Source: Bryoerythrophyllum caledonicum (taxonomy: Eukaryota > Streptophyta > Bryopsida > Pottiales > Pottiaceae). From it: 64,000 nt of DNA. Below are positions 1-64,000 of this stretch, piece after piece. Position numbers and translations under genes: made by a program. The DNA lies in NCBI GenBank assembly GCA_963971425.1, contig OZ020517.1, positions 5,458,501 through 5,522,500 on the forward strand, written 5' to 3'. The notes below the pieces were generated by a model. It worked only from the letters and a program-made list of their open reading frames with translations, was not told where the DNA came from and ran no database searches. Within the stretch, counting starts at the first letter, position 1. Each line of letters starts with the position of its first letter.

Positions 1-641
1 CCATGACATCCTTTGTAAAAATAGGAGATGTACTTTCAGGTAGCTTATGAGTATGAATGATATTCTGACATCATGGTATCCAGAGCCGTACTATACAGAC
101 ATGTATAAACTATATACATTGTCATATATGCTCCAAAGATTTTGGAAATCATACCATCACTGCATCTTGACGGTATCAAACTGTTATTTTCAATCAGTTT
201 TCCAGTGATGGTGGTGAAGTCAATTTCACTATTCTTGACATGAGTGGTGTGTACTACCCAACATAACATAAATATAACAACTACAGTATGCGGGGCCAAA
301 GGATGGTGTGAGAAAAGAAGAGGGGGTCATAAGTACAGGGGAAAAATAATAACAAAAATTACCTTTCCCATGGTTACATTCCAGAACTACAGTTAGGCAG
401 ATGCCCTTCCATTTAAGATTCTTATAAGGATGATGATTTGTGAATGAGTTTGGAACCAAAACAAGATCTAGAAGAAGCTAATCAAATTGAAGCAAGAAGT
501 CATCAAATAAAAGAATCAAATGTGTGCCAATGAAGGAATAAACATGGTTACCTAGAAAAGAGGTCAACTTATAAAGGAAGGAGACTATGTTGTAAGACTA
601 CTAAGATTATTTTTACTATTTTCAACCGTATGATCTTCATG
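1..641. other. Unassigned AT-rich sequence
   Basis: I see no recognisable gene, RNA or repeat here. Short open frames exist on the minus strand at about 45-300, but they match nothing I know and lack convincing exon structure. The stretch ends at the TTAA that begins the first dispersed element. Confidence 0.5.
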
Positions 642-2092
642 TTAACCCCTAAAGGCCCGTGACAATTTCACACCAAAAACACTTCAAAATTGTTGATTCT
701 AGTGCAATGTGTAAGGAAGGAAACAAAACCTTATATTTGTCCTTTTGACCATAGGATCTCCATTTAGACTTACTATGTATCATGCTCACAAAAATTCACT
801 TTGACAACACGGATTGAAAGATTATAGTGTTTGAAGTCAAGAAAATGGCTCATTTTCTTTCTTGGGTTGAGTGGATCATCAGACTTTGACTTCACTTGGT
901 ATCCAATTTTTGCATTATACAAGGTCTAAATCTCTTACCATTGTGTCAAGCATGATGTTAGTTCCATATACACCAATTCTAAGAGGTAGAGAAGGGGTGT
1001 AGCATTTTCAAAACAAGTCTGCAGGGAGTAGAGGTTCAAAAATTGTCAATTCACGATTTATATTTTTGAGAATTTCATATGTTTTAGAATGATAGTCTAA
1101 ACGGTCAATAAGAAGGTTTACACCACATATTGTTGTTGGAAAAATAAAAAGTGAAAAATATGAAGATCTCTAGGTTTCATGTAGAAAAGATAATGTTTTT
1201 TTTCCCGCTTTCCTGAAATGTGTAAAAATATTTGACTTGAGTTTAAATGTTTTTTTACACTAGAGACAAGAATTTTTTTTGACATTTTCAAAGAAGGTAA
1301 TATTCTCTACATGAATGAAAAATCTCAATGTCAATAGAGACTTCTAACAAAATTTTGGAGTTGCCCAAAGTCCCCATTTCTAACTTTGAGTGGTACTAAC
1401 TTTCAAACCATGAATCCAAAAATAATAATAAAAAGATCTCCATGGAGATCTTATCAGGGAAAATCTATTATAAAAGTAAAAAAAAAGGATTTTTTTGGAT
1501 TTCAGGAACCTGCCCAAAATCAAAATCATCCCTCCAAGGGACACTTGGTCATTTAGGGGTTTACTACTGTAGGAGGACATTCGTGAGGACATTCGTGTTT
1601 TTTTTTTATTGACCACAGAGATCGTACGACACTTATATTTGAAGAGTATACATATACATATATTAATTTTTAACTTCTTAATTTTTTTTCTTCCTTGCGT
1701 AAACAAGCTTACCGTACTTTGACTCAAGATAATGGCATATTTTTTCACTACACGTTGCATAAAATCCTTGATTTCCATGTATTTTTAGTATAAAAATAAT
1801 GAGGATTGCCAAAAACTTTCCTTCATTACTACCCGCTTCAAAGAAGGTGCACTATTCAGCTCAAAAATAGTAATGTTGATATTCTACGATAGTACTATTA
1901 AGTCTATAGTATCCTACTGGCCATATTCGCTCTCCCTATTTGAAATTCAAAACCTTTACATTAAATATTGGAATGTCACTCTCACGAAATCTTTAGTAAT
2001 GCCCATCAACATCAGAAATATCAAAGATGAGTTTTATTAATGGACACCATAAGAACCTGACGAAACCTTCAAAAAGCCCATATGGGGTTTTA
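642..2092 (+). mobile_element. TTAA element, family G, copy 1, with extra internal sequence
   Basis: The left end reads TTAACCCCTAAAGG at 642. The body matches the cleaner family G copy at 51291-52243, including the blocks for 'caccaaaaacacttcaaaatt' and 'tttgaagtcaagcaa...'. The right end is a degenerate GGGG-TTTA at about 2084-2092. Compared with other G copies, about 545 bp is inserted near 1379-1925. Part of that insert (1640-1910) resembles family F in inverted orientation. A second end-like motif, ACTTGGTCATTTAGGGG, lies at 1542-1558. No coding capacity was recognised. The terminal TTAA and CCCC suggest a piggyBac-type non-autonomous element. Confidence 0.55.
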
Positions 2093-2882
2093 CCCTTTTG
2101 GCATCCATGTCATATTTCTCCAAAACCAAGATATATGTTGATTTTTTTTTCCTTTGAACTAACTATTATGGAAATACAATGCCTAATTTTAGTATCCAAC
2201 CTTACAAAATTGAACTCAAACGAGGACCTAAACTTTGGGAAATCTTTTCAAAACATCCAACCGTTGATGGAATAGATTATAGTGTTTAAAGTTACAGTAT
2301 ATTGGTATTGAAAATTGTGGACTTTGGAGGGTATACTACTTTATTCATCAATAGATTCTCGCAAAAATATTTGTACTTTGAATATAAAGAGGTTCACATG
2401 TGCACTAGGTTTATAACTTTGCATTGACATATCATACGTGAAGAAAACATTTATACTTGATTATTGATGATTTAAAAAAAACATGTCTACTTGATTGTAT
2501 ATGGAAATGTTCCAAAATTATAGAAATTATAACGGAACTTTTGTATACAATGAGAAAGATGAACAATCACAAAACAATGAAGAATCTTTTAAAGACAAAT
2601 TTCAATCAAAATTTAAGACAAAAATCAATGTATATGAAATAAAGCATAGTGTGCAACTTGGTATTCATTGTATTTTAGTGTAGTTGATGTATTTTGTATT
2701 GTGTTCTTGGCTTGTCCATAAGTTATGTAACTCCAAATCATGATTTGATTTTTATAGAATGTTCATTTAATGTGTGCGCAATCTTAATTTTACATTTCAC
2801 AACTTGAATCCTAATGGATTTCATGAAAATTGAGTTTTAATACCTCCAAATTCCCATTTTGGACCTTGTGGGCACCAAAGTA
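2089..2882 (-). mobile_element. TTAA element, family H, copy 1 (inverted)
   Basis: This is an inverted relative of the element at 22150-23444. Shared blocks include the TACCCTTTTGGC-like end at 2091, the stretch around 'ccaaccgttgatggaatag', and the opposite end near 2831-2882 ('cctccaaattcccattttgg'). It has no counterpart of the ~497-bp insertion found in the other copy, so it serves as an empty-site reference. It abuts family G through a shared, mutated TTAA (TTTA) at 2089-2092. It is diverged and non-coding. Confidence 0.5.
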
Positions 2883-3034
2883 CTTCACCGTTCCAACAAT
2901 AATCTACATGATAGATAGAGGTGGATATTAGTAAAATGTTGTTCAACATTTTTTTGAATTCTCCTTGTTCCCTTTGTGTGGTATGGATCATGATATCTTG
3001 AATCTCCAAAGTAACTAAAAACTTTCATACAATC

Positions 3035-3251
3035 ATAACCACTAAAGGACCAAGTGGACATTCGCATGACAAAAGTTTTCACTTTGGCTGCAATTATCTT
3101 TCAATCCATACAGTCAAAATTCACAATTTTTTTTTCCACATCATCTCATGTAAGTCTAGAAGAAGATTCCATGATTACATTCTCAAAATTTCACCTTGGC
3201 ATTTTTTAATCAATGGAGTAGAGATTCATCTAAAATACCACGGTCCCTTAA
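3035..3251 (+). mobile_element. TTAA MITE, family B, copy 1
   Basis: This is a ~217-bp copy of the short family best seen at 10200-10414. It begins with a degenerate ATAACCACTAAAGGACC and shares the internal blocks 'ttttcactttggctgcaattatc' and 'ttttaatcaatggagtagag'. It ends with a worn GGTCCC-TTAA at 3244-3251. That TTAA is shared with the next element. Confidence 0.55.
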
Positions 3252-3536
3252 CCCTCGAACACCTACAAGGCCATGGCACGGTCAATTTTGGTGTTTTTTC
3301 TCTTCTACCTCTTTCCACAGTTGGCCACTGTCTCTCATGTCATCTAAATGCATTTCGAGCTCCTTGTTAGCTTTCAAACCAATCCAATCCATGCAGGCAT
3401 TAGCAAACTACAGTGATACAACCATGAAGTGGGGTTGTGCTGAAATGTACCCCAATGCAAATGATGTTCTGTCTAATCTATTACGCTCGTAGACTCTCCC
3501 AGGCTCTCATGGTCCACTATGGCGTTAAAGGGTTAA
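3248..3536 (+). mobile_element. TTAA MITE, family D, copy 1
   Basis: The element begins TTAACCCTCG at 3248 and ends ...GTTAAAGGGTTAA at 3536, giving imperfect inverted ends. The interior shares 'atgcaggcattagcaaacta' and 'gggttgtgctgaaatgtac' with the copies at 8571-8828 and 57087-57374. It is about 289 bp and non-coding. Its left TTAA is also the right TTAA of the family B element before it. Confidence 0.55.
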
Positions 3537-4646
3537 AACTTGAAAGTGAGATCTTTGTTGTAATCGATGCTTTTTATCTGATGATTCTAGTACTGGATGG
3601 ATGCTCAATAAAAAACAGTGCGCACAAGAAACTTGGGCACGTGATGACGATGACGAGGTCTGTGTGAAACGATGTAAACACTGGTGCTGTGCTGTTGACT
3701 TGTCTAGATCTTAGGAAGGAGATTAGTTATTTGAAGAGCAGGAATAAATTGGAACCTGGTAAGTTACAGGTGCAGCTGACAACACCATCCTTCAAGTGGC
3801 ACGTGATGAGTCCAGCTTCAAGAATGAAACGGATTGCACTGGCAACCGTTCAAGTAAGTTAGTGCGGAGGAGGAGCTGCACTTGAAGAGACGGATGAGCA
3901 TCACAGCAGCCGTCGGTTTCGCCCACGTCGACTTGTTCTTGGTGGCCACGGAAAGCATCAAACTGGAAGCCGCCAGGAGAGCAGGGCCACAAGAGACAGA
4001 GCTCTTGGAGCTGGAGGTCCCTACTTCAGTCCGTTGGAAACCAATCGACAGACCAACATTTTTGGAAATCCACTGAAATTCACGGTAGGTTGGCAGTTGA
4101 AGATGCCGAGATTCCGGGCGAAGCATCTAATCAGCACTCGCTTGTGTTGCGGTGACCCACATGGGCTCTCTCGTATCCTGGCGAGGAGGAGGCGGTGGTT
4201 CACCGCCTGTGGGCGCCACCATGTGCTTCCTCCAATCGCACTTGGATTTTTAATTTCTAAAAACATTCACCCTGATGTGTCTTTGACCAAAAAAAAGTGT
4301 CAACTCCTAAGTATTATGAACAAAAATAGTACCTTCGCAATTTAACAAATATTGGTAAGATCAACCCCAGCAGTCGGGTGCCCTGGGCCCGCAGCCGGGC
4401 TGTTTAGAGGGTCCAAAATTAGTAACCTGGACTAGGTCCAGAGTGGGTGCCCTCCAAACCAACGCATCACTGATGTAAACCAACCAACCATGTCATGTTA
4501 TATGACGATGAATAGTGAGACGTGCGCCATAATGACCCACCCAAGGTTGAGGCTTGGTACATTTTAGAAGGCCTATCTTTGGCTTGCAACTTAGAGTTTC
4601 TAGGGCGACACGGAAAGACTTCAAAGGGTGCCTGCTGGGAATGCTC
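3537..4646. other. Unassigned sequence with a GC-richer patch
   Basis: Bases 3760-4240 are less AT-rich than the surroundings and have overlapping open frames on both strands. None gives a protein I recognise and no convincing splice structure is visible. It could be a fragment of a gene or of an element. The remainder shows nothing. Confidence 0.4.
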
Positions 4647-5495
4647 TTAACCCCTAAAGTCGAAAGCCCTCAAAACTGCCAAAAACCCTCAAAACTGCCC
4701 TCTTTCAATGCAAGGTGAAAATTTTTAACTTTTGACAAATTTTCGAGTATGTAACCGTAAGATCTAGTACCTAACTTGTACATGTACATGCATACCGAAT
4801 CTTAGATTCAAATTCCTCTCCATTTGGGAGATCATAATGTTCAAAGTTGAAAAAAAAGATTTTTTCCTTGCTGTAGAATGGAAAACTAATGTTTTGGGGG
4901 CCAAAAAAACCAATTTTGAAAGGAAATTTGACATGAGGCTCTTCAAATTCTTGTTCCTATGTGAGTAAGGAATATGTCCATATAATTTTTACCCTCATAG
5001 GACCTATAAAACCTAAAGAAATGCTTCATTTTTCACATGGAGGTATGCTGAAATACAAATACAAATGCCCATCTTCAACAATTAAAAAGGCATGTAAAAA
5101 ATTATCCGATTGAAAATCCAAACGGTGAGATCATGCTTTACTACCTCTTTTACATGTACGAAAAACAAAATTCGAAAAAAAAAAAAATCTCAATTTTTGG
5201 TGAATTTTTGAAGTTACTGCGATCTAATTGATTTTGGGCAGATTTTGAGAATAATTGAGCATATACCGCAGTTCTGGGCAGATTTCAGCATGCCCTAACA
5301 GTGTTTTCAAACTTTGACCGTGAATATCTCCTAAAGTATGAGGAATTTTGAAGCATGAATGGTGTCATTTTAAAGGTCTGGGAAAACTCTACAATCTTCA
5401 ACGGTAATAACTTCGTACGATCTAAATTTAGTAACTGAGAGCCTGACCAGAGTCAGATCGACCACATTCTGGTCGATTTCGACTTTAGGGGTTAA
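4647..5495 (+). mobile_element. TTAA element, family A, copy 1 (849 bp)
   Basis: It is flanked and bounded by TTAA. The left end reads TTAACCCCTAAAGTCGAAA and the right end is its inverted complement, TTTCGACTTTAGGGGTTAA, a near-perfect 19-bp terminal inverted repeat. The interior is non-coding. A second copy of exactly the same length lies inverted at 49423-50271 and differs by only a few bases over the stretches I compared. The TTAA target plus CCC termini fit piggyBac-type elements. Kolobok elements also use TTAA, but as I recall their termini begin with purines. Confidence 0.78.
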
Positions 5496-5699
5496 CAACA
5501 ATGTCAAACATGAAGGACCAAGTGTCAATTTGGGGGACAATTTTTTCCACTTTGATTATAATTATCTAATAAACGGTACAGTCAAACTTTAGATTTCCAC
5601 ATTTAGAAGAAGATACATTATGAAAACGTGTGTTTCTTGACAGTTTTTAATCAATGGAGTAGAGAATCCTCTAAAATATCATGGTCCTGCAGGGGTTAA
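5492..5699 (+). mobile_element. TTAA MITE, family B, copy 2
   Basis: It shares its left TTAA (5492-5495) with the family A element. The extreme left end is altered, but from 'aaggaccaagtgtcaatttg' (about 5515) onward it matches family B, including 'ttttaatcaatggagtagag'. It ends GGTCCTGCAGGGGTTAA at 5699. It is about 208 bp and non-coding. Confidence 0.58.
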
Positions 5700-8065
5700 A
5701 GATTTTGTGGATGCAGGAGGTTTTGACACTCTCAAGTTTTTATGAAAAATATTCTTCATCCCGCCTGGTTTGTTTTCCATGGTGCTTTTCTCTTGTTCAG
5801 AGTTTGAATATGCCATATTCCCAATTTCCGACATACTGTTGTTTGTACCGCAGGCATCTTCATGAGAGCTTGGTCCCTCGTGGTCACAATTATCACAGAC
5901 AGCTGTGAGAATCATCGTATTTTACTATCCAAGTGGCGAGATGATTCTGCAGCTTTTTCATTCGCCTGCAGTGGAGTTTTTAGTCATGCTGCATAAGCGG
6001 TGGTGGTACCAATCCACAAGAGTGGCCACATGGGTGTGGGTCTAAAAATACCCCCTACTAGTCCACGTAGGCGTCCACTGCGTAATCCACATCACTACCA
6101 TAGCCACTTAGAATTGCATTACAATACCAGGTGGACTCAGGCAATAATAATCCACATCCATCTCACTATTGACTAGATTGTTCAGGCCCCACTTCGCCCA
6201 CATCCTTGGGAGTTCAAGGTCAATACCGAAGAAAGAATTAAAAAAAAAAATTCAGAGAGATTAGCCTGACGTCAAATATCATTTTGTCATGAAAAGGAAA
6301 TAATATATTCGATGATTATTGGTCGAACCAGAGATATCTCAGATCTAGTCGTGTTGTCTTATATAATAACTTCATTTGAATTATACCTAAACAGTACATG
6401 AAATGTACATAAAAAGGCCATTTTCATTCGGAAAGATCCTCACAATGTTCCCGAATGGTTAAAGATGTAAATGAATATTGAAAATATGGAGCTTGGGATC
6501 TGGGCCTGGCTTTTGGGGGCTGGCCTTTCCGGAAGAGAATGCGGAGACTTGGATGTGCATGAGAACACCTCCTAGTGTGGCTAGTGCTAGAGGTGTTGCA
6601 GGGTGAGTCACATGGGTGGAATATTAATTTTATTTGTGCAAATGGAGCCAAAATGCAGCACTGCAGGAAGAGCTACAAGAGAGGGACTGGAGGGGTCGGC
6701 ACATGGTTGCGGATCATGAAACATCATCATGCCAGTTATTTCATTGGCTGCTCGTGCAAGTTCATCATCGCTTCTCCTTGGCTCCGGGGTGAGTGAGTGA
6801 GCGAGTGGCAATTTTACCGGACCTGGTGGTAGAATTCAACAGTTTGATTGGAGTGGGCACCAAGTCTCCGGCTCTGCCCAATGAGAGTGTGGTCGATTCT
6901 CCAGGCTCTGTATTACCACGTCCGAGACACAACATGAGACCAGGGGACACTGTTAATCAATTCACCTGGATATGTTTCTACTTGCGCACCACAGACGGTC
7001 AGAATATCTCGATTGATTCCAGCTTGAGACCAGGTCACACCCTTGCTCAAAGTTCGAGTTCTTTTGAATAAGATACCCCTTCTTTTAAATCCAAAACCAC
7101 TCAACCACTTATATTTATTAGGGCTTCTCATGCAAACTCTTTCTTCACTAAAACTACTTTTAACTTGTATTCAGAGTCCCCGAAGCTGTACTGCAAATGA
7201 AGGACCCAAGGAACCTGATGTGCATTTCTCGCCTGATATCTATGTGATACTAATCTGATACCCTAGCATACCCGGCTGATACTTAGGCATTCATGTCGTA
7301 AAAACCACAAGAAAGTAACATGTGAAGGTTGTCATGGGATAAGACCATCAAGCTCTTGTAATGATCACCTAACCCTTCAGCTTATCTTTGTTCTGTGGAC
7401 AATGATACAGAAACGAAGACTCTCTATTCACGCCGAACCCCATTTGAAGTTCTGACTGCTACTACTACCACTACTGGAATGATCATCTAAATACTTGGAA
7501 GCTCTTCTACTGATTAGTAACTGCTTGGAGATGTAAAAAGAGGGGTATCTTGTTCAAACTCCAGAAAACTTCAGTAAAGTGAGCCCCTAGATCGGTGGCA
7601 ACTCATGCATTATCAAGAAGAGGATTCAATGCACTGCGAGCTTGGCTGGAGCTGGTTGAGATTGTTTGGATTGTAGGTGGTAAGTTTTGCCATGAGCAGT
7701 ACCGGTTGTTGATGCCACACACTTGTGTGGAAAGAAAAGGGAGTTGGTGTACTAGATACCGTGAGGCTGATGTTTCGACAAAAGCTAGCATCGTGATGCT
7801 GCAGTCATCGGTGCGAGCTCATGTCGCAGGAGATTCTTTCATGTTTTTGTGAATGCTGCCAAGTGTGTATGGGTTTCTGGGCTGGACATGATAAGTATTA
7901 CATTGTAGGCCCGGGAGCACTCTGCAATTATTCGTAGAATAAAAGGAGAGTAAGTTGAAAAAGAACATTTTATTGCTTCTTGTCCTCACTTGTAGACTAT
8001 TAGCTCAATGGAGGGGATGAACAAACACTACATTCACATGGATATCCCCTTGAGTTAATGACCCT
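5700..8065. other. Unassigned stretch with no gene recognised
   Basis: Several short open frames (for example 6575-6796, 6793-7071 and 7595-7852 on the plus strand) have no recognisable domain and no clear splice context. Bases 6420-7870 are somewhat GC-richer than the flanks and could hold decayed exons. A TIR-like pair within it is listed separately. Confidence 0.4.
7066..7553. repeat. Possible TIR element (AAGATACCCC ends)
   Basis: The block AAGATACCCCTTCTTTTA at about 7070 is mirrored as TAAAAAGAGGGGTATCTT near 7535-7552. This gives terminal inverted repeats around a ~490-bp interior. I see no clear target-site duplication and no second copy in the window, so this may be a diverged MITE or chance. 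Confidence 0.3.
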
Positions 8066-8284
8066 TTAACCCTGAAACGTCAAAAGGTGGCCACAAAATT
8101 CTACATGTATGGTGTCGTATTTGAATGTAGAAGGTTCAGATATTGAAATGACCACCAAATGAAAGATGTTAGTTGTTCAAAGAATCTTCAATTCAAATGT
8201 GGAAGTCTTGCAAAACTCCAATACAATTATTGTAGTAAAATATGTGCTTGTATATATGGTTACCAACTGACGTTTAAGGGTCAA
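8066..8284 (+). mobile_element. TTAA MITE, family C, copy 1
   Basis: It begins TTAACCCTGAAACGTCA and ends TGACGTTTAAGGGTCAA. The 219-bp body is clearly the same family as the element in a HUB intron at 14519-14734, sharing 'ctacatgtatggtgtcgtat' and 'aaatgaaagatgttagttg'. It is the first of four elements joined end to end. Confidence 0.68.
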
Positions 8285-8574
8285 GGACGAGAGGCCCATA
8301 GATGGTCACTTTTGGAGTAATTTGCGAATTTGGTGGATCAATACTTCATCTCTGTTTGATCTACCACCAAAGTTAAGTTCCTTGGATCTGTGCACTTTCA
8401 ACGAATGCGATGAGTATGTGCGCCGGAGTCTGACGGGCAAACCATGGTGATGTATGAACTTTGTAGTGGCCAATCGCAATGGAATGTACACATTGTATAG
8501 ATGATGTTCTACATGATCTAGTACACTCGTGGGTTTTCTTAGACCTGGTCACCCCGTTGTCCTTAAGGGATTAA
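8281..8574 (+). mobile_element. TTAA MITE, family E, copy 1
   Basis: This ~294-bp body matches, in opposite orientation, the element at 24400-24702. Shared blocks include 'ggtcacttttggagtaattt' and 'ccaatcgcaatggaatgtac'. Its left tip has lost about 8 bp at the junction with the preceding element. Its right end is TCCTTAAGGGATTAA at 8574, which doubles as the start of the next element. Confidence 0.6.
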
Positions 8575-8828
8575 TACCTATGAGGTCATGGGAGGATTGA
8601 TTTTGGTGCTTTAGGTGTTGTAACTTTTCCCATGATTGGCTGCTATGGTCACAGTTTTTAGAATGCACGTTAGTCTCGATGACAACTTTTCAACCCATCT
8701 CCATGATCTCCAATCGATGCAAGCATTGGCGAACTACGGTGATTTCCGCAAAGTAGAGTCATGATGAAATGTGTCCATTGTGTAGATGATGTTCTACATA
8801 ATCTATTACTCTTGTAGATTCTTGTTAA
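8571..8828 (+). mobile_element. TTAA MITE, family D, copy 2
   Basis: It starts at the TTAA shared with family E and ends at GTTAA at 8828. The interior matches family D ('atgcaagcattggcgaacta', 'gtagatgatgttctacataa'). It is about 258 bp and non-coding. Confidence 0.58.
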
Positions 8829-9676
8829 CCTCTCAAGGACCAAAGGTACCTACAGGGACCAAATCAATTTTGGGCATGTTCCTAAAAATATAATTGTGAA
8901 GATAAGTTCTTGAAATTTTTAGTAAAAATAAGAATACGGGATATATTTGCGGGGATTTATTTATTTTTGACTTATAGAATTTTTTTTATGCTGCTTCAAA
9001 CATAAAAAGCTCAACTTTGGGGCAGTTGGGCAGGGTACTATAGAGATGAGTAGTAGTACTATAGAGTTGACTACTACACTTCTTTGAGGCGGGTAGTAGT
9101 GAAGGAAAATTCTTGGCAACCTTCATTGTTTTCACTTAAAAACGTATCAAAATGAAGGATTATTCTTTTTGAAAAATATGTCATAATAATTCTATCCATT
9201 GTTCGGATTTTAGATCCAACAAGTATTTCTCTATTTGAAAAAAAAATTGCTTCCTTAGGTAAAGGGCCCCTTTCTATACCCCTAGTTGCTACAAGTCCAT
9301 TTTTCTTATCCTAAACACATCCATTACTTGGGAATTTTGGCGTACACTGACCTAATACAAGGTAGAACATGGATCTATAAAATTTATGCAATGTAAAGTG
9401 TAAAAATATACCATTATCTTGAATGAAAGTACGCTGATCTTATCCGCGCAAGGAAGAAAAAAACTATATTGCACTCTTTAAATGCTCAATGTATCCTACA
9501 ATTTGTGCGTTCAAAGTTTACAATTTTTTGGGAAAGTGTCCTTGTAGTAATGAACTTGAAGATTCTATGGTTGAAATAATATTAAAAAGTTTATATTAGT
9601 CTTGCAAAGCCTCATCTTAGAGAGACAATTTTGGGGTGGTTTTGATGAAACATAATCTTGGTCCTTTAGGGGTTAT
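8825..9676 (+). mobile_element. TTAA element, family F, copy 1 (852 bp)
   Basis: It begins TTAACCTCTCAAGGACC, sharing that TTAA with the preceding family D element, and ends TTGGTCCTTTAGGGG-TTAT at 9676. Its ends resemble those of families B and G. Internal blocks ('aggcgggtagtagtgaagg', 'cgcgcaaggaagaaaaaaac') recur inverted inside the family G copy at 642-2092. No coding sequence was recognised. Confidence 0.55.
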
Positions 9677-10199
9677 AGGATTAAAGTTCATCTTCTTTCC
9701 TTTCTTTCTTGTACTCTCTACATTTCTCACCGCAATTTTTTTTCTTAATGTTAGACATTGATTGAATAAATGTATTTGATACTTCAAAGATGGTATGTAT
9801 AAACCGACAAGTATAGTGTGTTAAATAGTGATTTTAACACCCACTATTTAGTAAATTCATGAGTCTACCATCTTTCCACTGTACCAAAAATTCTAACTAA
9901 TAAGCATTTACTTTCTATTTACTCAAGGTTCTATAATGCCACTAGTGAAAAAAAGGTCATTGGAATGCACGGTGCAGTGATTGGATCCTAATATCAAAAT
10001 AACCTACAAGACCCTAGATTCTAGTTAGTGTTGTGGATATCCAGGAAAATATTCGGGATTCAAATTATATCCCGAGGATCACCAGCTTTGGGATCAAAGC
10101 ATTTAGAGCTATTTAGGACTGATTCTAATGATTCAAGGTGAGAACATAGGTCAAATGGTATCTTTGGATTACTTTACAAATAAATTCAGCGCTCACCAA
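9677..10199. other. Unassigned AT-rich spacer
   Basis: I see no gene, RNA or clear repeat between the family F element and the next family B MITE. Confidence 0.5.
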
Positions 10200-10414
10200 T
10201 TAACCCCTAAAGGACCAAGTGTCCGTTTGAGGGACAAAATTTTCCACTTTGACTACAATTATCTGTACGGTTAAAATTCACAAAGTTTTTACCCTATCAT
10301 CTCATATAAGTTTAGAAGAAGATCCTTTGGTTACATTCTCACAAAGTTCATGTTGGCAGGTTTTAATCAATGGAGTAGACATTCTTCTAAAATCCTTGGT
10401 CCTTTAGGGGTAAA
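10200..10414 (+). mobile_element. TTAA MITE, family B, reference copy
   Basis: This is the cleanest B copy, about 215 bp. The left end is TTAACCCCTAAAGGACCAAG. The right end is CTTGGTCCTTTAGGGG followed by TAAA, a nearly perfect 16-20-bp inverted repeat. It is non-coding. Related copies lie at 3035-3251, 5492-5699 and, inverted, 48293-48512. The ends are the same as those of families F and G, so one transposase could have moved all of them. Confidence 0.7.
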
Positions 10415-10479
10415 AGCTGCAATAGAAGGGACTCATTTGTCCTAGCAGCCATCATCCAATCAAAGCCCTCCAGATGCTC

Positions 10480-11834
10480 TTAGCTCCGAAGGTACCGTGA
10501 CAATTTCATACCGAAAACACTTCAAAATTATTGGATTCTAATGCGATGAATAAAAAAGGAAACAAAAACTTTTACTTCTAGTTTTGACTATACAGTCTCA
10601 AATAAGACTTATTATGTAATATAATTACAAAATTCGATAAACCTTGACCGCACAGATTGAAATATTATTGTGTTTGAAGTCAAGCAAATGGTTTGTTTTC
10701 TTCCCAAAGTTGAGTGGATCAATAGACTTTGACTTCACTTTGTGTCAAATGTTTGCACTACACAAGGTCTAAATCCTTTACCATTGTGTTGAGCATGATG
10801 TTAGAGCATCTCCACTCCTGGCGTGGAATTTTCCACGCTAGCTTGGAAAATCTACTCCATGCCAGGAGTGATTTAGGGTTTGGCGTTATAAGAGCTCCAC
10901 CGCAAGCTCCAAATTTTTAAACCCAAAAAAACGCTTTCACCTTTCACCTCCCGTCACCAATGACACGGCGCCACATGTTGCCATCAATGACATGGCGCCA
11001 CGTGTCACGAGGATATGGGTGTGTCACCAACATCAAAAAATGGCGCACTCCCCCCATCCAAGGAGATTTTTGTGTGCCATGCACCAAAACTTCTAAAATT
11101 TTATAAAGTTTCCCCGTTTTGAGGTGTCAGGTGCAACTTTTTGACCGCACAAAACTCCAAATTGATGGTTCTCTGTCTTCGGGTGGAGATGCTCTTAGTA
11201 CCTTATACACCAAATTTTAGAGGAAGAGGAGGGGTGTAGCATATTCAAAACAATCATGCAAGGAGTGGAGGTTCAAATTTGGCCAATTCACGTTTTATTT
11301 TTTTGTGAACTGAATATGTTTTAGATTGATAATAGAATGGTCAATAAGAAGATTTGCACTTCATATTGTTGTGGAAAAAATAAAAAATAAAAAATATGAA
11401 GATTCCTAAGTTTTATGTGGAAAGAAAGAAGTTTATTTAGTACCTTGCCAGACAATGTGTGACGATGTGTGAAAATGTTTGACTTGGGTTTATATGCTAT
11501 TTTTCACTAAAGACAAGAAATTTTTGTTGTCAATTTTTGTTGGCAATATGAACGGAAAAAATATTACTTGCTAGAATAGAAAATCTCATATTCAATAGAG
11601 TGTCCTAGCAAAAGTTTTTGGAGGTGCCGGAAGTGCCCGCTCTCCCCATTTGAAATTCGAAACCCTATAATTTTTTCATTATATGTGAGATTTAGGAAAA
11701 AATTGTTCTTCCACTGAGGTCTTAGTAATGTCCTATAGTAAAAATTTCAAAGTGGAATGTTGGAAATTGACACCATAAGAACCTGACCGAACCGTCAAAA
11801 GCCCATTTTTTATACTTGGTCCTTTAAAGGTTAA
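10480..11834 (+). mobile_element. TTAA element, family G, copy 2, with nested MITE
   Basis: This is a family G element whose left end is worn (TTAG then CTCCGAAGG) and whose right end is CTTGGTCCTTTAAAGGTTAA. Without the nested 391-bp MITE and its extra TTA it measures about 961 bp, close to the 953 bp of the copy at 51291-52243. No coding capacity was recognised. Confidence 0.65.
10804..11194. mobile_element. PIF/Harbinger-like MITE nested in family G
   Basis: The ends are GAGCATCTCCACTC and, inverted, GGGTGGAGATGCTC, flanked on both sides by TTA (10801-10803 and 11195-11197). The uninterrupted site is visible in the family G copy near 51605-51620, so this is a real insertion of 391 bp. A TTA target and 14-bp inverted ends fit Tourist/PIF-Harbinger MITEs. 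A lone matching end occurs at about 25246. Confidence 0.8.
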
Positions 11835-12151
11835 AGATGCCTCCTTCCAATCAATTCCTCTACAGCTCTTGTGCTGCATTTGCAGATATACACTGCATAT
11901 AGTGTGGGACTACACCAAACACTACGTACAATGTGCGCCAGAGTAGTTCAAGTTTCTACACTAATTGGAAATTTACATCCAATTGGCAACTAGCAAACTT
12001 GCTTGAAAACAAATAGCCAATCAGATTTTGACATGCATATGCTTGATGCAAATTAGTGTGAATGATCCACATCAATTATGAATCCACACTATATTCAGTG
12101 TTTAATGTAGAAAATGGCGGGAATTGATCACCAGTGAAAATTTCAGACTGA
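11835..12151. other. Unassigned spacer
   Basis: I see no gene or named repeat in this stretch between the family G element and the TTA-flanked MITE. Confidence 0.5.
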
Positions 12152-12154
12152 TTA

Positions 12155-12605
12155 GGGCCTCTTTACATTAGAAACGAGAAGCCTCCGGCCAAACTCCACT
12201 TGGGCCATGGCACATTCTTGAGAGGCCAATCCTTGAGAAGCCATGGCCTTTGGGTGTGGTGTAAAGTGAGAGAAGGCCAAAAGCTCCAATGTTGAGCTTT
12301 TTCAAAATTCATCTTTAAATATATTAAATGATTGGTTGTGAGTTTTTTGGCCAATGGCCCCCCGGATTTATAGTTAGGCCCACCTCTTGAGGTAGGCCTG
12401 ACTATAATTCCGGGGGCCCTCATTATTATGCACTTTTGTTGCCACGGAGGACAAAAGTGTTGTCCATGTCATTTTCTCCTCTTTCGTCCATTGGACTGAA
12501 AAAATCGGGTGTAAAGTGACATTCTTTGGTCTTCTCGATTTCTACGCCTCCCATTGGCTGAAATTTCTCTCCTCACGGCCTCTCGCCTCTAGTGTAAAGA
12601 GGCCC
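12155..12605. mobile_element. PIF/Harbinger-like MITE downstream of the HUB gene
   Basis: The element has ends GGGCCTCTTTACA and TGTAAAGAGGCCC, flanked by TTA at 12152-12154 and 12606-12608, total 451 bp. The interior also folds on itself ('gagaagcc...ggcctctcgcc'). The GGGCCT start and TTA target are typical of Tourist-like PIF/Harbinger MITEs. It sits about 270 bp beyond the HUB stop codon and may lie in or just past its 3' UTR. Confidence 0.8.
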
Positions 12606-12608
12606 TTA

Positions 12609-12871
12609 GTCTTGTGTTTCAAGGAGAAATACAAAAGCCAGAAAAAATCTACTAAAAGAAGTCATTTCGATGACTAAAAACTTTACATGTCAGTCTACCA
12701 CAAGTAGAACCTATCGCTTGCAACAGACCTGGTAACAAATTCATCTGTTCTTCCACATTCAATCTAATCTGACAGCTTATACAAATCTGTCCTCGAAAGT
12801 GGGCTGATTCCTGATACCCACACTCGAAGCAGAAAGAAAAAAAAAGAAAAAGATGTGATTAGATCATCTCG
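12609..12871 (-). other. Probable 3' UTR of the HUB-like gene
   Basis: This is the sequence between the stop codon (12872-12874) and the TTA-flanked MITE. No canonical AATAAA on the minus strand stands out, so the polyadenylation site is not located. Confidence 0.35.
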
Positions 12872-15800
12872 CTAAATGTAGACGTTTCGAACGTCACTTT
12901 GGCCAAATGGAATGCCACAACCAGGACATTTTCGATGTCTGAGCTCCAAATTTCTCTGGATACATGGGCCGCAAAACAAATGAAAGCACTTCGTGATGAC
13001 AACCTGCATTCATAGTAAATAAATTTAGGTTAAATTGCGAGAATCTCTACTTTGAACAAGTATTCATGGCAAACTCATATCCTCAACTGTAATAGGGAAC
13101 TTGAAATATTCTTCAAAGAGTAATGGTCATTGCCAATTTAACAGTAATAGCTAAAATGATCATCATTTAAATTAGTACAATTTTGAAATTTAAAACAGTA
13201 AGAATATTGCTTGTTCAGGGAATAACATGCTTACTTCTTTTGGGCGATCGTGACAGACACTGCACTTCAGAATAGCCTTGTATTCTTTTATCTCCTCCTG
13301 AAGGCGTTCGACGGCAGGACCCCCTTCATGATGCGATCGCAGTCGTGTCAACTTACTGTTCAATGCCTCCAGCTCATCCTGAACCCTTCGTTTTTCAAAT
13401 CTGGGCCACAGAAAACCAAAATCTCAGAGTGAAACCAAAATTTAGTTCTCAAACAAAAATGGATTGGAAATGATGGACTCACAATCAACTCACAAGTCAC
13501 TGCAACACTCCTCACACTATCCGTTGGGATTTATTTCACGAATAGCCCAAAAGTGGCGAAAGGCCATATAAAGGGTAGACCGGAATATAGTACAAAACCC
13601 AACGGACGAGAGGTGTCACACACACTAAGCACCTGAGGAGGAAACAGGATCTTTCTCAAGATGAAATACATCGAAAAACAACCCACATAAATCCATGGCT
13701 CCATGTGACATGTCAATTCTTCCACACACCATGACTCACCTTTCTTTGTCAAGCTGCTGTTGAGCCTCAGCAAGTTTGCGTCCACGATCTTCAATCCTTT
13801 TATTTGCGGTTTCTAGGGCAGTCTTCGTAGAAAGAAGCTCTTTCTCAGTCTCAGCTGTCTTTCGTCTCAAAGCCTCCAAGGACAATGTATGATGTCTGGC
13901 ATCGTCCATGACCTTGCCTATTTGCTCTATATTTGATCTGGCCTGAGTATATATCCACGCCCATCCCATAAGATGACAAAATTCTCAAGAATCAAGCGAC
14001 ACACTGGACTTTAAATGATTCCCCGCGTAGAAATCCCAATAAAATATGACTATCAATCCCAATAAAATATGACCATCAGACACAACATAAGCAATCATAC
14101 CTGGTCTTCCAATCGGCTAACACGCTGCTTGTGATGGTCAGCAGTAGCGTTAGCATGCTGCACACGACTAGCCAACACTTGCTTCTCTGCTTGAAGAGAG
14201 GCTTGAAGCTGTTTAGCCTTCAGACTCTCGGCCACCAGCTGAAAATCATGTGAAAGGAAAACGGGAACTTAGATACTGAACATAGTAATTATTATTATGA
14301 TTCTCTTCACTGTTCTATGTGTTCTGTGTCCTTAATCCCCATTACTTTCAGATAGGTCTCCATGAACTTCAGTGACAAACTTTCGTAGGCCTACTCACCG
14401 CTCCTATTACGATTACATGACAAGTTGCCTCTCTAAATAAATTATACAAGCCCAAATAATTTCGTTGCCAACTGGACGGTGCCACCGATGCAAAATCAAC
14501 ATTAGATCTACATAGCCATTAACCCTTAAACGTCAGAAGGTGCCACTGGTGGCCACAGTATTCTACATGTATGGTGTCGTATTTCAACATGATAAGGTTC
14601 ACATATTGAAATGACCTCCAAATGAAAGATGTTAGTTGAACAATATTCAAAGCAAAGGTGAAATACATTTTTTTATTCTACAAGGTAAAATACGTGCTTG
14701 TATATACGGTTCCCGACTGACGTTTAAGGGTTGAACTCTACATAAATAACCGCTCTCTGACAATGTAATAGAGTCTGCAAAATCAATACGGGCTACCATA
14801 AATACCTGAGTATTGTAATCATCGCGTTCAGTGATTTGATTGAGTAACCGTAAATTTTGTGTTTGCATCTCCTCATAAGCTTGTCCAATAGTCTGCGTTC
14901 AACAAATAATTCACAAAAGCGTTAAATAAGCCAATTTAAAGTAACCATTCCAATTGTGTTCGAAGTTTTAAATCACATGTGAATGAAAACGAAGAATACA
15001 AAGAAAACGATTCCCAACAAACCTCAATTTCGGTGATATATGCGTCCCCTTCTTCATTTTTTGACTTCAGTGTCTCTCTGAGTTCCATTGCCGCCCTGCA
15101 GGTAGAACGAGTATCATTGTATTGTTATTAAATTTTGTGTATGTGCCGCCACCTGGCAACGAGCGTCTCATCAAGCAAGCACAAACGATATGGGATGTTC
15201 AAGTTGATCACAGATGAGCAATGAGGCTAATGGAAGGGCATATTTCAAAGATACCAAGGCTCCGTCCATTACCCTCACTGCATGTGCTTCACTATTAAGA
15301 GTCGGACCAAGGCTGCCTCTAATCAGGAAATAGAATCTTAATGAAGAGCTTATCGAAAGAAAAATGTCGCAAAAAATAAAGAAACGGTGACATCATGAAT
15401 GATATCCATAGGCAAGAGATAAACCTTTCTGAATCGTCTAGCCTCTGGCGGTGTACAGCAATCTCAGCTTCAGCAGCCGCAAGTCTTTGCTGACATGCCG
15501 CTTCAGCCTCATTGGCTGCTTTCACCCGGAGCTCTAAGCTATGTTCGTCGAGAGCTCTGTTTAAGCGGTCTACTTGCACCAGTGTTCTACAATGATCTTG
15601 CTGCAGATCAATCAAACTCCTGCACAACCACCCTCAATAATCAATCACCTGCCACGTGGCTCTGTATACTTCAAGCAGACGTCTGAAATGACGTGGAGAA
15701 CAAAGATGAAGCGACCGAAAATATAGTGAGATCCAACATCACCGCAGTTCCACTGTGCAAAGCTTATGTAACACACCTTGGATCGGTTGACTCTCTCTCA

Positions 15801-18800
15801 TACATTTCCAGTATAAGCTGCAACTCTTGATCACTCTGTCGCAAACTTTCCACCTGAATGGGATTAAGCAATTTAGAGAGATTCGTGGAATACAAATAGA
15901 ACAAGACAAATCATCATCCCTCCAAAATTTGAGGAAATACTACAAAGAACACAAGATTTAGGCAGGTTAAACTAATGTTGCTGAAATTTCGATGTTGCTG
16001 AAATTTCAGCAACATTGAAAATTTCAGCAACACCGCTACCTTATCTACAACTTCCAAGAGATTGGAAAGGATCACTAAATTAAGACGTTTAAAACTCACT
16101 CCCAGACATACCTCAAATTTCAAGGCTGTCAAATCAGCTACTTGAGCGACATATTGATCTGAAAGGCGAGCACATTCTATTGTCTGTAAAACGATACATT
16201 AACATTTAGTATCAACTGCAGACAGAAAACTTGCAGGTAGAGGTCAGCCCACATGGAATACAGTCTGACGCAACAATAAAAATTGACTGCTAGCAGAGAG
16301 ACTCTTGATTAAAACTTAGCAGATCGAGAAAAAAACTCAATGATCCGCATTTCGAAGGTAATAACCAGCATATTATCAAATGCAGAATAGCAAGCTGAAC
16401 ATGAGTTCCTGCTGTCGTGCACCTAAATGTTGATTATTCTTCCATACCTTTCTTTCAAGAACTCCAGCCAGAGAGTGGATCTCAGCTCGGAGTGAATTAA
16501 CTTCTCGAGCCGCTTCCTTAAACTTGCTCAGCTGTGTTTGCATCATGCCCATCTCCTTATGCAGAGTGGAGATCATCACCTGCAATTCAGGCACTGAGTC
16601 CTTCCTTCCTACAAAGGTTTAAAACATGGGTTAAAAACAGTCGATCGTATGAGCTTCACAACATGATGTCACAACTCAGACTCGAATATTTGGCAAAATC
16701 CTAAAGCCGAGGAAGAAGGATGTCGATTGTTCTACCTGAAGATTGATTAACCTCCTCTAGTCTGAACTGCAAAGTATCTCGATCTGCCATGCACTCTTGA
16801 AGTTTGGTTTCGAGCTCTGCAGCTCTCGCATCAGCAATAGCACTTGCCCTCCGAGCTGCTTCACCAGCTTCTGCCTTCAATAAAACTTCTTTCTCTCGCC
16901 GAGATATTGCATCACGTTCGCTCTGCAAGAATTGAATCTCGCATCAAGACCAACACGTCTTTTACAATAACTGGCATGATCATTCAAAATAATGCCGGGG
17001 CCATGAACCGTTGGCTGAAAGGTGAGAAGATAGAAACTCGTCTTTGAAAGCTTACTTGAAGTTTGTCCACCAGACCTCGATATCGTTCAACCTCATCCTT
17101 TAAAAATTGAGCTTGATCGTTGAGTACTATATAAGGACGTGATGACAAGATCCTATGTTCATCCAGTAGCGCATCCTGTCATGCCCACGGCAGGACCAGG
17201 ATAGCATAATAAGATTACAAAGCTGGGAAAACACATCAAATTCCCTGGATTTTTTCAATTCTTTTTATTATTGAAAGAAAAATAAGATGACCGTCAGCTG
17301 AATAAAAATAAAGAATAAACAAAATAAGCCTACAAGTAAAATAATGTTTATAAACTGCCAAGCATAGAGGAATTATTTTCACCTGTATTTGCTGCAGTCG
17401 CTGAGAAAGGTTCAATTGTGTTTGCAGTGCTTCTTGCAACTCATCGAGTCTTCTTGATGCCAATGCCTGTATCACAAAACATAGCAATTCCAAATTAATA
17501 AGAATCCTGAGGGTTCCGGTACCCTCCAACTGTGCTCGGCAATGCCAGGCACCAGAAAAAAGCAAAAAAAAAAGCGAAAAAAAAAAAACAGTAAACTTCG
17601 AACTGCGGTACGCTTAACAACAGGAAAATGGTCCAAGAACTACGGAACTTTATAAAGGCGAGCGAACCCCCGGCCTCACTTCCCATATCTGATACTTAAT
17701 CAGCATAGGACTATTTTTGAATAGAGATCGTCTCGCTTGACTTGGATAATTCGGGTATACAAATATGAGAAACCATTAATGTAAACTCTATCTGAATTTC
17801 TTTCCCAACTGAATCTTACATGTATGAACTGAAACAGGCATGTAAAAACACAGGCTGTACCTTAGTTTCTTCCAATGCAGCTTCTAGTTCACGAGCCTCT
17901 CTTGAAACTTTATCTGAGCCTGAAACTCGGTCACCACCTTCAGTCTTACCACCAAGCTGACTTGCACCTAGAGTAGGTGGTGCAACTGCTGCAGCTTCCT
18001 TCTGACTCCGAAGTGTTGCTAGCTTCCGCCTGCAGGTTTCCAGCTCGGCTGCTGTCTCCTCTAGCTCACCTACAAAATGTTAATAAAAGTCAAGTATAAT
18101 ATAACTTGCGGTTATCAAAACAAAAGGAATTTCAGAAAATACTTTCAAAATGTTGCTGACGAAACTCGACAATCATCCTTTGATTGAAGCATTTAAGCTG
18201 GAATGAGGTAAAAAGAACTTCACAGATGCTACCAAAAGCTTCAAAATTAGTAGGTACACTAAAAATGATGTTTAGTGTATCCACACTACTTGATTTTTAA
18301 ATGCAGAATTCTTTTTTATCTTCATGAATATTTTTACCAACTATGTCTACAATGGTCCGCCTCGTTGAGTAGCATAGAAAGTTGTGCTCTTGGTAAAAAT
18401 ATTCATCAAAAAGTAAAAAAACTATGGCACTTCCAAATCATATAGTGTGGATATCAATTTCAGTGTACCTACTAGTACACACTAAACATCATTTTTAGAG
18501 TAGTGGGTTGCGGCCCCTAGGTTTCGCCCAGGATTGTCAGAAAGCCTAGTTTAACCGACACCAAGTAACACCAGTCCCTTCAAGTCGTCATACATAATCA
18601 ATGGCTTGAAATGAAAAATCAACCAGACAAACACCGTAAACATGACTGCATAAAACAAATTTCAGACCTTGCACTTCCTTCTAGGCACCGGAGAATAGAG
18701 CAGGAAAAAGAAAGATTTTGTAATCCAAAGATCAACTATGCATAAACTTACCAGCTAGACGTTTGATCTCTGATCGATCCTTAGCCTGAAAGTCCCGAGC

Positions 18801-21196
18801 AGTTCCGATTTCAGCAGCCATTTCTTTGTGCTTCAAATGCAAGGCATCCATGACACCTCGTATCCTAGATATTTCCGTACGCAGTTCCTCGTTCGCTTTC
18901 TCCAACATTCGTGCGGCATCTGTTGAATGTCATAACCCCAAAATGAAAGTCAACCTCAGGCAACACTAGAAAAAAATGTAATTTCGTAACACAGATTAAT
19001 GATTGCTGATTTACTATAGCAATGACTAGAAAGTTGCAGCCCACAGCTGTAAAAGACCTTGAACACACAGGCGGAGGCAAATAGCAATACCGACAACTAA
19101 ACTATCTGCTCAGAACCCACGCAACGAGATGAAATACAATATAAAAAGAATCCGCAAGAATTCTGTCAAAAACAAGAAATACCTAGGAGACTTAAAAATA
19201 ATACATCAACATTCGGCACCCAAGTCACATCCCTTAACAATCAGAAGCTATGCAACAACATTGTAGGGACATTTCTTCTCTTCAGCATGGGAATTGGTCC
19301 CCACCTCGATCAAGGGATAGAGAGCAAGGGTGAAAAAAAAAGCAGAGAATTCTCCGAATGTGGTGAAAAATGGTGGTGACAAAACATCATGCTTCCATAC
19401 TGTCATTGTTTATTTAGGACCACAGAAGGTAGAGCTCCAAAAACTACGATGTCTTTGCGAGACAGGAACTTACCATGGGGACTCACAATATTCCGCAAGG
19501 ATGCTGAAAGCTCGTCGTTCTTTGAGCGCTGAGAATCAATGGCTTGAAGAAGACACTTCAAGGTCTTCGTGGTCGAAGCTTTTCTGGAAGCCAGCCCAGC
19601 TTCAACTCCCGACATATTGCTGCTTTCTTCACCATTGCTACTCTCTGTAGCCCCCTTCTCCAAGAGCCTTTGCAGAAACGTCTCCTCAGGCGGAACAGCA
19701 GAACCTACCCTCTCTGTAAACAAAATGACAGCGCAAGGATAAGAAACTCCTTGGGCATTAAGAGGACTTCTGTTAAAAATAAGCTGTGACTTTGGTAGTA
19801 TCAACCTTCACAGTTAGCGAAGACTACAGTAACCTAAAGTATACAGCCGAAAGGGTGTTTAAGGGACCGAGATGAGAGAATCCCTAAAGAGGAAAAAATA
19901 GTTCCAAGACAGAGCGCTCAGAGCGATTTTAGTCTTTGCACATTCTGGAATCCTATTCACTTTAAATTGAGGCAGATTATAACAAAGATCATAATTGGGC
20001 TTGTGTTTAAGAATGTGTGTAGAAGGTATTCTTAAAAGACCACTTTCCTCGTTCTCAAGGGTCACAACATATTCGCTGGCAGATATGAGGCTTACCCTTA
20101 TTCGCTGGCAGCGGCTCAAGCACTCGAAGGCCATTCGTAGTGGCACTTGCTCGCACTGCAAGCAACTCCAAATCGTCCACAAGCTGTCACCACACAGATG
20201 TTCAATGCAACTAAGTCTCAAGTACATATAATAGCTTCAAAATATAACTCTCCGAGTATTCACATAAAAATTCTAACCTGAGAGTGCCTATGCGTACTGC
20301 ATTTGTAATGTCAAAGCAGAAAATTCAGAAGGCATGCATGTACCATGTTGACCGAGTGGTCAATTCCTAATCCCTAATTCCAGAGATATATATATGCACA
20401 CATACATGTGTGTGTGCAACTGGGAAGGATGAACTGGAGGTGCACAAACTAAAGAGGTTTCCTATCGTAAGACCACTGCTGTATGAGTGATGGAAGAGAT
20501 AGTACAAAACAACACATACCTGATTCCATGCGCGGTTAACGGTGATGAGAGTATCGTCATAAGATGCTTGCTTGCTTTTAAACTGCGAACATTTGCTCTC
20601 CAAAGCACTAATCTCTGAACGTTGGTGATCTAGCTGCTGTGCCAATTTGTGATTCTGATACTGGAGCATGGCTGGGTCCACCTGCAACAGTCCTTACTAG
20701 TGAGCGGACCTCTTTCATAAAGAAGACTAGACCTTAAAAAGTTACAATCAATGCTCATTAACATTCTCCAGGTGTCGAACCATCACTTCTCCAGTGTAAC
20801 AGAACCATCAAAAATTTATCGATGCACACGCGTTCAGCGCCTTTTTCTCGCTCTGTAATGTAGGTTCACAGTATAGAATTCACATACTTGCTACTTCAAC
20901 GTCATACTACAAAGAAGTCGTAAACTGTGACAATTGTGAGTTGACAAAGAGAGGGAGAAGTAAGGAACTACATTCTTATCACACAAAAAAAATGTTATGA
21001 TGCAATGTTATTTGCCAAGTTCGTTCCTGCACCAAAAAAAAAAAAAAAAAACCTACGTACACGGCGTACGGTAAAAACAACATACCTTCTTCTCGTCGGA
21101 GGCAGAAGTAATGGCCGGCTTCTTGAGCGGCGGGGACGCAGGATGGTGGTGATTGAGATGGCGCCGCTTGCGCTCGGGCTCCTCCGTGCTTCCCAT
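12872..21196 (-). CDS. HUB1/HUB2-like: HUB1/HUB2 (Bre1)-like RING E3 ubiquitin ligase, 19 exons
   Basis: The product is predicted to monoubiquitinate histone H2B in the nucleus, as plant HUB1/HUB2 and yeast Bre1 do. Exons (minus order): 21196-21086, 20681-20520, 20183-20096, 19713-19474, 18919-18752, 18069-17861, 17466-17383, 17175-17056, 16922-16736, 16608-16448, 16183-16112, 15853-15777, 15619-15425, 15095-15023, 14892-14806, 14238-14101, 13942-13740, 13400-13235, 13003-12872. They sum to 2,673 nt (890 aa), all GT-AG with phases that join; Arabidopsis HUB proteins are about 880-900 aa. The start MGSTEEPERKRR matches the family N-terminus. The middle is coiled coil with the conserved LELRVKAANEAEA. 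A C-terminal C3HC4 RING has ligands C838, C841, C853, H855, C858, C861, C873 and C876, split by the last intron (RPKE/VVITKC). The protein ends in VYI. No break was found. I cannot decide between HUB1 and HUB2. Confidence 0.95.
14519..14734 (+). mobile_element. TTAA MITE, family C, copy 2, in HUB intron 15
   Basis: It begins TTAACCCTTAAACGTCAG and ends CTGACGTTTAAGGGTTGA, with near-perfect 15-bp inverted ends and one mutated target base (TTGA). It lies wholly inside the 567-nt intron between exons 15 and 16 and is spliced out. It matches the 8066-8284 element over its length. Confidence 0.75.
15975..16032. repeat. Hairpin-forming inverted repeat in HUB intron 11
   Basis: The motif TTGCTGAAATTTC occurs twice, followed by two copies of its complement GAAATTTCAGCAAC within about 58 bp. 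The whole can fold into a stem with arms near 27 nt and almost no loop. It is inside an intron on the transcribed strand. Confidence 0.7.
18257..18500. mobile_element. TA-flanked foldback MITE in HUB intron 5
   Basis: The ends are CACTAAAAATGATG and CATCATTTTTAGAG, flanked by TA (18255-18256 and 18501-18502). Subterminal copies of TAGTGTA occur at both ends. The inner arms are also inverted repeats (GAATATTTTTACCAA near 18327 and its complement near 18393), so the 244-bp unit can fold almost end to end. It shares end sequence with the larger elements at 32950-36829 and 55427-56299. Confidence 0.72.
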
Positions 21197-22149
21197 GCTG
21201 CCCCGGCCCAGGCCCTGGGGCACATTATCAGACGCTATCTTCTTCAAATGCACCTTCACAGGCTGTACTACCTCCAGCTCGACTGGCTGCAACACTGCGG
21301 AAAATCAACAACAGCGCCAGAAAATCCCCTCCCTACCGCACGAGCAAACACCTCACAGCAAACAAACAAACCCTCGCATCACACACGCTCATTCCATCCG
21401 CTAAATCCCTCCCTCTCAACACGAATCTCCTCGTCAGAATTTTTTTCAATAAAAATCCCCGTCCACCTGCATGCTTCCAGATATATATCTTCAAACCCTA
21501 ACCTCCCTCTTTTTCTCTCTTTTTCTCCGTCTCTTTCTCCCCACGCCGAGAGCCAGAATCCAACCCTAACCACGCCACGAAACGGCAACGGCGAGCATGA
21601 AAAACCTCCCGCCGCTCCACGCGACGCCCGCAATAATCTGGAACGAGACACTTCGGGGACGCGCTCGGGCGAGTGATGGCTCGTTGAAAAGCGAATTTCC
21701 GCGGCAAGAAGCGCAGGTGAAGGCGAGGCCAGACGGAGTGAGGACGACGAGGAGGAGCGTGAGGTCGCAACAGCTATGGCGCCCCCGAGCTCGGAAAAAG
21801 AAGTCGCTCCTCGCTGTGCTTGCGAGTGTACATATGGTATTTCTCTTCTTTCTTCATCATGCCTGGCAACTCAACTCTCTTCCCTTCCAAGGCACTATCA
21901 TGGAAAAAGTAAAAGGTGCCACTGGAGAAAAGGCTGTGGGTCCGGGTTCCTTCGTAAAGTAAAAGGAATGTGATCGCCTCAAACTGCTCTGACCAATGGT
22001 AAACATGACTACCGTAGCAGCATAGCAGTTTCGTTCGACAAAAAGAAAACAAATAAATTGGGTTATCATAGAGTTATTTGTATTAGAAAGTCTTAGAAAG
22101 ATATCTCCTCTTTCTTTTCAGTACTATTGTATCTTCCAAGGTCTCACTC
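21197..22149 (-). promoter_or_regulatory. 5' UTR and promoter region of the HUB-like gene
   Basis: Upstream of the ATG (21196) the minus strand is GA-rich at 21500-21550. It carries AGGGTTTGA, a telo-box-like plant promoter motif, at about 21493-21501, and TATATAT at about 21481-21488. These suggest a transcription start near 21450-21600, but the exact site and any 5'-UTR intron cannot be fixed. Plus-strand frames here (for example 21597-21962) look like shadows of the CpG-rich leader. Nothing is recognised from 21800 to 22149. Confidence 0.4.
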
Positions 22150-23444
22150 TTAACCCTGTAGTGCACATGAGACCCAAAATGGGACTCTGGAGGTTTTAAA
22201 ACTCAACTTGCATGACATTCATGAGGAATTAGGTTGTGAAATGTGAAGTTCACATTTGCGCACACATTAAGGTAAGCCACTCTAAAACCGCCAATATCCC
22301 ATGGCTGTCAGCTACTTTTTTACTAAAAACCGCCACTACATGCACATGTAACCAACTCTCTATTTTTAATGGTGGGAGAGAAGGTTAGGGTGGCATGAAT
22401 TGGATGCAAAGTTGGTGGTTTTAGGAGAATGGGATCTTCTAGACTTATTGTACATGCAAGAGTGGAGAAAATGGAATATTTCTAGAATTAGTTTAAGGTT
22501 GACTCATTGCCGGTTTTTGGTTGTTATGCATGCGGTTTTAGGCCATTTGTGGGAGGGTCATGGCCCCCACCTACTGACGCTCAACCAACTTTCTTCACAT
22601 GTGCCTTTGAAAATTCATAACTAATTCATAACACATCGGAAAAATATGAAATCACTTGGGTTGAAATTGTAATTCTATTGGCTATCACTGAAAAAATAAT
22701 TTAATTACTATCTAGGTTCTCCATATATGCAAACTGCTTAACTTGACGGTTATGGGTGGGTTTACCTTACATAAACACTCTCCAAAAATCAGATCATGAT
22801 TTGGAGTTACAGAACTCATGGAAAAGCTAGGAATACAAAACAAAATACATCATATACACTAAAATACAATGAATACCATGTCGCATACTATGTTGTATTT
22901 CATACACATGCAAGATGATTTTGGTCTTAAATTTTGATTAAAATTTGTTTGTAAGACATTCTTCATTGTTTTGTGATTGTTGATCTCTCTCATCGCATAC
23001 AAAACTTTTGTTTCTATTTGTATAAGTTTGGAACATTTTTGTGTACAATCAAGTAGATAAAGTTAAATTTATAAATAATCATGTATAAATGTTTTCTCCA
23101 CATATGATATGTCAATGGGGAGCTATAAATCTAGTGCACATGTGAACCTCTTTTATTCAAAGTACAAAAATTCTTGCAAGAATCTATTGATGGATAAAGT
23201 AGTATACCCTCCAAAGTCCACAATTTTCATTACCAATATAGAGTAACTCCAAACACTATTATCTATTCCATCAACCTTTGGATGTTGTGCAAATTTTCCC
23301 CAGAGTTTAGGTCATGGTTTGAGATCAATTTTGTATGGTTGGATACTAAAATGAGGCATTTTATTTCCATCAAAGTTTGTTCAAACAAAAAATCAGCACA
23401 CATCTTGGTTTGGGAAAAACATGACTTGGGCGCTAAAGGATTAA
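22150..23444 (+). mobile_element. TTAA element, family H, copy 2, with nested MITE
   Basis: It begins TTAACCCTGTAGTGCACATG and ends GGGCGCTAAAGGATTAA, with imperfect inverted ends. Without the nested 497-bp MITE it is about 800 bp, like the inverted copy at 2089-2882. Its right TTAA (23441-23444) is the boundary of the family G relative that follows. Confidence 0.6.
22270..22766. mobile_element. TTA-flanked MITE nested in family H
   Basis: The ends are GGTAAGCCACTC (22271) and, inverted, GGGTGGGTTTACC, with TTA at 22267-22269 and 22767-22769. The uninterrupted site is visible in the other H copy near 2755-2770. The 497-bp interior is non-coding and carries several CCGCCA-type blocks. A PIF/Harbinger-like assignment is inferred from the target only. 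Confidence 0.6.
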
Positions 23445-24366
23445 TAACTAAATGAAAAAGGTCATGAGGTGGACTTCTGCAAATCTTGGGCATATTCCCA
23501 TGATTGGAATTTCATATTTGCAATTCTTGAAATTTTCCATAGAGTTGCAGGACCACAAAGGGTACATGGAAGTATGATTTTTATTCTCATCGAACATGTA
23601 GAAAAAAAAGTTATGTCATCTTAGAGAAAAAACTATTGAGTGGGGGCACTCAGGCAACTCTTGACCTTTTGCTAGAACACTAGTAAATGTGAGATTTTCA
23701 ATATCACCAAGTAATACTATTTCCTTCCATATTGTCAAAAAACATTTAGTGAAAAAATGCATTTTATCCGAAGTCAAAGATTTTCACACATTGTCATACA
23801 TTGTTGGACAAGGAACCAATAAAACTTCTTCTTTTCCACATAAAACTCTGAGATTTTGATATGCTGCACTTCTCATTTTGAAAAAGGTGTAAGCCTTCTT
23901 CTTGGTTGCTCGAATTATCATTCTAAAACATATTTTGTTCCCAATAAATTAAAATGTGAATTGGCACTTTTTAAACCTCCACTCCTTGCACATTTTTTTT
24001 GAATATGCCTCACCCCTTTTCTACCTCTTAAAAATGGAGTACAAGAGTTTATATCATGATCAACATGATGATATACAACTCAGACCTTATGTAGAGCAAA
24101 ACTTTTATACCAAGTGAAGTCAAAGTTTGCTAATCCACTCAACAAAGGGATGAAAATGAACCATTGTTTCTATTTCAAACATTATAATCATTCAATCCGT
24201 GCAATCAAAGTTGATGAAATTTTGTGTGTATGTTGTTTATTAAGTGTTTGATGAAATCCTATGATTAGAACTAGAAATAAAAAATTGTGTTTCCTTCCTT
24301 ATCCAATGCACTAGAATTAACAGTTTTGAAGTGTTTTTGGTGTGAAATTGTCAAGGAAATTTAGGA
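23441..24366 (-). mobile_element. Diverged TTAA element, family G, copy 3 (inverted)
   Basis: It is an inverted relative of family G. It shares blocks such as 'tttggtgtgaaattgtca' and the tract around 'ctttgacttcacttgg' on the complementary strand. Its tips are worn: TTAATAACTAAATG at the left and GGAAATTTAGG at the right. About 470 bp of its right part is duplicated, inverted and nearly identical, at 29162-29637. Confidence 0.5.
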
Positions 24367-24391
24367 TGAATGGCTTTTAGATATGGAGGTC
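23925..24391 (+). repeat. Left arm of a long, near-identical inverted repeat
   Basis: This ~467-bp stretch recurs as its reverse complement at 29162-29637 with very few differences. The match runs about 25 bp past the end of the G element into 'ttagatatggaggt'. The two arms therefore descend from one duplicated segment rather than from two insertions. Confidence 0.75.
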
Positions 24392-24399
24392 TATCCTTA

Positions 24400-24702
24400 T
24401 TAACCTTTAAGGATGACCCTTGCAACTAGGCCTAGGAGATGCCACGAGTGGGTATATTTCAATGCAATTGGTCACTACATCACCTATACACTGGGTACAT
24501 TTCATCGCGATTGGTTACTACAAACATCACAACAGTTCACCCATAAGAATCCATCGCACATTCTCATCGCATGCATTGGAAGTGTAGGGATTCAAGGAAC
24601 TTAAATTAGGTCGGGGATCAAATAGAGATGAAGTATCAGTTTACCAATTAACAAATACTCCAAAAGTGACCACCTACGGGCTTCTTGTCCTTAAAGGGTT
24701 AA
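24400..24702 (-). mobile_element. TTAA MITE, family E, copy 2 (inverted)
   Basis: The ends are TTAACCTTTAAGGAT and TCCTTAAAGGGTTAA, about 303 bp. It matches the element at 8281-8574 in reverse orientation and preserves the left tip that copy has lost. It is non-coding. Confidence 0.65.
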
Positions 24703-27621
24703 AGATGAAAAAGCTTGATGGTTTCTAAATTTAAGTTAGGTGTATTTTTAGTTGCTTTCGAGAAAGAAGGACGGCCATGTTGCACCATGAATCTTGATTG
24801 TTTCTTTTATTTTTTTAGTTGATCATAAAAACGTATAACTAAAGGTTACTTTTATTCACTAAAATAAGAGGTTAGAATTCTTGGTATCTTAGTATGATTT
24901 TATAAATAACTGCAGTGAGTCATATTTGGTGAATTCTTCTACTTTTAAATCATTCAAGGCCCTCTTGAGTGAATTTTTCATATAGGAGTCAAAAATTGAA
25001 ATTTTGATTTAGAAATTAAGAAAAAGTCTATTTTTTTAAAGCTTGTAACAATTGTACTATTGTGTTGTAGTATTATGATAAGAAGATATACCAATAAAAA
25101 GGTCATAAAAAGAATTCTTAAAAAATGAAAGTGGAAAAATAATATATTTATAATCCTGTAAATTTTTAATTGAGAAAATTAATTCTATAAATATGATCTA
25201 ATGAGTTTTCTTTAAAATTACATATATGGTAATTTAGTATAGTTTTGGAGCATCTCCACTTTTCAACCTTATTCATTTTTAAAATTGAATTAAGATGCTT
25301 AAAAAATTGAAGGACATATTTAATTAGAAAATGAAATTTATGCTAAGAAAAGATTTAATCAAAAAAATTTAAGCCTATTTTATATATATATATATATTTT
25401 AATTTATTTTAATTTTTCTATCTTTGTTATTAGGTTGCTTTAGCATGTATTAATATACTATCAATAATGCATTTATTAAATTTGATAGATTCAAAAATCA
25501 AGGTCTCAAAAACAACAAACATATATGGAAGAAATAACTACATTACATTTTTCTTCAGGTCATTTTTTGCCACTAATGTGAGCCAGACGAAGTTAGAAGA
25601 GATGAGAAGAGAGTAGCTCCGTAATTCGTGGTCAGGAGGAAGAAGGTGTTAGGCCAAATGTGAGAGCACAAGGCAATAAGTGATGTTGGGCCTTACTTGC
25701 ACTTCTCAATTGTGCTCTTCTTTGTTGATAGTAGTGCGTGTGCTAGAATGTGTTGGAAAATGGGAAGTACAAGACATATGTAGAACGGATCTTGCAAAAG
25801 AGTAAGAGGCTAATATTTTGAACTGAAAGGCAGATCTGTAGCGGGGCCTTATGTTGGTTTAGACTCAAAATTGGAAGAATTTCAACTCATGAGGTACTTG
25901 CACACGGAGCGAAGACATCTCAACATTAGGAAAGTGCATTCACAGAGAAGTGTCGCAGAAAAAACTATAGCAAGATAGCATCAAGACACGGAAGAAGACA
26001 AGAACAACTCCAACCTCCGACCACAGTTAACAAAGTACAAACTTAGTGAGATCAAAGTTATTGGAGGCAACACAAACAATACACAGAGTCCAAACAGATA
26101 GTAACGCAGTTCAAACACAAAATGTTCCAGCAAAGAATCAACATGATGAAAACGGGTACACACAATGATGAAGACGAGCACGCCAACATACACAAAGACG
26201 AAGACACATATAGAGTACCCGCCATCACAAGATCACAGCAGTAATGGTCACAATCAAGACGGTCCATGGAGTCAACAAAGAAAGCCCGACTGTCGTAGTC
26301 TAGTAGTGAGTAATCCTCAAAGTTAACCAAAATTAACCTTAAGCGAGGCCACCTAACCAAATCGTTTCCAACAATTTCTACCGTGTATCAAACTCTCTAA
26401 ATCTCAACAACACTTCACACTTAACACCTCAATACATCCCGGAGAATGGCTTCCCCGTTACCTCAGTGATCCGTAACAAGTATCCACAAGTGTTTAGTTA
26501 AACTTTGTTGAACGTCAGAGTAGTTTTCCGGTAAGTTTTACAGTGCCCGGAGAGTCACTGCCTTCCATTCTCGCGGTCCAGAGGCCACAATATCCACAAT
26601 CTAATTCTGCACCTTGAAAGAGTTAAAATGTTGCAGCTAGTGTACCAGCCTTCATAATCTACTAGAAAATAGTTATGGTAAATCGGTCACACAAGCCCGG
26701 GTTCCAATTACAACCACATCTAATGAATCAAACAAAGAAGATACAAGAATCACAATAGTCTAATGCTAAGCAAATCACATAAGCAAGACAACCTTCCACG
26801 GGGATCAAGGGACCTCATCCACTATAAGGGTAGAAATCCCGGAATTCTCCGGACTCAGGCTTAGTCGGGATTTCTCTCGGTGTACCAAGAGGAAAGATAT
26901 CACTCCTCTTCCCTACCAATCCAAACACTTCATACTTAAGGGAGGCTATTATGAATAGACGTGGGCTTTCTGGATCCCATCCGAAAAACAACTCTTCCCG
27001 GTCCAACCGATCAAGGGTTTGGAGTAGATCCAAGATCTTACTCCACCTATCTAACTTGGATATCCTACACCCTCCGGAAGCCTCGACTCACATTCAATCA
27101 CATAACACTCAACAAGCCACAACCTTGCACATCCTAGCAAAGATTCACTAGGAGGGCTAAACCCTCTTTCTCTCTACTTATACAAACTCAACAAAGGCTC
27201 TAGACACAAGCAATGAAGGCAAGACACAAGCAAAGGAACAAAGAGAAGACTACTTAAAGCAAGAGCCCAAGGCTTCTCAAGTACACAAAGGCTACTAGCT
27301 ACCCTCCAAAATTAGATCCCCAAAAGGTGGAAATGGCATCTAGCTCCTAGAAAGTGCACAAAAGTCAATAGCTACCCTCCAAAACTAGATTCACAAAAGG
27401 ACAAAATGACATCTAGATTCTAAAACCAAGGATAGCCTAGTCACCGGCGGATTACCGGTAGATTGGTAAACCCGAAGACTCCCGGTCCGAGACCGGTAAA
27501 ACATTCCCTAGCAAAAGTAAGTAGCCGGAGAAATCACTAAAGTGGAAGTGTTCGGGTGCGCAATGGGGCCCCATCGACATCACTACTCTCACCCTAGTGT
27601 TTAAATCTAGCAACTTTTAAC
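24703..27621. other. Unassigned sequence; possible LTR near 27.6 kb
   Basis: Bases 24720-25560 are very AT-rich, with a TATATA tract at 25380-25396, and have no gene. From 25560 to 27600 the composition is more even and minus-strand frames occur (26058-26360, 26815-27033), but I recognise none. On the minus strand, TGTTAAAAGTTGC begins at 27622 just after GGTGGGATAT. This resembles the polypurine-tract/LTR junction of plant retrotransposons, so part of this region may be an LTR reading leftward. I could not find its end or a second LTR. Confidence 0.3.
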
Positions 27622-27622
27622 A

Positions 27623-29160
27623 ATATCCCACCAACCGGTGGGATAAATCAATAATACACAAAACATATAACAAAGGCCCAAACGGAAGACCCATCCGGAA
27701 GAGTGGAACTATCTCCCGGTAGATCCATAGAAGGATTGACAAGAAGGTTGGAAATATCTACGGGTACATGGTCAAGAGAATCCACCAAAAGGTTGGAAGT
27801 CTCAACCGGGAGGTCTACCGGTGGATTGAGAGTATCCACCGGTAGATTGGATGTAGCGAAAGATACATGAGGAGTCTCCATTAGATCAACAAACATGGCT
27901 ACTGAAGATTCAACCAAAGAATCTGGTGGTGAAAAAGGAAGGTCAACCGGTTCCTTCTCGGTAGGTTTTACCAGGAGGCCTCGTTTCCTCTTATAGACCT
28001 TCACACCCCATTCCTTGGAGGATGGAAAACCGGCTCAACTCACTAGACATTAAGTGGATGGATCATCCTCTTACGAAGAAAGAGAATGTCATAGACAAAT
28101 CTTTTCTTCTTCCAAGGTGGGCTCCGGGCTTGCAATGGCATGGTGGCACTCGTTTAACCGACAAGTTACTTGGTCAATGCCACCATGGTTTCTTGAGCCT
28201 TGACCTTCGTGTGAAGCTGCTCTTTCTCAGAGGTCCGGAGATCTTTCTTCACTTTGGTCAATTGCTCCCGGTTTTCTCGAGCTGCAACCAAGATGTCTCC
28301 GATATTCTCTACTCCAAATACCTTCCGGAGAGTCTTCTAAAGACTTGTTGCCTCCAGATGCTCCATCTCCATGTGTTGGACATCCCGGGTCACCTTCCGG
28401 AAAAACTTGACTATGTTCTCCACGAGAGTGAGACTCTTGGATGACCGGGATGGTGGTAGTTTTTCCCGGTAAGACCGAGAGGACCTACCGTCATGCGAGA
28501 TTGCCTGAGATGATGAGGCTTCCCGTGGAATTGCCGGTAACGCCAACCGGAGCACAGTGTGTTGAAGAAAGGCCCGGGGAGTATGATCTTGAGGAGCCAT
28601 CCTTTGTCTCTACATTCTTTTCTCTTCCGCCTCCAGACAATCGCGATACTCATACAAGTGCATGAGATATGGAGTCAAGAAAGTCTTGGAACATCCACCT
28701 TGTTGAATTGCCTAGAGTAGAGGCAAAATTGCCTCTTCTAACAAAGACCTCCAATCCGGGAAGGAATCCTCAAAAAATGCATGTATGTAGGTGGTGGTTA
28801 GCGGGGCTCTGACTCTTTCACGTTGGTTGAGGTGGAAGATTGGGTTTAAAAACTCAACCACTCTCCTCAACCGGTAGTTTGTGAATTGATCACTCCGGTA
28901 GTACTCCGACACAGAGTAGGAACACGATATGTGTTTTCCCAGTAGCTCCCGGTCGACTCCGGATGTCCACCCTTCCTCTTGTCAAAATGAATACACCTCA
29001 CGCTATACTTCCGTGGTCAATGACCGCCGATTTGCCTGGTCGACTCCCCGGGGCGTCCCGGAAGGTTGCAACTGTGCCACCGCACGTTCCTTCTGGAAGA
29101 CCCAAGGCTTCTCGTGTAGTCCTCTGCAACCCATCCGGATGAGGTCATCCTTCATCTGTC
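27623..29160 (-). pseudogene. Decayed coding region, product not recognised
   Basis: Minus-strand frames at 28712-28912, 28337-28653 and 27648-28004 read as successive pieces of one protein, broken by stops and frame changes. One piece contains SEYYRSDQFTNYRLRRVVEF. The later part is charged and coiled-coil-like, then Pro/Val-rich with repeated PVD. The DNA is rich in ACCGGT and CCGG and unlike its neighbours. It ends against a possible LTR start at 27622, so it may be cargo or a gag-like gene of a retroelement. I can name no family. Confidence 0.35.
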
Positions 29161-29161
29161 C

Positions 29162-29637
29162 ACCTCCATATCTAAAAGTCATTCATCCTAAATTTCCTTG
29201 ACAATTTCACACCAAAAACACTTCAAAACTGTTAATTCTAGTGCATTGGATAAGGAAGGAAACACAATTTTTTATTTCTAGTTCTAATCATAGGATTTCA
29301 TCAAACACTTAATAAACAACATACACACAAAATTTCATCAACTTTGATTGCACGGATTGAATGATTATAATGTTTGAAATAGAAACAATGGTTCGTTTTC
29401 ATCCCTTTGTTGAGTGGATTAGCAAACTTTGACTTCACTTGGTATAAAAGTTTTGCTCTACATAAGGTCTGAGTTGTATATCATCATGTTGATCATGATA
29501 TAAACTCTTGTACTCCATTTTTAAGAGGTAGAAAAGGGGTGAGGCATATTCAAAAAAAATGTGCAAGGAGTGGAGGTTTAAAAAGTGCCAATTCACATTT
29601 TAATTTATTGGGAACAAAATATGTTTTAGAATGATAA
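29162..29637 (-). repeat. Right arm of the long inverted repeat
   Basis: It is the reverse complement of 23925-24391, almost base for base, and is part of a family G element. It stops abruptly at about 29638, where copia-derived sequence begins. The other end meets the unassigned coding region. Confidence 0.72.
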
Positions 29638-32600
29638 AACCCAGCGGAGGAGCTCACCATGGAGTTTGTGAGGGCGCGGTTGATGCACAAAGTATCCAAG
29701 CGCAAAGAGAAGGAGCCTAATGGCGACGATGCGGCCTTGGTGTCAAAACAAAACAAGTAGGGAGGCTCTTCTTCAACACGTGGCGAGCCCAAGGTATGTT
29801 ACAATTGTGGCAAACCGAGCCACATTGCACAAAATTGCTTTAAGCCAAAGAAGTGGGGAGCGGGACAACACAAACCAAGCAAAGGAGAAGGAGAACACCA
29901 ATCATGCAAAGGAGGAAGATAGCTACGCATTTGCAACTCAAGGTGGACCACATTCCAAGTCCATGTGTAAGTGAATTATCGATTTGGGCGCCACGAAACA
30001 CATGACACCTCATAAAGTGGCATTTGACACTTATGAAGTAATTACTTCCCGTAATGTGCATTTAGATAGTAATAGTGTTGTGGAGGCCGTTGGCATCGGA
30101 TCTATTGTTTTTGAAGTACTTGTGAAGGGTTGCTCTAAGAGGCTTAGAATCAAAGACGTTCTCCATGTGCCCAAGTTGCAAGCAAACTTGGTCTCGGAAA
30201 GCAAACTTGTGACAAGTGGAATGACCGTGCAATTCAACGTGGATGGATGTATGTTGAGGGCACCAATTGGAGATGTTCTTGTGGTAGCACCTTGTGAAGG
30301 CAATTTGTCTCAAACAACTTTCATGAAAGTGTTTGAAGCGGATGCAACCAACGTGGCACAATCATCAACAAAGAAGGGTGCATTGGAGCTTTCGCATCGT
30401 TGTCTTGGTCATTTGAACATGAAAAGTGCGCATTTACTTGAAAACATGGTAAGTGGCATGACTATTGGCAAAGATCAATTATCAATGTCATTTTGTGAAG
30501 GGTGCATGCAAGGCAAGCAAAAAGGGCACAATTTCCGAAGGATGGAGCGGCACATGCAACAAAGCCTCTGGAGATTGTGCATTCAAATATGTGCAGCCTT
30601 ATGAGGACCACTTCCACAGGTGATGTAAGGTATTTTGTGACCTTCGTTGATGACTTTTCAAGAAGGGTGTGGGTGTACATCTTGAAAACAAAGGGGAAAT
30701 GCCTTGAGAAGTTCAAGGAGTTCAAGGCCCTTGCGGATAAGCAATCGTAGCACCAGATCAAGTATTTTGATCGGACAATGGTGAAGAGTCTATATCCAAA
30801 GGCTTCCAAAGTTTCTTGAAAAAACATGGCATTGAGAGGCACACGACAACGCCATACATGCCTCAACAAAATGGAGTCGCGGAGCGTGCAAATCGTACCG
30901 TAGTGGAAATGGCGAGGAGCATGATCCATGTACAACGCCTAAAGCTTGAATTTTGGGTGGAAGCGGTGGTCAATGCGGTCTACTTCCGCAATCGATGTCC
31001 AACAAGGGCGCTCGTCACCATCACACCCTAAGAAGCTTGGAGTGGTCGCAAGCCATGCATTGCGCATATGTGTGTGTTTGGATGCATTGCATATGCGATG
31101 GTGCCGGATACAAAGAGAGTTATAAGCTTGATGCAAAAGATACAAAGTGTTTATTTGTTGGCTATTTTGAAGGCACTAAGGCATATCAACTCATGTGCAT
31201 TGAGACGAAGGAGATCATTAAGAGTCGTGATGTAGTATTTGTTGAAGATACTACTCATATTGGTGATGTTTTGGAGATGAGTCCAAGTGGGAGAAGCAAG
31301 ACCCCTACCTTTGTGGACAAATCTTCCAAACTACCACCCATGAAAGATTGCGATAGCGACACCAAGAAACAAGAGAGATTGGATGTCAAAGAAAGAGGTG
31401 TAGCATCTTCATCAACACCTTCACCAAGCAATGAGGACTTGGAAAACTTACAAGAGCCGCGGTATCCAAGAAGAGAGTGTCGCACGCCCGGTGAATGGTA
31501 GAAGAGCCACATTTTGCCTTAACATGAGATAGAACGTGCCAATGACGCGTCATTGGAAGATCCTTTAAACATGTGTGAGGCTATGCAATCGGAGGATGCG
31601 AGCAAGTGAGAGTCGGCCATGCAAAAGGAGTACGACTCGCTCATGCAAATGGCACTTGGGAGCTGGCTCCTCTTCCAAAGGATTGCAAGAGTGTTAGATG
31701 CAAGTGGGATGTTTCGTACGAAGAATGATGCTTCGGATCAAGTGGTGCGCCACAAGGCAAGATTAGTTGCCAAGATGTACTCTCAAGCTGCGGGAGTGGA
31801 CTTTCTTGAGATGTTTGCTCCTATTGCCAAGTTCACCACCATTCGGTGCATTCTTACACTTGGGGTGGCCTTGAACTTGGAGATCCACCAAATGGATGTG
31901 AATATCGTATTCTTAAATGATGACTTGGAGGATGGACCAACTCCAAGGTTTTGAACAAGAAGATTTTGATCATCTTGTGTGCAAGCTCAAGAAGCCATTA
32001 TATGGACTCAAGCAATTACCAAGAGTATGGTACCAATGCATCGATGCTTTCTTCACCGAAGAAGGTTTTACAAGGAGCGAAGCGGACCATTCCTTGTACA
32101 TCAAACAAACTCGTAAGTACTTGGTGATAGTCCTCATCTATGTGGATGACTTGATCACCTTGGCTAGCCTTTTGGCTAAGTTAGCGTGGCTCAAAGGTAA
32201 GCTCAACACGGAGTTTGAGATGAGCGATCTTGGTGAGTTAAAGTATTGTCTTGGTATGGAATTTGTGAAAGACCGCAAGGCATCACCATGAGCCAAAAGA
32301 AGTATGTTGAAGAGGTGCTCAAGCGCTTCAACATGGAGGAATGCAAGCCCATTGGTACCCCTTTTGATGTGAATGTCAAGTTGTTGAAGCTTTCGGAAGA
32401 AGAGTTTTAGGCAATTTAAGGTGAGATGGAAGGCGTGCTATACAAAAGTGGAGTTGGATCCTTGATGTATGCCATGGTAGGCACACGGCCTGACCTTGCT
32501 TTTGCGGTGAGCATGGTAAGCCAATTCATGTCTAGGGCTGATCCGACACATTGGAGTGTCGTGGAGCGCATCATGCGGTACTTGCAAGGTACTATAGACC

Positions 32601-32807
32601 ACAAATTGTGCCTTGGTAGTAAGGACATTGCTTTATAGAGGTATTGTGATGCGGATTGGGCCGGAGATGCGAACGAGCGTCGTTCCACAACAAGGTATGT
32701 GTTCTTTGTTGAAGTTGGTGCCATCTTGTGGAATTGCAAGATGCAACCAACCATTGCCTTGCACAATGGAGGTGGAGAACATGACAACTAGCCAAAGTAC
32801 GAAATTT
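29638..32807 (+). mobile_element. Inactive Ty1/copia retrotransposon, no LTRs
   Basis: The domains appear in copia order. A gag zinc knuckle CX2CX4HX4C lies at 29797-29838. A protease remnant at about 29978 has D-L-G where D-S/T-G is usual. Then come the pre-integrase H-H-C-C region (30380-30530), the integrase core with FVDDFSRRVWVY and PQQNGVAERANR (30560-31030), reverse transcriptase with YVDD at 32139-32150, and RNase H with YCDADWAG near 32641. Many in-frame stops and frameshifts break it (for example the TAG at about 29758), so it cannot encode a full polyprotein. Both LTRs are missing. The left side abuts an inverted-repeat arm and the right side a ~183-bp repeat monomer. The order IN before RT separates it from gypsy elements. 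Confidence 0.88.
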
Positions 32808-32949
32808 TCCATGAAATTTTGGGTATGAAGTCATCTTCAAGTCAAATATAATTGTGGGAAATTTCAAATCCAAAAGATCTATAAAAAAAACATGTACCAA
32901 GTCTACCAACATGTGTTGCTGTGAGAAACAAAGAGGAAAGCTACCACTA
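32808..32949 (-). repeat. Monomer of the ~183-bp repeat (inverted), left of the TA element
   Basis: It matches the reverse complement of about 47350-47490, including 'ccaacatgtgttgctgtgag'. Together with 36830-36985 it forms two adjacent monomers once the 3,880-bp element between them is removed: the anchors are then about 187 bp apart, against 180-185 in the array. Confidence 0.7.
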
Positions 32950-33989
32950 CACTAAAGATGGCATTTAGTGTAATGATATGAATAGTGTAATTATCCTAGT
33001 ACACTATTCGCAAACAAGTTGGCAATTAGAGTTAGCCGCCATTGTCATTTATAATAACCCCCAATCATCCACCTACCTTAGTATACTATTTCTAAAACAA
33101 TTGATAATTAGTTTTAATTCCCAATCAACCACCTTCCTAGCACATAAATTTGTTAAGAAGTTCATTAAATAATATTAATCCCCAATCAACTGCCTACCAG
33201 CCGTCATGGATTTATTTTCCTCGTCTCATCCTCAACCTCATCCCTTTATCTTCTCATTTTCAACTCTTCTCATTCTCATTATCTTCCCAACCTTGGTGAA
33301 TGGCTCTACATTGCAATTTGCTGTTTGTGTGAGGTTAGAACTATGGAGCGTAGTTGACTGGAGAAGGTTTGGAGAAGCCATATAAGAATCTGAAGCATTC
33401 ATTCGGTAAACCACATTTTCCTCTTTGGAATTTGCGTTCCCAATTTTTCTGTAGCATATGAATTTACGCGTAGAGGCTTCGTAATCTCGTAAGCTATTCA
33501 TACCCATCCACCTAGCCGCGAATCAAGCAGTGACTGAAAAAATTTCCACGAATCGAGGCCTTTCAACAGTCAACCAGCGTCCGTGCAGTCAGCACGTATC
33601 AATCAGAGCAGTAACCTCCGGAGCCAGTGCGTCAGCCAACGACTCAGACAGCACAGTGAATCAGAGTTAGCCAGCAACGAATGTCGTCCGACCAGTCACT
33701 CGCGGGATCCGCACAGCCAGCAACGCCCTCTCACCCAGCCGGGCCCCTAAACACAGTCGGGCCCCTACCCATAGGTACATATTACGGGCATGAATAGAAA
33801 GCATACTTTGATAGAATCGAAGATGCTAAGACAAGTTGTCGTTGCTTGCAGGAATGGGGACCATCCCAACTGAGCGACGATTGCACTCCTTACAGCAAGT
33901 CTCCACCATCTAGACCCGTCAAAGCGTGGTTGCTTGGATGGTAGAAGACGAGTCCTTCTATGGCCACAGGGGCTTGTATGTCAGGACTC

Positions 33990-35361
33990 TCAACGCCTTT
34001 CCTGAACATTTTAGAGCGCAACGTGCTACCAACATTGTCAAAACATCACGTTGTTGGGCTCTTTGGGAGTCATTATTACCCCCCACTAAATCCCAATTCC
34101 ACAATGCCAATTTCTTTTACGCATAGTAATTTTGGCAAGATAAAACAAGTTCTCACCAAAGCCAAGAGTCAACGGGGGCCAAAGCCATCGGAATGGGTCC
34201 AATGGTTGCACCCAAGACTTCTTCAATCATTTGAGGTGTACGAGAATGCCGGGGTAAAATTTTCTTCCGCTATTCTCATTGAATTAGCACTTTCCGTGCT
34301 TATATCACATGATTCACCATATGCCCGCTCAATCTAGAGACCCTGGAGATGATAGGCTTTTAATCAAAAATTTCAATCACTCATGGATATGTCATTTTAT
34401 GAATATTAACAATATAATTTTATTATTACAAAGAGGTCGTTTAACTTGTAGTCCGGAAAAAGAAACTCAAATTGAGATTAATATGGCTTATCATTTGGGA
34501 ATTTTGCAACAAGGGTTTCAATCGGGTATATTCGATGAGAATCTCATTGAAAACCTCAATGAATCACATTTTACCATTAATATGGATAATGGTAAAACTC
34601 TAGACAAATGGAGATACCACGGTAAAATATGCGGACGTTGTTGCCGGAGGAGAGGCAATAACCATGGTTGTGAGAATCTCGGGGGGATGTAGAGCAATAA
34701 TAGAAACGCCTATGTTGATATTTAGTAATGACAACAATAATTATCCTATTTGTGGTTTAGAAGACTCCATTTTCGGAGTTTGTTAGCGTACGGGTCCAAA
34801 AAGATGGATGGATCAAGCCATTTTTTTGCAATATTTTGAAGAACCTAGGGCATATCAACTGGACATACATAATCGTACAAAATACATTTTTGTAGATAAC
34901 TGTTTGGGCCACAACATGATCCCTAGATTAACGGCCATGTTAGCTCAAAAAAGAATCGTATTAAAATACCTACCTCCATGTGCCACTCACCTTTGTCAAC
35001 CCGCGGATACTTTTGTGATTTCAAAAATCAATGACGCGTGGACAAGGCGGTTGGAATTGAAAAAAACGGAGCTCATTCATCAAAACGCTTGGCAAAATAA
35101 TCCTTGTGGCAATGGTCAATTTTCCGGTAAACATTCTTATCCAGGAAAAGATTTTTTCTTCAATTAGCTGCCAATGCAATTGAAGACGTTAATTGTTTAG
35201 TAGATAACGATAATATGACTTATGCTAGAAAATCCATGATTAGATGTGGATTAGCTTAAGATTTAGATGGTATGTGGAGTTCTAACCAATTATTTCCACA
35301 ACTTCAAGATATTATAGCAAAACACCATCAATTCTTTGAAGGTTTAGAAGTGCCAAATTAG
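33990..35361 (+). pseudogene. Broken DDE transposase, pogo/Tc1-like
   Basis: The coding sequence runs through three frames with at least two frameshifts (about 34325 and 34610) and in-frame stops (near 34785, 35164 and 35258). Recognisable parts in order: an N-terminal PKPSEWVQW region, a helix-turn-helix-like middle with GRLTCSPEKETQIE, then a catalytic core. The core has the first Asp in FTINMDNG (about 34575), the second in IFVDNCLGHN (about 34890), and a third acidic position in LCQPADTFVISKI (about 34995). It ends FFEGLEVPN. The layout is that of DDE superfamily endonucleases that cut and paste at TA. It cannot make an active enzyme as it stands. The family also occurs in fungi and oomycetes, so origin by transfer is possible but unproven. 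Confidence 0.75.
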
Positions 35362-36640
35362 CAATATGCATATTAATGTATATCTATGTATTTTCTTATG
35401 ATGAACTTGCAATATTTTATTTTTGAATAATTTTATATATTTGATGTATATTTGATGTGTATTTGATGTATATTTGATGAATATTAAATAATTTATCTAT
35501 ATTTCATGAATGTTTAGTTTATATATTCTTATTTAATGAATGTTTACTAAATATCTAATGAACATTAAATTCCTATTTACTAAGTATTTAAATAAATTTT
35601 GTATGAATATTTAATAAATAATTTAATACTACAATGAATATTATCAATGAATGTTTGAATGAAATTAGTATTAAATTTATATTAAAATTATATTAAAATT
35701 ATATATTAATATAAAATATTAATAATGAATATTTGATATTTAAATAATATGTAATATATGCTTATTTAATACTAAATTAATATGTAAATAATATTTAAAT
35801 ATGTAAATGATAATTTATGAATATTCAATGAGTATACAATGAACATTTAATGAATGTTTCATGTCTATTTATGAATATTTTTGAATGTTTAATAAATATT
35901 TTTAAAATATTTAATTAGTATATCATGAATATATACTGAACATTAAATGAATATTTGATGAATATTTAATTAATATTTGATGAATATTCACTTAATATTT
36001 AATTAAATTTTAAATGATATTCAGTTAGTATTTAATATATATTTTTAAAATACTTACTTAGTATTTAGTTCATATTTAATTAATAATTAATTGATATTTA
36101 ATGAATATTTGTGAATATTTAATGAATATATATTGTATATCATGTTTTAAATGAATATTTTAATATTTAAAAACCATAATATAATATTTTGTATATTTGT
36201 AAGTTTTGTGAATATCTAATTTATATATATATACATTCATTTATCATGATCCATGATTATTTAATGTTTGTTTTTTACCAATTTCATTATTTAATATTTA
36301 GTATTTTAGTATCCAATATTATACTTAATGAACATTTATTGTATGTTTGTTTATTTATCATTTATTTATTTTATTTTTATTTTATATCTTTGTTTTTAAA
36401 TTTTCCAATATTTCTTTCTTCTTTCACTTTCCTTTGAATTCCAATTTCTTATTTTTCCAATCTTATATTTGCAAATTTATTTCCTTCCATATGCACATTC
36501 TTTTTTTTTCTACTTTTGGGATTTCTTTTTTGTTCCATATCCACGTTGTATTTTTTCCAATCTTTCTTTTGCAAATAGGTTTTTTTTCTCAATGCACTCG
36601 TAACCTTTTTTACTTTGATGCTTGAAGTGTGCACGTAATC
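35362..36640. repeat. AT-rich degenerate repeat tract inside the TA element
   Basis: Bases 35400-36180 are almost pure A/T and made of variants of TTTAATGAATATTT and TTGATGTATA at short spacing. From 36180 to 36640 the plus strand becomes T-rich, so its frames translate to Phe/Tyr/Ile-rich nonsense. There is no gene. Confidence 0.7.
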
Positions 36641-36829
36641 ATTTTCTTTGTTTCATACACGAAATGTCCACATGTAAAATAACCTAAGTTCCACTATTTA
36701 CTAGAACTGACATTTAGTGTAGTAGTTGACATTTAGTGTATTGTTTTGTCACTACACTAATTGTAAAGTTGACAATTAGTGTATGGATTCGCATTTTAGT
36801 GTCCACTACACTAAATGCCATCTTTAGTG

Positions 36830-36985
36830 AACTTCCAACTTCAACACCCTTCCTAGGATTGAGTTTTTGTTGATACATAATGAAATTTTGGCCACAAGTT
36901 CATCTCTATGTTGGTAACATGTAAGATAGATTTCGAAGCCAAAAGATGTAAATACAAAAAAAAACTATTCCATATCTACCAACGT
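36830..36985 (-). repeat. Monomer of the ~183-bp repeat (inverted), right of the TA element
   Basis: It matches the reverse complement of about 47190-47345, sharing 'cttcaacacccttcctagga' and 'ggccacaagttcatctctat'. It is the neighbour of the monomer at 32808-32949, separated by the transposon insertion. Confidence 0.7.
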
Positions 36986-38576
36986 GTATGTCCTCCTTGA
37001 GCGTTAATCATTGCTTGTAACCTTGAGGGCCTAGAATGACATAGTTGAAGGAGCATTGTACCATTGACCAAATTCCACTCTCTTTCAAGAACTACCTTCA
37101 AGACTTCTAAGTTTCTAGGGCATTCCTTGCCATGTTGTACAACATCTATAAGCATCCTCCAGATATTCTCAATTGGATTGAAATCGGGAGAGTTTGCAGG
37201 CCAATTGAGCTTTTCGAGTTGGTGGGTTTGTCTCCATTCTTCACATGTTTTGCTGCAATGGACATGTGCGCCATCTTCCATAAGCACTCCTTTTGCAATT
37301 CTTTACAAGAAATGAATCAATTCGCCATCCTAGACCACTTCCACAAAATCCTTAGCAGATCGTTGGCTTTGTTGTACACAAACACATTGTGCAAAGATAA
37401 CATCGTGCCAATAGGTGAGAGCTCATAATTAGAGACAAAATCGGAGCAATGGTGACTAAACTATCACCGTTGCCTCCGTAAGCAACAAAAACAATAGTTC
37501 ACAAGAAACTATCAACCACTCAACAACTTAGGCTAGGGAAAAATAAATAAATACCCATACCACAACATTTGGTACTTGGTCTACATGGACCATTTTATTA
37601 ATGAACAAGCACAACACACTTGTAACTTACATAATAATCAAGTCCATGCTACTCTTGAAGAGTTGAAACATGATCATGGTATGGCTGTGGTGTCCAACAC
37701 CCTCACCTCATCACGTGGGAGACTAAACTTGAGAAAGATGAGTCTCCCTCAACCACACGTGGAGGTCATTTGGGCTCCAAGACCCAAAATGAGGTGTCAA
37801 AAGACACTACCATTGACCTAGCCGTCACACGACACGCTAACCTTAATCACAGATTAGAGCTTCAGCTAGGTTGTACGCCTTTCAGTAACTCTACAATTAC
37901 CTAGGTGATTTCTAACCGGAAACCACGTACACAAACACCTCCATGCGCCGATCTTGACAACTTTTCGGTATAAAGACGAGTTGTAACTTCTGTCCTTTAA
38001 GCAAATGCACCCCAAATCATTAAAGAAGGCCGTCTACTTTTAAAAGTAGGAACTATACAACTTGATGAATAGCGCTCATATGCACTTCTCCAAACATGAA
38101 TTTGCCAAGAACTTTTTCCAATCTCAAAAGTAGATTCATCTGTCCAAACAATACGCTCCAACTCTTCTGGACATCATCATGGTACTTCTGAGCAAAAGCT
38201 ATCTGCTGAGACATGTGACAGGGTGTCAAGAAAGATTTCTTGACTGCTATTCGACTTAAAATACCACTTTTATGAAATACCCATTTGAATGGTACGTCTA
38301 CACACTTGAGTACAACATATACTAGTAATCTCTCAGACCAAGGAGCAACAATGAGTTTTTCCGTGACGCACAATACAATGCACATCTCTCTCACTAAGTT
38401 TTAACATGACTTCCACCCCAAGGTTTGCACTTGCAAGCTCCTTCTTCTTTAAACGTTTTTAATAACCTTTGAACTGTTCTATCAAAAACTCCGATATTGG
38501 CTGCAATTTGAACTCCTGTATTTCCTTCCTCACTCAAACCTATAATGCAAGCACAAATTTCACCTAAAATTGCCAT
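36976..38576 (-). pseudogene. Broken Tc1/mariner-family transposase
   Basis: The N-terminus (38394-38576) is a helix-turn-helix: MAILGEICACIIGLSEEG, then TVQRLLKTFKEEGAC. The catalytic domain follows in broken frames (38053-38390, LTPCHMSQQIAFAQKYH). The C-terminus (36976-37287) has the second Asp in MEDGAHVH and the acidic residue in WPANSPDFNPIENIW, the classic Tc1 block, and stops at 36978. About 500 bp (37440-37950) with no transposase similarity interrupts the middle. Frame changes make it inactive. The usual length of ~340 aa fits once the insert is ignored. No clear TIRs were found. Confidence 0.82.
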
Positions 38577-40579
38577 TTTGGACTATTTATTTCAATTTTG
38601 ATACGATATTAAACGCTCATCAACAAGTAGTCAATATAACACTCAACCTATGGCATTTGGATTATATGGATTAGTGAATACAAAGGATTGAGCCCATGGC
38701 ATGTGCACTAAGTAAATCAGTGAACAATATAATACTCACAGGCATGTGCATTAGGTCATCATTATGGCATGTGCATCAATTGAGAGAACCAGAAAATACT
38801 CCTGGACATACTCATTCCACATGTGATTTGTCCACACTTAGTAAACCAGTCAACAACACTCAACCACAAAAATGATGTGTCCACTCAATGAATCAGCCCA
38901 TATGTGATATGTCCACTCAATCAATCAACAACACTCAGCTCATATGTAATATGTCCTCTCAACCCATATGCCCTACATCTAAATTGACACTCATGCATGA
39001 TAATATGACATTATTTGCTCCTAATATCATCTCAACATTCAGTCTATCACAAATCACATGACAAAACACACACAACATTTCCTTTACATAGTGCTCAATA
39101 GATATTTGGAAAAGAAAACTCGTCTAAGTACATAATGCACACCTTACGACCAAGTGGACTCTTCTATATGAAAGACCTTTTCACTTCTACATGTAGATTT
39201 TATTGATCCTTTTGAGAAGCATTTATGTTTGGTTGCTTAGTCACATGAATAAAATCAACAAGGAGCACAAGGTGTCAAAGATATTTTGACATTCTCAATA
39301 TGCCCCTTCAATATAAACATGCAATTAAACAATTATGCACTTAGCCAAGTACACTCGTTGCTAGTAGAAAGCTGCAAGTTATTTGCTTATAACTTTTTAA
39401 AAAACAAAATTTGGCAAGAGTCTAGTATGTTTTTGGTCACAAAATTTTGGTGTTTGTCATGTCAAACATTGGCATCTTCATGTTCACATAAGTGATATAT
39501 TTTTTCCATTTGCTACGATTTTTTAGAAAATATATGATTTCTAATCTAGTTTGCAATTCCTGCTACAAAATTATAATCATGTACCTAAAAAGATTATAAA
39601 TGTGTTCTGAGTTATTATAGGATTTTAGAATACTTCACTACAAATACAATGTGTAAGAGATACAAAAATATATGTGCAATTTCCTAAGACAGTGTAAAGT
39701 ACCTCACTGTATTTTATAATGCAAAAACATACATAATCAAGCAATTCCACACTATTGCTGAGAGATTCTAAAATCAAACTTATCATATGGACCACCAAAT
39801 ATATAAATATATACCACCTACCAAACGATAGACACATCTTAAATTCCATTATACTAACGTATTTGCCACCTAAAGTGCGTGCATGCTCTACTATAGTATA
39901 TAGCTCCAGGGCTCAAACCTCATCTTCTAGCGCAACGACTCCCTCCACGTGTCCAATGGCGCTACCTACCATAGCGGACAGTTCATGATCCTGCACTCGA
40001 CAATCTTCCACATCTTCAATGCTAATGGATGCACACTCAACATATCGGTAATTGCCAAAAATACCCTCCCGCGTATGCTTTATGCTATCCTCATTGTAGA
40101 AAAAGCCATCCTCTGTATTAAGGGACATCTCTCACTCTAAAGAGAAGGCCCCCTGAAATGCAATGATGTCCTCCAATACACTAGATCTTGGAACGGAAGG
40201 CAAAACTCGTCGGGTATCACTTTGAGTACCTCCGAACGTCTCATGTATCTCCGATATTGGCTCTAATTGAGAAAGCATCAAAGGCTGTGGAATCCTCCTC
40301 TACACCAAAATCAATGCCGTTGAGTCCGATTCTTCTTCCTCTATCTCAAGCCTAGGACCATCAAATGTACGCCCCTCTCCTGCCACTGCCGCCAAACTAA
40401 CATCCACTACATCGGTATCTTGTATCCTCTATACATGTGTTGCAGACGTCTCCCCCTAAAGTATCTCCCACCGGCGGTTGCGTTGATGAAATCCTCTCTC
40501 TTGGAGGAGAGACTAGTTCACTTTGTCTTCATCGGTGTTTGAAGTCCTGAAGCTCAAGCTACTCGGAGATGAGGAATCT
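38577..40579. other. Unassigned AT-rich stretch
   Basis: Bases 38680-38980 contain imperfect short repeats of the type 'catatgtgatatgtccactcaa'. From 39880 to 40560 the sequence is less AT-rich with frames on both strands (for example 39913-40128 minus), but I recognise no protein. Confidence 0.4.
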
Positions 40580-42886
40580 TTAGTGGAGCTCTGTGGGAGC
40601 CCAATTGGTATGAGCAGCTTGTGCAAGGCAAATACAACAAAAATTTGTTGAGATCATGACATCTAAATTGAAAAGGGCAATAGAATTGCTCTCTGAAAGA
40701 CGAGATGTAGAGGGCTTAGCAACCAAGGAGTATGCATATAAAAGTGGCATGGAATTGAATGGGTTGAAGTTGTTCCCATTTGAGGTGGCGGTGCGTATCA
40801 CTAGGGTAGATGATGCATTGTACTGGACCGGAGAGATTGTAGGAGAACGCCTTGGCATGAGTGTGGGCTTGATCATTCGTTGACATTGGTCTTTGCTACG
40901 TGTAGTGGCTGTAGAACCTGATATTACAATTGCCCATCGTGACGTTGGATTACAAACATTGCCTACACAAATGATGGCCCAAAGTTTGATTTTCTTGAGT
41001 TCATCAATACATAAGGATCCACCGAGCGATCTCAACGCAGAAGTCAAGCTTCAAACGCCATAGATGAAAATCCATCGTTATTCCAATCTACTCCCTCAAA
41101 CATCCAAGATGTGCCCCATGTAGATGGATTTGCTTATGTTAGAACAACATGTTGTCCCTATTCTATGCAAAATAGGAGAAGGAGAGATTCAAAAGAGACA
41201 TCATTGACAGAAGCTGCACCATCTAAAGTATCCATTAGAAGCTTGCAAATTGCAATGGCAATAGGTGGATGAAAACGCAATTGTTTGAGAGACGTTCAAG
41301 CAATGTATCTACTGGACATGCGATATAATGCATGGGCTAATGAGTTTTTAGTACAAAGTACGTGGATGATACAAATGTTGGTTTTTTTTTACTCAAGGAC
41401 AGAAGGAACTCGTCGAGACAAGTTTGTAACAAAATTAAATGGAAAACAAGTTTGCAATGCTTGCTACGCTCTTGGGGTTGGATATTCACAGAGGCACTTT
41501 AAGCAATTGAAGAAAGACTGTTTAATATATGGAAGAGTGACATTGATTCATGGCAATACCCTTTCAGATCCGACTATAGAGAGCACTAGAATGTCTGCGG
41601 CACACGCTTGCTTTAAACCGTTTGCCGATGAAGCTGGTTGTCCTCAACCTCATCAATGTATTCGCCGTAAGAGTGACAACCAAGTGGTGCCTCTTATTCT
41701 CCTTGCTATGAATACAACCAAATTTGATGTATTCAATTACGTGAACGAGGAGGTGAAGAGAATTTGTAATGGAAAAACCATTTTTATTAGTTCGTTCCGG
41801 AGGATGTGGCGCATCAAGTATCCCCATGTTCAGGTACCTCCATTCTCGAGATTCTTAAAGTGTTATCATTGTTGGGAGTATATATGTGCCATGGAGGAAA
41901 CCACCAATGCGGATGCAAGGATAAAGATAAAGGAATTGTTTATGTTGCATCTGCACAACCAAATGGAAGAATGTTGGCATTATTAAATATTCAAGAGGTC
42001 GTGTTCTATAAGCCCTAAGTTGTACATGTGCATAATAGTGGATGGCATGGACCAAAACACAACCATGGTACCGAGGATGCGTTAGACTGTGAAGAACATT
42101 GAATACCGGTTTGTGAAGATCTATCTGTGTAGTGCTCTTGTACATGGGATCAGTTTATATTGCGACGTGTAATTTGGGGCTCACAACAAATATGATAGCA
42201 ACCAATATGATATTCTTGAAGGAAATGATTAGTCTTATAGAACAAGGAACATCTCCTACAAATGCATTTGTTAGCACCCGGCTGCTAGAGAATGTATGGG
42301 ATTGGAAATTGTTCATAACCCCTCACTTACTAACATGTCCGGATTCATTAGTGGGCATAACATTCCCGCATCGCATGTCATTCTATATGGACAATCGAGA
42401 AGGGACTCGTGAGGTTCGAGTACAACACAAGCATTATTGCAAGGATCTATGGGGATCAGAGGCAGGGACGAAAAGTTTGAGGTCGTTGCCAAGTAGGGAT
42501 GAGCAACCATCGTTTGCGCAAGTATTTGCAGCGGACGAACAGGAGTTGAAGGCGTTGGATGACTACGTTGAATATAAACAAAGGTGCATTCAAAGGTTGC
42601 AGCATGAAGACAAGAATCGTGAGGGAAAAGTAGAGGCTGGAAGATTGAAACTCTATTTAGTTGAATTTCCACACAAAGACCGTAGCAATGAGCATCGTTC
42701 CTCACCATTTTGGCCTTCAGATGTCTCCAACACATGACCTACAGAGAGTGCATCTTTGGATGTAATGGATGGTGTAAGTGAAGAAAATCGCGAGATAGAT
42801 GTCGTAGAGCAGGTAGTGGCCATGCTTCCAAATGCCGTGGCTTGAGGATACTTTAGTCTTCGTAGAAAAAAACCCTCTAACCAAGC
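40580..42886 (+). pseudogene. Transposase-like gene, N-terminal and central part, decayed
   Basis: Plus-strand frames at 40656-40883, 41285-41986 and 42132-42737 are consecutive parts of one protein with stops and frame shifts between them. Visible features are RRDKFVTKLNGKQVCNACY, an FRRMWRIKYPHVQVPPFSRF block followed by a C-x-x-C pair (KCYHCWEY), and a later ENVWDWKLFITPHL segment. This arrangement recalls a family of large DDE-like proteins of repetitive genes in algae, plants and cnidarians. I identify it from memory only, and its usual central catalytic segment is missing or unreadable here. The gene is cut at 42891 by another element and resumes at 46202. Confidence 0.42.
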
Positions 42887-42891
42887 AGTGC

Positions 42892-45800
42892 TGTTAAAGG
42901 GAGGTTGATCTACAAACTCACTTTCCCCCTTCTAAACTACATCGATCCTCTAATGTTTTTTTTTTCGGTTGAAGGTCATCTATGACTCCTTCTGGTGTTG
43001 CCTTTGAGTATGCCCCCAGCGTGTTTTCTCACCAGCTACTCCAGTTATCAGGCCATCTCCGTGGTTGGATAAAGATCGTGGATCTCCTTGTCCTCCGTCT
43101 CTCCTCAGTCCGTCTGGGTGCCGATACCCTGCCCAAGTCCCAAAATCTCCGCCTTGACACCGACTTCCAAGCTTCACTTGAGCAGCCATCAGTACATCCT
43201 TCTAACCTAAATATCCTTCAAGTCAGCTTCTTCCAAGAAGCTCCAACTTGCATACTCTTGGTCGCCTTGCTGCCACTCTCCACACCTCTATTTCTCTTCC
43301 GTGTAGTGAATGTGAGGCTTGCTGTACGCTTGCCTCGGAGCTAATATGTGGTCCGCCCATGACCGTGTTAACCTCCAATTTATTCACCCGCAGTACTAGC
43401 CGGGTTGTGCGTTGGTGCTAGAAATGACTTCCTATATCTCCTGGACCTCCTCCTCCCTGGTCACCATCCATGTTGATGGAATTGTCTTCTGCTTCTGGTG
43501 ATTGACTTCTGGTGTTGGCCTGATCGAGTTGTCTTGCCAGCTACTTCAATATCCGGTCTTCCTAGGGTGCCGGGTAGAGATCGGGGATCTCCTTTGTCCT
43601 CCGTCTCTCCTGTGGTCTTCCCTTTCCGGGTGCCGATACACTGCCCTGGTTCTGCAATCCCGCCGACCATCCACTGTCTTTCCCCCTTTCCGGTTAGCAC
43701 TGCATTCCTCTAGTCCACGTGCTACCTAGTGAGTAGTGTCCGCGTACTGTAGTTGGAATTTTTCCTTTGCAATATTTACCCTAATTACACAAAACTTTCC
43801 CATTTTTCTTTTCTTTTTTAATTTTTAGTTTTTAACTTGAAAGATGTGTTTCCAGAAACTTACGTGGTCCGGGTGCACCATCCCCCTTTTGGAGTAGAAT
43901 AGTCCCCTGGTCCGGGTGGTACGCCGATGTTAGCTGCAGCTGGAAGACTGATGGGTCTCCAGTGTTCATTGAACGTGTTCGAGTTTCCAGCCTGGATCCT
44001 CCGGGTTGAGTTGGAGCTGGAAAGCCTCCGGCCTCCGGGTGTCGCCGGAACTGATTGGTAGTCCGGGTTGGGACTCCGGGTTGTCTGTAGTTGGACGGCC
44101 GCCGGGTCTCCGGGTGTCACCGGAAGTGATCGGATGTCCGGGTTGGGACTCCGGGTTGATTGTAGCTGGAAGGCCTCCCGGTCTCCGGGTGTCATTAGAA
44201 ATGATTGTATGTCCGGGTTGGGACTCCGGGTCAACTACAGCTCGAAGCCTTCGGATCTCCGAGTGTCATTGGAAATGATTGAATGTCCGGGTTGGGACTC
44301 CGGGTTGGCAGCAACTGGAAGGTCTCCGGGTCTCCGGGTGTCACCGAAAGTACTCAAAAGTCCGGGTTGAAACTTCGGGTTGACGTCAGCTGGAAGGTCT
44401 CCGGGTCTCCGGATGTCATTGGAAATGGTCGGATGTCGGGGTTGGGACTCCGGATTGACGTCAGTTGGAAGGTCTTCGAGTATCACCGGAAGTGCTCAGA
44501 TGTCCGGGTTGGGATTCCGAGCTGGCTGCAGGCTGCAGCTAGAAGCCTCCGGGCCTTCGGGTCTTTCTGGAAATAATCGGATGGATGGATTGGGACTCCG
44601 GGCTCGTTGCAGCTAGAAGCATCAAGGTCGCCGGGTGTCACTAGAAATAATCGGATGGCCAGGTTGGGCCTCCGAGCTAGCTGCAGCTGGAAGCCTCCGG
44701 ATCTCCGGGTATCACTGGAAGTGAGCGGATGGCCGGGTTGGGACTCCGGGCTGGCTGCAGCTAGAAGCCTCCGGGTCCCCGGGTGTCCATGGAGTGCTAC
44801 TAACAGTCCAGAACCAGGCCCACTGCCGGATTGTCTTCAGGCTGGCTCTTGTCTTCGCCGAATAAACACACCGTCGGGCTGAACTCGCTGCAAAACGTCC
44901 GGGGTCGCCGAGCAATAACTGCTATAGAATAGGCTAAAACTACCACTAAAATTGGCTTCAAAACTACCTCTTAAACTACCTCTGAAACTGCCGCTAAACG
45001 TCTAGAAAAGTTCGTTGAACGTCAAGAAAGTTCCGCTAAACGTCTAGAAAGCTCTGCTAAATGTCTAGAAAAGTTTGCTAATCGTCAATACAAATTATTA
45101 AGGCGTAACAGGGAGCAAAAATTTAAAAAACAAAAATTTGAAAATGGGAAGGGCAAAACTTTCCTGGAGATTTGTTGTTGGCTGCCGACTCTTGCCAGCT
45201 CCTAATGAGCTTCTGCCCAGCCAGCTCCAACTCCTGGTCACCTCCACCTCTTGCTCCTGGGCACGGTGGGCGGGCTAGACTATTGCCTAGATTGGGCTTG
45301 GATTGCTGCTGGGACTAGGCCTAAATTGTTGTCTAGAGTGAGCTTGGACTGGGTTTGAACTGCCGCTGGACTGGGTTTGAACTGCCGCTGGACTGGGCCT
45401 GAATTGCTGCCCAGACTAGGTCGGAAACCCTAATTTCGAATTTTTTCAAAAAATACAAAGGTTGGGGTTTTTTACAAAAATCCACAAAATCCTAATGTTG
45501 CAATGTGCATGGAAGCACTCTAAACCTAAGATGCAACTCAAAAACCTTGAAAAATTTCAAAAGCAAGCCTCAAAACCCTAGATCTGGATCTCAAAGCTTC
45601 AAACCCTAGTTGCCTTCTTGTAGCAAGAGCCACATGATTCGAACTTGTGCATGGTCACCAATGTTAAAGGGAGGTTGATCTACAAACTCACTTTCACATA
45701 AACCCTAGAAACCCTAATTTGCTCAAAACTCCTCATAAAACCTCAAATCATGTCGGATTTTATTGGCTAGGTCATAGTTTTTACATGGCAAAGTCTCTCC

Positions 45801-46196
45801 AACTCAATGTGACCTCAAAACACCTTCTAAACTCCTCAAACCCTAACGTGTTTAAGCTCTAACTCCAAGTTCCAAGTGAGAAAGAGAAAGAGAGAGCCTC
45901 TAAGCTCCCCCTCCATGTGCACCAAACCCTAACGGAAGTCATCCGGCGGATGAACACTGGGCTAAATGAAAGTCATCATGATGTCCAGGTTCATCCAACA
46001 GACGGATGAAATTGGTCAGGAAGGAAATCATCTATCCGGCTAGGTTTCATCCGGCCAGTCCAATGGATGAAAAACTATCTAGGAAAGAAATCATCTGCTT
46101 GGTCAGGTTCATCCACTGGAGAGCTAAAAAACTCATCCAGAGTCCAAAAATGAAAATTACTACCCGGGTCCGCTAATCCTGGTTCTCCGCTTAACA
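42892..46196 (-). mobile_element. LTR-type element with AGTGC target duplication
   Basis: It is flanked by AGTGC at 42887-42891 and 46197-46201, and it starts TGTTAA and ends TTAACA. A 34-bp segment beginning TGTTAAAGGGAGGTTGATCT is repeated directly at 42892 and about 45662. Read on the minus strand, 46196-45662 looks like a 535-bp LTR, followed by a TGG-starting primer-site-like sequence (45661 leftward). The other LTR is reduced to its last ~34 bp. No reverse transcriptase or integrase is present, so it is a non-autonomous or deleted element. It interrupts the transposase-like gene. Near-duplicate blocks also occur at 43000-43200 and 43505-43690. Confidence 0.65.
43995..44800 (-). repeat. 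~81-bp tandem repeat, partly coding for a 27-aa motif
   Basis: About ten imperfect units contain 'ccgggttgggactccgggtt' and 'ctccgggtgtca'. On the minus strand part of the array is open (43860-44234) and gives a repeating TRSPNPDIxS...TPGDxxAxQLQ. Other units are in a different frame (44235-44486), so indels have accumulated. The array is GC-rich, unlike its surroundings, and lies inside the LTR-type element in the same orientation as its presumed coding strand. Confidence 0.7.
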
Positions 46197-46201
46197 AGTG
46201 C

Positions 46202-46737
46202 GTAGGGCACAACGATCAGAGTGCAACTATGTTGAGGAATGAGATGAAGAAGGAGAAATGTATGAAGGTAGTCATGACCCATTTCCACCATTTAATCCAC
46301 AATCTCATATTTGTTGTGGACAATTTATAGCCTTGAGTGTTGTTCGAGCAGAAATAGAAAGCGGTGTACCATTCTATGTAGGAAAAGTGATTGAGAAAGG
46401 AAAAAACCGATGGAGACTTAAGATAAAGGTTTGTTAGTATTGGCCCATGATCCAAAGGGGGGTTGTTGATGGACATGGGTCTTCTCCATAACGGTGTGCA
46501 AATTGCATGGATTCATTCTGGGAGCTAACTGGGGAGAGCCATAGTTGGGTAGAGAAAGATGCATGCATTTTTTCATGGATAGACACACGAGAAAGAACCA
46601 TGTCTGGGGCCAGGGGTTGGAGAAAGCACAATGTATTTGGAGTACAGGTTGATAGTGGTAATTGCTATATAGTGTGTGTAAGAGTAGTATATTCTAAGGG
46701 TGATGTAAGACGTTATGTCATTAATCCTATAGATTGA
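46202..46737 (+). pseudogene. Transposase-like gene, C-terminal part
   Basis: This is the continuation of the gene broken at 42891. A broken plus-strand frame contains FIALSVVRAEIESGVPFYVG and KVIEKGKNRWRLKIK, then a stop replaces one codon before YWPM. The 46507-46737 frame ends in YVINPID. A short domain of the form VPFYVGKV near the C-terminus is what I recall of the same family. It is not functional as read. Confidence 0.4.
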
Positions 46738-47189
46738 AGATGTTTTTACTATTGGTACTAAGTCCATTTGTAGAAGCATCTATATTCAGTTTCTACCATT
46801 GTATGAATTATGTACTACGTAGAATATCATTTAATCAACTGTCAATCCTTGTATGAGGTATGTTTTTTTGTAATAACACTCGATTGAATACTACAATTCT
46901 TTCGATCTATCTTTGAAATATCGTGCAACTATATTAAATTCACATTTATCAAGTACTAATGAGGGGCCACCACAAATTAGTTGAAAATGCCAAAAAATTG
47001 CTTCCAATATTAACAACATGATTGTACATAATATTGTTGCACAAGCTCAATTTTTTTTCTTTGAAAACCTTTTTTTTTTGGTAATTTTGACACTTTTGTT
47101 TGCAATGGCCGCGATTGTACCCAAGAGCACTTTTATTTGGTGAGGGAAAAATTGCTTAATTGCGTGTATATAGTTTCTCATTGTTTCAA
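46738..47189. other. AT-rich spacer
   Basis: Nothing is recognised between the gene remnant and the ~183-bp array. Confidence 0.5.
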
Positions 47190-48090
47190 ACATTGGTAGA
47201 TATGGAATAATTTTTTTGTATATTCATCTTTTGGCTTTGAAATCTATCTCACATGATACCAAGATAGAAATGATCTTGTGGCCAAAATTTCATTGTGTAT
47301 CAACAAAAACTCAATCCTAGGAAGGGTGTTGAAGTTGGAAGTAGTGGTAAGCTTTCTCCTTTGTTTCTCACAACAACACATGTTGGTAGACTTGGTACAT
47401 GTTTTTTTTTGTAGATCTTTTGGATTTGAAATTTTCCACAATTGTATTTGACGTGAAGATGACTTCATACCCATAATTTCATGGACAAATAGAAAAAAAT
47501 GGATTCTTCAGACGGTGTCAAAGTGGGCAGCTGTGAAACTTCTCTCACAGCTAACCCCATGTTAGTAGATTTTGAATATCTTCTTTGAATACATTTTCTG
47601 GCCTTGAAAATATTCCCACATGTTATCAACGTAAAGGTAACCGTGTGTCAAAAAATTCATGTTGAAATAACAAACTCTTAGCCCTAGGGAGGGTGTCAAA
47701 GTTGGAAGTAGTAAAATGGTTTTCCCTTTGTTTCTCACAACTACACATGTTGGTAGATTTGGAATGTGATTTTTTTCGTGCATTTTTTGGACTTGAAAAT
47801 TTCTGCACATGTAATCAACATAAAGATGTTTTCACTCCAAAAAGTCCATGGGCAAAAAAAAAGTTCTCAATCCTTGGGAGGGTGTCAAAGTTGGCAGCTG
47901 TGAAACTTTTCTCACAGCTACCCCATGGTGGTTAGTCTTTAATATCTTTTGTTTTAGGAGTCTCCTAGACTTGAAATTTGGTATGCATGTTTTCAACATA
48001 GAGGTGATGTTGTCACCAAAATTTTAGGGTAAAATAACAATTTTTCAATCCTAAAGGAGGGTGTCAAAGTTGGCAGCATTGTGGGACCTC
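47190..48090 (+). repeat. ~183-bp tandem repeat array, five units
   Basis: The anchor (C)ATGTTGGTAGA or a variant occurs near 47191, 47376, 47558, 47743 and 47923, at spacings of 180-185 bp. Each unit also has 'agggtgtcaaagttggaag' or 'ggcagctgtgaaac'. The units have diverged by roughly a quarter. Short open frames inside are repeats of one another and not genes. Confidence 0.78.
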
Positions 48091-48292
48091 ATTCCTCGAA
48101 TTGCTTAAACACCAATTTGAATGTCACCCTATTGTACTAAAAACCATTATATACAAACATTGTATAGTCTTCACAGTACATGAAGTAGAGAGGGATCGAG
48201 TTGATATAGTTTTATGTGGATGATATGGTGTAGTTTGTATTGGTAGTATATATCACCGTATGGAATCTAGATAGAATATATCCCATATTGTA

Positions 48293-48512
48293 TTAATCCC
48301 TAAAGGACCAGACAATTTAGTGGATTCTCTACTCTATTGATTAAGAACTTCCAAGATTAACTCTTGAGAATATAATCATAGGATCTTCTTATGAACTTAC
48401 ATGAGATGATGGGGTAAATTTTTTGTGAATTATGATCTTTTATTGAAAGATCATTGTAGTCAAAGTCAAAAATATTGTAACCTGGAGGTACACTTGGCCC
48501 TTTAGAAATTGG
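48293..48512 (-). mobile_element. TTAA MITE, family B, copy 4 (inverted)
   Basis: It begins TTAATCCCTAAAGGACCAG. On the complementary strand it contains the family B core ('tcaatagagtagagaatcc', 'agtcaaagtcaaaaat'). The far end is worn (GGCCCTTTAGAAATTGG). It is about 220 bp and non-coding. Confidence 0.52.
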
Positions 48513-49422
48513 TATTTGTTTCACACTGGTTTTAGGGGTCGGATTTATTTTATTTATATTATACACTAATGATGGTATTTGGTATAATCATACTACCGTA
48601 GGTGAACCTATAGCTCAGCACCTCCTTGCCGAATAATTAATTAAAGTGAGAAAAGGCCGTTTGGAATCCAAAATAACATTAAAGTTATTTCTGGCAATAA
48701 CTCAAATATTTCTATATTTAGAATGGTAACCACAAGGGGAATCCAAGACCTTGGGGTTCCAAACCAAAGCCCTCATGCATGTGCAACCAAGGATGAAAGC
48801 TTTTCCAAGCCACTTCCCTTCGATGTCTCTCCATGTGACAAAATATATAGTTTCTCCAATTTCAACATCTTCATTAAATGTATGTCCACTTGATTTGGCA
48901 TGCATTTTTTTTAACTAACAAAAGCCAAACTAGAGGTTCCCCAACGGTAATTGATTTGGAGATGCTATAACTTTTTACCTTTGAAGAAGATTTTCACTGA
49001 AAGCACTATTATCTATACTATTTTAAGAGGTTAATCATAGTGAAACGTAGTTGGTACAAATATCCATCAAGAGTAAAAACTTACAGCATTTATAAACAAA
49101 TTAGTATGGTTAGCACTAAAGATCATGATTAGTGTCGTGTTCTTCTTTTTAGCAGTACAGTTCAGTACAGTACCTAGAAGCTCTGTTGTAGGAGACGCTC
49201 CGTAGCCGTCGATGTATGTCAGGAGCTACACGCCTCATCCAACGGTGCTAGAACGCCCAACGGAAGCCGTCGCCATCTCGTCGGTGTCGACTTTTCCCTC
49301 TTTTGACTCAGCAATTCTATCGCCTCCACACTCAGCTCCCCCATTTATGAACTCAGATACACTCATCACCACCTCATCGTCTACGCCATAATTTGCACTT
49401 TGATTCACACCAAATGAACTCT
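48513..49422. other. Unassigned stretch with a lone TA-element end
   Basis: At about 49111, GCACTAAAGATCATGATTAGTGT resembles the end of the TA-flanked family, but no partner end is visible. Bases 49180-49420 are less AT-rich and without a recognisable gene. Confidence 0.4.
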
Positions 49423-50271
49423 TTAACCCCTAAAGTCGAAATCGACCAGAATGTGGTCGATCTGACTCTGGTCAGGCTCTCAGTTACTAAATTTAGATCG
49501 TATGAAGTTATTACCGTTGCAGATTGTAGAGTTTTCCCAGACCTTTAAAATGACACCATTCATGCTTCAAAATTCCTCATACTTTAGGAGATATTCACGG
49601 TCAAAGTTTGAAAACACTGTTAGGGCATGCTGAAATCTGCCCAGAACTGCGGTATATGCTCAATTATTCTCAAAATCTGCCCAAAATCAATTAGATCGCA
49701 GTAACTTCAAAAATTCACCAAAAATTGAGATTTTATTTTTTTTCGAATTTTGTTTTTCGTACATGTAAAAGAGGTAGTAAAGCATGATCTCACCGTTTGG
49801 ATTTTCAATCGGATAATTTTTTACATGCCTTTTTAATTGTTGAAAATGGGCATTAGTATTTGTATTTCAGCATACCTCCATGTGAAAAATGAAGCATTTC
49901 TTTAGGTTTTATAGGTCCTATGAGGGTAAAAAATATATGGACATATTCCTTACTCACATAGGAACAAGAATTTGAAGAGCCTCATGTCAAATTTCCTTTC
50001 AAAAATGGTTTTTTTGGCCCCCAAAACATTAGTTTTCCATTCTACAGCAAGGAAAAAATCTTTTTTTTCAACTTTGAACATTATGATCTCCCAAATGGAG
50101 AGGAATTTGAATCTAAGATTCGGTATGCATGTACATGTACAAGTTAGGTACTAGATCTTACGGTTACATACTCGAAAATTTGTCAAAAGTTAAAAAATTT
50201 CACCTTGCATTGAAAGAGGACAGTTTTGAGGGTTTTTGGCAGTTTTGAGGGCTTTCGACTTTAGGGGTTAA
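49423..50271 (-). mobile_element. TTAA element, family A, copy 2 (849 bp, inverted)
   Basis: It begins TTAACCCCTAAAGTCGAAA and ends CTTTCGACTTTAGGGGTTAA. It has the same length as the copy at 4647-5495 and is almost identical to it in reverse complement. The longest internal frame is 60 aa in both copies with one residue different. Its right TTAA is shared with the element that follows. Confidence 0.78.
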
Positions 50272-50458
50272 CCCACGGTGGAGGAAGATGGGCATCTAAT
50301 GAGACCAACGCCATGAAAATTGGTGCAAGCAGTGGCGAGCTATAGTGATTTTGGTGAAGTGGGATTGCGATGAAATGTACCTAGATATTGTTCTACATGA
50401 TCTAAGACACTTGTAAATTATTGGAGGTTAAAAGAGCTCATCGGCCTTAAAAAGTTAA
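50268..50458 (+). mobile_element. TTAA MITE, family D, shortened copy
   Basis: It starts at the TTAA of the family A element and ends at TTAA 50455-50458. It shares 'gatgaaatgtac' and 'gttctacatgatcta' with family D. At 191 bp it has lost about 100 bp relative to the copies at 3248 and 57087. Confidence 0.45.
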
Positions 50459-51290
50459 CGCCAAACTGATGGCATCGATTCATAGGGTTTTTCAGGACTA
50501 TTTTTTTTATTCATCAATTTCACATTCATAAAATCAAACATTGTTATATTATCTTAAAAAAAGCTTTAGAGTTTCTATGTGAAAAGTTTAATTCAATCAT
50601 GTTTTGAAGGAAATAAAGTTATTTCTGATTTTGTTCATAGATAATCTTAGAAAATTCATACAAATTAGAAGAATACACTAAAAACACCAAGTTTTCACAT
50701 ACTCCAACTTACTATTAAGATTGTAATGATGGATGATAATCATTATTGTCTTTAAAACTAGTAGAATATACTATTCCATGGTAATGAAAACTGCACTTGC
50801 ATTTGTTAGAAATTAGGCAATTTTAATAATTAAGAAATAATAAAAATTGGAGTCAAAAGTTGGCTTCATAAACTTCATTTTCCACAACAAGTGATACTTG
50901 AGTCTTTGGCTGAAGAGCCATTGAAGATAAAGAGGTTTGAGTGTATTCTTGATTCCACCCTCACCACATTAACATCACCTTCCACGATATCACAAAGCCC
51001 TAAATCCAAAGCACATCTTGTAATGAGAGTTTCCTTAAAGATGAAAGGGGTCACCCTGCATCTCACCCCCTACTTTATGGTCTAATGTTAGTAACTACGA
51101 CATGGACATGGTGGCCAGGCTTGGAAAAGGTGTTGGGAAATATTGGTCAACTCTTTTGAGAACTAAGGTACTATGGAAGAGCTTTAGAGCACGGTCCTCC
51201 ACCGGTTCTTCAACTCAATGGAACCTTACCAAGGAGCTTTTCGAGGATGGAGAGAATCGGGCCGGAGCTTGCCCCACTGGCTCCGAGTCC
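50459..51290. other. Unassigned stretch
   Basis: No gene or named repeat is recognised. Frames at 50875-51392 are short and overlap on both strands. Confidence 0.45.
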
Positions 51291-52243
51291 TTAACCCCTA
51301 AGGTACCAAGACAGTTTTACACCAAAAACACTTCAAAATTAATGGATTCTAGTGCAATGAATAAAGAAGGTAACAAAAACTTTTATTTTTAGTTCTGACC
51401 GTAGGATCTCAATAAAGGCCTATTAAGTAATACACGTACAAAATTTCATAAACTTTGACCGCACGGATTGAAAGATTATAGTGTTTGAAGTCAAGCAAGT
51501 GGTTCATTTTCTTCCCTGCGTTTAGTGGATCAGCAGACTTTGACTTCAGTTGGTGTCAAAAAATTTCACTACACAAGGTCTAAATCTATTACCATCTTGT
51601 TAAGCATGATGTTAGCTCCTTACACACCAATTTTTAGAGGTAGAGACCGGGTGTAGCATATTCAAAACAAGTGTGCAAGGAGTGGAGGCTCAAAATTTGT
51701 TAATTCACACTTTTTTTTTATTGAACTTAATATGTTTTCGATTGATAATCCGGATGGTTAATATGAAGGTTTACATTACATATTGATGTGGAAAAAATAA
51801 AAAGTGAAAAATATGAAGATCTCTAGGTTTTATGTGGAAAAGAAGAAGTTTTTTTGGTACCTTGCCCGACAATGAGTGACAATGTGTGAAAATGTTTGAC
51901 TTGGGTTGGTATGCTATTTTTCACTAAAGACAAAAATTTGTTTTTGACAATATGAAGGGACATAATATTACTTGCAAGTACTGAAAATCTCACTTTCAAT
52001 AGAGTGTCCTCTCAAAAGTTTTTGGAGGTGCCCGAGGTGCCCGCCCTCCCCATTTAAAATTCAAAACCCTATAACTTTTTCATCAAATGTCCAATTTAGG
52101 AAAAAATTGTTTTCCCACTAAGGTCTTGGTAATGTCTTTCTATAGTAAAAATTTCAAAGAAGAATGTTGGAAATTGACACCATAGGAACTTGACCGAACT
52201 TTCAAAATGGACCTTTTTGGACACTTGGTCCTTTAGGGGTTAA
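51291..52243 (+). mobile_element. TTAA element, family G, reference copy (953 bp)
   Basis: It begins TTAACCCCTAAGGTACCAAG and ends CACTTGGTCCTTTAGGGGTTAA-type sequence at 52243, so the outer ~20 bp are imperfect inverted repeats. No insertion interrupts it, and it provides the empty site for the PIF-like MITE in the 10480-11834 copy. It is non-coding. Confidence 0.72.
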
Positions 52244-53249
52244 AGATGAAAGTCCGTAAAATAACTACACACAACATAGTGCACACCAAACGTCCATACT
52301 ATCAATGAAAAGATCACAAAAAATAACAGATGATTACAGCAATAATTTTCTTGAATCCTCTTATTTGTAAAGCAGCATAATCTTGTTCTACCTTGTTGCT
52401 GTACTTTACAATTTCTAAATGCTTGTCAGTACATACAAAACGCGGTCATACAAATACTAAGCTTGCATTTTTTTTCTTGAAATGGGAAGATTCTATTTCT
52501 TCATTTTGTTCATGAGACATCATAATAGGTATGAGATAAAAATCAAAGAAACAGAGAAGGGATAGCATGAACACCAAACTTTGACACCAAACTAGCATGA
52601 ATACTAAACTTTGACATGATCTTCAATACCCTTGGACTTGCATCTTGAGCATCAACATCTCTAAACTTGCATCTTAGGCATGGCCTTCGAGCATCCAAGC
52701 ATCGTTCATGCACAACATGGTAACAACACAATAAATTAAGGTAGGAGAAAAGTTGATGTAAAGAACCCAAAAAGAACCAACTGCAATCATGTAGGGAAGA
52801 CAACAAGGGCTGCAGGCTGGCTGGCAGCAGACAGTCCGGGAGCCTGGCCATAGGCCCGCTCGGATGAAACCCTGGTGACCTAGGACATGCGGTCGGGCAA
52901 TAAATATGAAAATACCTTGCTCCTCCACCGAGTTGGAGAATTGGCTGAGATGGCCTTAGCCTACATTGGGTAGCAATTAATACCCTAGTAGAACATCTCG
53001 GACCTCTTTAAACCATATAGCCGGATGGTACAGCAAGGGGGTGTGGACAAAACCTCGCCCCTATTTTTATGTTGTAGGGGGGCCCTATTTAGACCAAAGT
53101 GACCAATTTTGGCCAGAAAAATCATTTTTTTTCTAGACCCCCGATCTTTTTTTTTTAAAAGGCAGAAGAAAGAGGCCTACCCGTGGCCCACCCTGTGTGA
53201 CATCCGTCTACATGAAATAAAGAGATCCGAACATCTCCTCCACAGGAAC
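52244..53249. other. Unassigned stretch
   Basis: No gene or named repeat was recognised. Minus-strand frames at 52543-52928 have no identifiable domain. Confidence 0.45.
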
Positions 53250-53712
53250 ACTTGACAGTGGAGTCCAGTGATAGTAAAGGGGCCTCATTCACCTCCAAAC
53301 AACTTACACCGGCCGCAGTATACGGCTATGGAAAAGAATACAGTACCAGCCACGTATCATACGCTTACTGTATACACCGAAAAGGAGTAAAAAATGGCCG
53401 CTCGGAGAGTGTACATAAAGCGCCGGATGTGCGGCGAAGGGTGCACCATCTCACACACGCCGGCAATTTATCACGAGCGAGCTCGCTTTCCAAGTGACGA
53501 TGTGTACTTTTCTCGACGCAGGCGCACGAGTACTGTAACTGTAGAGTCAAGTCGACGCCACCTGCACGCGGGTACTTCTTTCTCATCACGACTGGACTGC
53601 CATCATTTTTCTCGTTGGGTGCAAATATCTTCCTCCTTCACCAGTCTTCGTTTGTACCGGTGCGGTCTTCAGAGTGTTATTTGCTGCCGGTTGTTTGTGT
53701 AGAGGTGGAGCT
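53250..53712 (+). promoter_or_regulatory. CpG-rich patch, possible promoter
   Basis: This segment is clearly richer in CG dinucleotides than the surrounding AT-rich DNA and precedes a short ATG-started frame at 53713. No TATA or initiator motif can be singled out. The promoter call is inference from composition and position. Confidence 0.25.
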
Positions 53713-53922
53713 ATGGATATGCTGGTGTTGTTTCCGCTGGAGTTTCTGGCCAATTTTCCTGCGACGAAGCCGGTGCCGAAGCGTGTAACTGGTTCCACCG
53801 AGAGTACTGCTCAGGTGGTGGTGGTGGAGGATGAGGATGCGAGTGCGGAGTTCGACTTGAAGGCCAAGCTAAGGTTCGAGTTTGCCAAAATCCCAGCGCT
53901 CTTGGCGTTGAAGCCCAATTAG
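53713..53922 (+). CDS. Possible small protein or first exon, unknown
   Basis: A 69-codon frame starts MDMLVLFPLEFLANFP and ends at TAG 53920-53922. It has a hydrophobic start, a Val/Glu/Asp-rich middle (QVVVVEDEDASAEFD) and a basic/hydrophobic tail. It follows a CpG-rich patch and precedes intron-like repeats with good splice signals, so it may be a genuine expressed unit. I do not recognise it; it could equally be chance. Confidence 0.28.
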   Translation: MDMLVLFPLEFLANFPATKPVPKRVTGSTESTAQVVVVEDEDASAEFDLKAKLRFEFAKIPALLALKPN

Positions 53923-53977
53923 CACTGCAACTGGTTTTTGCCGTCCAACTGTACATGATCTTCATCCAGAAAACACT

Positions 53978-54325
53978 AGCAGGTAATAACACTAACTATA
54001 TGCCCCTCTTCTCTTCTTGCTGCCTGATTTCTACTCTTCAGTTAAGGACTAATCTAGATCATGTGTTTTGTTGTTCTTGCAGTATCTTGAATGGTGTGCA
54101 AGAAAGGTAGCAGGTAATAGCACTGACTACGTGCCTCTCTTCTCTTCTTGCTGCTTGTTTAAAATCAGTTTTCTTCTCTTTAGTTGAGGACTAATCTAGA
54201 TCATGTGTTATTGTACTTGCAGATCACAGATCTCGAATGGTGTACAAGAAAAGTAGCGGGTTACTACACTAATTATATGCCTCTCTTCTCTTCTGGCTGC
54301 CTGATCTTGAATGGTGTACAAATAG
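53978..54325 (+). repeat. Tandem repeat carrying a mini-exon-like unit, 2.5 copies
   Basis: Three units begin near 53978, 54109 and 54254. Each has AGCAGGTAATAAC-type sequence (a donor-like GGTAAT), a pyrimidine-rich tract with 'cctctcttctcttcttgctgc', an acceptor-like TTCTTGCAG or ACTTGCAG, and then 'cttgaatggtgtgcaagaaa'. Splicing would join ~30-nt pieces. The third unit has lost the donor (GGGTTA). Confidence 0.6.
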
Positions 54326-55426
54326 ATAGACAAATGATTTAATTTGACACGCAACACCAGAACTATGGTGTGACCCTAGCTTGGATATGTACAGAAAATA
54401 GTGGGTGTAGCGAAAGTATTTTGTTTGTATTAATTGAATAAGTCAGTAGAAGGTCGATTTCTCACAAGGATTGTGGTACCGTACATCTTTTGGCATAAGT
54501 CACTGGCATTTGATGTCCCCTGAATTTTTTGAGTCTCTTGGCAAGCTAGGGTCACACCATTTGTAAATATGTTGTGCAGTCATCATGTACTTGCACGGAT
54601 AATGTGTGAATGATATCTACATGGATGGAACCAGTTGGCAGACAATTGTGCAGCAGCCAGATATTGAATTGGATATAATTCTGTCTGTTGGTTGTGTGAC
54701 ATTGTTTGTCTGGGGAAGACTGAAGTCTACCTCTGCAAGGAGGCATTACAGGTAGTATGTGCTTTTCAGGTACTTGGTAAATTGTGACAAGGATGATTGT
54801 GTAAATGCGCAAAAGGCCTGACCATGGGCACTTGCAAATGGGAATAATTTGCATGCGCATGAGTAGTCTACTATGTACTATGTGATCTTAGGTTATTTTG
54901 GTGGTAGAATATTATGGTGAGTTTTGTACATGTGTTGCTGGAGCTTTTGGAGACCAGAATGTGGATTCCCAAAAAAACATGTATGGGACATTGTGTTTGA
55001 TACCATTCTCTATCCAACATTGAAACTAGAGTTATCTTATGCATTTGGGTGGGTTGTCCATTGGTATAACATGGTTTGATGGTTCTAGAGTAGCTATTAG
55101 AGTTTTCCTGAAAGTCTGAGTTTTAAAGGGTGGCTACCTTGTGTCAGCTAAAAAGACCCGGTGCAGCATCTTTTAAGGACCTTGTGTCTTTCTCTATGCA
55201 CCAAAGCAGGGTGAGATTTAAATACGGCAATACTTGCAGGGTGAAAATTCTCACCCTCCATATTTTATGGGCCATGCGCATGGAGCAAGCTAATGTAACC
55301 AAATTAGGGCCTTACCACATGGGAGGGGGAGGAAGTTTCACAACTTCCTCCAACATGGCACTAGTGGCACGAAAAATATTCTTTTCCTCCAACATGGCAC
55401 TAGTGCTTGTGGACTTCCAGGCACTA
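54326..55426. other. Unassigned stretch with one dispersed repeat
   Basis: Bases 54585-54715 recur at about 58263-58405 in the same orientation with moderate identity ('gtgtgacattgtttgtc', 'tggatataattctgtctg'). No gene was recognised in the rest. Confidence 0.45.
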
Positions 55427-56299
55427 CACTAAAAGTTTCATTTAGTGTAATGGCACAAATAGTGTAATTACCTTAGTACACTAATTGCGAACAAGTTGAC
55501 AAATAGTGTACTAATTGCAAACAAGTGTACTTTCTCAAAAGATTATTCGATCAAAATTTATTTTATCAAAGATTACTTCATCGGAGTACACTTTATGGAA
55601 AATTAATTTTTTTAAAGCTTACTTTTTCAAGAGATTACTTTTTCAAATTTTACTTCTTAAAAAGTTTACTTTTTCAAATTTTACTTTTCCAAACATTAAC
55701 TTTTTCAAAACTTTACTTTTTCAAAACTTTACTCTTTCAAAAATTTACTTTTTTCCAAGTTTACTTTTGAAAAGGTTTACTTTTGAAAAAGTTTACTTTT
55801 CAAACATTTACTTTTTCAAATCTTTACTTTTTCAAATATTTACATTTGGAAAAGCTTATTTTTACAAAAGTTTACCTTTTCAAAAGGTAAGTTGTCTTTT
55901 TTCCCGAATTGATGTTTTTCCCTAGTTCTTGTTTTTTTCAAAAATGTTGTTTTTTCCTAATTGTTGTTTTTGCAAAAATGTTGTTTTTTCCTATTTGTTG
56001 TTTTCCCAAATTGTTGTTTTTTCCTAATTGTTGTTTTTTCCCAATTGTTGTTTTTTCCAATTTTTTGTTTGTGAGTTTTATTGTTTTCTTCACCTTTTTG
56101 TACACATAATTCTCTTCTACTTTCAATACACTAAACGTGCACGAGTAAAAAAGTTAATATTCCAATCTTTACAAAAGTTCACAAATAGTGTAGTAGTTCA
56201 CATTTAGTGTACTATTTTGTCACTACACTAATTGCGTAGTTGACAATTAGTGTAGGGGTTCGTATTTAGTGTCCACTACACTAAATGAAACTTTTAGTG
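55427..56299. mobile_element. TA-flanked element filled with minisatellite
   Basis: The ends are CACTAAAAGTTTCATTTAGTG and its inverted complement, flanked by TA on each side (55425-55426, 56300-56301). The matching flank extends further as AGGCACTA/TAGTGCCT. The outer ~80 bp share the TAGTGTA repeats and 'gtaattaccttagtacacta' with the 3,880-bp element. The interior is not a gene: 55530-55890 is a ~15-18-bp repeat of the type TTTACTTTTTCAAA, and 55920-56070 a ~18-bp repeat of TTGTTGTTTTTTCC. Confidence 0.72.
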
Positions 56300-57086
56300 T
56301 AGTGCCTAGTAGTTTTCAACGGCAATTATTGTGCCAAGTCATTGTCATGTAGATTCCAAAGCAACATCCAATGCAAATTCCAAAGCTACAAAGTTGCTCC
56401 ATGTCATTCTTGCCACTCCCTTTACTTCCTCTCATGTGGCAACCACTTGCTAATTTGAACCAATGTGAGTCATCCAACTCACAGCCTTTCCTCTCGTGTG
56501 GTTTGGCCCTTAGTAATTTGGAGTCACCAATGCCACCTTGCATCTATGTTTGGATGGTGACTGTGCCTAGATGATTAACCCTGTAGCATATTGGTTGGCT
56601 GACAAAGGACCATAATTTATGGAATAAACCCAAAGTTAACCAAACCACCATGTTTCTAAAAAACAAGTGGACTTTCAGGTGTACAACCCCTATCAGCGTT
56701 TTGGGGAGACAGTCAGGGTTTAAACCCTTAGTACTTTGAGAAAAACTCTAATTTATCCATAATTCAAGGTGTTAGTAATATCTTTAATGTTTTTGTGCTT
56801 AAGGAATATTTTTTGTTTAGTATGCAATTTTTGTATGATGATTAAAGTGTGAGGTATTGTTCTGTGCATGTTACAAAGAAACTCAAATTTTATTCTAAGA
56901 TGTATTGGGTTAGAAAATAATTACAATTCAATTGCATTAGTAAGAGAAAAACAACATTAGGTCCAAAGAAATTGGTATAAACTAAATGTCTCTTTAACCC
57001 TTGGGCATGGACTTAGTGGTGGAATGAACGGACACTTTACTCACACTGGCCCCCTTCGGGAACCGGCGTTCTTCTTTTTCTTCTCT
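56300..57086. other. Unassigned stretch with lone TTAACCC ends
   Basis: TTAACCCTGTAGC at 56575 and TTAACCCTTGGGC at about 56995 look like TTAA element ends, but I cannot pair them. No gene was recognised. Confidence 0.35.
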
Positions 57087-57374
57087 TTAACCCTTTAGCC
57101 CCAAGTTGGTCAAAATAGAGCTAGTTCAAGTGTATTTTAGGGAATAATGTGTTGTGTGCCAATTAGAAGCATTTTTTTTAGTCGCAACGAGTTTGGCACT
57201 AGTGAATGGAACAAATGAGTCTTCAATCCATGCAGGCATTAGCAAACTACAGTGATTTATGTGAAGTCGGGGTTGTGCTGAAATGTACTCACTGTGTAGA
57301 TGATGGCCACCTAAGCTATTACACTCATACATTCTTCCAAGCTTCCATGGTCTACTTTGGCATTAAAAGATTAA
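57087..57374 (+). mobile_element. TTAA MITE, family D, copy 4
   Basis: It begins TTAACCCTTTAGCCCCAAG and ends TTTGGCATTAAAAGATTAA. The interior matches the copy at 3248-3536 ('atgcaggcattagcaaactacag', 'ggttgtgctgaaatgtac'). It is 288 bp. Confidence 0.62.
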
Positions 57375-57840
57375 GATACTTCTAGGCTGTATGAGTATAT
57401 AATATATACAACATATGTGATATATATATATAACACTATATTCTATATAATATTTGTTGTACAATACATACCATACAAGATACTGGCTCAATGTATAGTA
57501 TATATACTATATATATCTCATATTATATTTCCTATTTAAAATAAAAATATCATATTGTATATACAATATGTATAGCACATACAATACATTCAATGTGTGT
57601 ATTATTTATAATATATATGCTTTTATTTATAGTATTTTTACATTCTATATTATACTATTTATAGAATATAGAATATACAATATAGCATATATGGTATATT
57701 TGGTAAGATGTACAACAATATGTTCAATATATTTAATTATTTTGTATACTGTGAAGTGTATTTATACCATAAAATTATAATACATAATCAATAAGTACTC
57801 TACATTAAGTGTCAACAAATATATTTTTTGTAATGCAATG
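57375..57840. repeat. TA-rich simple-sequence tract
   Basis: This is almost entirely A/T with many TATATA and ATAGAATATA variants. The open frame at 57568-57780 is a by-product of the composition. Confidence 0.65.
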
Positions 57841-57844
57841 TTTA

Positions 57845-57977
57845 CAAGAGTTGGCAATTAGAGTTGTGTATGACATTCAGTGTATGGTTTTATCACTACA
57901 CTACCATAAATACATAGTCTGCATTTAATGTAGTGATTTGTGTTTAGTGTAGACTACACTGAGCATCATTTATTGTG
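57845..57977. mobile_element. 3' end of a TA-flanked element
   Basis: It shares 'gttggcaattagagttg' and the TAGTGTA series with the elements at 32950 and 55427. It ends CACTGAGCATCATTTATTGTG followed by TA (57978-57979). A convincing left end was not found; TACATTAAGTGT near 57800 may be its remains. Confidence 0.5.
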
Positions 57978-57979
57978 TA

Positions 57980-60378
57980 CTGAGTACTGGTTTGCTTAGC
58001 AAATGTATTTCTTTTAAAAATCAACACCAAAGTTTGAATATATCCAAGGCATCTTTGCTCTTATTCATACGTACTGTACTTTATTTTTGGGAAAAGAAGG
58101 TAAATTATTAGCAAGGAAAGGGGTCCTCTACTGTACAGTACAGTACATGTGATACATGTGATTCAGGATAGACCACCTCATGACATGGTCCAAATTTTGG
58201 GTAGACTTGGACAACTCTTGGCAAGTTACTTGTGGAACATTGGTAACAATATTGTAAGATAGCACATACTTGTACGGATGATGTGTGAAACCTCATAGGC
58301 TCATTCCCAATGACATGTATTCAGTTTGCAGACAATAGTGCAGCAGGCAAAATTTGGAGTGGATATAATTCTGTCTGAATGTGACTGACATTGTTTGTCA
58401 TAAGGTAGAACAACCCAGAAGTGACAGGCAATCCAACACCACTTCCTTCTATACCCTTTCTAGATTCCAGGGAGGAAATGTAGGATCACATTATTGACCT
58501 CGGTCGAGCATTGCACTAGACGTGAGGTCTGGTGGCGCTCTATGCTCGGTCCCCTCTCCTCACCCACGACCCCACGTCCCGTCCCCCTCGTGCCACGTTA
58601 GCCGCCGTCACGGTGTCCCATGCCACGCTAGCGCCCACCCGCCCATCCTCACACCGGCTCGCCTGCCCGCCCTCCGCCTTCCCTTCTCATCCACCTACCA
58701 CCCCAGCCTCTGCCTTCCCTTCTCATCCGCCTTTTCTTCTCATCTGCCTGCCACTAACTGTTGGCTTGCACAACTGTCGCTTACTTCAATGTGCTTCCAT
58801 GTTCTTGGTAGTGCTAGTCATCTTGTCCACTTCAATGTGAGTCCACAATTATTACAACCGCCGCGGGCATCGAATGCAGTTACCGTGGATGATGGCAAAT
58901 CTTCAAGATTGGGGGTTTGCCTTCATCCATAGTTGCAGGACAAGTTTTTTTTCGTGTACGTAGTATTTTTTGAAGTAATTGTTGTTGTTTCTGGTGCTTT
59001 TGAACTATAGAGTTTTGGCGGCACAAGTTCATGGAGGCGTATGCGAGGGCGTCATGTGTTTAGGTCTAGGGTGCATGCGTAGAGATTTTCCTTCACGGAA
59101 TTTGTGTATCATGAATTCGTCTTAACTCCAAGCTCGTTACGACCATTGGCAATCAGGGCCTACATGCGGCACTACGTGCATTGAAAGTCCAAGGCCGTCC
59201 GTTAGGGGAGTATTTTTGGAGGGCGACGATAATGTGGTCAAAGCGCACAGTGGAGGTTTAGGATTTGCAACGGTAAGGTTTGTCCACGGTATTGAGTGGT
59301 AGTTGCACCGCCACAGTAAGGTGACAATCTCGGCGCGGGGGCTGTGTGCAGTGTCGTAGTTTGTAGTCTTGTAGTCTGCGCGCAGGTTCATGTAGTCTTG
59401 TAGTCTTGCAAGGCACGAAGTACACTTAATCGGAGCACTTCTTTGTGTCAACACTCGTCCGGAGCGGTTGAAGAGCCGTGTGGGGTCGGGTGCGAGGAGC
59501 GATGTTTGTATCTGCCTAGAGCAATCACGTGTGGTCGGCTGCGAGGAGCATTGTCATCACCTGGACGGAGTGGCCGCGTGTGAGCAATCCCTCGTGGTCA
59601 GGTGCGATGAGCGGACATTGTGGTGGATTGGCAGCGGTTGCCTTTGAGTGTGCGCGAGGTGCCAGCCCAGAGCCACACTTTACGGCAGTGCGGCTACACC
59701 TACAAGGTATGGTATGGTATGGTATTGTTTTTTTTTCATTTTTTTTCATTTTTTATTCTAATATCCGAATTCTCTAAATGCCTTGAAATTTTCCCCTCCT
59801 TAAGTGTTGACGGGGACACTATGTCGCAAGATTGTAGAGCATCAAGTATAGGGCATGTTCTCGGCGGAAAGGCTATGGGAGGAATTCTTTGGCGTTGCTT
59901 GAGTGGAAGACAGCCCATGAAGCACTACAATTAGGAGTTAAGATTTAAACATTATCCACAGGATTAGGAGTTAGGTCATTCTTTGGACTTAGGATTAGCC
60001 ACGAGATTAGGATCTACGATTGGTCTAGGTTCACCTTTGCCACTAGATTAGGCTTCACGTTAGCAATTAGGTTTACGATTAGCAATGGCATTGCTAGTTT
60101 AGATAGTGCTTAAAGTATCCATGACCAAACCTCCACCTAGCCGAGTGAGATTTATTAATCTAGGACTTTATAGAGGATTCAAGGTCTACGAATTGGCCCT
60201 ATCAATAATACGCATTAGATTTTGAAGACGCACCATGGCTATGCCAACATCAGAACTAGTGAGAGTCCATGCTCCCATCATTTGCGAGCGTTTGTTTAAT
60301 GTTTTCTTTTTATTACTACATCGTATGGGTTTCACGGTTTCACTTTTTTAAATGCTTTATATTTTGTTCTTCCACTAG
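57980..60378. other. Unassigned stretch, GC-rich in part
   Basis: Bases 58520-58940 are C-rich with Pro/Ala/Ser-rich frames that look compositional. Bases 59470-59640 hold two to three imperfect copies of 'gtggtcggctgcgaggagc'. I see no recognisable protein. A promoter or pseudogene is possible. Confidence 0.4.
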
Positions 60379-61600
60379 GTGGGGTCCCAGATCTTCCTGA
60401 CCTTGGCCAGGTCTCAATTGCAATCGCCGTTGAAGTATTCCACGGCAAGGCTACTATACTCGACACCCGTGGACTTCCACAAGAGTGACTTCTTCAAATT
60501 GAGACATGCACAGATGGAGTTGTTGAAGGGCAAGTGCGGAGACGATTTAGTCCCCATACTTTGCAATTCTATATCATGCTTTGTGCTAATGTTCTTTCTT
60601 CCATGTGCTTGCAACTTTACTGGTAGGGAAAATTTGGAGTGGAAGATGTGATTGTTTGCCAGAGTCAATCTATGTACAAGGAGCCACCCAATCGCAGCCC
60701 CTCTTTGTGGAGTGAGTATGATTGGCTACTGATTGAGGTGAATATGGTATGGCGACGAGAGGAGATGCCGAATGTGGAACCGAGGAAGAGACGAAGGACA
60801 CCTTTCTTTTGCAAATACTGCAGTGTGGATTTATATGACAAGGCCAAGTTTGGCCACTATTGGTAGATGTGGCAATGCCCATTGTACGATTATGCATGCA
60901 ATGACAACTTGAAGATGTATCCTTTGATGGAGAAGTCTAGAAATAGGTATGGGCAAAGGTGTTTCTCAAGTACAACATGGAGATTCCGTGTGCCATGTTG
61001 AGGACTGTGAGGATTTCCGTGCACACGAGAAGGAAATTTGGACATGCAACGATATAGGTCAATATTCCAATTGAGTGTCTTAGCAGCGATAACGAGGGTA
61101 TCGAACTCTTGCAGCAAAAGCGATGGTAGGGAGGAAATCCTTGTCAATTGCAGCGCCGACTACCTTTGTGCCTTCTCTAGTTGAGGGTGCATCTAAGCCA
61201 ATTGTGGCCATGGAGATTGCGGTCAGGCATGCAGCGCAGGGTTGTGGATCATGTGGAGGATGCAAACGTGTTGGTCTATTTGGGCATTCTGACTTGGGAA
61301 GTACCTCTGGTTGGACTCCTAAGCAGCCATGTGTGCCCTTTGTTGGTGGTGGCCTGTGTATTGGTACGCCCTCAACCCCAACATCTGCAGCTTGTTGATC
61401 TAGTGCTCTAGATGACCAAGGATCAGTCCGTCTGGTGGTTTCGAGTAGCTTGTTTCCAGCGGACGCTTCTTCGCCCACTATACAAATTGGACAAGGCCAT
61501 CCACTATCGAGACAAAGCCATGGACCAGCTGGGCTGACAACACGAGTGCCCTCCACCGAGATACGAGCCCCTCCAGTACCTCACACCATTAGAAATTGAA
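60379..61600 (+). pseudogene. Decayed coding region, unidentified
   Basis: Plus-strand frames at 60379-60866 and 61181-61411 hint at former exons. One contains RKRRRTPFFCKYCSVDLYD, with a C-x-x-C pair, then FGHYW. Another contains DHVEDANVLVYLGILTWEV. Stops separate them and I cannot name a family. It could be part of a mobile element. Confidence 0.28.
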
Positions 61601-61808
61601 GGATAAATATCTACAGCACAAATAATTAGTTGGGAAACAATAACTCAACAATAACTCTAGAACTACCAAGCTGCTCGTTTTTGGCTTCGAAAACGCCCAA
61701 GTAATTCTGCAGTTATTGAATTTTTTGTGGGTAGCGGGGGGGGTGAAAGCCACATGACTTCTAGTAGCATTTTTGTTGTCATCCCTAGGTTTTCATCCAA
61801 GTATTGAT

Positions 61809-62340
61809 TGGTAGTGTTGATGTGGCAAGTACGTTGATGATGTGGATGGGACCTGAGTAATTTTGTAGTAATACATCCAAGAATAACTAATCTATAACTA
61901 TAGAATAACTCAGGAAGTAATACAATACATATATCTAAAAAAAAACTCATGGATATTTTTACATAACTACTAACATGGATTGATGCCTATTTACGTCCGG
62001 TAGTGCTGATGTGGCAAGTACGTTGGTGACATGGATTGTGCCTTAGTAATTATGTAGTAATACATCAAAGAAGAATTAATCAATAACAGTTAAATAAATT
62101 GTGCAATAATATCATTTATGACTAAAATATAACTTGTGGATATTTTTACATAATTGATGATGTGGATGGGTGCCTATTTACGTCCGATGGTGCTGATGTG
62201 GCAAGTATATTGGTGAAGTGAATTGTGCCTTAGTAATTCTGTAGAATACATTCAAGAATAACTATTGTATAATTGTAAAATAACTCAAGTAGTAATACAA
62301 TTTATGACTAAAAAATAACTCATGGATTGTGGCTTAGTAA
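61809..62340 (+). repeat. ~190-bp tandem repeat, nearly three units
   Basis: The anchor 'gatgtggcaagtacgttg' recurs near 61818, 62010 and 62196, about 186-191 bp apart. It is followed each time by 'gtagtaatacat', 'gaataact' and 'tggatatttttacata' blocks. The units are AT-rich and non-coding. Confidence 0.7.
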
Positions 62341-62504
62341 TTTATTTATACTAAATTGGACGGTGGACAATGGATGAAATTGGATATACAGATGAAAACT
62401 AAGTAAGGAATATGACGGCTAGGGTTTGGAGGGGATGAGGGCAAACGTCCTCATTCTCTCGCTCTCTTTTGTTGTAGAGTGTGCGTGTAGAGAGAGAGAG
62501 CTAA

Positions 62505-63043
62505 GGTAGAGGCACCCAATTCCGATCACTTAAGCCAGTTCGAGACTCAAATGACATTGTATGTCAAAAACATTTATGTAGAAAGATACAGAATTAGGAA
62601 TGAAACTCAAAAAATATTTTTTCAATTTGAATCACAAAGATTTGGAATTGATATAGAATTTAAAAGCCCAAAAACCACCGGAGCCCATGAACAAACTCTA
62701 AAGGAGGTGAGATTTGGTGCCTTCACCCAATGCCAATAAGTGAGAGTAAGTAAATGAGAGAAGACATGCCATGGATAACCAACTCATGGAAGGTACCCAA
62801 TACCGATTGGCCTTGTTCGACTTTCGAGGCAATGCCACCAATGAGAGCTCAATTGAGGTGGAGCAACCCAAAATTGCACACACCATGATCCAATGCCAAT
62901 AATGGCTGGTGTTTTCAGATTTTGAGTTATCGGTTTTGGATCACTTTATGCACCATTTCAAGCATTTGCCATTTTCATGCACCATGCCATGCATACTCTA
63001 CTGATTGAAATTGGATGGTCGATCGGAATTGGATGCCTCTACC
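62505..63043. mobile_element. TAA-flanked MITE (539 bp)
   Basis: The ends are GGTAGAGGCACCCAATTCC and, inverted, GGAATTGGATGCCTCTACC, with TAA on both sides (62502-62504 and 63044-63046). The inverted match continues through GATC. A TAA target is the TWA type used by PIF/Harbinger elements. The interior has no recognised gene. Confidence 0.72.
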
Positions 63044-63046
63044 TAA

Positions 63047-64000
63047 TAAGGTGGTAGTGTAAAGTTGTTAGAATGGCTAAACCGGTTGTTAGGGTTAGGA
63101 GAGTGCACACCAAATACTTTGTGCAGGTTTTGTGAAGTAATTACACTCTTTTAAAACCCTAATGTGTGTTTGGAGGCAAGGCTGAGTGTGTGGACATGAG
63201 ATCTTGTTCTTAGTGAGTGGTTTTGTGTAGAAGACCTTTTGAATTGAGTGTATTGGGTATCATTTCGTTAGATTCAATCTAGATCTAGTCAATCTACACA
63301 CCACCGATCCGTTTTTGAGCATTTTTGAGGCCGCCATTTTAAATAATAAGATCACAAGGGACAACTCAAATTTTAGCTCGGTGAGCGCAACTTCTGTACA
63401 ATTCTATATGTAATATCAATTGCCATTTGTAGTTGTTTTGAGGAAGTATATATATGGTGTAGTGATTATTTTGTCATTTCAAAGTAATAAACTTTTGCTT
63501 TATTCAGTCATTCTGTACTTATATCAGAGTCATTCTATAGTTTCTATTAGAGTTATTTTGTAGTTATATCACAGTCATTCTATAGTTATAACATAGTCAT
63601 TCTGTAGTTATATCATACGTATACTCGAGTTGTTTTGAATAAGTATATAGTTATTGTGTAGTAATGCATCCATGTATGGATATGATAAATTATTGAGACA
63701 AATTATTGAAACAAATTATTTTTATTTATTAAAACAAATTGAATTGTGAACTTTGTTTTTAATAAATATCATGATTTAGCAATATCCCACTAATTTAAAC
63801 AAATTCAAATGATTTAATAAAAACATCACTTAGTGTACCACTTGCCCTAAAAATAGTGACTACCCTGGGCACTATGGAAGTGCAGCCAATGTCCTATTGT
63901 CCAAGTAAGAATCATGGAGAAAAGTAGTCCAAAGAGTCAATACACTTGTTTAGATGCCACCACCTGGTCCATTTGGCTAGAGAGATCTTAAATGGGAAGA
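63047..64000. other. AT-rich end of the window with short tandem repeats
   Basis: Bases 63505-63620 contain four to five imperfect ~30-bp units of 'agtcattctatagttata'. Nothing else was recognised. The sequence continues beyond the window. Confidence 0.5.

Follow-up and report, generated by a model that had tools for sequence, protein, structure and literature searches.

Short TTAA-bounded elements in a moss genome as probable non-autonomous relatives of piggyBac

The piggyBac superfamily of transposons is best known from animals and has become a workhorse of animal genome engineering. The moss elements described here share with piggyBac from T. ni (PDB ID: 6x67/6x68) and with piggyBat (PDB ID: 9c0f) the PF13843 domain, the DDD residues, a cysteine-rich C-terminal tail, the TTAA target and CCC tips, and several moss families may further resemble T. 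ni piggyBac in a left-end palindrome with its centre close to bp 25. They differ from both in their moss host, in element lengths of 4–7.6 kb and in an apparent intron in the transposase of one family, M1. According to the available portions of the respective reports, mPok of Daphnia Pokey and a coral MITE group are likewise non-autonomous relatives of piggyBac-type transposons, from which the moss elements are set apart by their plant host and by the very large number of their ends; Kolobok has the TTAA target in common.

For plants, piggyBac features in the accessible parts of the literature as a tool brought in from elsewhere, as an item in lists or as a trace annotation: 'PiggyBac' accounts for 1,230 pieces (122 kb) in a Ceratopteris repeat table (PMC6890710) and for one piece of 75 bp in a Stipa repeat table (PMC8319324), it is named in angiosperm MITE lists (PMC10004981) and in plant superfamily lists (PMC10794571), and it is said to have been isolated from plants among others (PMC10813416). 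The name has been applied to land plants in these entries, but, in the accessible portions of the sources, without a transposase, ends or empty sites. Among the titles listed in a literature search, none was on piggyBac in mosses, which is weak evidence of absence as most subscription journals lay outside its scope. Here, we describe a 64,000-nucleotide stretch (the window) of the 437 Mb genome of Bryoerythrophyllum caledonicum, whose elements are very probably non-autonomous members of piggyBac, moved in the moss nuclear genome by resident transposases via TTAA: the kind of element is known, the host is unexpected and the activity is apparently recent.

Elements in the window

The motif TTAACCC occurs 13 times in the window compared to approximately 3.9 times in 50 mononucleotide shuffles, while GGGTTAA (7 versus approximately 4.6 in the same number of shuffles) shows no clear excess by itself. 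With a spacing of 80–1500 bp, 18 TTAA pairs with matching tips were obtained, 4 of these exhibiting CCC tips. Self-comparison of the window returned repeat families corresponding to A, B, C, D, F, G and H, whilst no separate family E was identified. The assigned elements are as follows:

4647..5495, plus strand: family A element, 849 bp, probably non-autonomous piggyBac; TTAA on both sides, inverted tips
49423..50271, minus strand: second family A copy, 98.9% identical to the first; palindrome at 49441-49461
51291..52243, plus strand: family G element, 953 bp; TTAA-CCC at both ends
10480..11834, plus strand: family G copy with decayed tips; 384-bp TTA-flanked insertion inside
642..1375, plus strand: family G copy with an exact 5' tip and a diverged 3' part
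23638..24390, minus strand: family G copy; tips changed or lost
29162..29637, plus strand: partial family G copy, 99.6% identical to 24390-23915
10200..10416, plus strand: family B element; 5' tip exact, TTAA mutated at the 3' end
3036..3250, plus strand: family B copy with mutated tips
48293..48505, minus strand: family B copy without 5' tip; 3' tip GGGATTAA
5496..5699, plus strand: family B-related copy abutting the A copy at 4647-5495; retains 3' end AGGGGTTAA
8066..8281, plus strand: family C element; TTAA mutated at the 3' end
14519..14731, plus strand: family C element; TTAA mutated at the 3' end
3248..3536, plus strand: family D element, 289 bp; TTAA-CCC retained at both ends
57087..57374, plus strand: family D relative; exact 5' tip, 3' end AGATTAA
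24477..24702, minus strand: family F end TTAACCCTTTAAGGACAAG, with one end defined; relative at 8283-8507
22150..23444, plus strand: family H element; exact 5' tip, 3' end decayed (GGATTAA); relative at 2097-2875 on the opposite strand

Only four elements keep both ends (TTAA-CCC...GGG-TTAA), namely the two A copies, one G-type and one D-type element, and eight more copies keep one exact tip, either the start (642, 8066, 10200, 14519, 22150 and 57087) or the end (5699, and 24702 on the minus strand); in the remaining copies both tips are altered or gone, so that the majority of window copies are decayed. The first-pass annotation had described a swarm of about 18 such elements in at least eight families. 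The swarm itself is borne out by the excess of TTAACCC, the four two-ended elements and the repeat families, albeit mostly as decayed copies; its size is reached only when these are counted. That no piggyBac transposase lies in the window holds: tblastn with 16 transposases found none there. Three exact tips, at 50268 (beside an A copy), 56575 and 56994, and one end, at 16634, are not counted with any of these elements. A Copia element is also present.

In the A copy at 4647..5495 the inverted tips agree at 19 of the first 20 positions, and a palindrome, ATCGACCA-N5-TGGTCGAT, is found at 5457-5477, close to the terminus equivalent to the 5' end of M1. The first 238 bp of the G element at 51291..52243 are related to the 5' end of the autonomous element L018, and its final 173 bp to the 3' end of an autonomous element of the L009/L012 type.

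Transposases and full-length elements

Genome-wide, element ends occur far above chance: TTAACCCCTAAAG was found at 11,278 places (5,577 + 5,701) versus 10 (4 + 6) for the reversed pattern, and TTAACCCYTWAA at 12,532 + 12,523 places versus 307 + 341 for the reversed control. A profile search with PF13843 (DDE_Tnp_1_7) gave 120 matches in the moss genome (best E-value 6.2e-81), some of which are two pieces of one locus, and none in any of 14 control genomes. E-values of 8.6e-80 to 4.2e-19 were obtained for L017, L016, L028 and each half of L009, and in phmmer comparisons L017 matched T. ni piggyBac (6x67) at 3e-31 and piggyBat (9c0f) at 4e-28. The first-pass annotation had called the elements piggyBac-like and suggested a search for autonomous copies; in the same genome, PF13843 transposases indeed lie between ends of the same kind, the transposase-bearing elements of 4–7.6 kb starting with TTAA-CCC and ending with GGG-TTAA as in the window.

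All 21 transposase domains read contain a D-D-D matching the catalytic DDD, given as D268, D346 and D447 in the accessible part of the T. ni piggyBac report (PMC7351741), with a fourth D in 20 of them. The cysteine-rich tail C-x2-C ... C-x2-C ... C ... H was present in 14 of 16 inspected C-termini, the tails of L020 and L024 being without it. At 8 of 20 transposase loci a conserved upstream segment of approximately 95 residues distinguishes the moss proteins from T. ni piggyBac and piggyBat; it returned neither a Pfam match nor a significant PDB match. A comparison of the L012-type transposase with the viral_contigs set gave five pattern matches and no relatives.

A strict 14-bp inverted-repeat test provided candidate ends at 7 of the 20 loci, and looser inspection extended these to L027 and to the L012-type 3' end; from both together, firm ends were not obtained for L010, L019, L020 and L023-L026. 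A 3' end for L009 at 8378 was rejected because it belongs to a G-type element inside L009; copy comparison placed the L009 3' end at 9348. L017 and L022 are 97.2% identical, with homology beginning and ending at TTAA, and the six copies of the L012 type have six distinct 3' flanks. The autonomous M1 family (5,549 bp) has open exons and an apparent spliceosomal intron inside the transposase: two compared copies are 99.82% identical over 5.55 kb, and the M1 3' end is present in four of five further places examined. Near-identical copies were found at unrelated sites.

Family A and M1 share the tip TTAACCCCTAAA and, at equal distance from it, ATCGACCA-N5-TGGTCGAT, at one end only. The combined pattern common to both, CCCCTAAA-N6-ATCGACCA-N5-TGGTCGAT, occurs at 300 places in the genome and at none for the reversed control. 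As no locus among the 20 transposase loci read has exactly the tips of family A, the link between A and M1 rests on this one end; it suggests that family A is moved by M1 or a near relative. We propose that the activity would come from transposases whose genes lie in full-length elements at other places in the genome. These enzymes would recognise short inverted repeats with CCC tips and, for several families, also the palindrome centred about 25 bp from one tip; the element would be cut out and then re-inserted at TTAA. By analogy to T. ni piggyBac, the chemistry would be hairpin-based cut-and-paste, and the cysteine-rich tail may be what reads the palindrome.

Insertion sites and alternative explanations

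The genome contains at least 40 family A copies at ≥99%. TTAA was present on both flanks of all 22 copies read, whose mean distance from the consensus is 0.51%; 20 of the 22 were picked from full-length matches, which make up 38 of the 40 matches. At one pair of related loci, L009 lacks the A copy present in L012 and retains a single TTAA at the site. Comparison of the joined sites of all 22 A copies with the sequences of the collected loci gave spanning paralogues for L029 and L040. In a genome-wide search of seven joined sites (W1, W2 and L029-L033), in which 40 of 5,326 candidates were scored, L029, L030, L032 and L033 each had spanning copies, and W1, W2 and L031 had none among those scored. 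All 15 aligned paralogues are free of gaps up to 6 bases from the junction (L029 2/2, L030 5/5, L032 2/2, L033 4/4 and L040 2/2), with the TTAA intact in only 4 and 1 to 3 bases different in the others. The L022 joined site matched G-type paralogues at 76% with gaps near the junction and was left out of this count. At six A sites, L009/L012 and five more, nothing longer than TTAA has been gained: this agrees with the expectation for empty sites in the first-pass annotation and with a precise TTAA target-site duplication, although the uninterrupted sites may never have held an element.

The alternative that survives best accepts piggyBac and takes the enzymes that spread the elements to be dead, leaving a fossil swarm only. 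Decay of most window copies fits this, as do stops within the transposase domain at 4 of the 20 loci; the other 16 loci are free of such stops, however, and the closeness of family A to its consensus and the near-identical M1 copies with open exons also argue against it. We consider a fossil swarm unlikely and the elements to be probably still active.

Another TTAA-using superfamily, such as Kolobok, is a far weaker candidate. The TTAA target by itself does not tell the superfamilies apart, and the elements that were opened cannot represent all ends because they were chosen by PF13843; against this, the tips of A, B and G resemble those of piggyBac elements, A and M1 have a subterminal palindrome in common and both end regions of G are shared with piggyBac elements, so that Kolobok is unneeded as an explanation. 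Slightly less probable still is a non-plant host, or contamination as the origin of the elements, either of which might be suspected with animals as the best-known hosts of piggyBac: PF13843 matches spread over 13 contigs larger than 20 Mb, the window itself contains a Copia element and contig C7, which also bears PF13843 matches, encodes a LEAFY DNA-binding domain identical to Physcomitrella patens LFY1 at 151 of 157 positions. This protein narrows the earlier description of a plant-type genome, which was correct, to a moss. Contigs C5 and C13, both small, are without PF13843 matches. That the ends are telomere-like scraps, as the CCCTAAA within CCCCTAAAG (which we take to be the plant telomere unit) might suggest, can be dismissed given the facing pairs of A tips at fixed lengths of 848-851 and 773/777 bp, the CCCTTAAA and CCCTTTAA tips of other families and the precise TTAA flanks.

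Left-end palindromes and piggyBac in land plants

Self-complementarity across the 5' ends of eight autonomous elements peaks at bp 25 (0.625 versus a profile mean of 0.256), a maximum reached by 0 of 500 shuffles for a palindrome that was spotted before being tested. It is present in five of the eight elements and absent from L012, L016 and L018, with L021 weak (p 0.065). Right ends and window ends peak at 28.5-29, maxima that were reached by 8 and 9 of 500 shuffles. In T. ni piggyBac, the accessible text places binding of a cysteine-rich dimer around bp 25 of the left end (PMC7351741). A separate sample comprised 60 genomic ends from 21 families, being 60 of the first 67 TTAACCCYTWAA places listed; two of the seven skipped places, C1:151236 and 896156, are ends of family A with the palindrome. 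In this sample the signal was not significant, as 54 of 500 shuffles attained the mean at bp 25 and 330 of 500 the profile maximum, whilst three of five strong palindromes at integer centres sit at 24-25.

Taken jointly, we lean towards a reading in which land plants have piggyBac as a major resident and, in mosses, the superfamily is long-established, highly diverse and still moving, with a distinct moss-type N-terminal domain and with left-end palindromes whose sequences have diverged while the animal spacing is kept; from this same joint reading a native plant piggyBac toolkit would follow. A moss whose autonomous copies look intact and are near-identical, accompanied by large passenger families, would provide plant-adapted transposases and ends to test. 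Its genome would be a natural system for following how a single superfamily diversifies into many lineages with end specificity, as well as a clear test case for the timing of piggyBac's arrival in plants. Annotation of moss repeats should change as well, short repeats being hard to classify without autonomous elements. The diversity is reflected in the 21 transposases read, which fall into 12 groups at 80% identity, and in approximately 24,000 ends above control.

piggyBac transposases and complete elements

The elements of the window and their relatives elsewhere in the genome are piggyBac elements, a known kind in an unexpected host. The first-pass annotation had suggested piggyBac, and transposases of the piggyBac family PF13843 (DDE_Tnp_1_7) were indeed found in the same genome inside elements with TTAA-CCC ends: a search gave 120 matches (best E 6.2e-81), against none in 14 control genomes. 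We read 20 PF13843 loci, 8-10 kb apiece, together with two copies of a further autonomous family, M1. The domain is free of stops in 16 of the 20 loci, the three catalytic aspartates are present in all 21 domains and a fourth in 20 of them, and these domains fall into 12 groups at an 80% identity threshold and into four at 50%, with a lowest pairwise identity of 37%; a PDB search with the protein of locus L017 hits both T. ni piggyBac and piggyBat. Membership of Kolobok appears very improbable, an estimate to be read with the fact that the elements opened were chosen by PF13843.

Eight of the 20 piggyBac loci (L016, L017, L018, L021, L022, L023, L025 and L028) also exhibit a conserved segment upstream of the domain, which is alike across groups (E 1e-18 to 1e-3 against L028) and in L028 shares one open frame with the transposase. 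This segment had no match in a Pfam search and no significant match in a PDB search (best E 0.37), and may be a moss-type N-terminal domain.

Upstream segment of ~95 residues
L016: 1458-2084
L017: 1664-2203
L028: 2892-3176
five more loci

The search for autonomous copies proposed in that annotation was successful: TTAA-CCC ends enclose PF13843 transposases in the L012 type (loci L009 and L011-L015), L016, L017, L018, L021, L022, L027, L028 and M1. Between their terminal TTAAs (4,933 and 4,942 bp), L017 (contig C9) and L022 (contig C4) show 97.2% identity, with unlike flanks, whilst the L012 type exhibits a common end, GGGGTTAA, followed by six different flanks, and starts with TTAACCCCTAAAGTTCC in all three copies with the 5' end in view. 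In case of L016, L018, L021, L027 and L028, matching TTAA-CCC ends lie either side of the transposase, the ends of these single copies being defined by inverted repeats alone. M1 was recognised from seven PF13843 matches with a common frame of 474-476 aa: comparison of two copies gave 99.82% identity across 5.55 kb, each copy being bounded by TTAA and set in different flanks, and the M1 3' end is present in four of five other places looked at. An apparent intron with GT...AG borders splits the M1 transposase, and with this removed the frame reads KETNRYA, a motif also found in other copies. Inside M1 (loci L053/L056) there is a second left-end module (CCCCTAAACGAGAG plus palindrome) at position ~4666 of 5,549 bp, ~0.88 kb before the 3' end and with no TTAA ahead of it.

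Elements of the window and their insertion sites

TTAACCC occurs 13 times and GGGTTAA seven times in the 64 kb (about 3.9 and 4.6 in 50 shuffles), and 18 TTAA pairs have matching tips, with CCC tips in four.

TTAA pairs with CCC tips in the window
3248-3536, D-type element, 289 bp
4647-5495, family A, 849 bp
49423-50271, family A, 849 bp
51291-52243, G-type element, 953 bp

Some 18 elements of eight lettered families, running from TTAA-CCC to GGG-TTAA, had been proposed; this held in part, with these four retaining both ends and with further repeat families, corresponding to B, C, F and H, recovered by comparing the window with itself, but eight copies keep a single exact tip and the remainder none. 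No piggyBac transposase was detected in the window by tblastn using 16 transposases of the same genome as queries. A G element also holds a 384-bp insertion (10805-11188; tips GAGCATCTCCACTCC/GGGTGGAGATGCTC, TTA duplication), missing from the G-type element at 51291-52243, which we take to resemble a Harbinger/Tourist-type MITE. Other features are a broken Copia retrotransposon (29975-32291; matches to Pol_BBD, GAG pre-integrase and RVT_2), a DDE_1 (pogo-like) transposase fragment (34787-35167) and a minisatellite (43940-44840; ten copies of ~75-bp units).

A genome search with family A gave 693 candidates and at least 40 matches; the 40 listed are all at least 99% identical, and 38 of them span the full 849 bp. 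In a sample of 22 copies (20 from full-length matches, two from the window), all are flanked by TTAA on both sides, all share the same tips and the mean distance from consensus is 0.51%. Genome-wide there are 658 exact matches to the 19-bp tip (reversed control, 0). Of the 48 plus-strand tips among the first 100 places listed (C1 and part of C2), 33 are faced by another tip no more than 10 kb away, at a spacing of 848-851 bp in 21 of the 33 and of 773/777 bp in six. L012-type elements have carried a nested A copy (L012 7582-8468; also L011, L013-L015) to several loci.

Flank alignments, as had been proposed, revealed no duplication longer than TTAA at any of the A sites compared. The nested copy is present in five of six L012-type elements read, and the same place in L009 is empty with one TTAA. 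When seven joined A sites were queried, spanning copies were obtained for four (L029, L030, L032 and L033); sequences related to the joined flanks of L029 and L040 run across the junction, among them window 51974-52136 and 10199-10314. All 15 paralogue alignments (five sites: L029, L030, L032, L033 and L040) are gap-free for at least 6 bases either side of the junction, and where gaps occur the nearest lies 7-67 bases off. TTAA is intact in four of the 15 and has 1-3 bases changed in the rest, as expected from divergence.

Ends, palindromes and putative mobilising enzymes

One A end and the M1 5' end both exhibit TTAACCCCTAAA and then, at equal distance, the palindrome ATCGACCA-N5-TGGTCGAT; the combined motif was counted at 300 genomic places (reversed control, 0), and the first 100 listed are chiefly of the A form, several M1 copies being among them. 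G resembles the L018 5' end over its first 238 bp (76%) and the L012-type 3' end over its last 173 bp (68%), and thus has the look of a shortened autonomous element. From such end sequences we infer the links of A to M1 and of G to L018 and the L012 type.

A palindrome lies near bp 25 in five of eight autonomous left ends (centred at 25 in M1, L017, L021, where it is weak, and L028, and at 27 in L027) and is missing from three. Self-complementarity of the eight peaks at bp 25, a level reached by none of 500 shuffles, the palindromes having been noticed before being tested. For right ends and for ends in the window the peak is at 28.5-29 instead (maxima reached by 8 and 9 of 500 shuffles), and in a set of 60 further genomic ends from 21 families, left and right together, the bp-25 mean was reached by 54 of 500 shuffles: the palindrome is likely a feature of some families, not a rule. 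In T. ni piggyBac, as described in passages of PMC7351741, a dimer of cysteine-rich tails sits on a palindromic repeat (left end bp 17-33, centre ~bp 25) and cutting proceeds via a hairpin, leaving a TTAA overhang. The moss elements would probably be cut through a hairpin leaving the same overhang, and in the families with a left-end palindrome a cysteine-rich dimer may sit on it.

Host and extent of the swarm

The window sits on contig C4 (positions 5458501-5522500) of a 437-Mb genome, for which a plant-type origin had been claimed. A SAM_LFY search gave seven matches, the best on C7, where the LEAFY DNA-binding domain is identical to PDB 4bhk, which we take to be Physcomitrella patens LFY1, at 151 of 157 positions counted from the alignment (363 bits; the next PDB entry scores 279 and the Arabidopsis one, presumably 2vy1, 265). 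At two positions that contact DNA this domain has D and C, which we take as the mark of the moss type. The domain being closest to Physcomitrella patens LFY1, the host is therefore a moss.

A literature search of partial coverage returned no studies of moss piggyBac elements, and no published account was found that describes whole elements from a moss together with their transposase, ends and empty sites. Excerpts of the plant literature list 1,230 piggyBac fragments (122 kb) in a Ceratopteris repeat table (PMC6890710), one 75-bp piece in Stipa (PMC8319324), piggyBac among angiosperm MITE superfamilies (PMC10004981), in a table of superfamilies present in all groups studied, including land plants, and, in a review, both among plant superfamilies and as a tool (PMC10794571), and its isolation from insects, fungi and plants (PMC10813416), so the superfamily has already been named in plants.

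Genome-wide, TTAACCCCTAAAG occurs 5,577 + 5,701 times against 4 + 6 for the control, and TTAACCCYTWAA 12,532 + 12,523 times against 307 + 341: from this excess of ends, at two per element, the swarm comprises very roughly twelve thousand elements, many with one end lost and with other tips uncounted.
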